DNA from: Mesoaciditoga lauensis cd-1655R = DSM 25116 | Lineage (GTDB): Bacteria > Thermotogota > Thermotogae > Mesoaciditogales > Mesoaciditogaceae | Direction: 5' to 3' | Length of the DNA: 44,633 nucleotides | Assembly (NCBI RefSeq): GCF_000745455.1 | Contig: NZ_JQJI01000018.1 | Span: 1-44,633, forward strand | Shown here: in pieces, positions 1 through 44,633 of the stretch | Position numbering within the stretch: the stretch's first letter is position 1 | Layout: each line of letters starts with the position of its first letter | Program-made: the position numbers and the translations under genes | Notes under the pieces: generated by a model | What the model saw: the letters and a program-made list of their open reading frames with translations, nothing else | Told to the model about the DNA's origin: nothing | The model's database searches: none

Positions 1-116
1 AAAGCGAATCTAACAGGACGTTTGTATGCAGCGGGCTCTGTTATGAGCATCTTGTATGGGTATACGTCTGAATCAGTTTTGACAAAACTTCAAAAAATTC
101 TTTCAACGTGAGGTTT
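1..116. repeat. Structured dispersed repeat, copy A (cut by the window edge)
   Basis: Bases 1-116 match 5434-5549 with only two differences seen (57 and 113). The copy holds the second apical hairpin and the whole right arm of the element, so the left half lies outside the window. The match continues about 20 bases beyond the foot of the stem, into the run ending in CAACGTGAG, so the copied unit is larger than the hairpin. It is in the same orientation as copy B. Confidence 0.93.
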
Positions 117-137
117 ATGAGGAGGAAGAATAACGAA

Positions 138-172
138 GAGAAAAATGAGCTTTTCATCAAGGAAAAGCTCAT
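138..172 (-). terminator. Intrinsic terminator of the rpsO-pnp-M16-HD-GYP operon
   Basis: An 11-bp perfect stem (145-155 with 162-172, six-base loop) is followed, on the minus strand, by a run of T at 145-141 and then CTCTTC. It lies just beyond the stop codon of the HD-GYP gene at 180, where the operon should end. Confidence 0.85.
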
Positions 173-179
173 TCTATAT

Positions 180-1280
180 TCACTCTATAACTGACTCTAT
201 CCAAATATCTTTTTCTTTTGAAAGGTCTATCAAGAAGTCATCAACCAAAACGACAGGTACCAACAAGCCTGCACCGCTTGTTCTAACAACTACTCCCACT
301 TTTCCATCGTTTAGTTTCACTTTGGTGCCAGTCGGGTACATTCCAAGTACCCTGATGAAAGCGTTCAATATGTAAGGATCGTAATCTTTTCCAGAACGAG
401 CCAATATCCACTTCAACGCTTGATATGGGGTTAAGCTAAGCGCTTCAGATGTTGTAGAAGTAAGTGAATCGTATGCATCTGCCACTTGCAATATTCTGGC
501 GTAGAAGTTTATATCATCCCCTTTTTTCTCAAAAGGAATCCCAGTTCCATCAAATTTTTCATGATGTTCCAGAACGGCGTCCAATATCTCCCTGCTTTCT
601 ATTATTCCTTTAGAGGAAAGTACCTTGTATCCAATAGTGGTATGTTGCAACAACTTATCCCTATTTGAAGTTTTACCGATATCCACGTATTGGGGATCTT
701 TTAGAAACATCAAGCCTATATCGTGAAAAAGTGCTGCCTTTGCCAACGGAATCAGATGATAACGCGACATCGAAAGCGTACAGCCTATCATGATGGATAG
801 AATGGAAGTGTTTATTCCATGTTTGTAAAGATATCCGCTTACATGTTTTCTGAAAAGGTTCACCACGTATTGATCTTGAGTGATCAGATCATCCACCACA
901 GATCCCAACGTTCTTTCAACTGCTTCAGTATCAATACGCTCTCCCAATTTTAACTGATCGGCCAAGTCTTTAAAAGAGGTTATGATACCTCTATACATCT
1001 CATCTGGTACCGCTAATTTTATCCCTGGGGCAATTGGCTCTTCCACTTTAAGGAGCTCTTCATCGAAGTCTATAGAAGTTTTAAGTTGTTCGAATTCGTC
1101 TTTTTCTCCTTCTATTGGGAGCCATAAGATTTCCCTCTTTTCGAGGTTTTTCAAAATTTCTTCGTTGAGTCTGGTTCCTTTTGAGAGCAAAACCTTAAAA
1201 GAGGTGCCATCGTATAAATCTTCAGCTAAGATATCTCCATCTTTTATATCTTCCAAAGGTTTCCATTCAATTGCTGCCAT
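180..1280 (-). CDS. HD-GYP domain protein, probable cyclic-di-GMP phosphodiesterase
   Basis: 366 residues, probably cytosolic, with no membrane segment seen. An N-terminal segment of the type preceding many HD-GYP proteins (DIKDGDILAEDLYDG...LLSKGT, about 7-36) leads into an HD-GYP domain. Metal-site residues are visible: H154, H186-D187, H213, H239-H240. The signature reads HHEKFDGTGIP (239-249), so the usual GYP is GIP, which leaves the activity uncertain. Family members hydrolyse cyclic-di-GMP. It is the last gene of the rpsO operon and overlaps the end of the M16 gene by 14 bases. The link with RNA-processing genes is by position only. Confidence 0.85.
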   Translation of the reverse strand: MAAIEWKPLEDIKDGDILAEDLYDGTSFKVLLSKGTRLNEEILKNLEKREILWLPIEGEKDEFEQLKTSIDFDEELLKVEEPIAPGIKLAVPDEMYRGIITSFKDLADQLKLGERIDTEAVERTLGSVVDDLITQDQYVVNLFRKHVSGYLYKHGINTSILSIMIGCTLSMSRYHLIPLAKAALFHDIGLMFLKDPQYVDIGKTSNRDKLLQHTTIGYKVLSSKGIIESREILDAVLEHHEKFDGTGIPFEKKGDDINFYARILQVADAYDSLTSTTSEALSLTPYQALKWILARSGKDYDPYILNAFIRVLGMYPTGTKVKLNDGKVGVVVRTSGAGLLVPVVLVDDFLIDLSKEKDIWIESVIE

Positions 1281-2553
1281 AATATTTCACCTCGAATTTG
1301 TACTCTTTCAATTTTTCAGCGTACTCATCGTTTGGCCCCACCGCGGAGAGTGTCCATCTTTTACACAACAATTCTTGAAAAGTGTCTAAGATATCCTTTT
1401 CATCGACGCGATTTAACAAATCGACCATTTCTTCTATTTTTCTTGTTCTTCCAAGTGTGAATTGATCATCGGTCATCATCAACATGGTGGAAAAGGTTGA
1501 TTCTGTGGAGGTTAAAAGCTTGCCTTCCAATCTTTTTTTACCGTAGTCCAGGTAAGAATGAACGTTCTTCGGAAAATCAGACAAGACTCTTTTTATTCCT
1601 TCCATCGCCTCAAGGACCTTGTGAGGAGAGGTGGAAAGATCTATGGAGAAGTACCCGCTCATTTTATTTGATTGGTTAGATGTGGATATGGAATAAACCA
1701 ACCCACTTTTTTCTCTTATCTCTTCAAAAAGCATTGAGCTCATTCCTCCACCTAGTATGGTAGCTATGATGGCAAGTGGATAATTCTTAGGATTAGATTT
1801 TTCAACGGTCGGAACTGCCAATGAAATGCTTACTTGTTTGAGATCTCTTTTGGTTACCACCTTATTGGCAGCTTTTTGACTTTTCGGATCCAATATTGGA
1901 TGTTTGTCTTCCAATCCTGTTAAATCTCCCATTTTTTGCGTGAACATACCTATGTCACACGCTTCCATGTTTCCAACGATCGAGAGAATCATTCTTGAGG
2001 GCACGTAATGGACCTGATGATATTTTTTAAGATCCTCTGCGCGTAATTTTCTTACACTTTCAGCATCACCTATTATGGGACGGCCGTAAGGCTCGTTTTC
2101 GCCCCATAACATTTTGAGAAGGTTTGTGCCAGCAAGGTCCATAGGATCATCTTCGTACATGGCTATTTCTTCCAAAACGACATTTTTTTCCATTTCAACA
2201 TCCTTTTCCAAAAAAAGAGGAGCACTCACAAGATCGTAGATAACGTTGAAAGCCTCACGTGAGGCAAAATCCGGCACTTTTGCGTAGAACAACGTGTATT
2301 CTCTGGATGTAAAAGCGTTTAAAGTTCCTCCAACGCTTTCTATCGCTTTTTTCAAAGTGGAACCATCAAAGTTCTTCGTTCTTTTAAAAACAGCGTGTTC
2401 TATCAGATGAGAGATACCAGAATTGTTGCTACTTTCGTTTACCGACCCAACGTTAACTCCTATTCCAAGCGTAACAGTTCGCAAAAATGGCATGTCTTTG
2501 CCTATGATTTTGGAACCGTTTTCCAAACTTCTTATGAACAGATTACTTTCCAT
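1267..2553 (-). CDS. M16-family zinc peptidase (processing-peptidase/YmxG type)
   Basis: 428 residues. The inverted zinc motif HLIEH is at about 49-53, followed by the helix ending EKNVVLEEIAMYEDDP that supplies the third zinc ligand. The second half has the inactive-domain layout with a Gly-rich segment (LGGGMSSMLFEEIREKSGLVYS). Size and layout fit the PqqL/YmxG/mitochondrial processing peptidase group, in which two about 50-kDa halves form a clam-shell. The natural substrate of bacterial members is mostly unknown. The ATG at 2551-2553 overlaps the end of pnp by 11 bases, so translation is probably coupled. M16 genes next to pnp are common in bacteria. Confidence 0.9.
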   Translation of the reverse strand: MESNLFIRSLENGSKIIGKDMPFLRTVTLGIGVNVGSVNESSNNSGISHLIEHAVFKRTKNFDGSTLKKAIESVGGTLNAFTSREYTLFYAKVPDFASREAFNVIYDLVSAPLFLEKDVEMEKNVVLEEIAMYEDDPMDLAGTNLLKMLWGENEPYGRPIIGDAESVRKLRAEDLKKYHQVHYVPSRMILSIVGNMEACDIGMFTQKMGDLTGLEDKHPILDPKSQKAANKVVTKRDLKQVSISLAVPTVEKSNPKNYPLAIIATILGGGMSSMLFEEIREKSGLVYSISTSNQSNKMSGYFSIDLSTSPHKVLEAMEGIKRVLSDFPKNVHSYLDYGKKRLEGKLLTSTESTFSTMLMMTDDQFTLGRTRKIEEMVDLLNRVDEKDILDTFQELLCKRWTLSAVGPNDEYAEKLKEYKFEVKYYGSN

Positions 2554-4768
2554 CTTTGTTGTCGCTGTACCTCCCTCTATGTTGAGAATGACTTGAATGG
2601 CTTGAGTGGTTTGAATGACTTGAATGGGAATGAGTATCTGAATGGCTGTAACGGGCTTTTTCCTCTTCGCTTAATATTTGCCTAAGTTGAATTTTACCCG
2701 TTGGATCTATGCCGGTAACTTCCACGTTTACCTTGTCTCCAACATGAATGACGTCTTTGACGTTTTTAACATGTCTTCCCATCTTAGACACATGCACCAA
2801 TCCAGTTTTTCCGGCAAAGAGTTCCGCAAAGAATCCGTAAGGTTCTACTCTTGTAACTTTTGCCAAAAATTCTTCCCCAACTTTTACTTCCCTGTTCATG
2901 TCCTCTATTTCCTGTATGGCATTATCAACTTTTTCCACGTCTGTTCCTATTACCAAGACGCGGCCATCTTCTTGAATCTGAAGTTCCACATCATGCTTTT
3001 CGGAAAGCGCTTTAACGTTCCTTCCGCCAGGACCTATCAGTTCACCTATTTTATCGACAGGTACCATCGTAAGCTTTATTATCGGAGCATAAGGAGAAAG
3101 GGTTTCTCTAGGTTCTGGAATCGTTTCATACATGAGATCCAGTATTTTGTTCCTGGCTATTCTCGCTTTCTCCAAAGCGATCTTCATTATCTCCTCTGAG
3201 ACGTTTCCAACTTTAACGTCCATCTGGAATGCCGTTATTCCCTTTCTTGTACCGGTAACTTTGAAATCCATATCACCAAGATGGTCTTCCATTCCTAATA
3301 TATCTGTTAAAACCACCCATTTATCTGGCTCGAATATCAGTCCCATGGCAATACCGGCAACGTGAGACTTGGTTGGTACGCCAGCAGCCCTTAACGAAAG
3401 TGAACCAGAACATACGGTGGCCATAGAAGAAGAACCGTTTGATTCCAATATTTCAGAAACGACTCTTATGGTATATGGGAACTTTTCTTCCTCTGGAATC
3501 ATTCTTTTCAGAGCCCTTTCGGCAAGATGACCATGACCTATTTCCCTTCTGCCTGGGCTTCCAAATCTTCCGGTTTCTCCAACACTGTAAGGCGGGAAAT
3601 TATAGTGGAGCATGAATCTCTTTTCGCCTTCCTGAAGCAAAGTATCTATGATCTGAACATCCATTTGAGCGCCCAATGTTACCACGCCCAAACTCTGCGT
3701 TTCACCGCGCGTAAAGAGTGCACTTCCATGGGCACGTGGCAGTAAATCAAGTTCGCATGTTATAGGCCTTATCTCGTCTGGATTTCTTCCATCTACCCTT
3801 GTGTTCTCTTCCACTATCATCCTTCTCATGGTGTGCTTGACCATTTCTTCGAATTCTTCGTTGAGAAGAGAATTTATCTCTTTAAGTTCATCTTCTTCGT
3901 AAGTGCCTTCGTTTTTCAATTCTTCCATCAGCGAATCGATGATGTCGGTCTTATAAGCTCCTATTTCTTTATCACGCGCCAGTTTCCCATGCGTTAAAAG
4001 CCTCTTTTTTAATTCGTTTACGTTAACTTTTTCCTCCAATTTTTTCTTTACATCTTCATTCAGCGTTGGAGGGGTGAATTCAACTTTTTCAACGGTGAAT
4101 TCAGAAAGGATTTCTTCTTCGAATTCTATTAGCTCTTTTATGGCATCGTGTGCTTTCATCAAAGCTTCAACCATTATTTCTTCTTCAACTTCGTCAGCTT
4201 CGCCTTCAACCATCGTTATAGCCTCTTTTGTTCCCGCGACTACCAAATCTATTTTCGCGCCTTTTGCCTTTTCATCGGAAGGAAAGAAGACGTACTCTCC
4301 GTCTATGAGAGCTATTCTTACGCCGGCGACTATGCCGTCAAAAGGTATTGGAGAAACGTTAAGCGCCAACGAAGCGCCGGTAATTCCCAAAATGTCAGGA
4401 GGATTGTCCGGATCAACCGAAAGAACCGTCGCAACTATCTGAACAGGTACTCTGAACCCCTGTGGGAAAAGAGGACGAATTGGTCTGTCTATCATTCTGG
4501 CGGAAAGGATTGCGTTTTCGCTGGGCCTTCCTTCTCTTTTTATGAATCCTCCCGGTATTTTTCCAGCCGCGTAGAATTTCTCCTGGTATTCCACTGTAAG
4601 TGGAAAGAAATCCAAACCTTCTTTTGCCCTTTTATCCATAACAGCCGTTACGAGCATTTTTGAATCTCCATAACTTATCACAAAGGCTCCATCAGCTTGT
4701 TTGGCCACTTTTCCATTCTCAATTACCAGTTCGTTTCCTTTAAATTCTTTCTTCCAAATTCTGTACAT
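2543..4768 (-). CDS. pnp: Polyribonucleotide nucleotidyltransferase (PNPase)
   Basis: Phosphorolytic 3'-5' exoribonuclease of RNA turnover, normally a trimer. The 741 residues run: first RNase PH domain (from KEFKGNELVIENGKVAKQADGA), helical linker, second RNase PH domain (FPPYSVGETGRFGSPGRREIGHGHLAERAL, catalytic side), KH domain (IGELIGPGGRNVKAL) and S1 domain (TGLVHVSKMG). The open frame goes on upstream, but the ATG at 4768 has AGAGGTGATCTG before it and matches the family N-terminus, so it is chosen. The last about 35 residues are a Ser/His-rich tail with eight His, unlike the usual acidic or basic tails. Confidence 0.97.
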   Translation of the reverse strand: MYRIWKKEFKGNELVIENGKVAKQADGAFVISYGDSKMLVTAVMDKRAKEGLDFFPLTVEYQEKFYAAGKIPGGFIKREGRPSENAILSARMIDRPIRPLFPQGFRVPVQIVATVLSVDPDNPPDILGITGASLALNVSPIPFDGIVAGVRIALIDGEYVFFPSDEKAKGAKIDLVVAGTKEAITMVEGEADEVEEEIMVEALMKAHDAIKELIEFEEEILSEFTVEKVEFTPPTLNEDVKKKLEEKVNVNELKKRLLTHGKLARDKEIGAYKTDIIDSLMEELKNEGTYEEDELKEINSLLNEEFEEMVKHTMRRMIVEENTRVDGRNPDEIRPITCELDLLPRAHGSALFTRGETQSLGVVTLGAQMDVQIIDTLLQEGEKRFMLHYNFPPYSVGETGRFGSPGRREIGHGHLAERALKRMIPEEEKFPYTIRVVSEILESNGSSSMATVCSGSLSLRAAGVPTKSHVAGIAMGLIFEPDKWVVLTDILGMEDHLGDMDFKVTGTRKGITAFQMDVKVGNVSEEIMKIALEKARIARNKILDLMYETIPEPRETLSPYAPIIKLTMVPVDKIGELIGPGGRNVKALSEKHDVELQIQEDGRVLVIGTDVEKVDNAIQEIEDMNREVKVGEEFLAKVTRVEPYGFFAELFAGKTGLVHVSKMGRHVKNVKDVIHVGDKVNVEVTGIDPTGKIQLRQILSEEEKARYSHSDTHSHSSHSNHSSHSSHSQHRGRYSDNKDGK

Positions 4769-4877
4769 CAGATCACCTCTTAAAAAACATAATTTATATT
4801 TTAACTTATTTAACTCTTTGAGCAACTTACAAAAATAAAAATAAAATAAAGCCAATTGGCATGTTAATTTTAGACTT

Positions 4878-4902
4878 GAAGAGCGGGATATCCCCGCTCT
4901 TC
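4878..4902 (-). promoter_or_regulatory. rpsO-pnp intercistronic hairpin
   Basis: A perfect 10-bp GC-rich stem (4878-4887 with 4893-4902, five-base loop) begins 11 bases after the rpsO stop. On the minus strand no T run follows, so it is not a standard intrinsic terminator. It sits where E. coli has an attenuator and an RNase III site between the same two genes. A processing, mRNA-stability or PNPase-autocontrol role is an inference from that parallel. Confidence 0.6.
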
Positions 4903-4913
4903 ATCTCAAAACC

Positions 4914-5177
4914 TTACCGTCTTAAATTCAACTTTGCGATTAGCTCTTTGTAAACGGCTGGTTTTCTTTCGCGCAAGTACCTCAGCAATCTTCTTCTTTT
5001 CCCAACCATCTTCAGCAATCCGCGTCTTGAATGAAAGTCTTTGGGGTGGACTTTCAAGTGTTCGGTAAGATGTGCGATTCTCGAGGTTAAGAGCGCTACC
5101 TGCACCTCTACCGATCCCGTGTCTCCATCATGAATCTTGTAAGATTCAATGATCTTTTCTTTTTCTTCTCTGTCCAT
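4914..5177 (-). CDS. rpsO: 30S ribosomal protein S15
   Basis: 87 residues, the normal length of bacterial S15, which binds 16S rRNA early in 30S assembly. The conserved core is visible: [50 protein letters not shown]. The frame is open for 37 more codons upstream, but ATG 5177 has GGAGGTG just before it and begins with the typical [10 protein letters not shown], so the shorter start is chosen. It is the first gene of an operon with pnp, the M16 protease and the HD-GYP gene. Confidence 0.97.
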
Positions 5178-5205
5178 TACGACACCTCCAAAAGATATTG
5201 AACCA

Positions 5206-5228
5206 AGAGAGGGTATACTCCCATCTCT
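5206..5228 (-). promoter_or_regulatory. rpsO leader hairpin, candidate S15 autoregulatory site
   Basis: In the rpsO leader the minus strand reads AGAGA-U-GGG, a six-base loop, then CCCUCUCU. This gives an 8-bp stem with one bulged U. It ends about 28 bases before the start codon and lies inside the expected transcript. S15 in several bacteria represses its own mRNA through a leader structure; a role here is inferred from position and shape only. Confidence 0.4.
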
Positions 5229-5245
5229 GAGTCCAGGTCTAACCA

Positions 5246-5254
5246 ATTCTATCA
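5246..5254 (-). promoter_or_regulatory. Extended -10 promoter candidate of the rpsO operon
   Basis: The minus strand reads TGATAGAATT: an extended -10 (TGn) with TAGAAT at 5251-5246 and no good -35. Start of transcription would be near 5239, giving a leader of about 60 bases that holds the hairpin at 5206-5228. Confidence 0.4.
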
Positions 5255-5351
5255 TATTTCTTTGTAAAAGATCATATAAGAATTTCAAGAGTGAATTCGT
5301 GCTGGCTTGTGTTTCAAATTAATCATGCTTCTCTCTTCCTTTCTCTCTTCT

Positions 5352-5549
5352 TTTTTTGAAGTTTCTGTCAAAACATATGAAGACGCCATACAAGATGCGA
5401 AATAACAGAGTTGGAGGCACAGGACGTGCCGAGAAAGCGAATCTAACAGGACGTTTGTATGCAGCGGGCTCTGTTATGAGCATCTTGTATGGATATACGT
5501 CTGAATCAGTTTTGACAAAACTTCAAAAAATTCTTTCAACGTGAGATTT
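5352..5549. repeat. Structured dispersed repeat, copy B (complete)
   Basis: A long imperfect hairpin. The basal stem is 5352-5374 with 5509-5530 (22 bp, one bulged C at 5365). A short GACG/CGTC pairing follows (5382-5385 with 5498-5501). The central stems are 5388-5398 with 5480-5490 and 5402-5410 with 5469-5477. The apex (5411-5468) holds a hairpin GGCAC-aggac-GTGCC at 5416-5430 and a weak one AAC-aggac-GTT at 5445-5455. The stretch of about 115 bases at the right matches copy A almost base for base. An open frame crosses it by chance and does not look like a protein. The gap 5289-5661 contains little else beyond promoters. Confidence 0.92.
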
Positions 5550-5615
5550 TTTTACCTTCTTAAACCCGACGCATATCAAGAGTTGCATCATTTTCACCTT
5601 TTATCATGTTAATGG

Positions 5616-5624
5616 TGGTAGAAT
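5616..5624 (+). promoter_or_regulatory. Extended -10 promoter candidate upstream of udk
   Basis: TGGTAGAATT (TGn followed by TAGAAT at 5619-5624) lies 38 bases before the udk start, with only a weak -35. It has the same form as the candidates before rpsO and the yitT-like gene. Confidence 0.35.
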
Positions 5625-5661
5625 TTAAAGGTATAGAGCATGAAATGAAGGAGAGAAGAAT

Positions 5662-6288
5662 ATGAGTATTTTTGTTGCCATCGTCGGAGGTAGTGGTGCT
5701 GGCAAAACCACAGTCGCAAAGGAAATTGTAGGCCATTTTAAAGAAAAAGCCATATGTCTTAACATGGATAATTATTACAAGGATTTGGAAGATGGTATGG
5801 ATCCGCGGGAAGTGAATTTCGATTCTCCATCCGCTTTCGACTTCGAACTTTTTTTCAAACACCTTCAAACTCTGAAAAATGGTGAAGATATAGAGGTCCC
5901 AACTTACAGCTTTGTAACTTATCGAAGAAATTCTTCACAGACCGTGCACATCTCTCCAGCAGAACTTGTGGTTGTGGAAGGTATTTTAGTACTCCATGAT
6001 GAAAAGATAAGAAAGCTTTTCGATCTCAGTATATACGTTGATGAAGATGCGGATGAAAGGCTTATAAGAAGAATAGAGCGAGATACCAAAGAAAGAGGAA
6101 GATCCGTTGATTCGATCATATCTCAATACAGAAAGTTCGTCGCCCCCGCTTTTAGAAGTTTCATAGAGCCTCAAAAATACAAATGCGATATCATATTACC
6201 TCGCGGTGGCGAAAACAAGAACGGCCTTTCAATGATAATGGGAGCCCTCGAAAAAATGATGAACCATGGAGAGAAAAAGATTTTTTAA
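5662..6288 (+). CDS. udk: Uridine kinase
   Basis: 208 residues, a normal length for uridine/cytidine kinase, which makes UMP or CMP in pyrimidine salvage. The P-loop GGSGAGKTT is at about 9-17. It is followed by NMDNYYKD, the FDSPSAFDFELFFKHL segment that leads to the substrate pocket, the VVEGILVLHD strand (Walker B region) and the RLIRRIERDTKERGR lid. AAGGAGAG precedes the ATG. It opens the long rightward housekeeping series. Confidence 0.93.
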   Translation: MSIFVAIVGGSGAGKTTVAKEIVGHFKEKAICLNMDNYYKDLEDGMDPREVNFDSPSAFDFELFFKHLQTLKNGEDIEVPTYSFVTYRRNSSQTVHISPAELVVVEGILVLHDEKIRKLFDLSIYVDEDADERLIRRIERDTKERGRSVDSIISQYRKFVAPAFRSFIEPQKYKCDIILPRGGENKNGLSMIMGALEKMMNHGEKKIF

Positions 6289-6342
6289 CGTGGTAAAATA
6301 CTTTGAAAGCTTAAAAAACAAAATTGGAAAGGATGAAGAAAA

Positions 6343-7380
6343 TTGATTTCTACAATTACGATGAAGTGGGACGGAACATCTTTAGAACTCATCGATCAAA
6401 GAAAACTCCCTCATGTTGAAGAATACGTGAAATGCCAAACATCCGGTTGCGTAGCCGATGCGATAAAAAAGATGATAGTTAGAGGAGCTCCAGCCATAGG
6501 CGCATCTGCCGCATTTGGATACGTTTTGGGAGCAATAGAAAACAGAAAAGATTTAAACGTTGAAACCATGGAAAAAGTGAAAGATAAGCTCGCCAACACA
6601 AGGCCAACGGCCGTTAACCTTTTTTGGGCGCTGGAAAGAATGCATAAAAGATTTCTCTCAGCCATCTCTGAAAATTCTGATGATAACGCCATAATAAACG
6701 TTCTAAACGAGGAAGCTGAAAGGATCGCGAATGAAGATATACAGGTAAACAAACAAATGGGAAATCTTGGGCAAGAACTCCTTCCAGAAGATGCAACGGT
6801 TATAACCCACTGTAACGCTGGAGCGCTTGCCACCGTAGATTACGGAACCGCTGTGGGAGTCATCCATGCTGCGTTGGACCATGGGAAAACAATACATGCT
6901 TACGTTGATGAAACACGACCTTACCTTCAAGGCGCGCGTTTAACGGCATGGGAGCTGATGAAATTGGGTGTTGATACCACATTGATATGCGACAACATGG
7001 CAGGATGGGTTATGAAAACACGCAAAGTTGACGCGATAATAGTAGGAGCAGATAGAATAGCCGCAAATGGAGACACGGCAAACAAGATAGGAACATATTC
7101 ATTGGCCTCTTTGGCAAAAAAGCATGGTGTAAAAGTGTACGTGGCGGCCCCACTTTCAACGATAGACACGAAGATCAAAAGCGGTAGCGAGATTCCCATA
7201 GAAGAGCGTTCACATGAAGAAGTGACACATGTTCAAGGAGTGAAGATAGCTCCTGATGGTGTTAAGGTGTACAATCCGGCATTTGACGTTACTGATGCCG
7301 AAATGATAGATGCGATAATAACCGAAAAAGGGATTTTAAGATACCCCTACACCGAATCGATAAAGAAACTCTTTGAGTGA
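6343..7380 (+). CDS. mtnA: S-methyl-5-thioribose-1-phosphate isomerase
   Basis: 345 residues. The enzyme converts methylthioribose-1-phosphate to the ribulose form in methionine salvage; relatives include eIF2B-type subunits. Visible signatures are DQRKLPHVEEYVKC, the phosphate-binding MIVRGAPAIGASAAFGY, the catalytic Cys in THCNAGALATV and the catalytic Asp in VGADRIAANGDTANKIGTY. TTG at 6343 has AAAGGATG upstream and gives the family N-terminus; ATG at 6361 is the alternative. No other methionine-salvage gene is nearby. A related ribose-1,5-bisphosphate isomerase role is less likely given the MtnA-type length and motifs. Confidence 0.92.
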   Translation: MISTITMKWDGTSLELIDQRKLPHVEEYVKCQTSGCVADAIKKMIVRGAPAIGASAAFGYVLGAIENRKDLNVETMEKVKDKLANTRPTAVNLFWALERMHKRFLSAISENSDDNAIINVLNEEAERIANEDIQVNKQMGNLGQELLPEDATVITHCNAGALATVDYGTAVGVIHAALDHGKTIHAYVDETRPYLQGARLTAWELMKLGVDTTLICDNMAGWVMKTRKVDAIIVGADRIAANGDTANKIGTYSLASLAKKHGVKVYVAAPLSTIDTKIKSGSEIPIEERSHEEVTHVQGVKIAPDGVKVYNPAFDVTDAEMIDAIITEKGILRYPYTESIKKLFE

Positions 7381-7396
7381 TGTTGGGAGGTATGAG

Positions 7397-7843
7397 TTGC
7401 GCGTTAATCCAGCGGGAAACGATCCTTCTCATTCGATAAAGAATGAGAAAAAAATAAAGGGTTCTCATGGAAGATATTCAAAGGTGGAGAATAAAGGCTT
7501 CGCCGACTTTTTGGTTGAAGAAGAAGAGCGGGATATTTCTGCCTTGATGGATGACATAATGCGGCAGGGAAATGAATTCTCCCGTTCTCCCACCGAAGAG
7601 AACTTCGAAAATTACAAGAAAAAGGTCAAAGAGTTCTTGAAGTTAATAGAGAAGAGACTGTACAGGATTAACGAACTCACATCCATTGAAGAGCGAAGGG
7701 CAAAGTTGTACTTCATAGTTGAAAAAGTTGACAAAGAACTTGAGGAAATATCCAAGAAACTTTTTGAAGCAGAGCGTTCGACTCTTTTTTACGCTTCAAA
7801 AATAGGAAGGATAAACGGCCTTTTGATGGATATTTACAGATGA
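7397..7843 (+). CDS. yaaR: YaaR/DUF327-family protein
   Basis: 148 residues, mostly helical and charged. The segment DFLVEEEERDISALMDDIMRQGNEFSRSPTEENFENYKKKVKEFLKLI is typical of the YaaR (DUF327) family, whose molecular role is unknown. TTG at 7397 is chosen because GGGAGG ends six bases before it; an earlier TTG at 7373 would overlap mtnA. The stop overlaps the holB start in ATGATGG. The order yaaR - holB - ricT is also found in Firmicutes, which supports the call. Confidence 0.75.
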   Translation: MRVNPAGNDPSHSIKNEKKIKGSHGRYSKVENKGFADFLVEEEERDISALMDDIMRQGNEFSRSPTEENFENYKKKVKEFLKLIEKRLYRINELTSIEERRAKLYFIVEKVDKELEEISKKLFEAERSTLFYASKIGRINGLLMDIYR

Positions 7844-8829
7844 TGGAAAGCTTAGACACGATCGTCAAGCAAGTGAAATCGCTTGTAGAAGCGGGAACGG
7901 CCACGCGCTTGATCTTAAATGCAAAAGGAACCTTGTTGAAGAAGGAATTTTTAAAAAAGCTCTTCGAGACGGCGGAAAAAAAGGATGTCTCGTATGATGT
8001 TTTATGGTTAAACGGTGAAAATGAAAAGATAAAGATAGAAGATGCCAGACGGGTAAGCAATTTTTTAAGCTTTAGCCCGTCGCAGGCGAAACATAAATAC
8101 GTCATCTCTGAAGAGTTCATCAATGCCACTCCTGAAGCGGTAGCCGCTCTTTTGAAGATCACAGAAGAACCACCTGAGTTCGCGGTTTTTATTTTTTTTA
8201 CTTCAAACCCTGCCCAATTGCTTCCAACGATACGAAGCAGGTTTACGGTTTTTACGCTGAATGTCGACGCTAAAGGACTGGTGGAAAATAAGATTGTAGA
8301 GAAGATAAAGGGAACCGTTCTTGAATCTCTTCTAGGAAGCCCTGAAAATGCTCTTTACATTTCGAAGAATTTTGAGAGCTTAAAAGCGTTATTTGACGAA
8401 TCAAAAGATACGTTTTCGACACTTAAATTGATCGAAGAAAAGGTAAATCATGATGAAGAAATATCCAATTTTGAAATATCGCTTCTTGCGGAAAGACTTT
8501 TTCTCTTTTTGAAAAGAGAAGAGATGGTGGATGTTTACCAAGGAATAAAGGGCATCTTAAATGCCAAGAATTCTTCGATGCTCTTTAAAGCGTTTTTAGA
8601 TGCGGCTATCGTTATATTCCAAGATCTTACGATCTTGAAGAAAACGAGTTATTGGAAGGGAATAAAGCGCGTTCCTTACATAGAGTACTATGTGGATATG
8701 AGTTGTCCAACACGAGAAGAGATGGAATGGCTTTTAAAAGTTGGAAACAAGGAGTATTATGCAAAGGCAAATGCCGATGTGGGAGTTTTTTTGTTGTTAT
8801 CAAAATTAGTTATGCTTAAAGGGAAGTGA
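7840..8829 (+). CDS. holB: DNA polymerase III delta' subunit-like protein
   Basis: 329 residues, a clamp-loader subunit relative. Conserved parts are VISEEFINATPEAVAALLKITEEPPE (sensor/Walker B region of clamp-loader proteins) and FTSNPAQLLPTIRSRFTVF. There is no P-loop near the N-terminus, and the usual SRC motif reads SRF, so this subunit is probably ATPase-dead and structural, as delta' often is. No CxnCxxC zinc module was seen. It lies between yaaR and ricT. Confidence 0.82.
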   Translation: MMESLDTIVKQVKSLVEAGTATRLILNAKGTLLKKEFLKKLFETAEKKDVSYDVLWLNGENEKIKIEDARRVSNFLSFSPSQAKHKYVISEEFINATPEAVAALLKITEEPPEFAVFIFFTSNPAQLLPTIRSRFTVFTLNVDAKGLVENKIVEKIKGTVLESLLGSPENALYISKNFESLKALFDESKDTFSTLKLIEEKVNHDEEISNFEISLLAERLFLFLKREEMVDVYQGIKGILNAKNSSMLFKAFLDAAIVIFQDLTILKKTSYWKGIKRVPYIEYYVDMSCPTREEMEWLLKVGNKEYYAKANADVGVFLLLSKLVMLKGK

Positions 8830-8833
8830 TTTT

Positions 8834-9679
8834 TTGAATATATACGGTGTATCATTCGATAGAGTTGGAAAAGTTCATAAATTTTTATCTGAGGAAGAGT
8901 TCAAACGCGGCGAAATGGTCATAGCCGAAAGTGAGTTTGGAATAGAACTCGGAGAGATTGTGAAGGTTTTTAAAGATGACGCTCAAGAGGAAAAACCTGA
9001 AAAATCCATATTGAGGAAGGCAACTTTTGACGATATGGATGTTCAAACTCAAAATGAAAAAGATGCAAAAGTCGCGTTGAAAATATCAAAAGAGAAGGTT
9101 TTAGAACACGATCTGCCCATGAAGATGCTACGGGCAAAGTACATTTTGGATAGATCCAAACTCGTGTTTTTCTTTTCTGCGGATGGTCGAGTGGATTTTA
9201 GGGCTTTGGTCAAAGAACTTGCAACGGTTTTCAAAACGCGAATAGAACTTCGCCAGATAGGTATAAGAGATGCGGCTAAGATAATAGGTGGAATAGGCTT
9301 GTGCGGCATGCAAACGTGCTGTTCAAGATTTGAAAGGGATTTTAAAAGCATAACTTTGAAATATGCCAAAGCGCAACAGCTGATGATAAACCCTTCGAAA
9401 ATCTCAGGAGCTTGTGGAAGGCTTTTGTGTTGTTTAGCCTTCGAAAACGACAATTATCTGGAGATCTTGAAAGACATTCCGGATGTCGGAGATAAAATCG
9501 AATACGAAGATGTCCAATACGTTGTGAGTGAACTTAACATATTTCATAAAACGCTTAAGGCAAGGAATGCGGAGGGCAAAATGATCGTTTTGCCATTTGA
9601 TGAAGTAATAAGACTTCTGAAAAAAGATGATGAAAACAAGAAAAACAAGGAGGAAGAAGAGTGCGATTCGAACTCCTAA
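8834..9679 (+). CDS. ricT: PSP1-domain protein RicT (YaaT)
   Basis: 281 residues. The PSP1 core covers most of the protein; its conserved Cys clusters are visible as GLCGMQTCCSRF and GACGRLLCCLAFE. In Bacillus subtilis RicT acts with RicA and RicF in an Fe-S-containing complex that helps RNase Y mature mRNAs. No RicA or RicF gene is in this window. TTG 8834 follows GGGAAGTGAT. The end overlaps tgt by 19 bases. A Lys/Glu-rich tail of about 20 residues follows the domain. Confidence 0.88.
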   Translation: MNIYGVSFDRVGKVHKFLSEEEFKRGEMVIAESEFGIELGEIVKVFKDDAQEEKPEKSILRKATFDDMDVQTQNEKDAKVALKISKEKVLEHDLPMKMLRAKYILDRSKLVFFFSADGRVDFRALVKELATVFKTRIELRQIGIRDAAKIIGGIGLCGMQTCCSRFERDFKSITLKYAKAQQLMINPSKISGACGRLLCCLAFENDNYLEILKDIPDVGDKIEYEDVQYVVSELNIFHKTLKARNAEGKMIVLPFDEVIRLLKKDDENKKNKEEEECDSNS

Positions 9680-10800
9680 AAAAATCGGGTGAAGCACGGA
9701 ACACGATTTTGCATCTCACCCATGGCGATGTTGAAACACCGGTTTTCATGCCGGTTGGTACCAACGGAGCCGTGAAGATGTGTACCCATGATTGTGTGAA
9801 AAAAGCGGGAAGTCAAATAGTTCTTGCAAATGCTTTTCACCTTTATTTACGCCCTGGTCTTGACGTTTTGAATAGCTTTGGCGGTCTTCATAAATTCGCA
9901 TCTTGGGACATTCCAATTCTCACGGACAGTGGAGGCTTTCAAGTGTTTAGCCTTTCAAAGCATGTGAAAGTTGATGATGAAGGTGTTACATTCCGCTCAC
10001 CTTTGGATGGTTCAATCCATCGTTTTACTCCACAAAAGGTTGTAGAAATTCAAGAAACAATAGGATCAGATATAGCAATGGTTTTAGACGAGTGCTTGGC
10101 ACCAGGCAACGATGCAAAAGCCACGGAAAAATCCTTGAAACGTACGACAAAATGGGCAGAGAAAGCGTTAGAACTTCATACAAGACAAGATCAGGCTTTG
10201 TTTGGAATTACACAGGGTGGCTTTTTTAAAGATACAAGAATCGTAAGCACAAGGGAAATAACTTCAATGCCTTTTGACGGTTTTGGGATAGGTGGTCTAA
10301 GTGTTGGAGAGACATTTGAGAAGACGGTCGAAATGTTAGATGTTATAATGCCATTAATGCCAGAAAACAAGCCACGTTACCTTATGGGAGTGGGCGATCC
10401 TGTCTTGATGCTTGAGGCCATCGAAAGAGGTGTCGACATGATGGACTGTGTTTTACCAACGAGACTTGCCAGACACGGTGCCGTTTTCACCTCTCATGGA
10501 AGGCTGAACATAAAGTCGGCGGTTTACGCGTTAGATGACTCACCATTAGATCCGGAATGCGATTGTGAAGTTTGTCAAAATTATTCCAGGGGATACATTC
10601 ATCACTTATTCAAGAAAAAGGAATCTACCGCGATGATGTTTGCAACATATCACAACATTTATTTCTTGCACAAACTTATGGAAAAAACAAGGAATGCCAT
10701 TAAGAATGGGGAATTTTCTGAGTTCAAAAAAGATTTTTTGAAGAAATTCACAAGCAATAACGTGAAGCAAATGGCTCTTGAAAGAGGGGAATCGAAATAA
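9661..10800 (+). CDS. tgt: tRNA-guanine transglycosylase
   Basis: 379 residues. It exchanges G34 of GUN-anticodon tRNAs for preQ1 on the way to queuosine. Seen are TPVFMPVGTNGAVK, the substrate-binding DSGGFQVFSL, the nucleophile region GVDMMDCVLPTRLARHG and the zinc motif CDCEVC...H near the C-terminus (YSRGYIHHLFK follows). GTG 9661 follows AAGGAGGAAGA and lies inside the end of ricT. Length is normal for bacterial Tgt. No queuosine synthesis genes are nearby. Confidence 0.96.
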   Translation: MRFELLKKSGEARNTILHLTHGDVETPVFMPVGTNGAVKMCTHDCVKKAGSQIVLANAFHLYLRPGLDVLNSFGGLHKFASWDIPILTDSGGFQVFSLSKHVKVDDEGVTFRSPLDGSIHRFTPQKVVEIQETIGSDIAMVLDECLAPGNDAKATEKSLKRTTKWAEKALELHTRQDQALFGITQGGFFKDTRIVSTREITSMPFDGFGIGGLSVGETFEKTVEMLDVIMPLMPENKPRYLMGVGDPVLMLEAIERGVDMMDCVLPTRLARHGAVFTSHGRLNIKSAVYALDDSPLDPECDCEVCQNYSRGYIHHLFKKKESTAMMFATYHNIYFLHKLMEKTRNAIKNGEFSEFKKDFLKKFTSNNVKQMALERGESK

Positions 10801-10829
10801 AGATAAAGCTAAAAAAAGGCATCAAAAAA

Positions 10830-11960
10830 GTGGGATGGACAAGTCCGTGGATATACAAAAATGAAATACTCGAAATACCTCCTCATGAAGAAGGGGATAT
10901 ATGTGATGTTTTTGATTTTTCCAACAATTACGTTGGAAGAGGTTACATAAACGAAAGATCGTTCATAAGCGTTAGACTGTTGAGCCATTCACCTGAGAAA
11001 ATAAACAAGGAGTTTTTCTCAAGAAGAATCGAAGAAGCTCTCAAAAGAAGAGACGAATTCAGTGGCGCCTTTCGCGTTATTCATTCGGAAGCCGACGGCA
11101 TGCCCGGCGTTGTGGCTGATCTGTTTGGAAATCATCTTGTTATCCAGTTCAACACGCTGGGAATGGAAAGAAGAAAAGAAGAAATTCTGGATGCTTTTGA
11201 AGAGACGATAAAACTAGAAGGGATATTCGAAAAAAGTGAAGGAAGAGCGAGAAAAAGGGAAGGCTTGGAAGATTCTATTGGATGGATAAGGGGAAAAGGA
11301 GAAGAACTCATACCATTTCATATTGATGATGCAAGCTATTTTTCGGATACTAAAGGGCAAAAGACCGGCTTCTTCCTGGATCAAAGATTCAACGCGAAAG
11401 CGATAAGGGAATTTGCACGTGGAAATGTTCTTGATGCTTTTTGCTACACGGGTAACTTTTCCGTGAACGCTTTGATGTCTGGAGCGGATCGGGTTATATC
11501 GATAGATCGTTCCGAAAGGGCAAAAAAAGTCTACGAAAAAATCCTTAGAGCAAATGGCATAGGAAATGGAGAAAACAGATATGAATTTCTGGTGGGAAAC
11601 GTTTTCGATGAATTAAGAACTTTTGAAAAAAGAGGTCAGTTGTTTGATCTGATCATCCTAGATCCCCCGGCTTTTGCAAAGAGCAAAAAAGAGTTGTTAT
11701 CGGCGCTGAGGGGATACAAAGAAATAAACTTGAGGGCCATGAAGATTCTAAAAAATGGCGGATATCTGGCAACAGCCTCATGTTCCGCCGCACTAGATAG
11801 AAAAACTTTCCTAAATGTTGTGAAAGATGCGGCCTTTGATGCCCACAAAGCACTTAGAATAGTGCATTTTGGTTTTCAAAGCTACGATCATCCCGTACTT
11901 ATCGGAATGAAGGAAAGCGAATATTTAAAATTTTTCGTATTTGAAGTGGAGGCGATTTGA
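10830..11960 (+). CDS. PUA-SAM class I rRNA methyltransferase (RlmI/YwbD-like)
   Basis: At least 376 residues. An N-terminal PUA-type domain (SPWIYKNEILEIPPHEEGDICDV) is followed by a central domain and a Rossmann SAM-binding fold: VLDAFCYTGNFSVNAL, the acidic loop ISIDRSERAKK and the catalytic DLIILDPPAFAKSK. RlmI-type enzymes make m5C in 23S rRNA; other members target other positions, so the exact site is not assigned. GTG 10830 is the first standard start, but in-frame coding-like sequence (IKLKKGIKKVGW) precedes it. The true start may be a non-standard ATA at 10797. Confidence 0.85.
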   Translation: MGWTSPWIYKNEILEIPPHEEGDICDVFDFSNNYVGRGYINERSFISVRLLSHSPEKINKEFFSRRIEEALKRRDEFSGAFRVIHSEADGMPGVVADLFGNHLVIQFNTLGMERRKEEILDAFEETIKLEGIFEKSEGRARKREGLEDSIGWIRGKGEELIPFHIDDASYFSDTKGQKTGFFLDQRFNAKAIREFARGNVLDAFCYTGNFSVNALMSGADRVISIDRSERAKKVYEKILRANGIGNGENRYEFLVGNVFDELRTFEKRGQLFDLIILDPPAFAKSKKELLSALRGYKEINLRAMKILKNGGYLATASCSAALDRKTFLNVVKDAAFDAHKALRIVHFGFQSYDHPVLIGMKESEYLKFFVFEVEAI

Positions 11961-12976
11961 TGAACAAAGATGACGTGATGAATGTACTTTCCACGATAAA
12001 ATATCCTGGTTACTCTAAGAGTATAACGGACTTTAAAGTGGTAAAGGATGTGGAAATAAACGGGAATACCGTTGATCTGCTCTTAAATCTCGGAACGGCA
12101 GACGATAAAAAAAGAAAGATCATATACGATGAGATAAGAGAAAAACTTGGTGAAAAAGGTCTTGAAGTGAAAATATCGACCGTTCAAGAAAAGGGCACAA
12201 CGGTTGAACAAAAACATTACGTTTCAAGCGCGAAGAAAAGAATAGCCATTCTCAGTGCAAAAGGCGGAGTTGGTAAAAGCACTTTCGCAGTTTCTTTGGC
12301 CATAGCCATGAGCAAAATGGGGAAAAAAGTTGGGCTTTTTGACGCAGACGTCCATGGCCCCGATGTCCCAAGAATGTTGGGACTACAAAAACCTGCGCGC
12401 GCAGACAAAGAGAAAAACCTTATTCTTCCAAATGAAAGAGAAGGTATATATTCGATGTCATTGGGTTACGTTGTAGATCCAGAAACACCTGTTATATGGA
12501 AAGGCGCAATGGTTTCCAAGGCGATCGTGGAGCTCCTTCAATTCACAGCTTGGCCTGAAATGGACTATTTTATAGTGGATCTCCCACCCGGCACCGGAGA
12601 TGCGGCGTTGAGTATAAACCAAAATATGGATTTGGATGGGGCGATCATCGTAACGACCCCTAACTCGTTGGCTATAATGGATGCCGCAAGGGCAACGTCT
12701 TATTACAATCAGTTAGGTACCAAAGTGATAGGATTCGTGGAAAACAGTGGATACTTTGTCTGCGATGAATGTGGGGAAAAATCTTATCCATTTGGAAACA
12801 CAGAACCAATAGCGATAGAAACGCAATTGAAGGTCCCCTGTCTTGGCGTTTTGCCATTTGAACCGAAAGTGGAAGAAGCTGCTGATGACGGAAACCTCTT
12901 CTCAGCTTTGGATACCGAATTTTTCAAAGTGATGGCTTCCATCGCCGAAAAGATAGAAAGCGAATTATCGAATTAA
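11960..12976 (+). CDS. Mrp/NBP35-family Fe-S cluster carrier ATPase
   Basis: 338 residues. An N-terminal MIP18/DUF59 domain (about 1-75) is joined to a P-loop ATPase with the deviant Walker A motif [10 protein letters not shown], followed by [30 protein letters not shown] and the CxxC pair in [15 protein letters not shown]. Family members carry or insert [4Fe-4S] clusters as dimers. ATG 11960 is chosen over TTG 11957 because GTGGAGGCG is correctly spaced. It starts at the last base of the methyltransferase stop, so the two are coupled. Confidence 0.9.
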
Positions 12977-12989
12977 GGGGGTAATCCTT

Positions 12990-14705
12990 TTGAAATGGTC
13001 AAATTTGTACGCGCCAACTCTTAAAGAAGTTCCATCTGACGCTGATATTAAAAGCCAGGAGCTCCTTGTAAGGGCAGGTTTTATCAGAAAAGCGGTGGCT
13101 GGTGTTTATTCATACTTGCCACTGGGGTTACGAGTGCTTCAAAAGATAACCCAGATAGTCAGAGAAGAAATGAACAACATAGGTGCACAAGAGTTGTTGA
13201 TGCCTATAATGCAACCCGCTGAAATATGGAAAACAACTGGCCGATGGGAAGATTACGGTCCGGAAATGGTTAAGTTCAAGGATAGAAACAAAAGGGAATT
13301 CACGCTTGGCCCAACACATGAGGAAATGATCACAACGTTGGTAAAAGGAGAACTTAAATCGTACAAGCAACTGCCGGTGACGCTTTATCAGATAAACACA
13401 AAGTATAGAGACGAAATAAGGCCGCGCTTCGGTTTGCTAAGAGGAAGAGAGTTCATAATGAAAGACGCATACAGTTTTCATACCGACGAAAAGTCGTTGG
13501 ATGAAACTTACCAGAATATGTACAAAGCCTATTCCAAAATATGCAAAAGAATGGACTTGGAATATTTTGCGGTTGAGGCAGATACCGGCGCGATAGGTGG
13601 AAATAACTCCCATGAGTTTACCATCTTGGCGAAAAATGGAGAATCCAACATTCTTTATTGTGATGAATGCGGTTACGCCGCAACCGATGAAAAAGCGGAA
13701 TACATGCCCGATTATCCTTCTTCAAATGAAAGTGAGAAAGAGTTGGAATTGGTTGAAACCCCAAATGTCAAAACGGTCGAAGAACTCTCGAAATTTTTGG
13801 GAATTGATAAAACAAAAATAGTCAAAACTATGGTATTTGTGGGAAGAAATGGGGTATTTATGACGCTGATAAGAGGGGATTTAGAAATCAACGAGGCAAA
13901 ACTCAAAGCCCATTTCAAAGATCAGACCATACGCAAGGCTTTTCCAGAAGAAGTTGTGAGCGCACTGGGAGTTCCAATAGGGTATTTAGGACCCGTTGGT
14001 TCAAAGGTGAAAATATTCGCTGACTTTTCTGTGAAAAGCATGAAGAATTTCGTCGTCGGTGGAATGAAAGAAGAGTACCATTATGTAAACGCAAATGTCG
14101 ATAGGGATTTCAAAGTATCAGAATGGATCGACATGAAGCGAGTTGTTGCCGGCGATCGCTGTCCAAAGTGTGGCGCACCTTTGAAGATGAAAAAAGGCAT
14201 AGAAGTTGGACAAATATTCAAACTTGGAACGAAGTACTCTGAAAAGTTGGAAGCTTTCTACGTGGATGCAAATGGAGAAAGAAAGCCTTTTGTGATGGGG
14301 TGTTATGGATGGGGCGTTAGTAGGACGATAGCCGCTGTGGTAGAACAATATCACGATGAAAACGGCATGATATGGCCACGTTCGATAGCACCATTTGAAA
14401 TAGTGGTAACGGTCGTAAATAGTTCAAATGCCGATCAGATGAAAGTTGGAAACGACATATACGAATTTTTAAAAGATCAGGGTTTTGATGTACTTCTTGA
14501 TGACAGAGAGGTATCCGGAGGATTCAAATTCAAAGATGCCGATTTGATAGGAATTCCTTTAAGAATTACCGTTGGAAGAAAACTCAAAGATGGAAAAGTA
14601 GAGATGAAATTGAGAAATTCCAAAGATGTTTACAACGTAAACGTAGAAAAAAGTGAGATATTTGAAAAAGCAAAGGAAATGTTGAACGATTACAAATTGA
14701 AGTGA
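12990..14705 (+). CDS. proS: Prolyl-tRNA synthetase
   Basis: 571 residues, the bacterial (ProS type 1) length with an editing INS domain between class II motifs 2 and 3. Seen are [13 protein letters not shown] (motif 1 region), [25 protein letters not shown] (motif 2), the INS domain about 220-390, [17 protein letters not shown] (motif 3) and an anticodon-binding C-terminus ([21 protein letters not shown]). TTG 12990 follows AAGGGGGTAATCC. It charges tRNA-Pro in the cytosol. Confidence 0.97.
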
Positions 14706-14706
14706 T

Positions 14707-16050
14707 ATGGTGTCAATGAGAAAAATTGGGGCATTTTTCAACAATCTGTCTCCAGAGTATCTGTTGCTTTTAACCTTTGCCAGTTTGATAACCTTGGGAA
14801 CGTTGCTGTTGTTGCTACCACTAGCGACGACCTCTGGAATAAAACCCATTGACGCGTTGTTCACGTCAACATCCGCTTCATGTGTTACGGGGTTAATAGT
14901 CGTGGATACTCCACACGCTTTTACATTTTGGGGCCAGCTCGTAATCCTCATCCTTATCCAAATAGGTGGGCTTGGCATAATGACTTTAACAACCTTTTTT
15001 GCCATAATTGCTGGAAGAAGGATAACCTTGAGAAACCGTCTTTTGGCGGCCAGTAGTTTGAACGTAAACAGGTACGGAGGAATCCTAAGGCTTGTTAATT
15101 TGATCATCAAGTACACTTTCATGGTAGAATCTGCCGGGGCTATGATATTGTTCTTCAGATTCTATCAGTACTTCCCGAACAGGCCGTTTTACGCCTTGTG
15201 GCAGTCCGTTTTTCACTCCGTCTCCGCTTTTTGTAACGCTGGTTTTTCTCTTTTTTCCAACAATTTGGAGAGTTTTCCCTCCGATCCCTTGGTAAACATC
15301 ACGATAATGGCTTTGATAATTCTGGGTGGGCTCGGATTTGCCGTGATATCTGAAATAGAAATAACGAAATTCAAATGGAGCAGAATGAGTCTTAACACCA
15401 AGATAGTACTTATGACAACTTTTTTTCTCATAGCTGGTGGGTTTTTAATGTTGTTGATCGTGAACTACATAAGTCTTGGGAAGAATATGAAGTTTGGCGA
15501 AATAAGTTGGATAAGCATATTTCAAGCGGTGACACCGCGTACAGCAGGATTTGATACCTATTCCATTTCAAATCTCTCAACGCCGGCACAACTTGTCATA
15601 CTTTTGTTGATGTTTATAGGAGGTTCACCAGGCTCAACAGCTGGTGGTATAAAAACCACAACATTTGCCACCATTCTGTTGAAAACGATTGGGTTTTTCC
15701 GAGGAAAAGACGAAATGAGTTTCCTTGAAAAAAACATATCCTATGCGTCTTTCAAGAAAAGCGTGGCGGTTTTATCTCTCAGTTTGTTCACGGTGTTCAT
15801 GGGAATATTTTTTCTAGAATTCACAGATCCACTTCTTCCTTTCAAAGCAATTGTTTTTGAAGTTTTCAGTGCTTTTGGAACGGTAGGATTGGATCTTGGA
15901 ATTTCCTCTTCACTAAGTTGGGGAGGAAAACTGACGGTTATCTTTCTTATGTACGCAGGAAGGATGGGCATAGTGACCATAATGTCCACTCTTCTCAAAA
16001 GAAAAAATATACTTTACACCTATCCTTCTGAGGATATAATGATAGGGTAA
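14707..16050 (+). CDS. TrkH/KtrB-type potassium uptake membrane subunit
   Basis: 447 residues with a string of hydrophobic segments and the four pore-loop repeats of the TrkH/KtrB family. Repeat 1 reads TSASCVTGLIVVDT, repeat 2 SAFCNAGFSLF, repeat 3 VTPRTAGFDTYS and repeat 4 SAFGTVGLDLGISS; the Gly in each lines the K+ filter. It starts one base after proS ends. ATG 14707 or ATG 14716 may be the real start. The size is nearer KtrB than TrkH. It works with the following RCK-domain protein. Confidence 0.92.
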   Translation: MVSMRKIGAFFNNLSPEYLLLLTFASLITLGTLLLLLPLATTSGIKPIDALFTSTSASCVTGLIVVDTPHAFTFWGQLVILILIQIGGLGIMTLTTFFAIIAGRRITLRNRLLAASSLNVNRYGGILRLVNLIIKYTFMVESAGAMILFFRFYQYFPNRPFYALWQSVFHSVSAFCNAGFSLFSNNLESFPSDPLVNITIMALIILGGLGFAVISEIEITKFKWSRMSLNTKIVLMTTFFLIAGGFLMLLIVNYISLGKNMKFGEISWISIFQAVTPRTAGFDTYSISNLSTPAQLVILLLMFIGGSPGSTAGGIKTTTFATILLKTIGFFRGKDEMSFLEKNISYASFKKSVAVLSLSLFTVFMGIFFLEFTDPLLPFKAIVFEVFSAFGTVGLDLGISSSLSWGGKLTVIFLMYAGRMGIVTIMSTLLKRKNILYTYPSEDIMIG

Positions 16051-16061
16051 AGGAGGCATAT

Positions 16062-16733
16062 ATGTCAAAGCAATACGTTGTCATAGGATTAGGAGAATTC
16101 GGAAAAAATTTGGCTAAGTACCTTCAAGATATGGGAAATGAGGTGTTGGCCATCGATGCTTCTGAAAGCACGGTGCAAAGCCTTTCATCGGATTTGACGT
16201 ATGTTGTTAGGGCTGATGCCACTTCACAAGAGGCTCTTGAAGCGTTGGGGGTCAAAAATTTCGATGTGGCCATAGTAAGTGTTGGAGGCCAGGATGTACA
16301 AGCTTCCATTCTTATAAGCTTGATTTTGAAGGATATGAAGATCCCAATGATAGTGGCAAGGGCAAGCAGCGGGCTCCATGGGCGCGTTCTTGAAAAAATC
16401 GGCGTGAATTTGGTGATATATCCCGAAAAGGAAATGGCCCTTGGTTTGGCCAAAAGACTTACGATGCCAAATGTAGTTGAAAAAGCCGTTGTGGCTGGGA
16501 ATTACAAGATATACGAAATAAAAACACCAGCAGCATTTAAAGATAAAAGTTTGGAAGAACTCAAACTCAACAAACGTTACGAAATGACTGTGATGCTTAT
16601 AAAAGACGCAGAAGATAAAATAGAATTTCCTTCAGCACAAACGATTTTAAATGAAGGAGAAACCATGATTGTTTTGAGCACAGATGAAGGAATGAAATCA
16701 TTTTCGGAGGATAACAACGATGGGGATATTTAA
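16062..16733 (+). CDS. TrkA/KtrA-type RCK regulatory subunit of K+ uptake
   Basis: 223 residues. An N-terminal RCK Rossmann fold with GLGEFGKNLAKYL and the nucleotide-ribose acidic residue (AIDAS, about 36-40) is followed by a TrkA_C domain (about 140-215). It forms a ring on the cytosolic face of the membrane partner and gates it with ATP/ADP or NAD(H). GGAGG lies 6 bases before ATG 16062, which is 11 bases after the membrane subunit. Its end overlaps ftsY by 14 bases. Confidence 0.92.
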   Translation: MSKQYVVIGLGEFGKNLAKYLQDMGNEVLAIDASESTVQSLSSDLTYVVRADATSQEALEALGVKNFDVAIVSVGGQDVQASILISLILKDMKIPMIVARASSGLHGRVLEKIGVNLVIYPEKEMALGLAKRLTMPNVVEKAVVAGNYKIYEIKTPAAFKDKSLEELKLNKRYEMTVMLIKDAEDKIEFPSAQTILNEGETMIVLSTDEGMKSFSEDNNDGDI

Positions 16734-17598
16734 TTTTTTCAAAAAAGGGTTGAAGAAAACCAAAGAAGGATTTTTTGGAAAAGCCATTTCGATATTAAAA
16801 GGTGGCATAGATGCGGAGAAACTTGAAGAAATAGAAGAGCTTTTGCTACTGGCAGATATAGGTCCCGAAACATCCAGTTACATAGTGGAAAATCTAAGAA
16901 AGCAAAAAGGAGAGCCGATAGAAGTTCTCAGGAACACGTTGCTTGACTTGCTTGGGAAAAGCGATAGCTTGAAATTTTCTGAAGAAGCTCCCACCATATA
17001 CACGTTGGTGGGGGTAAATGGTTCTGGAAAAACAACGACAGCCGGTAAGTTGGCGTGGAGATTCAAAAAAGAGGGAAAGAGAGTTTCTCTTGCGGCCGCG
17101 GATACCTTTCGCGCCGCTGCCATAGAACAATTAAAAGAATGGGGTAAGAGGGCGAATGTCCCAGTTATAGCGCATCAAATGGGTGCCGACGCGGGTGCCG
17201 TAGCGTACGATGCCGTGAATCATGCCATTTCAAACGATATAGATGTCGTGCTTATAGACACAGCTGGGAGACTACACACCAAGGATAATTTGATGCGAGA
17301 ATTGGAAAAAGTTCACAAAGTTATAAAAAAGATACGGCCAGATCAACCAACAGAAGTTTTGATGGTGTTGGATGCCACAATAGGCCAAAATGCCATCCAA
17401 CAGGCACGTATTTTCAACAAGAGCGTTGGCATAACTGGCATAGTCCTTACAAAGTTAGATGGAACGGCAAAAGGAGGAATGATCTTTTCCATAAAAAAAG
17501 AACTTGGCATTCCCGTAAAGCTTATTGGGGTTGGGGAAGGTGTTGAAGATCTTAAAGACTTCGAGGCAGAAGAGTTTGTGGATGCCATTTTGGAATGA
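16720..17598 (+). CDS. ftsY: Signal recognition particle receptor FtsY
   Basis: 292 residues. The SRP-type GTPase receives ribosome-SRP complexes at the membrane. The N domain (helical, about 1-85) precedes the G domain: VGVNGSGKTTTAGKLA (G1), AADTFRAAAIEQL, IDTAGRLHTKDNLM (G3), TKLDGTAKGG (G4) and LIGVGEGVEDLKDF (G5). It lacks the long acidic A domain of E. coli FtsY, like many short bacterial FtsY proteins; the Lys-rich first 18 residues may form the membrane-binding helix. Confidence 0.96.
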   Translation: MGIFNFFKKGLKKTKEGFFGKAISILKGGIDAEKLEEIEELLLLADIGPETSSYIVENLRKQKGEPIEVLRNTLLDLLGKSDSLKFSEEAPTIYTLVGVNGSGKTTTAGKLAWRFKKEGKRVSLAAADTFRAAAIEQLKEWGKRANVPVIAHQMGADAGAVAYDAVNHAISNDIDVVLIDTAGRLHTKDNLMRELEKVHKVIKKIRPDQPTEVLMVLDATIGQNAIQQARIFNKSVGITGIVLTKLDGTAKGGMIFSIKKELGIPVKLIGVGEGVEDLKDFEAEEFVDAILE

Positions 17599-17601
17599 AA
17601 G

Positions 17602-18594
17602 ATGGATAAGATATCTTCCATATTGATGGAAAAAATGCTTTCTGAAGAAGGCGAAAATGCCCTTCATCAAGCTAACGTGATACGACGATATGCGGAAAGC
17701 GGATGGACGAAGAAAAAGATGGAAATGGCTCTCGAAATGATAAATCCAAGCATGAGAGAGCTATGCGTCTTTTTTAACATATCCCCTTCTGATGCTGAAG
17801 ATATCGCAAAAAGAAGTGGGGTACCGCTTTCAAAATTGAGTTTCGTATGCATGCTTCTTGAACCAGCTTCTTATTTCCCCATGAACGATGAAACCCTATC
17901 TCTTTCAAGGGAAGTTGGCATCTTTTCAAAGAATTATTCCACTTTTTTAAAAGAATGGAAAAAAGCCTTGCGCTTTCATTCGGAATACGTGGATGACTTT
18001 TTAGATCTCTACATGCTGCTCTTTGGGAAAAGCGACAAGAGTATGAGTGATAATTCCGTCGTTGAGGATCTCATAAAACTTTTCAAAAGCAAGGATTTTC
18101 TTTCTTTAAGAGAAAGAGATGTGAAAGATTTTCAAGAGATCTACTCGGCTTTGCTTCCATCTGATAAAAGCAAAGTTGCCGAATCCCTAGCCGATTCATA
18201 CGTCAAAGGGGTATTTCTGAAAATTGACAGAAGAATGCTCATAGTGGATGGAAGCAATGTGGCCATGGTAGGAAAAGCAAATCCTGATTTGAATAACATA
18301 TTTCAAGCCTTCGACCTTGTTGGAAAGTTAAAAAAGGTGCCATGGCCATTTGCAATAGTGTTTGATGCTAATTTTCCTTACAAACTGAAAGGTTCTCAGA
18401 GAATCCTTTTTGAAAGGGAATTTCAAAAGCATCCTGCAGTTTATCTTCACTCGCCAGCAGATGAAAAGATTCTGGAGATGGCTTCTTGCCATCCTTCTTA
18501 CGTTTTAACGAATGACAGATACATGGATTACCCAAAGGTGGATTTTGTAAATTTGAGATTTGACGGGAAAAAGGTATGGGAAGATCGAAGGTGA
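17602..18594 (+). CDS. NYN/PIN-like nuclease domain protein
   Basis: 330 residues. The first about 205 are helical and not recognised. The C-terminal about 115 look like an NYN (Zc3h12a-type, PIN-like) ribonuclease domain. Acidic positions are seen in LIVDGSNVAMVG, IVFDANFP, SPADEKILEMA and VLTNDRYMDYP, in the order expected for the metal site. The ATG is 3 bases after the ftsY stop, so the two are co-transcribed. A role in RNA cleavage is inferred from the domain; the substrate is unknown. Confidence 0.65.
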   Translation: MDKISSILMEKMLSEEGENALHQANVIRRYAESGWTKKKMEMALEMINPSMRELCVFFNISPSDAEDIAKRSGVPLSKLSFVCMLLEPASYFPMNDETLSLSREVGIFSKNYSTFLKEWKKALRFHSEYVDDFLDLYMLLFGKSDKSMSDNSVVEDLIKLFKSKDFLSLRERDVKDFQEIYSALLPSDKSKVAESLADSYVKGVFLKIDRRMLIVDGSNVAMVGKANPDLNNIFQAFDLVGKLKKVPWPFAIVFDANFPYKLKGSQRILFEREFQKHPAVYLHSPADEKILEMASCHPSYVLTNDRYMDYPKVDFVNLRFDGKKVWEDRR

Positions 18595-18624
18595 ACGTAG
18601 AAATATCCTTTGGAGGCGAATGAA

Positions 18625-18945
18625 ATGTTTAAAAATGTGGATGTATTACAAAGCGCGATGAACGTTTCAACGTTGACTGCAAGGGTGATAGCCAACAACG
18701 TTGCCAATGCAAGCACTCCAAATTTCAAGGCAAGCTACGTTGTGCCAGTTGTGCACAGTAATCCCCTTCGCGTAGAAGGGAAGGTTGTAACCGATACGAA
18801 GAGTTCCATAGGTAATGATGGAAACAACGTAGATGTTAACGCTCAAATGGCCTTGCTTTCTGAAAATACGATGAGATACGAAGTTTTAACTCAACTCGCT
18901 TCTATGAGTTTCAAAAGATATTCTGATGTCTTAAAGGGAGTGTGA
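18625..18945 (+). CDS. flgB: Flagellar basal-body rod protein FlgB
   Basis: 106 residues, a rod protein in the periplasm exported by the flagellar secretion system. The N-terminal rod-family motif is visible as ARVIANNVANASTPNFKA (about 23-40), and the C-terminal helix as ENTMRYEVLTQLASMSFKRY. ATG 18625 is chosen because GGAGGCG (18612-18618) is six bases upstream. It is slightly short for FlgB, with the loss in the central variable part. It heads flgB-flgC-fliE. Confidence 0.92.
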   Translation: MFKNVDVLQSAMNVSTLTARVIANNVANASTPNFKASYVVPVVHSNPLRVEGKVVTDTKSSIGNDGNNVDVNAQMALLSENTMRYEVLTQLASMSFKRYSDVLKGV

Positions 18946-18951
18946 TAAACC

Positions 18952-19365
18952 TTGTCACTCTTTGATGCTATAGGTATATCTTCATCTGGAATGACAGCCC
19001 AGCAATTAAGAGTGGACGTCATATCCAACAACATAGCCAACGCGAACACGACAAGAACGCCGGAAGGTGGCCCCTATAGAAGGGAAATACCGATATTTGC
19101 CGAGCGTTTTGCGGCCACCATGAACGGTGTGGTTCCAAACGGTGTAAAAGTTGTCAAAGTGGTTGAAGATAAAGCACCATTTCAGAAGATCTACGATCCG
19201 ACCAATCCCGACGCCGATAAAGATGGATATGTCAAAATGCCAAATGTCAACGTTTTAAGGGAAATGGTGGATCTCATAGCTGCCCAAAGAAGCTACGAAG
19301 CGAACGCAACCGTTATTAGCAACGTTAAAGCCATGGCAAGTGCGGCCGTACAAATAGGGAGGTGA
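18952..19365 (+). CDS. flgC: Flagellar basal-body rod protein FlgC
   Basis: 137 residues. The rod motif reads LRVDVISNNIANANTTRTPEGGPYRRE near the N-terminus, and the C-terminal coiled region reads NVLREMVDLIAAQRSYEANATVI, both diagnostic of FlgC. TTG 18952 follows GGGAGTGTG. It ends inside the ribosome binding site of fliE. Confidence 0.95.
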   Translation: MSLFDAIGISSSGMTAQQLRVDVISNNIANANTTRTPEGGPYRREIPIFAERFAATMNGVVPNGVKVVKVVEDKAPFQKIYDPTNPDADKDGYVKMPNVNVLREMVDLIAAQRSYEANATVISNVKAMASAAVQIGR

Positions 19366-19370
19366 GAAAG

Positions 19371-19670
19371 TTGGTTGATGGAATAAACCCTATAAATCCC
19401 ATAAAACCCATTTCAGGCGCTGGGAATGTTCAGCCGACTCAAAAAAGTGGAACGGATTTTAAGAAGATCCTGGAAAATGCGATAAATAAGGTAAACGATA
19501 CCGTTAATAACGCGGAGAATCTGTCGAATGACTTCGCAACTGGAAAAACGTCAGACATTCACTCTGTTATCATAGCCGCTGAAAAGGCGGACATCATGTT
19601 GCAGCTGACCACGGAAGTTAGAAATAAAATCGTTGAAGCTTACAGAGAAATCATGAGGATGCAGATTTAG
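19371..19670 (+). CDS. fliE: Flagellar hook-basal body protein FliE
   Basis: 99 residues linking the MS ring to the rod. The C-terminal family segment is clear: ATGKTSDIHSVIIAAEKADIMLQLTTEVRNKIVEAYREIMRMQI. TTG 19371 with GGGAGGTG upstream is preferred to GTG 19362, which lies in that site. No fliF follows: the next gene points the other way and overlaps the fliE end by 20 bases, so the three-gene rod group stands alone here. Confidence 0.93.
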   Translation: MVDGINPINPIKPISGAGNVQPTQKSGTDFKKILENAINKVNDTVNNAENLSNDFATGKTSDIHSVIIAAEKADIMLQLTTEVRNKIVEAYREIMRMQI

Positions 19671-20730
19671 TAGGATTCTGCCTTACCTCGTATATCATGA
19701 TGATAAAACCAAGCAATATAGGTAGATAATACGTTATGAGTCGCCACATCAGCACACCGGTCATTACCGCAGTCTTACTTCCATAAATGGAAAGAACAGC
19801 GTAAAAACCACCTTCCACACCACCGGAAGATCCTGGAGTGGGAACGTAATACACGACAAAGGAAAGAAGAATAAATATCGCACTCAGATTCCAAAAGGAA
19901 AGATGAAAAGGCACAAGTGAAACCTGGGAAGAAATGATTATAGATCTGTACAAAATGTAGTAAAGCACCAGAAGATCAAGAACTCCCATACTTCCATCAA
20001 AGATCACAAGCCATGGCTTTTTTGTCCAAATGATTTTCATAGAATCGTAAAAACTGTCCAGCTTCTTTAAGAGGGTATCGAAAACTTCATCTGGGTTTTT
20101 CTTAAACACCCTTATTGCCCAGTTTACCATCTTCGATTTTCTTATCTTGCGAATGAAACTTTTTCCAAGATTTGGCACGAGAAAAAAGAAAACCATTCCA
20201 AGAGAGAATGCCACACTTAGCAATATGACAAGCCATATTGCTTTGCTTAGAAGAGGTATTCCCACTCGAATGTAAGGAAGATATTTGTTCATAAGCAAAA
20301 GTGATGAAAAAGACAAAAAGATCAACATGTTCGACCATCGTGTCAAGATAATGGCAGAAGAATTCTCAGCACTCATTCCCCATTTTGAAAGGTGCCATAT
20401 TTGGTAAGGCTGACCTCCTGCAGAAAATGGCGTGATGTACGTGAAAAAATATCCTAGAATGGAATTCCTCATCGCAACGCTCAATTTTACCTTCTCATTT
20501 AGGAAATAAGATAGCACTAAAATTCTGAGTGAATCTATAACAAAAATGAGACAAAACAAAATGAATCCTATCAGTATCTCCATAGGAGGAAAATCCTTAA
20601 TGCTTTTTACAACGTTGCCACTTTTTGAAAAGACCAATATAACAGCTATCACGGAAAAACTTGACAACGCCGCGATCAAAAGGTTTCTTAAAAGCTTCTT
20701 ATTTTGAGATTTATCGTTTTCTACTTCCAT
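19651..20730 (-). CDS. YbhN/AglD-family membrane protein (flippase-like, UPF0104)
   Basis: 359 residues with about eight hydrophobic segments. The pattern FFTYITPFSAGGQPYQIWHLSKWGMS and the later VYYVPTPGSSGGVEGGFYAVL are typical of the lysylphosphatidylglycerol synthase transmembrane region/AglD family. Members move or modify lipids or lipid-linked sugars. The neighbouring glycosyltransferase, whose end overlaps this start by 10 bases, suggests a role in a glycolipid or surface glycan (inference). Confidence 0.78.
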   Translation of the reverse strand: MEVENDKSQNKKLLRNLLIAALSSFSVIAVILVFSKSGNVVKSIKDFPPMEILIGFILFCLIFVIDSLRILVLSYFLNEKVKLSVAMRNSILGYFFTYITPFSAGGQPYQIWHLSKWGMSAENSSAIILTRWSNMLIFLSFSSLLLMNKYLPYIRVGIPLLSKAIWLVILLSVAFSLGMVFFFLVPNLGKSFIRKIRKSKMVNWAIRVFKKNPDEVFDTLLKKLDSFYDSMKIIWTKKPWLVIFDGSMGVLDLLVLYYILYRSIIISSQVSLVPFHLSFWNLSAIFILLSFVVYYVPTPGSSGGVEGGFYAVLSIYGSKTAVMTGVLMWRLITYYLPILLGFIIMIYEVRQNPTKSASS

Positions 20731-21581
20731 TTTGGGTGCCTCGGATCGACCACTTTACCTTTTACGCCATGTATACCATCTTCAAAACCATGAAAAGCGT
20801 AAGGCTTTGTCTGAGGAGAAACGTAGGCCCAAATGTATCTGTCTATGAAAAAATAACCTTTTAAAACGGTGTAAATGAACTTAGATTCTCGCGTGGCGTT
20901 AAGCGCGTTTCTGAATATGTAATAAACCTTCCAGGATGGAATAGCGGGTTTGGAAAAGGGAAATCGGAACATTCTCTTTTGACGGATCCAATCTTTATGT
21001 TCTATGAGGCTTGAATGTATTTTTATGAGTTTCAAACCGTGATGCCTTATCCTAACTGAGTATTCGTAGTCATCCGCATATATGAAAAAACCCTCATCCG
21101 GAAGCCCCACTTTTTTCACGGTTTTAGCACTTACCGTAAAGCCCACAAAGGTTCCTATTCTAGCCAGACTGGTCTTCTCTTTTGGAATGGCATTTGGAAT
21201 TTTTACGAGTTTGCTTAAAAGTGCTCCCGTACTTTCGTCTTGATCGAATTTTTTGATGTATTTTTCCAGTTCCTCAAGCGAATTTCTGTATGGCAGAGCA
21301 TCGTCATCCATCATCCAAACCCAATCGGCTCCGCGATCGATCGCTTCTTTCAAACCGCGAGAAAAACCGCCTGATCCACCTAAATTTTCATTCAATCTTT
21401 TTACGGTAACTATCTTTTCTTTCTTTTGCAGATCGGAAAGAAATTCTGACGTTGAATCTGTGCTTGCGTTGTCAACGACCAGGATCTCATCCGGTAATCT
21501 GCTCTGACTTAAAAGGGCTTTCATGTTCTTTTTCAACCACTCAACCCTATTGTAAGTAACTACAAGAGCCGTTATTTTCAT
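20721..21581 (-). CDS. Family 2 glycosyltransferase
   Basis: 286 residues. The GT-A fold is visible in MKITALVVTYNRVEWLKKNMKALLSQ, ILVVDNASTDST, and the metal-binding WVWMMDDDALP (about 92-102). GFFIYADDYEYSVRIRHHG follows, as in rhamnosyl- or galactofuranosyl-transferase-like members (GlfT2/RfbF type). No membrane helix is clear. It lies between the YitT-like and YbhN-like genes. Acceptor and donor cannot be told from sequence. Confidence 0.88.
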   Translation of the reverse strand: MKITALVVTYNRVEWLKKNMKALLSQSRLPDEILVVDNASTDSTSEFLSDLQKKEKIVTVKRLNENLGGSGGFSRGLKEAIDRGADWVWMMDDDALPYRNSLEELEKYIKKFDQDESTGALLSKLVKIPNAIPKEKTSLARIGTFVGFTVSAKTVKKVGLPDEGFFIYADDYEYSVRIRHHGLKLIKIHSSLIEHKDWIRQKRMFRFPFSKPAIPSWKVYYIFRNALNATRESKFIYTVLKGYFFIDRYIWAYVSPQTKPYAFHGFEDGIHGVKGKVVDPRHPKWK

Positions 21582-21602
21582 CTCGAAAGTTCTTCCTCCA
21601 TC

Positions 21603-22469
21603 TTAGAATTTTTTTATGTCGCTGAATCCTTCCCCGTAGGCTTTTTCGATCTCTCCAACAACTATGAATGCCTGGGGATCTATCTTTCTTATTACATGCA
21701 AAAGATTTGAAAGCTCTCTTCTTCTAACGATGGTTAATATCATTCTTCTTTGGGTCCCTGTGTATCCCCCAATCGTTGGAATGTATGTTACGCCTCGTTC
21801 TAATTTGTTTATTATGTAATCGGCGATCAAATCGTTCTTCTCGGATATGATCATAACTTGTTTCGACATCTCCATACCACGCATGAGGAAGTCTATTGCA
21901 AGGCCGTTTAAAATGATGGCAAGCAATGAATAAAGCCCCACGTTCAGCCCAAACTTAAAACCGGCTAATACACCAATAGAAACATCTGCTATCAAGACTC
22001 CTTGACCAAGTGGAACTGAAAGAAATTTGTTCATGAATTTGGCTATTATGTCGGTTCCGCCTGTGCTACCGTTCTGAGAAAACGCCAGAGCCATGCCAAA
22101 AGCTGCAATGATGTCCCCAAAGATGGTTGCCAACATTAAATCTCCACCAGTATAGATGGGGAAATGCACCATTCTGTCTAAAAAATCAACGAAGAAAGAA
22201 AGCAAAAACGTTGAGTATATGGTTTTGAAACTGAAATCTACTCCAACAAGCATTAAAGAAAGCGCTATAAGCCCGCCGTTTATCAAATACATCCACACGC
22301 CAACCGGCAGGTTTATAACACCGTGGAGAACGATCGCCAGTCCACTTGCTCCACCCGCTGCTATGTTGTATGGGACCAAGAAAGACACTATAGCCATGGC
22401 TGTTATCAGGTCACCAAGCGATATGATGGTATATTCCTTTACAAAGTTAAAAACGATCTTCTTCTGCAC
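21603..22469 (-). CDS. YitT-family membrane protein (DUF161 + DUF2179)
   Basis: 288 residues. About five hydrophobic segments form the N-terminal YitT membrane domain (ITAMAIVSFLVPYNIAAGGASGLAIVLHG and FSQNGSTGGTDIIAKF). A soluble DUF2179 domain (about 205-288) follows, ending with DPQAFIVVGEIEKAYGEGF. The transport role of the family is unknown. GTG 22469 follows GGAGGGAG. It is the first gene of a three-gene leftward unit. Confidence 0.88.
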   Translation of the reverse strand: MQKKIVFNFVKEYTIISLGDLITAMAIVSFLVPYNIAAGGASGLAIVLHGVINLPVGVWMYLINGGLIALSLMLVGVDFSFKTIYSTFLLSFFVDFLDRMVHFPIYTGGDLMLATIFGDIIAAFGMALAFSQNGSTGGTDIIAKFMNKFLSVPLGQGVLIADVSIGVLAGFKFGLNVGLYSLLAIILNGLAIDFLMRGMEMSKQVMIISEKNDLIADYIINKLERGVTYIPTIGGYTGTQRRMILTIVRRRELSNLLHVIRKIDPQAFIVVGEIEKAYGEGFSDIKKF

Positions 22470-22496
22470 TTTCTCCCTCCTTTTTTGTTCCTCTCA

Positions 22497-22505
22497 ATTC
22501 TAACA
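22497..22505 (-). promoter_or_regulatory. Extended -10 promoter candidate of the yitT-like gene
   Basis: The minus strand reads TGTTAGAATT, that is TGn plus TAGAAT, about 28 bases before the GTG start. No convincing -35 is seen. It has the same form as the rpsO and udk candidates. Confidence 0.4.
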
Positions 22506-22610
22506 AAAAAAAGGCATTAAGGAAAATTTTAAAAAGTTTCGGATAGTCTAATTATCTCAACCTGTGCGTCAATGTTACAAAGTATTTCAAAAAAGGATTA
22601 AACCTCACCC

Positions 22611-22785
22611 TCGAAGTACTTGTCAGAACATATGAGCTCTCCCATCTGAAGATTCAAAATATGAGGTTGAGAGGCACAGGATGTGCTGAGAAAGCGAAGC
22701 ACTCACGGACGAGTGTCTGAGAATGCCTCATATTTTGAATTGAAAGGCGGAAAGAAGAGCGAATCCGTTCTGACAAGTACTTCGA
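22611..22785. repeat. Structured dispersed repeat, copy C (diverged)
   Basis: A 19-bp perfect basal stem (22611-22629 with 22767-22785), then ACATATGA as in copy B, a 5-bp stem (22636-22640 with 22756-22760) and a 15-bp central stem (22652-22666 with 22726-22740). The apex has GGCAC-aggat-GTGCT (22673-22687), the conserved GAGAAAGCGAA (22688-22698), and a hairpin CACTC-acggac-GAGTG (22700-22715). Stem sequences differ from copy B, yet pairing is kept. Confidence 0.9.
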
Positions 22786-23086
22786 AAAACACCTTAGCCG
22801 CTTGGAAAGCGGTAGTGAAATGTCAAAGGATGATATTATTCGAAATATGTTACCCTCACAATCCCGTAGAGAACCTTTTATTCAAGGTAAGCTTTTACTT
22901 TTGATTTACGATCAATGGAAGCGAATTATCAAATATTTAAACCATTTTTAAATATTTCTCACATTATAAAGAAGTATCCTTGAGAGAAAACTAAAGATAA
23001 AACGAGATTTTGAAAGAAAAAAAGAGATTTAACTCTATAATCACATCTCAACGGACATATGACATAAAAAGAATGTTATTTTAGAC
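22786..23086. other. AT-rich intergenic stretch with an 11-bp inverted repeat
   Basis: No gene was recognised between copy C and the ROK promoter. The notable element is a perfect inverted repeat, AAATATTTAAA at 22931-22941 and TTTAAATATTT at 22947-22957, with a five-base spacer. A weaker pair, TTGAT at 22901 and ATCAA at 22911, lies upstream. Either could be a protein-binding site or chance in AT-rich DNA. Confidence 0.4.
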
Positions 23087-23099
23087 TTTGATTATCAAA
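23087..23099 (+). promoter_or_regulatory. Candidate operator over the ROK gene -35 box
   Basis: TTTGAT-T-ATCAAA is a perfect palindrome with a one-base centre. It covers the -35 box (23088-23093) of the ROK gene promoter. ROK regulators commonly control their own gene, so this is a reasonable operator candidate, but only one good copy was found. Confidence 0.4.
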
Positions 23100-23115
23100 A
23101 GGTTAAATGTATAAT
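23088..23115 (+). promoter_or_regulatory. Promoter of the ROK gene and sugar cluster
   Basis: TTGATT (23088-23093), a 16-base spacer and a perfect TATAAT (23110-23115). Transcription should begin near 23122. This puts the upstream in-frame ATG at 23107 outside the transcript and supports ATG 23146 as the real start of the regulator. Confidence 0.65.
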
Positions 23116-23145
23116 AGTTTCAGTCTGTTAGAAAGTAGGGATAAT

Positions 23146-24216
23146 ATGGATTCAAAAAGGCTAAGAAAAACAACATCAATTTTGAAAAATACGAACTCTT
23201 TTGAAATCTTGAGAGCTTTGTACATAGCCGGAACTAAGACGAGAACCGATCTTTCAAAAGAACTACATATAAGCTTACCAACGGTTTTACGTTCCATCGA
23301 TCCTTACTTAAACGAACTCATTTTTATTCAGGGGAAAAATGAATCAAAAGGTGGAAGAAGGCCTGAAAGGCTTACATTTAACTATTTCTACAGAAAAATA
23401 GGGGGGATCCAGGTTGATAAAAACTTCTTCACCATCTCAGTTTCGGATTTAAATAGAAAACCCCTCATAAAAGAAAAGGTTCCATTTGATTGTACCAATC
23501 CTCATATTTTGTCTAAAACTATTCATTCCACTCTTTTGCAATACTCTAGAAAGAATCTATTTTCTTCGTCGGATTTAGAAGTTCTTACCATTGCCGTGGC
23601 GGGATCTGTGAATGAAAAAGAGGGAATAGCCGTGGATTTTCCATTAAAGTGGAATGAAATCTCAACAAAAAGCTTTTTTGAGGGTAATTTCTACCAAGAT
23701 TTTCCCAATTGTACCGTAATATTTGAAAATGATGCCAATGCCCTGGCTATAGGAGAACTAGCGGACAGGGGATACAACAAAGAAAACATAATAGGTGTTT
23801 ATTTAAGTAGTGGCGTGGGGTTGGGCGTGGTTATAAATGGACGTCTTTACAGTGGAAGTCATGGAAGAGCTGGAGAGATAGGTGATTTCTTATCTCTTTT
23901 CGAGGTTGACAATGATATGGATTTCGAAAATTTTTTCAACGAATGTAAAGATAAGGAAAAAATTCTCATCCTTCAAAGACTGATAAACAATTTATCACTT
24001 CTCTTCGATCCTGATGAAGTAGTTGTGGCATGGGACTGGGAAAGAAACAAAGGATTTAAAGTTCTTCACGAATTATCCATTAACAATTCTTGGAAAATTT
24101 CTCGCCATGAAGATTTTGCCGTTGTAAATGGTGCTCTTTCTATAAGTGCTATGTCTTTTTTAAAAAAGATCGTTTATGGCGACGTGAAGAAAAATTACTT
24201 CGTCGAATTGTTGTAG
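23146..24216 (+). CDS. ROK-family transcriptional regulator
   Basis: 356 residues. An N-terminal winged helix (about 5-60: NSFEILRALYIAGTKTRTDLSKELHISLPTVLRSI) is joined to a ROK sugar-binding domain (GGIQVDKNFFTISVSD, ENDANALAIGEL, GVYLSSGVGLGVVINGRLYSGSHGRAGEIG). The Cys-rich zinc motif that usually follows GEIG is absent: the next segment is DFLSLFEVDNDMDFENF. It heads the sugar-use cluster and probably controls it in response to an imported sugar or its phosphate. Confidence 0.88.
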   Translation: MDSKRLRKTTSILKNTNSFEILRALYIAGTKTRTDLSKELHISLPTVLRSIDPYLNELIFIQGKNESKGGRRPERLTFNYFYRKIGGIQVDKNFFTISVSDLNRKPLIKEKVPFDCTNPHILSKTIHSTLLQYSRKNLFSSSDLEVLTIAVAGSVNEKEGIAVDFPLKWNEISTKSFFEGNFYQDFPNCTVIFENDANALAIGELADRGYNKENIIGVYLSSGVGLGVVINGRLYSGSHGRAGEIGDFLSLFEVDNDMDFENFFNECKDKEKILILQRLINNLSLLFDPDEVVVAWDWERNKGFKVLHELSINNSWKISRHEDFAVVNGALSISAMSFLKKIVYGDVKKNYFVELL

Positions 24217-24235
24217 TAGATATGGAGGGGGAAAA

Positions 24236-25198
24236 ATGAACTTTTTCTTGGGAGTTGATGGAGGAAATACAAAAACCACTTTTCTACTGTGTGATGAGGA
24301 AGGAAAAGTCATTTCTTATGCAAGAAAAGGGGGGACAAATCCCCAATCTTGTGGGGGAATAGAAGAAATGCTAAGAATCTTAAATGAAGGTATAAAAGAG
24401 ATATCCTTAGAATCCAAAATTGATAGAAAGAATTTCATATCGTATTTTGGCATGGCTGGTGCAGACAGAGAATCCGATTTCAAGATGATAAAAAGTGCAC
24501 TAGCACGAGTTGGATTAAGATCATTTGATCTTCAAAATGATGGTTTTATCGCTTTAAGATCTGGAACTCTTGATGGAAAAGGAATCCTTATAACTTGTGG
24601 TACCGGCAACACCAATTTTGCTTCAAATGGAAGAGAGGTAAAGAGAGTGGGAGGGCTTTCGCCCGCTCTAGGAGACGGATTGGGAACCAACTTGATAGCC
24701 TCAAAGGTAACATCTGCGGCGGTAAGGGCAAAAGATGGAAGAGGCCCTAATACCATCTTAAAAAACATTATAGAAGACAAATTAAAAATGGAAGTCGAAG
24801 ATCTCATAAGCATAAATATAAAAAAGGAAGATCCCGTACCATTGGTAATAGAGTCGTTGTTTGAAGCTGCCGAAAAATTTGATATGGTCGCCCTTTCAAT
24901 ACTTAAAGAAGTAATAGAGGAGATAAGCAGGATAGCAAACATATTCAGATTTTCACTTTTTCCCAAGAGAAAAAAAGTGAAATTGATTTTGGATGGTCCT
25001 TTCTTTAAGCACGCCCATCCACTTTTCTTCGAGTCTCTTAAAAATTATTCATGGGAAGGGTATCAAATCGTCGTTCCTCAACATGATCCAGTTGTGGGAG
25101 CCGTTTTGTTAGCGATGGAAAGAGAAGGAATAGGTTCAAAAAATATAGCAAAAAAAGTGATAAGGGAATACCTTCGCATAGTTAAAAAGGAGGAGTGA
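24236..25198 (+). CDS. BadF/BcrA-family ATPase, probable N-acetylhexosamine kinase
   Basis: 320 residues of the actin/hexokinase fold: phosphate 1 motif GVDGGNTKTTFLL, FGMAGADRESD, phosphate 2 region GILITCGTGNTNFA and GGLSPALGDGLGTNL. The closest functional group by layout is the N-acetylglucosamine kinase (NAGK)-type branch of BadF proteins. GGAGGG precedes ATG 24236. Placed directly before a GH4 enzyme whose class normally acts on 6-phosphates, it may phosphorylate the imported sugar; the substrate is inferred. Confidence 0.82.
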   Translation: MNFFLGVDGGNTKTTFLLCDEEGKVISYARKGGTNPQSCGGIEEMLRILNEGIKEISLESKIDRKNFISYFGMAGADRESDFKMIKSALARVGLRSFDLQNDGFIALRSGTLDGKGILITCGTGNTNFASNGREVKRVGGLSPALGDGLGTNLIASKVTSAAVRAKDGRGPNTILKNIIEDKLKMEVEDLISINIKKEDPVPLVIESLFEAAEKFDMVALSILKEVIEEISRIANIFRFSLFPKRKKVKLILDGPFFKHAHPLFFESLKNYSWEGYQIVVPQHDPVVGAVLLAMEREGIGSKNIAKKVIREYLRIVKKEE

Positions 25199-25204
25199 TA
25201 AATT

Positions 25205-26482
25205 ATGAAAATCTGTGTTGTGGGTGGTGGTAGTAGCTATGAGCCAGAATTGTTGGATGGATTCTTCACCTATGAAAAAGAGATGAGCATCGATGAGATA
25301 CATCTTCTTGATGTTGAAGAAGGAAAAGAAAAACTTAAAATCGTAACTGATTTTGCAAAAAGAATGGCAAAGAAAAAAGGATCCAAAATAAAGATTTTTT
25401 CTTCGTTAGATGCAAAAGAGGCCATGTCAGATGCGGATTTTGTGATATTTCAATTTAGGCCTGGTTTTTTAGATGGCAGAGAAAGAGATGAAAAGATTCC
25501 ACTCGGTTATAACCTCATAGGCCAGGAAACAACAGGAATGGGCGGATTTGCGGCTGCCCTTAGGGGTTTCCCCATAATGGAAAAATATATTGAGTACGTT
25601 AGAAAATACGCTCCTAACGCTTTCGTGATCAACTTTACGAACCCTTCAGGACATATGAGTGAGTTTGTACTCAACTACCTTGAATTCAACAAATTCGTGG
25701 GTTTATGCAACATTCCAATAAACCTTATTCAGTACATAGCAGATACTTATAAGGTCGAAAGGGATAAAATATTTCTCAAATATTACGGATTGAATCATCT
25801 TAGTTTTGTGGAAAAGATATTTGTAAGTGGTAAAGATAAGAGCGAAGAAATGCTCGGTCGTTCTCGTGAAGCTTTAAAAGAAGAAGGATATCCAGAATGG
25901 GTTGTGGATGCTCTTCAACTTTATCCCAACTCGTATCTAAGATACTACTTCATGACGCAGACAATGCTTTCACACGAGTTGGAAGAGTTAGAAGAAGGGA
26001 AATTACGTTCAATGGTCGTAAAAGGCATAGAAAAAGAGCTTTTCAATATATATTCAAATCCGGATGTAGATGAAAAACCGAAGGAGCTTGAAAAAAGAGG
26101 TGGAGCTATGTACTCAACGGCAGCCGTTGAGTTAATGAGAGATATGATCACAGGCAGACATGCCCATCATGTTTTAAACGTTCGCAACAATGGAGGGATT
26201 GCGAACCTTCCTGATGATTACGTCTTGGAACTCTCTTGCGATGTTAATGGAGAGAACGTCTTCCCAATTTCTGTTGGAAATGCTCAACCTTTTGCTCTTG
26301 GAATTATCCATATCATCAAGCAATACGAAAGACTAACCATAGAAGCTTACAGAAGCGGATCAAAGAACAAAGCATTGCAAGCGATTCTTCTTCATCCACT
26401 TGGCCCGGGCATGGAAAAAGCCAGGGAATTTTTAGATGATCTGTTAAGGGCAAATAAAGGATGGATAAAAGAATTGAAATGA
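25205..26482 (+). CDS. GH4 glycosidase, 6-phospho-beta-glucosidase type (CNxP signature)
   Basis: 425 residues. An N-terminal NAD-binding fold (KICVVGGGSSYEPELLDGF), FVINFTNPSGHMSEFV (about 141-156), the metal-binding signature C168-N-I-P171 in GLCNIPINL, and YYGLNHLSF with H198. CNxP marks the 6-phospho-beta-glucosidase branch of family 4, which includes E. coli ChbF/CelF. These enzymes use NAD+ and Mn2+ and an oxidation-elimination route. With no PTS in sight, the phosphate may come from the kinase just upstream. Confidence 0.9.
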   Translation: MKICVVGGGSSYEPELLDGFFTYEKEMSIDEIHLLDVEEGKEKLKIVTDFAKRMAKKKGSKIKIFSSLDAKEAMSDADFVIFQFRPGFLDGRERDEKIPLGYNLIGQETTGMGGFAAALRGFPIMEKYIEYVRKYAPNAFVINFTNPSGHMSEFVLNYLEFNKFVGLCNIPINLIQYIADTYKVERDKIFLKYYGLNHLSFVEKIFVSGKDKSEEMLGRSREALKEEGYPEWVVDALQLYPNSYLRYYFMTQTMLSHELEELEEGKLRSMVVKGIEKELFNIYSNPDVDEKPKELEKRGGAMYSTAAVELMRDMITGRHAHHVLNVRNNGGIANLPDDYVLELSCDVNGENVFPISVGNAQPFALGIIHIIKQYERLTIEAYRSGSKNKALQAILLHPLGPGMEKAREFLDDLLRANKGWIKELK

Positions 26483-26490
26483 TATTTAAA

Positions 26491-26511
26491 TGGTCATGTA
26501 AAACATGACCA
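26491..26511 (+). promoter_or_regulatory. Perfect hairpin/palindrome before the SBP gene
   Basis: TGGTCATGT-AAA-ACATGACCA: a 9-bp perfect inverted repeat with a three-base loop, 8 bases after the GH4 stop and 29 bases before the binding-protein start. No T run follows, so a processing hairpin or an operator is more likely than a terminator. Confidence 0.5.
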
Positions 26512-26540
26512 CGTAAAAAATCGTGTGGGAGGTGTCAACT

Positions 26541-28196
26541 GTGAAGAAAGTTGTAGTGGTAACGCTACTGGTGTTTGTCATAGGTATAATGGCCTTTGGC
26601 AGTTCTGTGAAGTACGGAGGGGTAGTCAATCTCGGTGGAAGCGCTCCAACATATGTCGTCAATAATTTCAACCCTTTCAGTCCAAATCCAGATCCTGGAG
26701 TGCATTTTGTTTACGAACCTCTTATGTACGTTAACCCCCTGAATGGCAAAGTCACGCCATTTCTTGCTACATCGTACGAATGGTCAAATAACGGTCAAGT
26801 GCTAACTGTAACGATAAGACAAGGGGTAAAATGGAGTGATGGGGTTCCCTTCACGCCCGAAGACGTGGTGTTCACCTTTAACCTTCTGAAAAAATTTCCT
26901 GCATTGGATACGAATGGAGTATGGTCAAATCTTTCTGGCCTTCAAAGCGTTGAGGCAAATGGTCAAAAAGTCATCTTCAAATTCTCTCATCCCAACATTC
27001 CTGAATATTTCTATATTTTGCGTACTTTGATAGTCCCGGAGCATATATGGTCTAAAATAGAAAATCCAGTCAGTTTCTTGAATTCCAGCAACCCAGTTGG
27101 AACAGGGCCTTTCTTGAGAGAAACGTACAGCGTTGCAAACAATACCGAATATTTTGCCAAAAACCCTGGTTATTGGTGGAAAGGAAGGCCTTACATAGAT
27201 GGAATAAGAATCATCGGTAACACGTCAAACCAGGCTGCTTTCCTTCAGATGATCAAAGGTGAAACCGATCAAAACGATATAGCAATTGAAATGCCAGAAA
27301 AACTTTGGGTTTCAAGGGATCCAAAAACTCATATTCTGTTCTGGCCAGTCCATAGTGACAACATTTTGTACATGAACGACGCAAAGGAGCCATTTAAAGA
27401 GGCAACTTTCAGAAAAGCCATAGCGTTGGCAATAAACAAACGTTTGTTAGAAGATAGAGCTTATTTCGGTGCAGGCGGTTATGATATAAGTCAAACTCAA
27501 ATAATACCAGCGCAAAAAGACGAATGGTATGATCCTAGTTTGGCAGAAACAGATAAGCTTTACAACAGTTACAATCCTAAAAAAGCCATGGAACTCTTAA
27601 CTTCTATTGGTTATAAGAAAAACGAAAGTGGCATTCTCGAAAAAGATGGAAAAGCTTTACCAACTTTCCGTATACTGGTAGGAGCCGGATGGACAGATTT
27701 TATAACGATGGCTCAAATAATTTCTCAAGAACTCAAAGATATAGGAATTCAAACCACAATAGTTCAACAGTCTTATAACACTTATTTGCAACAGTTGATG
27801 ACGGGAGATTTTGATATGGCAATAGGTTGGCCGCCAAATACAGGACCTACCCCGTTCTATGCCTATTATTCAGAATTCAATCCCTCTTTCTCCGCACCGC
27901 TTGGAAAGACAGCCATTTCTGATTACAGCCGCTATACAAATTCGATTATAACGGAGGCTCTTAGAACTTTCTCGTCTTCTAGTGATAAGGAAACTCAAAA
28001 AGAAGCAATGTACAAGATTGAAAAGACCGTCTTGAATGATTTGCCAGCTATAGTTCTTACCACGCGAACAGGCTTTGATCTTTACAACGCTTCAAAATTT
28101 GTAGGATGGCCAACTATTTCCAATCCTTACAGTAATGGTTGGAATGGTACAGGTCTTGGCATGTTACCAGTTGTTTTAACACTTCATCTCAGATAA
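26541..28196 (+). CDS. Family 5 (Opp/Dpp-type) solute-binding protein, probable oligosaccharide binder
   Basis: 551 residues with an N-terminal signal sequence (KKVVVVTLLVFVIGIMAFGSS). Family landmarks are TPFLATSYEWSNNGQVLTVTIRQGVKWSDGVPFTPEDVVFTF and FRKAIALAINKRLL. GTG 26541 is chosen over 26523 because GGGAGGTG is six bases upstream and the signal peptide then starts with MKK. In Thermotogota, Opp-type binding proteins often carry oligosaccharides rather than peptides; the sugar-enzyme context supports that here. Confidence 0.9.
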   Translation: MKKVVVVTLLVFVIGIMAFGSSVKYGGVVNLGGSAPTYVVNNFNPFSPNPDPGVHFVYEPLMYVNPLNGKVTPFLATSYEWSNNGQVLTVTIRQGVKWSDGVPFTPEDVVFTFNLLKKFPALDTNGVWSNLSGLQSVEANGQKVIFKFSHPNIPEYFYILRTLIVPEHIWSKIENPVSFLNSSNPVGTGPFLRETYSVANNTEYFAKNPGYWWKGRPYIDGIRIIGNTSNQAAFLQMIKGETDQNDIAIEMPEKLWVSRDPKTHILFWPVHSDNILYMNDAKEPFKEATFRKAIALAINKRLLEDRAYFGAGGYDISQTQIIPAQKDEWYDPSLAETDKLYNSYNPKKAMELLTSIGYKKNESGILEKDGKALPTFRILVGAGWTDFITMAQIISQELKDIGIQTTIVQQSYNTYLQQLMTGDFDMAIGWPPNTGPTPFYAYYSEFNPSFSAPLGKTAISDYSRYTNSIITEALRTFSSSSDKETQKEAMYKIEKTVLNDLPAIVLTTRTGFDLYNASKFVGWPTISNPYSNGWNGTGLGMLPVVLTLHLR

Positions 28197-28204
28197 ATTC
28201 CATG

Positions 28205-28238
28205 ACAAAAGGCATTGCCAAAAGGCAGTGCCTTTTGT
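28205..28238 (+). terminator. Stem-loop after the first binding-protein gene
   Basis: A 15-bp stem with one G.T pair (28205-28219 with 28224-28238, AAAA loop) lies in the gap before the permease gene. It ends in CCTTTTGTTAAAT, so it may partly stop transcription or protect the upstream mRNA. This would let the binding protein be made in excess of the permeases. Confidence 0.65.
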
Positions 28239-28279
28239 TAAATCTGTAGATAGAGAGAGGCAGAGAGGAGGATCCATCT

Positions 28280-29254
28280 TTGAAATACCTGTTGAATAAA
28301 ATTGCTTTCTTCCTTATAACGCTATGGGTGGCCATGACTATAAATTTTATGTTACCACGTCTCATGCCGGGAAACCCTGCAATTGCAATGATCGCAAGAT
28401 ATAAGGGAAGAATAAGCATCCAGGCGTTACATTCCATTGAGGTGGCTTTTGGATTGAACGTTCATCAGAACATCTTTCAACAGTACATCTCTTACATTGG
28501 GCGCACTCTAACTTTTAACTTTGGGACTTCATTGGTTTATTATCCTTTATCCGTTTCTGAAGAGATAGCCATTCATATGCCCTGGACAATAGGGTTAATG
28601 GGTATAACAACCGTGATTTCTTTTATCGCAGGCACATGGATAGGAATCAAAGCGGCTTGGAGAAGAAATTCTCCGCTAAGTAGTTCAAGCGTTGTTATAA
28701 GTCTTTTTCTGAACAGCGTCCCTTATTTTTGGATCGCCCTTCTATTTCAATACATCTTTGGATTTGTGCTGGGTTGGTTTCCCATTTCAGGGGCTTATTC
28801 CATTACCCAAACAGGAGGATTGAATCTAATCGGGTCCATACTTTATCATGCTATTTTGCCGTCCTTAACCATTTTCATCACTTCAATGGGTGGTTGGATA
28901 CTAACAATGAGAAATAACATGATTGACGAGCTCTCAAGTGATTATTCTGTTTTTGCCTATGCCAAAGGCCTTCCTGAGAAAAGAATTGAATACAATTACG
29001 TTGCTCGAAATGCGATATTACCAAATTTTACTCAATTTGCCATGGCAATAGGTTTTATCGTTAGTGGTGCACTTCTTACAGAAATGGTTTTTTCATATCC
29101 CGGGATTGGATACGTTTTGTATCAATCAGTCATAGGATTGGATTATCCGTTAATGCAGGCTTTGTTTTTCTTCATAACTCTTTCGGTACTTGTTGCGAAT
29201 TTTATAATGGATCTCCTTTACATATTGGTTGATCCGAGGGTAAGGGTGGAATAA
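28280..29254 (+). CDS. ABC transporter permease, DppB/OppB type
   Basis: 324 residues with about six membrane segments. The N-terminus KIAFFLITLWVAMTINFMLPRLMPGNP is typical of DppB. The coupling loop toward the ATPase is seen in YSVFAYAKGLPEKRIEYNYVARNAILP, and the ending is VDPRVRVE. TTG 28280 follows GAGAGGAGGATCC. It is the first membrane subunit of the five-gene importer. Confidence 0.93.
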   Translation: MKYLLNKIAFFLITLWVAMTINFMLPRLMPGNPAIAMIARYKGRISIQALHSIEVAFGLNVHQNIFQQYISYIGRTLTFNFGTSLVYYPLSVSEEIAIHMPWTIGLMGITTVISFIAGTWIGIKAAWRRNSPLSSSSVVISLFLNSVPYFWIALLFQYIFGFVLGWFPISGAYSITQTGGLNLIGSILYHAILPSLTIFITSMGGWILTMRNNMIDELSSDYSVFAYAKGLPEKRIEYNYVARNAILPNFTQFAMAIGFIVSGALLTEMVFSYPGIGYVLYQSVIGLDYPLMQALFFFITLSVLVANFIMDLLYILVDPRVRVE

Positions 29255-29257
29255 GTC

Positions 29258-30103
29258 ATGAAATATCTTAACATATTTTTAAAGGATAAAAGGATATTTG
29301 CCGGCACGTCTATATTACTTCTGTTAATAATAGTTGCCATTTTTGCTCCGTATATAGCACCTTATTCACCTCATTATATGGGATTTGTTCCCTTGCAACC
29401 TCCATCTCTTAAACACCTTCTTGGAACTACTGCCACAGGACAAGACGTTTTTTCGCGAGTCATTTGGGGAACCAGGATATCTTTGCTTGTAGGACTGTTA
29501 GTTGGGGCGTTCACAACTATAATTTCGGTAGCGTTGGCACTTTTTTCCGGCTTTTTTGGTGGCATAGTCGATAACATAATCTCCTTGATCATAAACGTTT
29601 TCTTGGTAATACCCCCCCTTCCGCTGATGATAGTTCTTGCCGCGTATATGCCAAACAAGGGGATGTGGTCGATAATATTCGTTATAACCATTACCGGTTG
29701 GGCGTGGGGGGCAAGAACTTTAAGACCTCAGGTGATGTCCATAAGAAACAGGGATTTCGTCAACGCATCTGTTATCGTTGGAGAAAATTCTTTCCATATC
29801 ATCTTTGTGGACATTCTTCCTCATATTCTCGGGCTCGTCGTTGCAAATTTCTTTGGAACTGCGATGTATGCGGTAATAAGTGAAGCCGGCCTTGAATTCA
29901 TAGGACTCGGAAACGTCAACGATATATCGTGGGGAACCATTCTCTATTGGGCCGAAAACGATCAAGCCATATTCTTTGGGTTATGGAGTTGGCTATTGGT
30001 ACCTGGAGTTTTGATAGCTTTATTGGGAACATCTATGGCCCTCATGAACTTTGCCGTAGACGAAATAATAAATCCAAAACTTAAAGGTGAGAAAAATGGC
30101 TAA
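29258..30103 (+). CDS. ABC transporter permease, DppC/OppC type
   Basis: 281 residues. The N-terminal segment ends in APYSPHYMGF, followed by HLLGTTATGQDVFSRVIWGTRISLLVG, which is diagnostic for DppC-type permeases. The coupling loop is seen in DFVNASVIVGENSFHIIFVDILPHI. It starts three bases after the dppB-like stop and overlaps the next ATPase gene by 8 bases. Confidence 0.93.
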   Translation: MKYLNIFLKDKRIFAGTSILLLLIIVAIFAPYIAPYSPHYMGFVPLQPPSLKHLLGTTATGQDVFSRVIWGTRISLLVGLLVGAFTTIISVALALFSGFFGGIVDNIISLIINVFLVIPPLPLMIVLAAYMPNKGMWSIIFVITITGWAWGARTLRPQVMSIRNRDFVNASVIVGENSFHIIFVDILPHILGLVVANFFGTAMYAVISEAGLEFIGLGNVNDISWGTILYWAENDQAIFFGLWSWLLVPGVLIALLGTSMALMNFAVDEIINPKLKGEKNG

Positions 30104-31103
30104 AATTCTTCAAGTTAAAAATCTGAACGCTGGCTACGAATTCAACGGCACTACCATTTACGCTGTTCGAAACGTCTCATTTGATCTTGAAAAAGGGGAA
30201 TTTTTGGGAATAGCCGGTGAGTCCGGATGTGGGAAGTCTACCCTCGCTTTTTCGATATCACGATTGCTTAAGTCACCAGGTAAAATCTTCAGTGGAGAGG
30301 TGTTTTTCGAGGGGAAAAATATCCTCAAGATGAAAGAAGAAGAGGTAAGGCAACTTCGCTGGAAAGAATTTTCAATAGTGTTTCAAGCTTCCATGAACGT
30401 GTTAAATCCAATAATGAAGGTTAAAGATCAAATCTACGATGCAATCACGTATCATTCCCATGAATACGATGAGAGGCTTTATGAGCGTGCTAAAGAACTT
30501 ATGGAATATGTGAACATCTCACCAAAATATTTAGAAGCTTATCCTCATCAATTAAGTGGCGGAATGAAACAAAGGGTGGTAATCGCCATTGCGCTAGCGT
30601 TAAACCCTAAACTCATCATAATGGACGAACCCACCACGGCACTGGATGTGGTCGTTCAGAGAAGAATACTACAACAAGTCGATAAATTGAGAAAGAAATT
30701 CGGATTTGCCGTTATCTTTATAACACACGACCTATCATTGCTTATAGAAATTTCAGATACCCTGATGATCATGTATGCAGGACGCATAGTAGAAAAGTGT
30801 GCTGCAAGGGAAATATTTGCCAAACCACTTCATCCCTATACGTACGGCTTAATGAATTCATTCCCACCTTTGACGGGAAAAAGAAAAAGACTCCATGGAA
30901 TTCCGGGTTATCCTCCAGATCTCTCCCATTCCATTCAGGGCTGTGCATTTTACGAACGCTGTTCAAAAGCGATAAAAGGAAAGTGCGATGTGGTTGAACC
31001 AGAACTTGTGGAAGTTGAACCTCAGCACTTAGTTGCCTGTAATTTGTATGAAGAAAGCTATAAGGAAGGTGCTAAAGATGGAACTCCTGCAAGCGGACGT
31101 TAA
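30096..31103 (+). CDS. ABC transporter ATPase, DppD/OppD type
   Basis: 335 residues. Walker A GESGCGKST, signature LSGGMKQRVVIAIALALNP, Walker B LIIMDEPTTALD and the oligopeptide-family C-terminal Fe-S-type Cys region (GCAFYERCSKAIKGKCDVVEPE...VACNL). ATG 30096 follows AAAGGTGAG. It pairs with the following DppF-like ATPase. Confidence 0.94.
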   Translation: MAKILQVKNLNAGYEFNGTTIYAVRNVSFDLEKGEFLGIAGESGCGKSTLAFSISRLLKSPGKIFSGEVFFEGKNILKMKEEEVRQLRWKEFSIVFQASMNVLNPIMKVKDQIYDAITYHSHEYDERLYERAKELMEYVNISPKYLEAYPHQLSGGMKQRVVIAIALALNPKLIIMDEPTTALDVVVQRRILQQVDKLRKKFGFAVIFITHDLSLLIEISDTLMIMYAGRIVEKCAAREIFAKPLHPYTYGLMNSFPPLTGKRKRLHGIPGYPPDLSHSIQGCAFYERCSKAIKGKCDVVEPELVEVEPQHLVACNLYEESYKEGAKDGTPASGR

Positions 31104-32076
31104 AGTGAAAGCACTGATGAAAATTGAGAATTTGAACAAAATATTTGTGATCGGGACTTTGAAGAGAAAATACGTTCATGCGATCAACGATCTAAGCTTG
31201 GATATTGGCTACAAAGAAGTTGTAGCACTTGTTGGAGAGTCTGGTAGTGGAAAAACCACGGTGGCGAGGGTAATATCAAAATTGTACCGTCCAACATCTG
31301 GAAAAATATATCTGGAGGGAGAGGAAGTTGGGAAAAAAATGCGGCGTTCAGCTCTTCTTGATTACAGAAAGAAAGTGCAGATGATCTTTCAGGATCCTTT
31401 TTCTTCACTGAATCCCCTTTACCCGGCAAGTTATGCCGTGTTGAGACCATTAAAAGTACACAGAATTGCAAATTCCAAAAAAGAACGAGAAGAGATGGCA
31501 AAAAATGTTCTTGAAGAGTGCGGGCTGATGCCAGCAGAGAATTTTTTGAGCCGCTATCCTTATGAACTTAGTGGAGGGCAAAGACAAAGGCTGGGTATAG
31601 CACGTGCTCTAGCAACTCGGCCAAAACTCGTTTTAGCCGATGAGCCCACTTCAATGCTAGACGTATCCATAAGACTGGATATCATGAACCTTATGTTGGA
31701 CTTAAAGGAAAAAGAGGGAATATCTTATCTTTTTATAACACACGATCTTGCAGGAGCGCACTATATGGCTGATAGAATAGCCATTATGTACGCAGGCCAT
31801 CTTATGGAAATTGGCCCTTCTGACAACGTTATAAATTTTCCAAAACATCCTTATACTCAGTTGCTTAAAAAAGCTGCCCCTAAGCCTGAAGCCGATCTAG
31901 AACCGGAAAAAATAGAAGTGGGAGGAGAAGTGCCGGATCTCACCAATCTTCCAAAGGGTTGTCCTTTTGAGCCCAGGTGTCTATTTGCAAGACCAGAATG
32001 CAAAGAAGGACTCCCGAAAATGGTAAAGGTAGGAGAAAACCATTACGTGAGGTGCTTACTTTATAAAGAAGAATAA
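31078..32076 (+). CDS. ABC transporter ATPase, DppF/OppF type
   Basis: 332 residues. Walker A GESGSGKTT, Q-loop IFQDPFSSLNPLYP, signature LSGGQRQRLGIARALATRP, Walker B LVLADEPTSMLD and a C-terminal Cys-bearing tail (CPFEPRCLFARPECKEG). ATG 31078 fits GGAAGGTG upstream and overlaps the preceding gene by 26 bases; ATG 31117 is a possible alternative. It completes the Opp-type importer. The second importer in this cluster has no ATPase of its own. Confidence 0.93.
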   Translation: MELLQADVKVKALMKIENLNKIFVIGTLKRKYVHAINDLSLDIGYKEVVALVGESGSGKTTVARVISKLYRPTSGKIYLEGEEVGKKMRRSALLDYRKKVQMIFQDPFSSLNPLYPASYAVLRPLKVHRIANSKKEREEMAKNVLEECGLMPAENFLSRYPYELSGGQRQRLGIARALATRPKLVLADEPTSMLDVSIRLDIMNLMLDLKEKEGISYLFITHDLAGAHYMADRIAIMYAGHLMEIGPSDNVINFPKHPYTQLLKKAAPKPEADLEPEKIEVGGEVPDLTNLPKGCPFEPRCLFARPECKEGLPKMVKVGENHYVRCLLYKEE

Positions 32077-32107
32077 GATTTGAAAAATCCTAGAGGAGGT
32101 TTTGACG

Positions 32108-32833
32108 ATGGAAAAAGAGATGATCGATTTCATACATAAGGCCCTTCCGCTACCAAACATAGAAGAAAGAAAAAATGTTGTATGTGTCCTGCCACACCCA
32201 GATGATGGAGAAATCGGGGCAGGTGGTACCGTTGCCAAATTAAAAAGTAAAGGTGCAACGGTAAGATATGTTCTCGTTACCGATGGAGGCGCCGGTATCA
32301 GAGGAAAAAGTAGGGAAGAAACAAAGAAGATCAGAAAAAAGGAGCAGGAAACAGCCGCTAGCATATTAGGTATTGATGAGATAAGATGGTTGAACTACCC
32401 TGACGGTGGAGAATACGAGTTAAAAAATGTCAGAGAAAATCTAAGTGAGATATTTAACGACATCAAGCCAGATTTGATCATAACCGTCGATCCATTTTTA
32501 CCCTACGAATCTCATCCTGATCATAAAATATGCGGATTAGCCACTATTCAAACTCTCTTATTCGATTATCATAATCCATCCGTTCCGATTGCTTTCTTTT
32601 TCACAGCATATCCAAATCAATTTATATGTGTTGAAAAACAATGGGACAAAAAGTTTGAATCCATTTTTTCTCATAAGAGCCAAATTGGTCCTGAAATAGC
32701 CGAAATATTCAAAAAGTATTTTGAGACAAAAGGCAATATTTACGGAAGAAAAATAGGTTGTAAATATGCGGAAGGGTTTAAGGTTCTAATTCCCTTAATG
32801 CTTCATGCCTTTGAAGAAACCTTATGGATATAG
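32108..32833 (+). CDS. PIG-L/LmbE-family deacetylase, probable N-acetylhexosamine deacetylase
   Basis: 241 residues. The zinc motif PHPDDGEIG (about 29-37) and the later HPDHK supply the His-Asp-Asp-His set of the PIG-L family, and the TDGGAGIRGKSREE loop is present. Known members deacetylate GlcNAc groups, including the archaeal diacetylchitobiose deacetylase of chitin breakdown. ATG 32108 has GGAGGT seven bases upstream. No signal peptide is seen, so it acts in the cytosol, after import. Substrate is inferred from the cluster. Confidence 0.88.
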   Translation: MEKEMIDFIHKALPLPNIEERKNVVCVLPHPDDGEIGAGGTVAKLKSKGATVRYVLVTDGGAGIRGKSREETKKIRKKEQETAASILGIDEIRWLNYPDGGEYELKNVRENLSEIFNDIKPDLIITVDPFLPYESHPDHKICGLATIQTLLFDYHNPSVPIAFFFTAYPNQFICVEKQWDKKFESIFSHKSQIGPEIAEIFKKYFETKGNIYGRKIGCKYAEGFKVLIPLMLHAFEETLWI

Positions 32834-32851
32834 GAAGGAGGAGGTAAAAAA

Positions 32852-34114
32852 ATGAAAAGAATTTTAGGTGTAAGCTTATTACTTCTTTTTTGCATCTCTT
32901 CTTTGTTTTTCGCCCGCACAACGGTAACTTTTATGACCGATTGGACGGGACCTGAACTCAACGTAATCACTTCTATAGCAGAACAGTTCAATTCTTCACA
33001 AAACAAATATACTCTTAAAGTGGTGACTGTAAGCAATCTCGCAGAAAAATTCTTAACTTCGCTTGCAGCTGGAAATCCTCCAGATATTCTCCATGCAAAT
33101 CATCAATATATAGCACCACTTGTGGCAATGAATGCTGTTGAACCGATCGATGATGTCACAAAATATGGAGCCAACTTGAATGAATACCGTGAAGAAGTCT
33201 TAAAAAGCGCTCAGTATCACAATCATCTCTATGCTATTCCCATGAAACTGGATATATTTGGACTTTTTTGGAACAAGGAATTATTCGAAAAGGCCGGCTT
33301 AGACCCTAATCACCCACCCGCAACTTTAGAAGAGTTAAAGGAATATGCGAAAAAGCTTACAAAGCGTGATTCCAACGGTGATATAAAGCTTCTTGGATTT
33401 GATCCGGGTTACAGCGATAAATGGACGTGGGCATATGTATGGCCATATTACTTTGGAGGAAAAGTTGTAGATGAAAAGACGGGGGCGATAACGGCTAACA
33501 GCCCAATATGTATAAAATCCTATGAATGGTTCCAAGACTTATCAAAGATGTACGGAACGAAGGAGCAGCTAGAAAAATTCGTGGGGGGTTACGGTCCTTA
33601 TTGGTCGGCAAGTAATCCTTTTATAGCGGGAAAAGTGGCCATGACATTTGGGGGAGATTGGATCGCGAAAATAATCGATCTTTACAACCCGACCATGAAG
33701 TGGGGCTTTTCCTGGTTTCCAAGCGCTGATGGCAGCGCAAAAGCTTACACAGAAATAGACATGGCTGTCATTCCAAAAGGGGCCAAACATGTAAAGGGGG
33801 CTAAAGAATTTTTGGCATTTCTCTCAAAACCACAGAATCTTCTTAAATTTCTTACACCTGTTCCTGTCCTGAAAGAAGAATACGTTAAGAAATATGAAAA
33901 ATTCATGGTTACATATCCCCATAGAAAACTTTTCACTGAAATTTTCGATAAAGTCCATCTTTTCTTTGCGCCTACCACGCCAGTGTGGCAAAAGTACAAC
34001 GATTTTTTAAAGAGTGCCTTTCTTGATGTGATATTTTTGAGAACATCTCCAAAAGATGCGCTCAATACCGTTCAAGAGAAAATGAAAAGAGTCTTGCAGA
34101 TGATGGGACAGTAA
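32852..34114 (+). CDS. Family 1 sugar ABC transporter substrate-binding protein
   Basis: 420 residues with a signal sequence (KRILGVSLLLLFCISSLFFA), then TVTFMTDWTGPELNVITSIAEQFN and the usual hinge region YAIPMKLDIFGLFWNKELFEKAGL. It belongs to the maltose/multiple-sugar (CUT1) binding-protein group, with no lipobox Cys at the expected place. GGAGGAGG precedes the ATG. It starts the second importer of the cluster. Confidence 0.92.
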   Translation: MKRILGVSLLLLFCISSLFFARTTVTFMTDWTGPELNVITSIAEQFNSSQNKYTLKVVTVSNLAEKFLTSLAAGNPPDILHANHQYIAPLVAMNAVEPIDDVTKYGANLNEYREEVLKSAQYHNHLYAIPMKLDIFGLFWNKELFEKAGLDPNHPPATLEELKEYAKKLTKRDSNGDIKLLGFDPGYSDKWTWAYVWPYYFGGKVVDEKTGAITANSPICIKSYEWFQDLSKMYGTKEQLEKFVGGYGPYWSASNPFIAGKVAMTFGGDWIAKIIDLYNPTMKWGFSWFPSADGSAKAYTEIDMAVIPKGAKHVKGAKEFLAFLSKPQNLLKFLTPVPVLKEEYVKKYEKFMVTYPHRKLFTEIFDKVHLFFAPTTPVWQKYNDFLKSAFLDVIFLRTSPKDALNTVQEKMKRVLQMMGQ

Positions 34115-34119
34115 AAGAT

Positions 34120-34159
34120 AAGCAAGAAGTGTCCTGGTTAAACCAGACACTTCTTGCTT
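34120..34159 (+). terminator. Strong stem-loop after the second binding-protein gene
   Basis: An inverted repeat of about 17 bp with one bulged C (34120-34137 with 34143-34159) follows the stop by five bases and is followed by TTAAGTTAA. As after the first binding protein, it may attenuate transcription into the permeases or protect the upstream mRNA. Confidence 0.7.
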
Positions 34160-34187
34160 TAAGTTAATCCAATATGGAGGGATACGA

Positions 34188-35078
34188 TTGACTATAAGGA
34201 AAAGAAAAGAACTCATGTGGGGAATAATTTTCGTCTCGCCATGGATAATAGGGCTTGCATTATTTTATTTCTACCCAATGGCCACTTCTTTATACTACAG
34301 TTTTACAAGATATACCGTCATTCGCCCCCCAAAATGGATAGGTTTAATGAATTACAAATGGCTTTTGACGGACAATCTTTTTTGGACATCCGTTAAAAAC
34401 ACTTTCTACTTCATGATAATAGGTGTTCCTCTTACCCAAATGATTGCTCTTGTGGTGGCTTACATGTTTTATCAAGTAAAAGATAATAAGGTTTTAAGTT
34501 CTTTAAAAGTTTTTTATCTTTTTCCAGTTTTAGTACCTGGTGTTATTCTCGCAATAGTATGGGATCTTATGCTAAACAGTCAATATGGAGTTTTCAACTT
34601 CTTTCTTCGTCTCCTTGGAATAAATGGTCCTAATTGGTTAGAAAGCACGTTTTGGTCCAAGCCATCTATAATACTAGTTGGAATATGGTACATAGGCATG
34701 AGCATGATAATTTACGTTGCAGCACTTAACGATGTCCCAAAGGAGCTTTACGAAGTTGCCGATATAGATGGAGCAACCTGGTTGACAAAACTATCAAAGA
34801 TAACGATTCCAATGGTTTCTCCAGCGGTTCTTTTTAACGTGATAACCGGCATGATATCGATTATCCAACTTTTCGACTTGCCATACATATTAACCAGCGG
34901 CGGCCCATCTCATTCCAGTTACACTTGGGCCATGCAGATATACGATAATGCATTCACGTATATGAACATGGGATACGCTTCTGCTTCAGCATGGTTGATG
35001 TTCATAGTCACTTTAGCCCTCACCATATTGGTGTTTGTCATCAGTAAGAAGAAAATTTACTACGGGGGTGAGGGCTAA
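34188..35078 (+). CDS. Sugar ABC transporter permease (MalF/UgpA type)
   Basis: 296 residues, about six membrane segments. The coupling loop reads YEVADIDGATWLTKLSKITIPMVSPA (EAA-type), followed by DLPYILTSGGPSHSSYTW. TTG 34188 follows GGAGGGATACGA. It is the first membrane subunit of a CUT1-type importer. Confidence 0.94.
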   Translation: MTIRKRKELMWGIIFVSPWIIGLALFYFYPMATSLYYSFTRYTVIRPPKWIGLMNYKWLLTDNLFWTSVKNTFYFMIIGVPLTQMIALVVAYMFYQVKDNKVLSSLKVFYLFPVLVPGVILAIVWDLMLNSQYGVFNFFLRLLGINGPNWLESTFWSKPSIILVGIWYIGMSMIIYVAALNDVPKELYEVADIDGATWLTKLSKITIPMVSPAVLFNVITGMISIIQLFDLPYILTSGGPSHSSYTWAMQIYDNAFTYMNMGYASASAWLMFIVTLALTILVFVISKKKIYYGGEG

Positions 35079-35079
35079 A

Positions 35080-35913
35080 ATGAAGCGACATGCACATGGC
35101 AAACTCATAGTGGCGATCGTCTTAATAATTCTTGCGGTAATTTTTGCTTTTCCTTTTTATTGGATGGTGATAACCTCTCTTGAGCCTTTGAAAGATTTCA
35201 TGAAACTTCCAATTTCATTTTTTCCTAAACATTTCCTTTTCCAAAATTACGCTCGCGCAGTTCATTACATTCCATTTTTTACTTACTTTAAAAATTCGAG
35301 TTGGATTGCTATTATGAGTACACTAGGTGCAACTTTAACATCTTCTTTTGTTGCATATGGTTTTTCAAAGATCAAATGGCCAATGAGAGACACACTTTTT
35401 ATGATCACATTGGCAAGTATGATGATTCCTTTTGTGGTGCTTATGATACCTCTATATATAGAGTTTAAGAATTTTGGATGGATAGGAACTTTTAAACCAC
35501 TCTGGCTTCCGTGGTGGTTTGGAAGTGCATGGAGCATTTTCTTCTTACGGCAGTTCTATATGACGATTCCAAATGAACTGATAGATGCCGCAAAAGTGGA
35601 TGGGGCTTCTCATATACAAATATGGTTCAGAATAATGCTTCCTTTAACAAAACCTGCTCTTTCGGTGGTTGCTCTGTTCAATTTCATATGGTCGTGGCAA
35701 TCATTCTTACAGCCTTTGGTTTTTCTCAACGATAAAAGCATGTACACTTTAACACTCGGATTGGCTTCTTTTCAACAAAGACATGGGGGCGTAGAATGGA
35801 ATCTTTTAATGGCCGCTGCCACGTTGGCAACAATTCCTATTCTGATCATTTTCATATTTATGAATAAGTATCTGATCGAGGGTATACACATAACATCTGG
35901 ATTGAAGGGGTAA
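35080..35913 (+). CDS. Sugar ABC transporter permease (MalG/UgpE type)
   Basis: 277 residues. FPFYWMVITSLEPLKDF near the start, and the coupling loop LIDAAKVDGASHIQIWFRIMLPLTKPALS, are typical of the second CUT1 permease. ATG 35080 with GGGGGTGAGGG upstream is chosen over the longer frame. No MsmK-type ATPase follows; a shared ATPase encoded elsewhere is probably used, as is common for CUT1 importers. Confidence 0.94.
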   Translation: MKRHAHGKLIVAIVLIILAVIFAFPFYWMVITSLEPLKDFMKLPISFFPKHFLFQNYARAVHYIPFFTYFKNSSWIAIMSTLGATLTSSFVAYGFSKIKWPMRDTLFMITLASMMIPFVVLMIPLYIEFKNFGWIGTFKPLWLPWWFGSAWSIFFLRQFYMTIPNELIDAAKVDGASHIQIWFRIMLPLTKPALSVVALFNFIWSWQSFLQPLVFLNDKSMYTLTLGLASFQQRHGGVEWNLLMAAATLATIPILIIFIFMNKYLIEGIHITSGLKG

Positions 35914-35917
35914 ACAG

Positions 35918-37219
35918 ATGAAAAGAATAAAGGTAGATGTTTCTCCTATTGAGCGTTTTACAACTAAAATATTTAAAATGAGGGTTGAAAAGGGAACAAC
36001 TGAAATCCGTCTGCGTTTAGTTGAGAGTTCGACAAAAGCAGGTAATGAATTAAAAATCTTGATTTACGATGCATGCGGAGATTTTAGAGGATGGATGGAT
36101 AAAAATAAAGACGAACTTCTTTTGAAGAAAAATGGATCTAGTTTGAATGGGGTAAGTGGCTACTTACCAGAAGGTGAGTGGAAAATTTTGATCGAGTTTG
36201 GAATGATCACCAACTATTTTCTCTGTGAAATAGAAGAAGATTCCCGTTTTACTCCATCAAACGAAGAATGGTTCGTTGGAGAATTACATTCTCATACAAC
36301 AAAAAGCGATGGAGCGATGAGCATAGAAGAACTGCTCAAGGAAGCTAAAGACCATGGACTGGATTTCATCTTCATCACAGATCATGATGTACCGCTTCTA
36401 ACAAACGAAAGAAATAAAAACGAAGGAAGTTTTAAAGTGTTTCCAGGTACGGAGTTAACCACATATAAAGGTCACGCACTTGCTTTGGGAATTAGCAGAC
36501 ACGTGAATCCCACCCTTTTGCATGAGAGCCTTGAGGATGCCTCAAATCTTGTGAAAAGTGAAGGAGGCATTTTTGGAATAGCGCATCCTTTCTTTCCGCC
36601 TAGCCCTTATTGTAGTGGATGCAAATGGAGTTACAACGTCTCCCCGAAATTCATAGATTTTCTGGAAATATGGAACAGTGGGGGAACAGGAGCGTTATTT
36701 CCAGCGTTTAATTTCGCATCTTTATCGTTGTGGACGGAATTTTTAAACGATGGGTATAGAATTTCGGCGACATCAGGTGGAGATATCCATCGCCGCGGAG
36801 ATTTCAACGATCTTTGGCTTCCCTATCACGTTAGAACAAACGAAATTGAATTGAAACAGATCCTTTGTTCTATAAGATCCGGTAAAAGTTACGCATCCAG
36901 AGGGAAGTTTTTCTTTGAAGCCTTTTACAGGAACAGAACTTATCAGTGTGGAGATGTCGTTAAAATAAGCGATGGCAATTCATTTGAAATACACGTGAAA
37001 ACAGAAAACGCCAGCAAAATCTTGTTGATGAGTTCAAAGGGAGTGGTGATGGTTGACAGCTCTTTTGTCAACAAAAAAATGGAGCTCGATGGCATCCGCT
37101 GGATAAATGCCGTGGCACTTTATAAAAACTTCATCGTGGGATTTTCTAATCCAATATATTTTGACTATTTTGAGCATCTCGATTATACTAACGACAAAAA
37201 AGAAGATTGTGCACTTTGA
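35918..37219 (+). CDS. PHP-domain metallohydrolase (CehA/McbA family)
   Basis: 433 residues. After an N-terminal beta-rich part (about 1-115), the PHP motifs appear: WFVGELHSHTTKSDG, DFIFITDHDVP, FPGTELTT, GIAHPFFPPSP and SGGDIHRRGD near 290. These supply the His/Asp metal ligands. A C-terminal beta-rich part of about 100 residues follows. CehA/McbA relatives split phosphoesters or carbamate-type bonds; the substrate here is unknown. The position between importer and sugar enzymes suggests a sugar-linked ester or phosphate. Confidence 0.82.
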   Translation: MKRIKVDVSPIERFTTKIFKMRVEKGTTEIRLRLVESSTKAGNELKILIYDACGDFRGWMDKNKDELLLKKNGSSLNGVSGYLPEGEWKILIEFGMITNYFLCEIEEDSRFTPSNEEWFVGELHSHTTKSDGAMSIEELLKEAKDHGLDFIFITDHDVPLLTNERNKNEGSFKVFPGTELTTYKGHALALGISRHVNPTLLHESLEDASNLVKSEGGIFGIAHPFFPPSPYCSGCKWSYNVSPKFIDFLEIWNSGGTGALFPAFNFASLSLWTEFLNDGYRISATSGGDIHRRGDFNDLWLPYHVRTNEIELKQILCSIRSGKSYASRGKFFFEAFYRNRTYQCGDVVKISDGNSFEIHVKTENASKILLMSSKGVVMVDSSFVNKKMELDGIRWINAVALYKNFIVGFSNPIYFDYFEHLDYTNDKKEDCAL

Positions 37220-37231
37220 AGTGAGAGGAGA

Positions 37232-38284
37232 ATGATGAGCAACTTCGAAGAAGAAATAAAAGAACAACCAGGTGCTTTACAACGATTTTTAAATAGTATA
37301 TCGTCTCTCAGAAAAACGCTACTCAGAATTGCGAGTTTTCATCCAATAAGGATTGCTTTCTTTGGAATGGGAAGCTCTTTGTATGCCACTATTCCTGCCG
37401 TATATCTTCTTCGTTCTGCTGGAATAAGTGCCAATTATTATGACGCTTCTGAGGCTTTATGGTATATACCACAAAAATGGTTTGATAACATTGATATGTG
37501 CGTATTTGTATCTCAATCGGGAGAAACCATAGAGATACGAAAACTTCTTGATAAGATAAGAAACTCCAAAGTGTTAAAAGTGGGAATAACGGCAAATACC
37601 AAAAGTTATGTTGCTAACAATTGTGATGAGGTTATCGATATTTTTACGGGAAAAGAAAGGGCTCTCGGCTCAACTAAAACCCATATGAATTCCGTAGTGG
37701 CTTCTCTTGTTCTCTCCATGTTTTTAGCAAATTCAGAAGGCCAAGTGAAGCATCTTATGAAATTGCCTTCAATTGTAAACGATAGTATTTTGAGGGCTTC
37801 TTCAACAGTTGAAGACCTTTTTAAAAAGATCGATGTCAATAAGTTCAACGACTCCGTGATAACTTCAAGAGGATTCTTACTTGGGGAAGTTTATCAATCT
37901 GCTTTGACACTTAATGAGATAAGTCGTGTAAGCGCTCTTGCAATATCTACCGGAATGCTAAAACACGGACCTATGGAAATATTTTCCGAAAGAAGGGGAA
38001 TAACATGTTTCGTTCCAAGTTCATCTGTTAGAACGTTGTTGATCAAATTTTGCCAAAGTATTGTAAGCCATGTCGACTTTATTTGGATAATGTCAAATGG
38101 AGCGCTTGATATAGAGTTATCTCCACATCTTTTCAAAGTGGAAACGAATTTTGATTTGCCAGAATATCTCCAAGGTCTGATCTTTTTACCCTATATCCAA
38201 ATTCTTGCTTACAGAATAAGAAAAATGAAGAATCTTGAAGATGATGAATTTTATTTTATAAAAAAGGTAACCACGGAGGAATGA
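37232..38284 (+). CDS. SIS-domain protein, GlmS isomerase/GlcN6P deaminase-like
   Basis: 350 residues with two SIS domains. The opening EEEIKEQPGALQRFL matches the isomerase half of GlmS, followed by FFGMGSSLYAT, CVFVSQSGETIEIRKLL and ALGSTKTHMNSVVAS. There is no glutaminase domain, so it may work as a glucosamine-6-phosphate deaminase/isomerase like archaeal GlmD, or on another amino-sugar phosphate (AgaS type). ATG 37232 follows GAGAGGAG. It would take the product of deacetylation and hydrolysis into glycolysis (inference). Confidence 0.83.
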   Translation: MMSNFEEEIKEQPGALQRFLNSISSLRKTLLRIASFHPIRIAFFGMGSSLYATIPAVYLLRSAGISANYYDASEALWYIPQKWFDNIDMCVFVSQSGETIEIRKLLDKIRNSKVLKVGITANTKSYVANNCDEVIDIFTGKERALGSTKTHMNSVVASLVLSMFLANSEGQVKHLMKLPSIVNDSILRASSTVEDLFKKIDVNKFNDSVITSRGFLLGEVYQSALTLNEISRVSALAISTGMLKHGPMEIFSERRGITCFVPSSSVRTLLIKFCQSIVSHVDFIWIMSNGALDIELSPHLFKVETNFDLPEYLQGLIFLPYIQILAYRIRKMKNLEDDEFYFIKKVTTEE

Positions 38285-38286
38285 CT

Positions 38287-40673
<2,387 letters not shown>

Positions 40674-40714
40674 ATTTGCGTTGGTAAGTGAATGGTAGGA
40701 GGAAAAAGCGGAGA

Positions 40715-41938
40715 ATGAGAAATTCGCAAAGTTATCGCTGGGTGGTAGCACTCACAGCTGGAGCGATAACTGCAACGAGTTTTATATCACTTACTTCTTT
40801 CAGTGTGGCAACACCGTTCATTGCGCAAACAACGGGAATGAGAACAGAGCTTGTCAACACGATAGGAGTAGATGCTTTTTCAATTGCCCTCTTTGTCGCT
40901 TTTCTTATGGGAAGCGGGGGCTTTTTTGATACCAAAATAAAACTGGGGGTTTTCATCGCCCAAGCGTCCCTGATCATCCCCCAGTTCTTGATTCCTACCC
41001 TTCTTTCGCCCTGGCTTCTTGCGCTTTTAAGATTTTCCCAAGGATTGGTAATCATGATGTTGGCCTTGTTTTCCATACAACTCACTGGATGGTTTAAACC
41101 TACCGAAAGAGCGTTATCACTTTCATTTACAATGGGAGCGATCCCTTTAGGAGGCGCCATAGGAGGAATTTCGTCCAGCTATTTTCTGAAATTCGGTTGG
41201 CAAAATATGTACTACATAAATGGTCTCTTCATGCTTTTAGGAAATGTTATATATTTTGGATTTTCGAAAACTTCCAAAAGCTTTGAAGAAAAAGTGATAA
41301 CTTCCAAAGCAAAAGTCAAAGTTAACATCTGGACCAAGAAAATAACATGGATGATGGGATTCCTTCCCATGCCCGTTGCTTGGTCTTTATTCAGCATGGG
41401 AGGATTTCTTCCCACTTTTGGATATCATTTGGGATACAAGCCATCACAGATTGGAACTCTCATGCTTACGTGGGGAATTGCGGGAGGCATTTCTTGTTTT
41501 GTTGGGGCGATTATTGGAGATAGCTTGGCAAAGAGGAAAAGCAGCAATCAAGAGATATTTCATGCTCGCCTTGTCGTGATGCTAATAGCAAATGTTTTAG
41601 TTGGTGCAGGAGCACTTTTAATGTTATGTCTTGGTTCGCGTTCTTTTGGTTGGTTGATAGTAGGCGCAATTATTAACACGTTTTCTCAAATATTGGCGCC
41701 GAATTATTGGGCTTCCCTGTCTAACATCTTTCCACCTGCATTGATTGGAGTGGGTGCTTTTGCGCTTGGACTGTTGTCAAACATACCTAGCGCGGTGGGA
41801 CCTTTAATTTCTTCATGGATGATAAACCAAACCGGCTGGAACGGATTTTTTGTGGTTATGATCGCATTGGCAATTGTGGGGATTTTATTAGGTTTGTTCA
41901 TTACCCATATTGATGTTTTAGATAAAGAGGAAGCCTAA
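40715..41938 (+). CDS. MFS transporter (12 membrane segments)
   Basis: 407 residues with about twelve hydrophobic segments. The start ATG 40715 has AGGAGG ten bases upstream; a longer frame from GTG 40688 would cover that site. The segment TERALSLSFTMGAIPLGGAIGGISSSYF is the usual loop and helix 5 of MFS proteins of the CynX/NimT or OFA-like type. Placed right after a GH4 uronidase gene, it may carry an acidic sugar such as a uronate (inference). Confidence 0.85.
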   Translation: MRNSQSYRWVVALTAGAITATSFISLTSFSVATPFIAQTTGMRTELVNTIGVDAFSIALFVAFLMGSGGFFDTKIKLGVFIAQASLIIPQFLIPTLLSPWLLALLRFSQGLVIMMLALFSIQLTGWFKPTERALSLSFTMGAIPLGGAIGGISSSYFLKFGWQNMYYINGLFMLLGNVIYFGFSKTSKSFEEKVITSKAKVKVNIWTKKITWMMGFLPMPVAWSLFSMGGFLPTFGYHLGYKPSQIGTLMLTWGIAGGISCFVGAIIGDSLAKRKSSNQEIFHARLVVMLIANVLVGAGALLMLCLGSRSFGWLIVGAIINTFSQILAPNYWASLSNIFPPALIGVGAFALGLLSNIPSAVGPLISSWMINQTGWNGFFVVMIALAIVGILLGLFITHIDVLDKEEA

Positions 41939-41939
41939 T

Positions 41940-43073
41940 ATGTGGTGGAAATTTTATCTTCTAGAACTTCTTATATACATACCAGGCGCTTTTTCCGGGT
42001 TCATGGGAAATTACTTCAATCAAATTCACTTTTCCAATTTCCAAGTTGGCATTCTTGGCAGCGTTCCGGCCGTTATACTGCTGGCATCTAATCCTTTTTG
42101 GATGCGCTTTGCCGATAGAAGAATGAAAAACTCCACTCTTGCCTTTTTATCCTTTGGAAGTGCCCTCATTTTATGGTGTGTTTTCTTTTCACGAACTTTT
42201 CTCTTAGCCATTCTTGCCATGGCACTTTTAAGCTTCATGGCTACTGCCATAGTACCTGTTTCTGAATCCATGTCTCTGGTATATTCGAAAAAAAAGTTTT
42301 TCTCTTTTGGTAAGGCAAGAATGATGGGCTCTATTTCTTATGCTCTTTCCATAATGATATTCGGATATATCAAAAATAACCTAATTTTTTTCCTTATTGG
42401 CTCCATTTCTTTCTTCTCTATTGGTGTTGCTTCTTTTCTTATTCCTAAAACTAAAGGATTCAATATTGGCAAGAAGGTTCATCATTCTTACAGAGATATT
42501 CCAATGGAATTCTACAGGATGCTATTGTTGGAAATCATAGCTATGTCATCAGGAGCATTCGGTTCATATTTTTTCCCAATACTTATAAGGACCAGAGGGC
42601 AAGCAATCTTCTATGCCGGCATTGCTATGGGAATACCAGCTTTATCGGAGATCCCGTTTCTTATGTTTGCAGATAAGATCGTTGAAAAACTTGGAATAAA
42701 AATGATGCTTACATCTGCAGCGATTTTGTTTGGAGTTAGGTGGCTGCTGACATGTGTATTCACAAACCCAATTGTCATCATTTCAATTCAAAGTTTGGAG
42801 TTCTTCAACTGGATCGCCATTTATTATGCGATCCTGTACTACACAAACTATTATGTAGATTCTTCTCATCGCGCTGACGCTCAGGCTTTGTTCTGGATAA
42901 CCACAAGCGGATTTTCGATGATTTTTGGACTTTCTTTTGGAGGATGGCTTGCAGGTACCATTGGCCTTGTGAACACGTACGCCCTTTTCGGGTTTTTCTC
43001 AATAGGAAGTGGCATATTTTATGGGATAACCGAGTACATTCTCAAATTGCATCAGGTGAGACGCGAAAAATGA
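41940..43073 (+). CDS. MFS transporter, second of a tandem pair
   Basis: 377 residues, ten to twelve hydrophobic segments. The layout LEDLIYIPGAF-like start (LLELLIYIPGAFSGFMGNYF), FWMRFADRR and QVGILGSVPAVILLASNPFW resembles the LacY/nucleoside-H+-symporter-like MFS_1 group. The ATG is one base after the stop of the first MFS gene, so both are translated together. Length is slightly short for the family. Two unlike MFS proteins in tandem may move different substrates or work as a pair. Confidence 0.85.
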   Translation: MWWKFYLLELLIYIPGAFSGFMGNYFNQIHFSNFQVGILGSVPAVILLASNPFWMRFADRRMKNSTLAFLSFGSALILWCVFFSRTFLLAILAMALLSFMATAIVPVSESMSLVYSKKKFFSFGKARMMGSISYALSIMIFGYIKNNLIFFLIGSISFFSIGVASFLIPKTKGFNIGKKVHHSYRDIPMEFYRMLLLEIIAMSSGAFGSYFFPILIRTRGQAIFYAGIAMGIPALSEIPFLMFADKIVEKLGIKMMLTSAAILFGVRWLLTCVFTNPIVIISIQSLEFFNWIAIYYAILYYTNYYVDSSHRADAQALFWITTSGFSMIFGLSFGGWLAGTIGLVNTYALFGFFSIGSGIFYGITEYILKLHQVRREK

Positions 43074-43541
43074 ATGATGGGTAGTAAGTAGTGAACAGGA
43101 GGTAATCAGGTAACTTCTCAAAAGGGGTTCATGTCAAGCACAGAATCTCGTTTTGTACTGCTATCTTATTGAAGATCCTGAATAGTTTCTTCGAAACTTG
43201 TAGAATGAGTGTGTTTAGGAAAGGTAGGTATTGTTCAATGGGAGATCATCGGGGTAAAAGACAGAGACTCGTAACTTGATTAGCAAAGAGGAAGAAACTA
43301 AACGTTTGAAGTCTAACGACAAAGGCATCATATGGACGCTGAGTGAGTTATCAGGCCATAATGTAAATGAACACATAGGTAGCCTTGTAAAAAAGTTTAA
43401 ACACCACGAGTTGGGCTCTTTCGTCCCGATCGAAAGCAGCATAAACGCATGAATGCGGGTGGAGGGATGTATTCATCCTGAGGGGGGTAGTAGCGGCGGC
43501 ACGATGATAAGGATATGCCATTCAACTGGAAAAAACCTTTC
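43074..43541. other. Gene-poor stretch rich in hairpins; unassigned
   Basis: No convincing gene. On the + strand there are several stems: AGTTTC-ttc-GAAACT (43187-43201), TTTCG/CGAAA (about 43421-43437), CGCAT-ga-ATGCG (about 43446-43457), GGATG-tatt-CATCC (about 43466-43479) and GGCA/TGCC (about 43498-43519). The part 43450-43505 is G-rich compared with the flanks. A frame of about 60 codons ending at 43452 reads like protein in places, so a decayed gene or mobile element remains possible. Confidence 0.35.
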
Positions 43542-43755
43542 TCATCCCCTGAGAGAAACTCTTAAAAAATGCATGAATTTGGTAAAGAACCGTTTATCTA
43601 AGAATTTTGAAGGGTTTCCTCCATAACGCATAACGGTGCGTTTGCCGTAAAGAGCAATTTTATCTCCAATTTGGATCTTTTCATTTGATGTGGGAATTGG
43701 TATCCATTTTTCGTTTCTCTCTATTCCCAATATAAGTATTCCTTTAGCCGACAGG
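43542..43755 (-). pseudogene. C-terminal remnant of a TrkA_C/RCK-domain gene, cut by an IS
   Basis: About 70 residues remain open on the minus strand. The stretch ILILGIERNEKWIPIP, followed by TSNEKIQIGDKIALYGK, is typical of a TrkA_C domain as found at the end of potassium-channel or transporter regulators. The frame runs back to about 43755, where the IS4-type element begins, so the front of the gene is separated from it or lost. It is not a copy of the TrkA-like gene at 16062. Confidence 0.6.
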
Positions 43756-44633
43756 GCCCCAAGTTAACAAATGAAAGTTAATATTATTTGAAGGCCCTAT
43801 GAGAAACTCTGAGATTGTTCAGATTCTCAAGGAAAATATCTTTGCCCATGGTGTAAATCATCTTATTTCTGAATCTCGTGTAAAAAGAATATCTTCCGTC
43901 TTTGACAATTCCTTTCGTCATTTCATACATGCTCATGTATGAAAGCGTGTATATAGATAACAAAGCAAGTAATCTCTTTTCATTCATCCCATTCGAATAT
44001 TTCCCAAAGCCCATGCCACTTTTGTAATCTCTGAATGTTTCTTCTATGAGAAATCTTTTGCGATAGGTATCCACTATGAATGAGCTAAGATAGTTCAAAT
44101 CCGTCACGAGATAATACACTTGCTTGTTATGAGTATTTGCCACCACTCTTGCATTCATACTCATGGACGTGTATTTGCCAAAGCCAAAGTCATACAAACC
44201 ATTCGCATCTGTTCTAATCGAATAAGAGCCTATCTTTTTTCCATTGAAAAGCATGCTCTTTCTCATTCTCACAATGTAGTGATATCCATTTCTATGAATG
44301 TAGTCTAAGAATGCAGGAGAACAGAATTCTCCATCCGCTATGACCGTCGCTTGAATATGGGATGAAATTATTCCTTTCAACAAATCAATCATCTTTATCC
44401 TGTCAATGACTCTTTTCCTGTCTCTAAGAAGAAAAGCTATTGGCAGAGTCCTATCTTTTAAAACAATGGCTGCTGTGACAATCAATGGCTATGAGGATTG
44501 AATCGTTATTTCCTGATACACTCAATGCTATATGAAAGAGCACCTTGAATATCTTATCGTTGAATGAAGAAAGGAATCTTTGTACACGCTTTCTTCTATG
44601 CTTGAATGACGTGTTGGATGGAAAGAACAAAGC
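43751..44633 (-). mobile_element. IS4-type insertion sequence, left end to window edge
   Basis: The element begins near 43751 with ACAGGGCCCCAAGTTAAC, the probable terminal repeat, and contains a transposase on the minus strand that runs beyond the window. The other end and any target duplication lie outside, so the exact border and family cannot be fixed. It interrupts the TrkA_C-domain gene. Confidence 0.65.
43784..44633 (-). pseudogene. IS4-type DDE transposase, frameshifted and incomplete
   Basis: The downstream frame (43784-44485) carries the second catalytic Asp in VIADGEFCSPAFLDYI and the YREK-type motif YRKRFLIEETFRDYKSGMGF with the catalytic Glu. The front of the protein continues in another frame from 44633 to about 44481 (for example FKVLFHIALSVSG and then ILIAID with the first Asp). 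The two frames meet near 44478-44486, so a small insertion or deletion has broken the gene just after the first Asp. The N-terminus is outside the window. Confidence 0.8.

What the first reader, a model, noticed from the sequence alone, without database searches (positions are those of the whole stretch)
5352..22785. Repeat family with co-varying long stems
Copies B (5352-5549) and C (22611-22785) share layout, the ACATATGA box and the apical GAGAAAGCGAA, but differ in the stems. Pairing is preserved: TGTCAAAAC/GTTTTGACA in B becomes TGTCAGAAC/GTTCTGACA in C, and GAAGTTT/AAACTTC becomes GAAGTACT/AGTACTTC. The apical GGCAC..GTGCC becomes GGCAC..GTGCT with a G.T pair. Such compensatory changes suggest that the folded RNA (or cruciform DNA) is under selection. 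I know no named RNA family with this shape.
Basis: seen in the sequence. Interest (0 to 1): 0.78.

Follow-up and report, generated by a model that had tools for sequence, protein, structure and literature searches.

The report
Jumping repeat carrying a folded RNA
Hundreds of copies of a small jumping DNA element in this bacterium carry the same elaborately folded RNA-like hairpin, whose two tips look like docking sites for the global regulator CsrA, so the element may be spreading or soaking up a regulatory signal rather than being plain junk.

Summary
Copies B and C fold strongly (z -8.55, -8.39). They belong to a family of about 240 copies in a 2.17 Mb genome, probably Mesoaciditoga (Thermotogota): 248 apical-motif matches versus 9 for the reversed motif. 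Three subfamilies keep one fold: 357 cells with both partners changed versus 122 in shuffles.

The core rides in MITEs. Of 40 elements with both ends found, 22 have exact 4-6 bp flanking repeats, about 1 expected; an IS4/IS701-like transposase shares the ends. Related cores lie between other ends and in other Thermotogota families.

The tip has two hairpins with Csr/Rsm-type A(N)GGAX loops, both in 107 of 132 copies; 2 of 3986 background hairpins match. Homologues in one other genus pass Rfam's TwoAYGGAY threshold (RF01731, 43 bits), a family predicted to bind CsrA. This genome's tested copies do not: 28.6, 22.0 and 18.1 bits, and none for copy C.

Best reading: MITE-borne, TwoAYGGAY-related RNA that binds CsrA. 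Individual copies drift almost neutrally (G.U 142 vs A.C 125). Transcription and CsrA binding are inferred.

The parts
1..116 (+). Copy A: 3' part of a B-type core, cut by the contig start
   Evidence: 98% identical to 5434-5549; R1 match 1-92, 59.2 bits, 5' cut
5287..5315 (+). Remnant of a D-type core (3' arm only) just upstream of copy B
   Evidence: AAGAGTGAATTCGTGCTGGCTTGTGTTTC matches the D 3' arm by inspection
5357..5525 (+). B-type RNA-like core (copy B)
   Evidence: R1 172.0 bits, E 2.9e-40 (the sequence was in the model's alignment); fold z -8.55
5416..5430 (+). Apical hairpin P5, GGCAC[AGGAC]GTGCC: Csr-type pentaloop
   Evidence: direct reading; loop type compared with RsmZ; census
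5431..5441 (+). Strongly conserved linker GAGAAAGCGAA
   Evidence: alignment A1
5445..5455 (+). Apical hairpin P6, AAC[AGGAC]GTT: Csr-type pentaloop
   Evidence: direct reading; census
22555..22577 (+). Left terminal inverted repeat of the element carrying copy C
   Evidence: TCTCAACCTGTGCGTCAATGTTA; TIR pattern 169 matches vs 0 control in the genome
22612..22784 (+). C-type RNA-like core (copy C)
   Evidence: R1 175.7 bits, E 3.5e-41 (the sequence was in the model's alignment); fold z -8.39
22673..22687 (+). P5 hairpin GGCAC[AGGAT]GTGCT
22688..22698 (+). Strongly conserved linker GAGAAAGCGAA
22700..22715 (+). P6 hairpin CACTC[ACGGAC]GAGTG, an ANGGAX hexaloop
22798..22812 (+). Small hairpin CCGCTTGGAAAGCGG, common downstream of C cores; no convincing T-run
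22847..22874 (+). Right end of the copy C element, type-E end (ATGTTACCCTCACAATCCCGTAGAGAAC)
   Evidence: resembles the right ends of L042, L050 and L085; by inspection

Best explanation
[quoted passage not shown] SHOWN: one conserved fold (long stem; internal loop AUAUGA/GAAUC with tandem G.A; apical pair of hairpins joined by GAGAAAGCGAA) in three subfamilies and, diverged, in other Thermotogota families; TIRs, target duplications and a related transposase for the C-type unit; homologues in another genus that reach the TwoAYGGAY gathering score. INFERRED: the strand drawn is transcribed, the two A(N)GGAX loops bind the two faces of a CsrA dimer, and the RNA acts in trans as a CsrA decoy whose dosage grows with transposition. 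MITE mobility explains the copy number. Selection on the fold acts on the lineages that amplify, not on each dead copy.
For: Covariation in A1 and in the cross-family alignment: 25 sequences below 90% identity, 92% paired vs 63% shuffled, 395 double-change cells vs 112, G.U 48 vs A.C 16. The string C[A(N)GGAX]G occurs twice in 20 of these 25 and at least once in 24; in the own genome both hairpins are Csr-type in 107 of 132 cores against 2 of 3986 background hairpins. PMC4005645 (passages): RsmZ stem-loops carry A(N)GGAX on a C-G closed stem; N is missing in its 5-nt loops. TwoAYGGAY at 52.2, 50.6 and 45.5 bits against a threshold of 43, and 17 listed hits over threshold in 4 of 103 genomes. 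PMC4333381 (passages) predicts that TwoAYGGAY binds CsrA. csrA beside fliW in this genome; CsrA in 18 of 21 genomes, own included, and in 6 of 7 further or repeated genomes with R1 or TwoAYGGAY matches. MITE anatomy.
Against: No transcript evidence; no convincing promoter or terminator. Within the genome no strand-specific constraint and only mildly fewer private mutations in the core than in the flanks (38 in 172 sites vs 48 in 141, p 0.05). In 9 of 25 B copies the P5 loop lacks GGA (seven ACGAT, two ACGAC). G008 has 25 R1 matches but no CsrA was found in that 87% complete assembly. TwoAYGGAY scores of own copies are below threshold: L080 28.6, L083 22.0, copy B 18.1 with E 2, i.e. chance level; copy C has no match. 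The opposite strand of true copies reaches 30-46 bits with R1, so R1 scores below about 46 prove only a similar palindrome; outside the family only G060 and G024 have R1 scores above that, and for the rest the case rests on the apical motifs and TwoAYGGAY scores.
Confidence: 0.5

Rival explanations
1. Plain MITE with a DNA-level palindrome. The long hairpin is kept similar on both arms by intrastrand template switching and arm exchange, with no RNA function; the loops are inherited, not selected.
For: A nearly perfect palindromic copy (L007) and arm-swapped or chimeric copies exist (L095, L009, L029, and L061 in G001). Individual copies show no strand bias, G.U 142 vs A.C 125. TIRs and duplications. 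The window copies score at chance level or not at all with Rfam.
Against: Short P5 and P6 hairpins covary as well as the long arms; tandem-GA mismatches persist although arm exchange would erase them; between lineages G.U outnumbers A.C 3:1 and most loops stay A(N)GGAX while stems are replaced; homologues pass an Rfam RNA model.
Confidence: 0.28
2. Cis-acting element: inserted in leaders or trailers of mRNAs it puts neighbouring genes under CsrA or stability control.
For: Mostly between genes: median distances 123-244 bp, and 6 of 132 cores inside a long ORF by a crude gene call. CsrA sites act in mRNAs of other bacteria (abstract listing of PMC4894983).
Against: Elements with D or B cores lie antisense to co-directional neighbours 24 to 4 (p 2e-4); C-only elements show no bias, 13 to 11, so most co-directional mRNAs beside D/B elements would carry the complement.
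Confidence: 0.1
3. The fold is needed for transposition itself, for example as a stalled-replication signal or as RNA regulating the transposase; the Csr-type loops bind something else.
For: Related cores are kept in elements with several different ends.
Against: 3 of 4 elements with the same TIRs but without the core motif also have 6-bp flanking repeats (L106, L115, L141; not L144), so the core is not needed for type-1 mobility.
Confidence: 0.1

Closest known systems
TwoAYGGAY RNA (Rfam RF01731, clan CL00106)
   Same: Long stem with two tandem apical hairpins whose loops are A(N)GGAY; tandem-GA in the stem (feature named in PMC4333381); homologues in one other Thermotogota genus pass the gathering score
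   Different: This genome's tested copies score below threshold or not at all, number about 240, sit in MITEs, and B/C use pentaloops; the 2010 table lists human gut, gamma-Proteobacteria and Clostridiales (PMC2864571, one passage)
CsrB/RsmZ-type CsrA-sequestering sRNAs
   Same: GGA hairpins of the A(N)GGAX type on C-G closed stems (PMC4005645, passages)
   Different: Two such hairpins per unit, against four stem-loops in RsmZ; no promoter or terminator found; dispersed in hundreds of mobile copies; binding not shown
Prokaryotic MITEs that make small RNAs (Coxiella QMITE sRNAs, as told in review PMC10969869, passages)
   Same: TIRs, short target duplications, stable hairpin
   Different: Here the core covaries and related cores are shared by elements with different ends and across bacterial families; the review's main text has 0 occurrences of CsrA

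Membership tests
TwoAYGGAY (RF01731) | Score at or above the gathering threshold of 43 bits | tested here: not met
   Window: no match at gathering level; copy B 18.1 bits, copy C no match, own D copies L080 28.6 and L083 22.0; own genome 0 matches, 24 of 46 candidates scored with strict filters. Homologues L262 52.2/50.6 and L282 45.5 pass. So the window copies are not filed as members but as diverged relatives.
TwoAYGGAY (RF01731) | Two tandem apical hairpins with A(N)GGAY loops | tested here: met
   Both Csr-type hairpins in 107 of 132 own cores; the hexaloop in both only in D, pentaloops in B and in P5 of C
TwoAYGGAY (RF01731) | Tandem G.A pairs in the stem | tested here: met
   By inspection of A1: AUAUGA/GAAUC and, in C and D, GCGA/GAGC; feature named in PMC4333381. 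Pairing geometry itself not tested.
TwoAYGGAY (RF01731) | CsrA binding (itself only a prediction for the family) | not testable with these tools
   needs protein and RNA
MITE | Terminal inverted repeats | tested here: met
   169 TIR matches vs 0 control
MITE | Target-site duplication | tested here: met
   exact 4-6 bp in 22 of 40 elements (39 C, 1 D) vs about 1 in shuffles; window copy C, with unlike ends, was not shown to have one
MITE | Related autonomous element with the same ends | tested here: met
   DDE_Tnp_1 C-terminus running into the TIR at 5 contig ends; 386-aa frame with the right end in G001; candidate TIRs on both sides in G003, where the frame is only 263 aa; IS4/IS701-like but below NCBIfam cut-offs
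CsrB/RsmZ-type sRNA gene | Own promoter and terminator | tested here: inconclusive
   No sense-strand promoter in three scanned stretches; a weak TTACAA-N17/18-TTAAA[TC] string, chosen after inspection, in 28 of 67 C copies and a hairpin followed by at least 4 T in 15 of 67; the scan covers sigma-70 type only

The most novel reading that the evidence does not exclude
A CsrA-binding RNA of the TwoAYGGAY type is a repeatedly captured cargo of unrelated MITEs in Thermotogota (IS4/IS701-like ends with 4-6 bp duplications, type-E ends with about 10 bp, and terminator-associated ends with 21-32 bp in another genus), so that transposition sets the dosage of a genome-wide CsrA sponge; TwoAYGGAY elsewhere may be mobile cargo too.
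Probability: 0.28. Interest if true: 0.88.

Novelty: new variant of a known kind. Interest (0 to 1): 0.7.

Why it matters
In the papers seen here TwoAYGGAY has no tested role and only a predicted CsrA link. Homologues found as dispersed cargo of several MITE types give the family a natural experiment (many copies per genome, hosts with CsrA) and make that prediction directly testable. If right, a mobile element is distributing binding sites for a global RNA-binding regulator.

Tried and rejected
Rejected: plain Rfam assignment of the window copies, since the only window match at gathering level is a group II intron piece and relaxed scans give 18.1 bits for B and no TwoAYGGAY match for C. Free-standing sRNA gene: no promoter or terminator support. 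Selection on every copy: not supported. Phage carriage: the exact pattern has 0 matches in viral contigs. Integron attC sites were considered from memory only, not tested.

Led nowhere: R1 scores alone for distant genomes, because the opposite strand of true copies scores 30-46 bits. Literature (PMC open-licence papers only, listings except where passages are named): no paper holds MITE + noncoding RNA + transposase + CsrA; three hold CsrA + transposable element + sponge + repeat, none on this by title and abstract start; 22 hold 'Mesoaciditoga', 15 listed; 7 hold TwoAYGGAY, 5 listed, of which I saw passages of two. The other searches gave the papers named above or nothing on this by title and abstract start.

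Dropped or partial rows. One search scored 40 of 210 candidates and 40 of 241, so copy counts by identity are lower bounds; 30 of 162 unique segments dropped (coverage or identity, chimeras among them). A1: 44 rows = 42 of 54 diverse picks from 96 cores plus the two window copies; five rows are from relatives; the 12 picks left out include two odd-length C cores and a nearly palindromic D copy (L007:2339-2508) that lacks the internal loop; 11 of 64 rows dropped (10 opposite-strand matches, 1 partial). One search counts 85 insertion sites with genes found within 900 bp on both sides, from fetched loci only. One search missed two G015 copies that pass (strict filters). Confidence in the best explanation was lowered from a draft 0.55 to 0.5 (and the novel case from 0.3 to 0.28).
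Full report
OBSERVATION. Copies B and C are as described. Both fold far better than shuffles (z -8.55 and -8.39, 0 of 200 shuffles). Copy A is window 1-116, cut by the contig start. The window is a whole contig (C14) of a 2,172,469-base, 65-contig genome.

HOST. An exact-pattern scan of genome contigs (84,980 species by the tool's description) gave 58 stretches: 56 in Mesoaciditogaceae or Thermotogae assemblies and 2 singletons elsewhere, about what chance gives by my own estimate of ~2 (the own genome may be left out there). Contig lengths identify G001, which is in the window's genus, with Mesoaciditoga sp. S142_12 (41670 and 17039 bases). So the host is probably a Mesoaciditoga (inference).

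COPY NUMBER AND SUBFAMILIES. The apical motif GTGYYGAGAAAGCGAA with up to 2 mismatches occurs 248 times against 9 for the reversed motif. There are three subfamilies: B (41 direct matches of at least 97 bases and 90% identity, 40 of 210 candidates scored), C (40 matches of 91-100%, 40 of 241 candidates scored) and D. Of 132 nearly full cores read, 25 are B, 67 C and 40 D. B and D occur in tandem in many loci, with half hairpins joined by pyrimidine tracts.

FOLD. A1 (44 sequences, five from relatives) gives 53 pairs, 32 with changes on both sides. Against 500 shuffles: 97.5% paired vs 83.7%; 357 double-change cells vs 122; covariation 0.452 vs 0.204; 0 of 500 reach these. One measure does not exceed shuffles (further pair types 58 vs 60.8). 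Slid partners give 29-40% paired. Strongly conserved features are the internal loop ATATGA/GAATC with tandem G.A, the linker GAGAAAGCGAA, and two apical hairpins.

MOBILE UNIT. C cores sit in units with the TIR ACTCAnnTTGTGCGT (169 pattern matches vs 0). Of 40 elements with both ends found (39 C, 1 D), 22 have exact 4-6 bp flanking repeats, about 1 expected from shuffles. Five contig ends show a DDE_Tnp_1 transposase C-terminus running into this TIR. A same-genus genome has a 386-aa frame with the right end; G003 has candidate TIRs on both sides around a 263-aa frame. The protein is IS4/IS701-like, below NCBIfam cut-offs. Other cores lie between type-E ends: of 10 loci tested, 5 gave both ends (L022 of these carries a B core) and 3 of those show 7-13 bp repeats, two with one mismatch. 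Copy C in the window joins a type-1 left end to a type-E right end. In G057 and G058 the homologous core lies between third ends, and in 6 of 9 loci a 21-32 bp near-exact repeat spans a whole terminator-like hairpin (by inspection); one locus lacked the right end and two gave no repeat.

WHO IS UNDER SELECTION. Within 31 C elements the mean share of non-consensus bases is 1-9% by region of the core (outer stem 5' arm 1.1%, apical 3.2%, inner stem 5' arm 8.7%) against 8-11.5% in flanks and 6-12% in TIRs. Much of this is old variation: private mutations are only somewhat rarer in the core (38 in 172 sites vs 48 in 141, p 0.05). Within subfamilies, single changes make G.U and A.C about equally often (142 vs 125; 69 vs 57 events, p 0.33), with 154 further cells broken by transversions; double changes are mostly compensated (42 plus 3 G.U against 6 broken). 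So copies drift after insertion, and the fold is kept in the lineages that amplify. A nearly perfect palindrome and arm-swapped copies show DNA-level exchange, which can mimic compensation within one genome.

BEYOND THE FAMILY. Model R1 matched 13 of 103 phylum genomes, 7 of them outside Mesoaciditogaceae; a closer search of these 7 gave 1 to 19 matches each. Because the opposite strand of true copies reaches 46 bits, only the scores above that, in G060 and G024, stand on their own; the rest lean on shared apical motifs. After dropping 11 of 64 rows, 25 sequences under 90% identity are 92% paired, with 395 double-change cells vs 112 shuffled and G.U 48 vs A.C 16; slid partners give 35-43% paired. 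That alignment was fitted to the model, so this leans towards it. Stems of the tip hairpins are replaced wholesale while most loops remain.

WHAT THE TIP LOOKS LIKE. Csr-type hairpins, C[A(N)GGAX]G on a stem, occur at P5 in 115 and at P6 in 123 of 132 copies, both in 107; 2 of 3986 window hairpins outside the copies match (the P6 test allowed a 3-pair stem, the background 4). In the cross-family set the bare string was counted: twice in 20, once in 4 and never in 1 of 25. RsmZ stem-loops bound by RsmE have this form (PMC4005645, passages). Rfam's TwoAYGGAY has the same layout. Own copies score 28.6 (L080), 22.0 (L083) and 18.1 bits (copy B, E 2), below 43, and copy C has no match. But L262 at 52.2 and 50.6 and L282 at 45.5 pass; in the phylum search 17 listed hits pass in 4 of 103 genomes, all one genus, none in the own genome (strict filters). 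A 2014 paper predicts CsrA binding by TwoAYGGAY and notes its tandem-GAs; it calls validation work in progress (PMC4333381, passages). This genome has csrA next to fliW.

CONTEXT AND DIRECTION. Copy B lies between rpsO and a uridine kinase-type gene, copy C between a YitT and a ROK gene, both pairs divergent. Of 85 sites, elements with D or B lie antisense to co-directional neighbours 24 to 4 (p 2e-4), C-only 13 to 11. That argues against a general cis role.

MECHANISM. Shown: mobile unit, conserved fold, Csr-type loops, homologues that are TwoAYGGAY by Rfam's threshold. Inferred: transcription of this strand, binding of a CsrA dimer, and titration of CsrA. I rate RNA-level conservation about 0.8 likely, CsrA binding about 0.55, a sponge role about 0.35.

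Noticed in passing
window 43236-43366: Piece of a group II intron (RF02003, 61 bits).
   Followed up: no
window 43784-44485: IS4-like DDE transposase frame near the contig end; a different protein from the transposase whose ends match the repeat.
   Followed up: partly
L264, L289, L294, L298, L302, L265 (G057, G058): Another MITE type carrying the homologous core lies at terminator-like hairpins and is flanked by duplicates of the whole hairpin (21-32 bp).
   Followed up: partly
own-genome D cores: Two neighbouring bases in the outer stem of D cores are very variable on both arms and mostly do not match each other.
   Followed up: partly
L069, L072, L075, L077, L080, L084, L086: 5' halves of B hairpins joined by a pyrimidine tract to a full D hairpin, with a few recurrent break points near the hairpin tip.
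   Followed up: no
L287, L291, L296 (G015): Homologous core between yet another kind of end (about GTCTAAAAAGTC / GACTTTTTAGAC).
   Followed up: no
L262, L275, L282: Two homologous cores in opposite orientation within about 200-400 bp of each other.
   Followed up: no
D/B elements of the own genome: Strong bias to lie antisense to co-directional neighbouring genes, 24 to 4, absent in C-only elements.
   Followed up: partly

Follow-up and report, generated by a model that had tools for sequence, protein, structure and literature searches.

Gene organization of the locus

The window analyzed here is a stretch of 44,633 nucleotides that makes up contig C14 in the 2.17-Mb genome of a heat-loving, Mesoaciditogaceae-type member of the Thermotogota. 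It carries a run of 18 genes on the plus strand that extends from 23146 to 43073 (~20 kb), and the region 23146–38284 is the first part of that run. The largest gap in 23107–43073 is no longer than 84 bp. The gene order is that of the following list.

23088–23115, plus strand: candidate promoter, TTGATT-16-TATAAT; position kept in genomes G014 and G013
23118–23134, plus strand: candidate operator TTTCAGTCTGTTAGAAA, a 17-bp palindrome; position kept in G014 and G013
23146–24216, plus strand: ROK-family transcriptional regulator (PF00480, 6e-21)
24236–25198, plus strand: BadF/NAGK-type sugar kinase of a GH4-linked clade (PF01869, 2e-36; MurK, hexokinase, and NAGK structures)
25205–26482, plus strand: GH4 6-phospho-beta-glycosidase, BglT/ChbF-like, with a CNIP motif (BglT, 1.4e-133; ChbF, 38% identity)
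26523–28196, plus strand: Opp-type oligosaccharide-binding protein, OppA (Vibrio chitooligosaccharide-binding protein, 1e-64; chitin-specific residues absent)
28280–32076, plus strand: OppB, OppC, OppD, and OppF, permeases and ATPases of an ABC importer (open reading frames assigned by sequence reading)
32102–32833, plus strand: PIG-L (CE14) deacetylase, Dac-like (Dac structures, 1e-43; active site conserved)
32852–35913, plus strand: MalE-MalF-MalG-type ABC importer (binding protein nearest the mannan-oligosaccharide-binding protein MBP1)
35918–37219, plus strand: PHP-domain metallohydrolase of the CehA/McbA family (NF038032, 162.8 bits; cut-off 80)
37232–38284, plus strand: SIS protein, putative deaminase of GlcN6P, with the isomerase active site of GlmS (residue alignment)
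38281–39228, plus strand: PfkB-family sugar kinase, ribokinase-like (PF00294, 3e-48)
39225–40673, plus strand: second GH4, AglA type, with a CHGH motif (NF041089, 800.9 bits; cut-off 650)
40688–43073, plus strand: two MFS transporters, end of the run

The genes named in an earlier note on this DNA (ROK, BadF, GH4, OppABCDF, PIG-L, and SIS) were found intact, on the plus strand, and at the positions it gave. However, the set was incomplete, as MalEFG, PHP, PfkB, the AglA-type GH4, and the two MFS genes, which lie in its range or are continuous with it, had been left out. The OppB, OppC, OppD, and OppF proteins have orthologues in G014 with 72–87% identity.

A promoter scan returned 58 candidates where 52 were expected, which is uninformative as such, and a palindrome search inside the stretch gave a result near chance. 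It is the position of the candidate promoter and operator, together with their conservation, that suggests a regulatory role. The start of ROK was taken as 23146, as in the earlier note; another ATG lies further upstream, at 23107, but shares nucleotides with the -10 box. The best regulator model for the ROK protein was NagC, with a score far below the cut-off.

A putative Dac-like deacetylase

The closest solved relatives of PIG-L are archaeal diacetylchitobiose deacetylases (Dac, 1e-43), with BshB-type enzymes far behind. The His-Asp-His zinc triad (H32, D35, and the histidine of PYESHPDH) and the catalytic Asp (D34, corresponding to Asp42 of Dac) are present and are invariant across 11 relatives. 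In addition, H235 aligns without gaps with His259 of Dac, a catalytic residue that comes from the adjacent subunit, and it is likewise invariant in relatives. The acetyl-methyl pocket of Dac (Ile46, Phe219, Trp227, and Ile260) is altered in PIG-L (Ile38, Ile195, Phe203, and Ala236), but is still hydrophobic. The structure matches and active-site residues thus support the earlier claim of a deacetylase and suggest one of the Dac type. A role of PIG-L as a bacillithiol deacetylase was rejected, because its scores fell below the cut-offs of both BshB1 (84.4 of 182.5 bits) and BshB2 (89.8 of 195.25 bits). Automatic models place PIG-L nearest to bacillithiol deacetylases, and GH4 nearest to 'alpha-galactosidase'.

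A domain scan found no ChbG-type (YdjC-fold) deacetylase among the operon proteins, and the genome contains no NagA above the cut-off. In the absence of NagA, an organism that uses GlcNAc needs another deacetylase. PIG-L would fill that role, as Dac does in Thermococcus.

The BadF kinase and its GH4 neighbor

GH4 contains both domains PF02056 and PF11975, and its CN-x-P motif reads C168-N169-I170-P171. Its closest relative is BglT of Thermotoga maritima (~1e-133), solved as a 6-phospho-beta-glucosidase according to the PDB title. The earlier note had regarded GH4 as an unrelated stand-in for ChbF; this proved wrong, as the protein is homologous to ChbF, belongs to its family, and shares 38% identity with the E. 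coli enzyme. BadF is a member of PF01869, and its best equivalog family is NagK_SO3507, whose cut-off it misses (63.5 of 370 bits). A structure model agrees with the MurK/NAGK kinase fold; the model concerns the fold only and is silent on disaccharide acceptance.

How does GH4 obtain a 6-phospho substrate? A genome search found no HPr, which supports the earlier claim that the pathway is independent of a PTS. We compared 103 Thermotogota genomes, 29 of which bear this GH4. HPr was absent from all 29 but present in 12 of the other 74 (Fisher p = 0.018, uncorrected for relatedness). BadF adjoins GH4 on the same strand, at a distance of 65 bp or less, in 26 of the 29, and the two genes lie on separate contigs in the remaining three; the compared genomes are related, such counts are of non-independent events, and some contigs stop inside clusters. 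The GH4-linked kinases are 37–69% identical to the BadF of this operon, whereas BadF paralogues are only 25–29% identical. Most of the linked kinases also have a loop of the FFGERLGS type, at which the paralogues differ. Judged by its BadF kinase, the genome has as its nearest named relatives MAGs that carry the labels 'Thermotogae bacterium' or 'Mesoaciditogaceae bacterium'.

The adjacency of the two genes points to BadF as a probable 6-kinase feeding a 6-phospho GH4, in agreement with the phosphorylating role proposed earlier. More specifically, BadF may be an ATP-dependent 6-kinase of intracellular GlcN-GlcNAc or chitobiose that supplies a GH4 which elsewhere depends on a PTS, with its clade acting as a general PTS replacement in Thermotogota; we see the chances for and against this proposal as evenly balanced. 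The pair occurs without PIG-L in many genomes. It lies beside a DegT aminotransferase in two (G004 and G099), the second of which also has a Gfo/Idh/MocA gene. These contexts argue against specificity of the pair for chitobiose, and a role in the use of more than a single sugar is probable.

Recurrence of the gene neighborhood

The strongest evidence on function is the recurrence of the neighborhood in other genomes, which points to the breakdown of an N-acetylhexosamine oligosaccharide and is evidence of context, not of activity. The order ROK-BadF-GH4-OppABCDF-PIG-L recurs in G014, and the MalEFG-PHP-SIS-PfkB-AglA-MFS half lies on contig C9 of that genome. This recurrent order and the adjacency of BadF and GH4 in 26 of 29 genomes indicate that the arrangement is more than chance. 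PIG-L is found within 10 kb of GH4 in 8 of the 29 genomes in varying arrangements, of which BadF-GH4-Opp-PIG-L occurs in this operon and in G014. Others are PIG-L-BadF-GH4 followed by a GPH-type symporter (e.g., in G062), SIS-PIG-L-BadF-GH4 (G089), and GH4-PIG-L-MalE-MalF with no Opp genes (G013, where SIS-PfkB is on another contig). PIG-L directly adjoins MalE both in this operon and in G013.

Outside the Thermotogota, one MAG (L169) carries nagB-BadF-GH4-PIG-L in a row; no second case was present in 52 genomes of its phylum. In a genome of the same family as ours (G011), a single operon reads SIS-PfkB-OppA-OppB-OppC-BadF'-PIG-L-OppA-GNAT-GH20, and its Opp proteins are 68–70% identical to those described here. 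The deacetylase and kinase thus associate with two unrelated kinds of GlcN6P deaminase, and next to this similar importer a GH20 hexosaminidase takes the place of GH4. Both observations suggest that an N-acetylhexosamine oligosaccharide is degraded to GlcN6P.

The same comparisons bear on a simpler explanation, in which BadF and GH4 handle ordinary beta-glucosides such as cellobiose, and PIG-L and SIS are chance neighbors with other tasks. The proximity of GH4 to BglT and the many pairs without PIG-L are in its favor. However, PIG-L falls below the BshB1 and BshB2 cut-offs, and Dac matches it much better than do the remaining PIG-L structures. Furthermore, it joins BadF-GH4 in several arrangements, also with nagB or SIS. 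We regard this explanation as very unlikely.

Importers and binding proteins

The best solved relatives of OppA are the chitin-oligosaccharide ((GlcNAc)2) binding proteins (CBP) of Vibrio. OppA keeps Asn204, Trp363, Asp365, and Trp513, residues that are also common to cello- and manno-oligosaccharide-binding proteins, and has Ala and Ile in place of Arg436 and Phe437, which recognize the N-acetyl group in Vibrio CBP (numbers are those of the source paper; the sequence index is that number plus 2). This mapping was made from sequence at 30% identity and is uncertain. The binding protein appears to belong to the oligosaccharide fold cluster and argues against an unchanged chitin-specific site. 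Because OppA lacks the chitin-specific residues and no GH18 chitinase was found in a genome search, chitobiose itself is not established as the substrate. The presence of a second importer, an AglA-type GH4, and the further genes missing from the earlier note also speaks against a simple chitobiose reading.

The first half of the operon might act, by the same chemistry, on a GlcNAc-terminated conjugate with a different aglycone, for example GlcNAc-hexose from glycans or cell walls. OppA has general sugar-binding residues and is without those that read a reducing-end N-acetyl group, Dac reads mainly the non-reducing GlcNAc, and the second binding protein (MalE) resembles a mannan-oligosaccharide binder; all of this would suit such a substrate. 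On the other hand, the best solved relatives of both OppA and PIG-L act on (GlcNAc)2, and the OppA mapping is itself uncertain. Another conjugate is considered improbable, and chitobiose is retained as the likeliest substrate.

The SIS protein and the fate of GlcN6P

Which protein deaminates the product? When aligned to E. coli GlmS, the SIS protein is found to keep the isomerase residues (SQSGET, STK, Glu488, His504 in LKHGP, and Lys603), whose roles are established for GlmS, and to have no glutaminase domain. Its best equivalog after GlmS is the NagB-II family NagB_SO3506 (68.8 of 430 bits), and GlmD scores 34 of 580, both below the cut-offs. GlmD is the SIS-type deaminase of the Thermococcus kodakarensis chitin pathway, and its NCBIfam name agrees with this. 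The genome also has one NagB-type gene, on contig C19, whose score of 236.6 bits falls just short of the cut-off (236.9). The earlier claim that SIS is the deaminase is thus plausible from its GlmS residues but weakened by the low NagB-II and GlmD scores and by the NagB-type gene. The product is probably GlcN6P, given that nagB or SIS stands beside the BadF, GH4, and PIG-L triad elsewhere.

Two other assignments were considered. A fructosamine (FrlB/FrlD) reading of SIS-PfkB is disfavored because SIS is nearer to GlmS and NagB-II, and the catalytic lysine region is absent in FrlB. An AgaS/GalNAc route was rejected because AgaS-type sequence is unlike the operon SIS and lacks the GlmS lysine and other parts.

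The run may also be two joined pathways, with ROK-BadF-GH4-Opp-PIG-L serving an amino-sugar disaccharide and MalEFG-PHP-SIS-PfkB-AglA-MFS serving another substrate. SIS would then not be the deaminase of the first half and could be, for example, a deglycase or isomerase; the reading of the first half given above is compatible with this. A division of this kind would account for the closeness of MalE to a mannan-oligosaccharide-binding protein, for AglA and MFS, which do not fit into a route for chitobiose, for the NagB-type gene elsewhere in the genome, and for the separate contig of SIS-PfkB in G013. However, G011 combines SIS and PfkB with Opp, BadF', PIG-L, and GH20 in a single operon, SIS retains GlmS residues that are missing from FrlB and AgaS, and PIG-L and MalE are directly joined both here and in G013. 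We consider two pathways possible but somewhat doubtful.

Proposed pathway

The reading that we find fairly likely is a ROK-controlled operon for the uptake and breakdown of beta-linked, GlcNAc-terminated disaccharides, most likely chitobiose, without a PTS or a recognizable NagA. The sequence itself shows which families the proteins belong to, what residues their active sites contain, that the gene order recurs, and that HPr is absent; from these we infer all substrates and all reactions. The Opp-type ABC importer would bring in the unphosphorylated disaccharide. The Dac-like PIG-L would deacetylate the GlcNAc at the non-reducing end, and BadF would use ATP to phosphorylate O6 of that same residue, in either order. 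Using NAD+ and a divalent metal, GH4 would then split the 6-phospho-disaccharide into GlcN6P and GlcNAc. The released GlcNAc would be deacetylated by PIG-L and then phosphorylated by a BadF-type kinase. Finally, the GlmS-like SIS protein or the NagB of the genome would convert GlcN6P to Fru6P and ammonia, and PfkB would perhaps act next.

If this pathway is correct, it is a chitobiose-type route in which a ChbF-like GH4 is combined with a separate kinase and a deacetylase of archaeal type, and the annotations of GH4 ('alpha-galactosidase') and PIG-L (bacillithiol deacetylase) would be corrected. The papers searched gave no answer as to where GH4 enzymes of PTS-less bacteria obtain their 6-phospho substrates. 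The BadF kinase offers a directly testable source: its gene is fixed beside GH4 in 26 of the 29 genomes that have this GH4, and all of them lack HPr.

Comparison with known systems

Each part of the operon has a separate precedent in Vibrio, Thermococcus, Shewanella, or E. coli. The combination had no description in the limited open-access literature searched, and its function is a prediction. The Vibrio chb operon encodes a BadF-family glucosamine kinase, GspK. It also shares with our operon an Opp-type ABC importer with a CBP-like binding protein, but has no GH4 or PIG-L. Instead, Vibrio splits chitobiose by a phosphorylase (PMC12791066). The Shewanella GlcNAc pathway relies on a permease and a kinase where others have a PTS, and its GlcN6P deaminase is of a second type (PMC2996990). 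However, it is a monosaccharide route with NagA, and the BadF and SIS proteins of the operon score far below the equivalog cut-offs of its NagK and NagB-II.

In the same phylum, the Thermotoga ChiR regulon is controlled by a ROK regulator and imports chitobiose by an ABC transporter (PMC3750489). These two features are common to both systems, whereas ChiR uses the non-phospho enzyme CbsA with NagAB and is without PIG-L, BadF, and GH4. A comparable case is BglT of T. maritima with its neighbor gene; the same BadF-GH4 pair is present in genomes of genus g35, which have no PIG-L. No role of the kinase gene beside BglT (TM1280/TM1281) was reported in the papers searched.

In the E. coli chb system, deacetylation is followed by GH4 cleavage of the 6-phospho disaccharide into GlcN6P and GlcNAc (PMC12791066). 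The proposed pathway would have both reactions in common with it, and its GH4 is 38% identical to ChbF. However, ABC import and the BadF kinase would take the place of the ChbBCA PTS, and PIG-L that of ChbG, with no NagA found here. The Dac-type PIG-L of T. kodakarensis acts on unphosphorylated (GlcNAc)2 and GlcNAc (PMC6566704). The Thermococcus pathway (Dac, GlmA, and GlmD) thus resembles ours in its Dac-type PIG-L and SIS proteins, and differs in that a kinase and GH4 would here replace the non-phospho glucosaminidase GlmA.

Genes within and downstream of the operon

The 18-gene operon includes a PHP-domain protein. A group II intron match lies directly 3' of this gene cluster, and close to the contig end there is a transposase-like ORF:

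35918-37219, PHP-domain CehA/McbA metallohydrolase, within the operon
43236-43366, group II intron D1-D4 match (RF02003, 61 bits)
43784-44485, - strand, transposase-like ORF

A CehA/McbA PHP protein was also present in one compared Thermotogota genome (G014) and was found close to GH4 in another (G002).

Other BadF loci in the same genome

Two further M. lauensis contigs carry a BadF gene within a run of consecutive genes:

Contig C6 (locus L151), 1348-12419, Opp importer, GH3, BadF kinase, beta-lactamase-fold protein, AnmK
Contig C13 (locus L152), 8222-14185, MalEFG, SIS, BadF, LacD/DeoC-type aldolase

The C6 locus is probably a muropeptide recycling locus, and the C13 locus represents a putative second sugar-phosphate pathway. 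The C13 gene set recurs in part at two other loci (L148 and L154).

Gene partners in other Thermotogota

The Dac-like PIG-L, BadF-GH4 and SIS-PfkB each have further neighbors in the compared genomes:

G003 (L038), 548-2656, Dac-like PIG-L adjoining a GH1 beta-glucosidase-type enzyme, with MalEFG
G002 (L031), 10662-11941, Dac-like PIG-L adjoining an AglA-type GH4, at the edge of a contig
G011 (L036), 4737-5714, GNAT acetyltransferase
G013 (L147), 333-1331, GNAT acetyltransferase
G099 (L144), 2122-10836, BadF-GH4 adjoining a DegT-type aminotransferase
G004 (L142), 277-3795, BadF-GH4 adjoining a DegT-type aminotransferase

The GH1-type enzyme and the AglA-type GH4 are additional glycosidase partners of the Dac-like PIG-L. 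The two GNAT acetyltransferases, which are 63% identical, are both encoded close to SIS-PfkB; the 18-gene operon in the window has no GNAT acetyltransferase gene. At the G099 locus, BadF-GH4 and DegT are joined by MalEFG, ROK, and a Gfo/Idh/MocA oxidoreductase. The arrangement of BadF-GH4 with DegT is reminiscent of kanosamine-type 3-amino sugars, with an importer present here.
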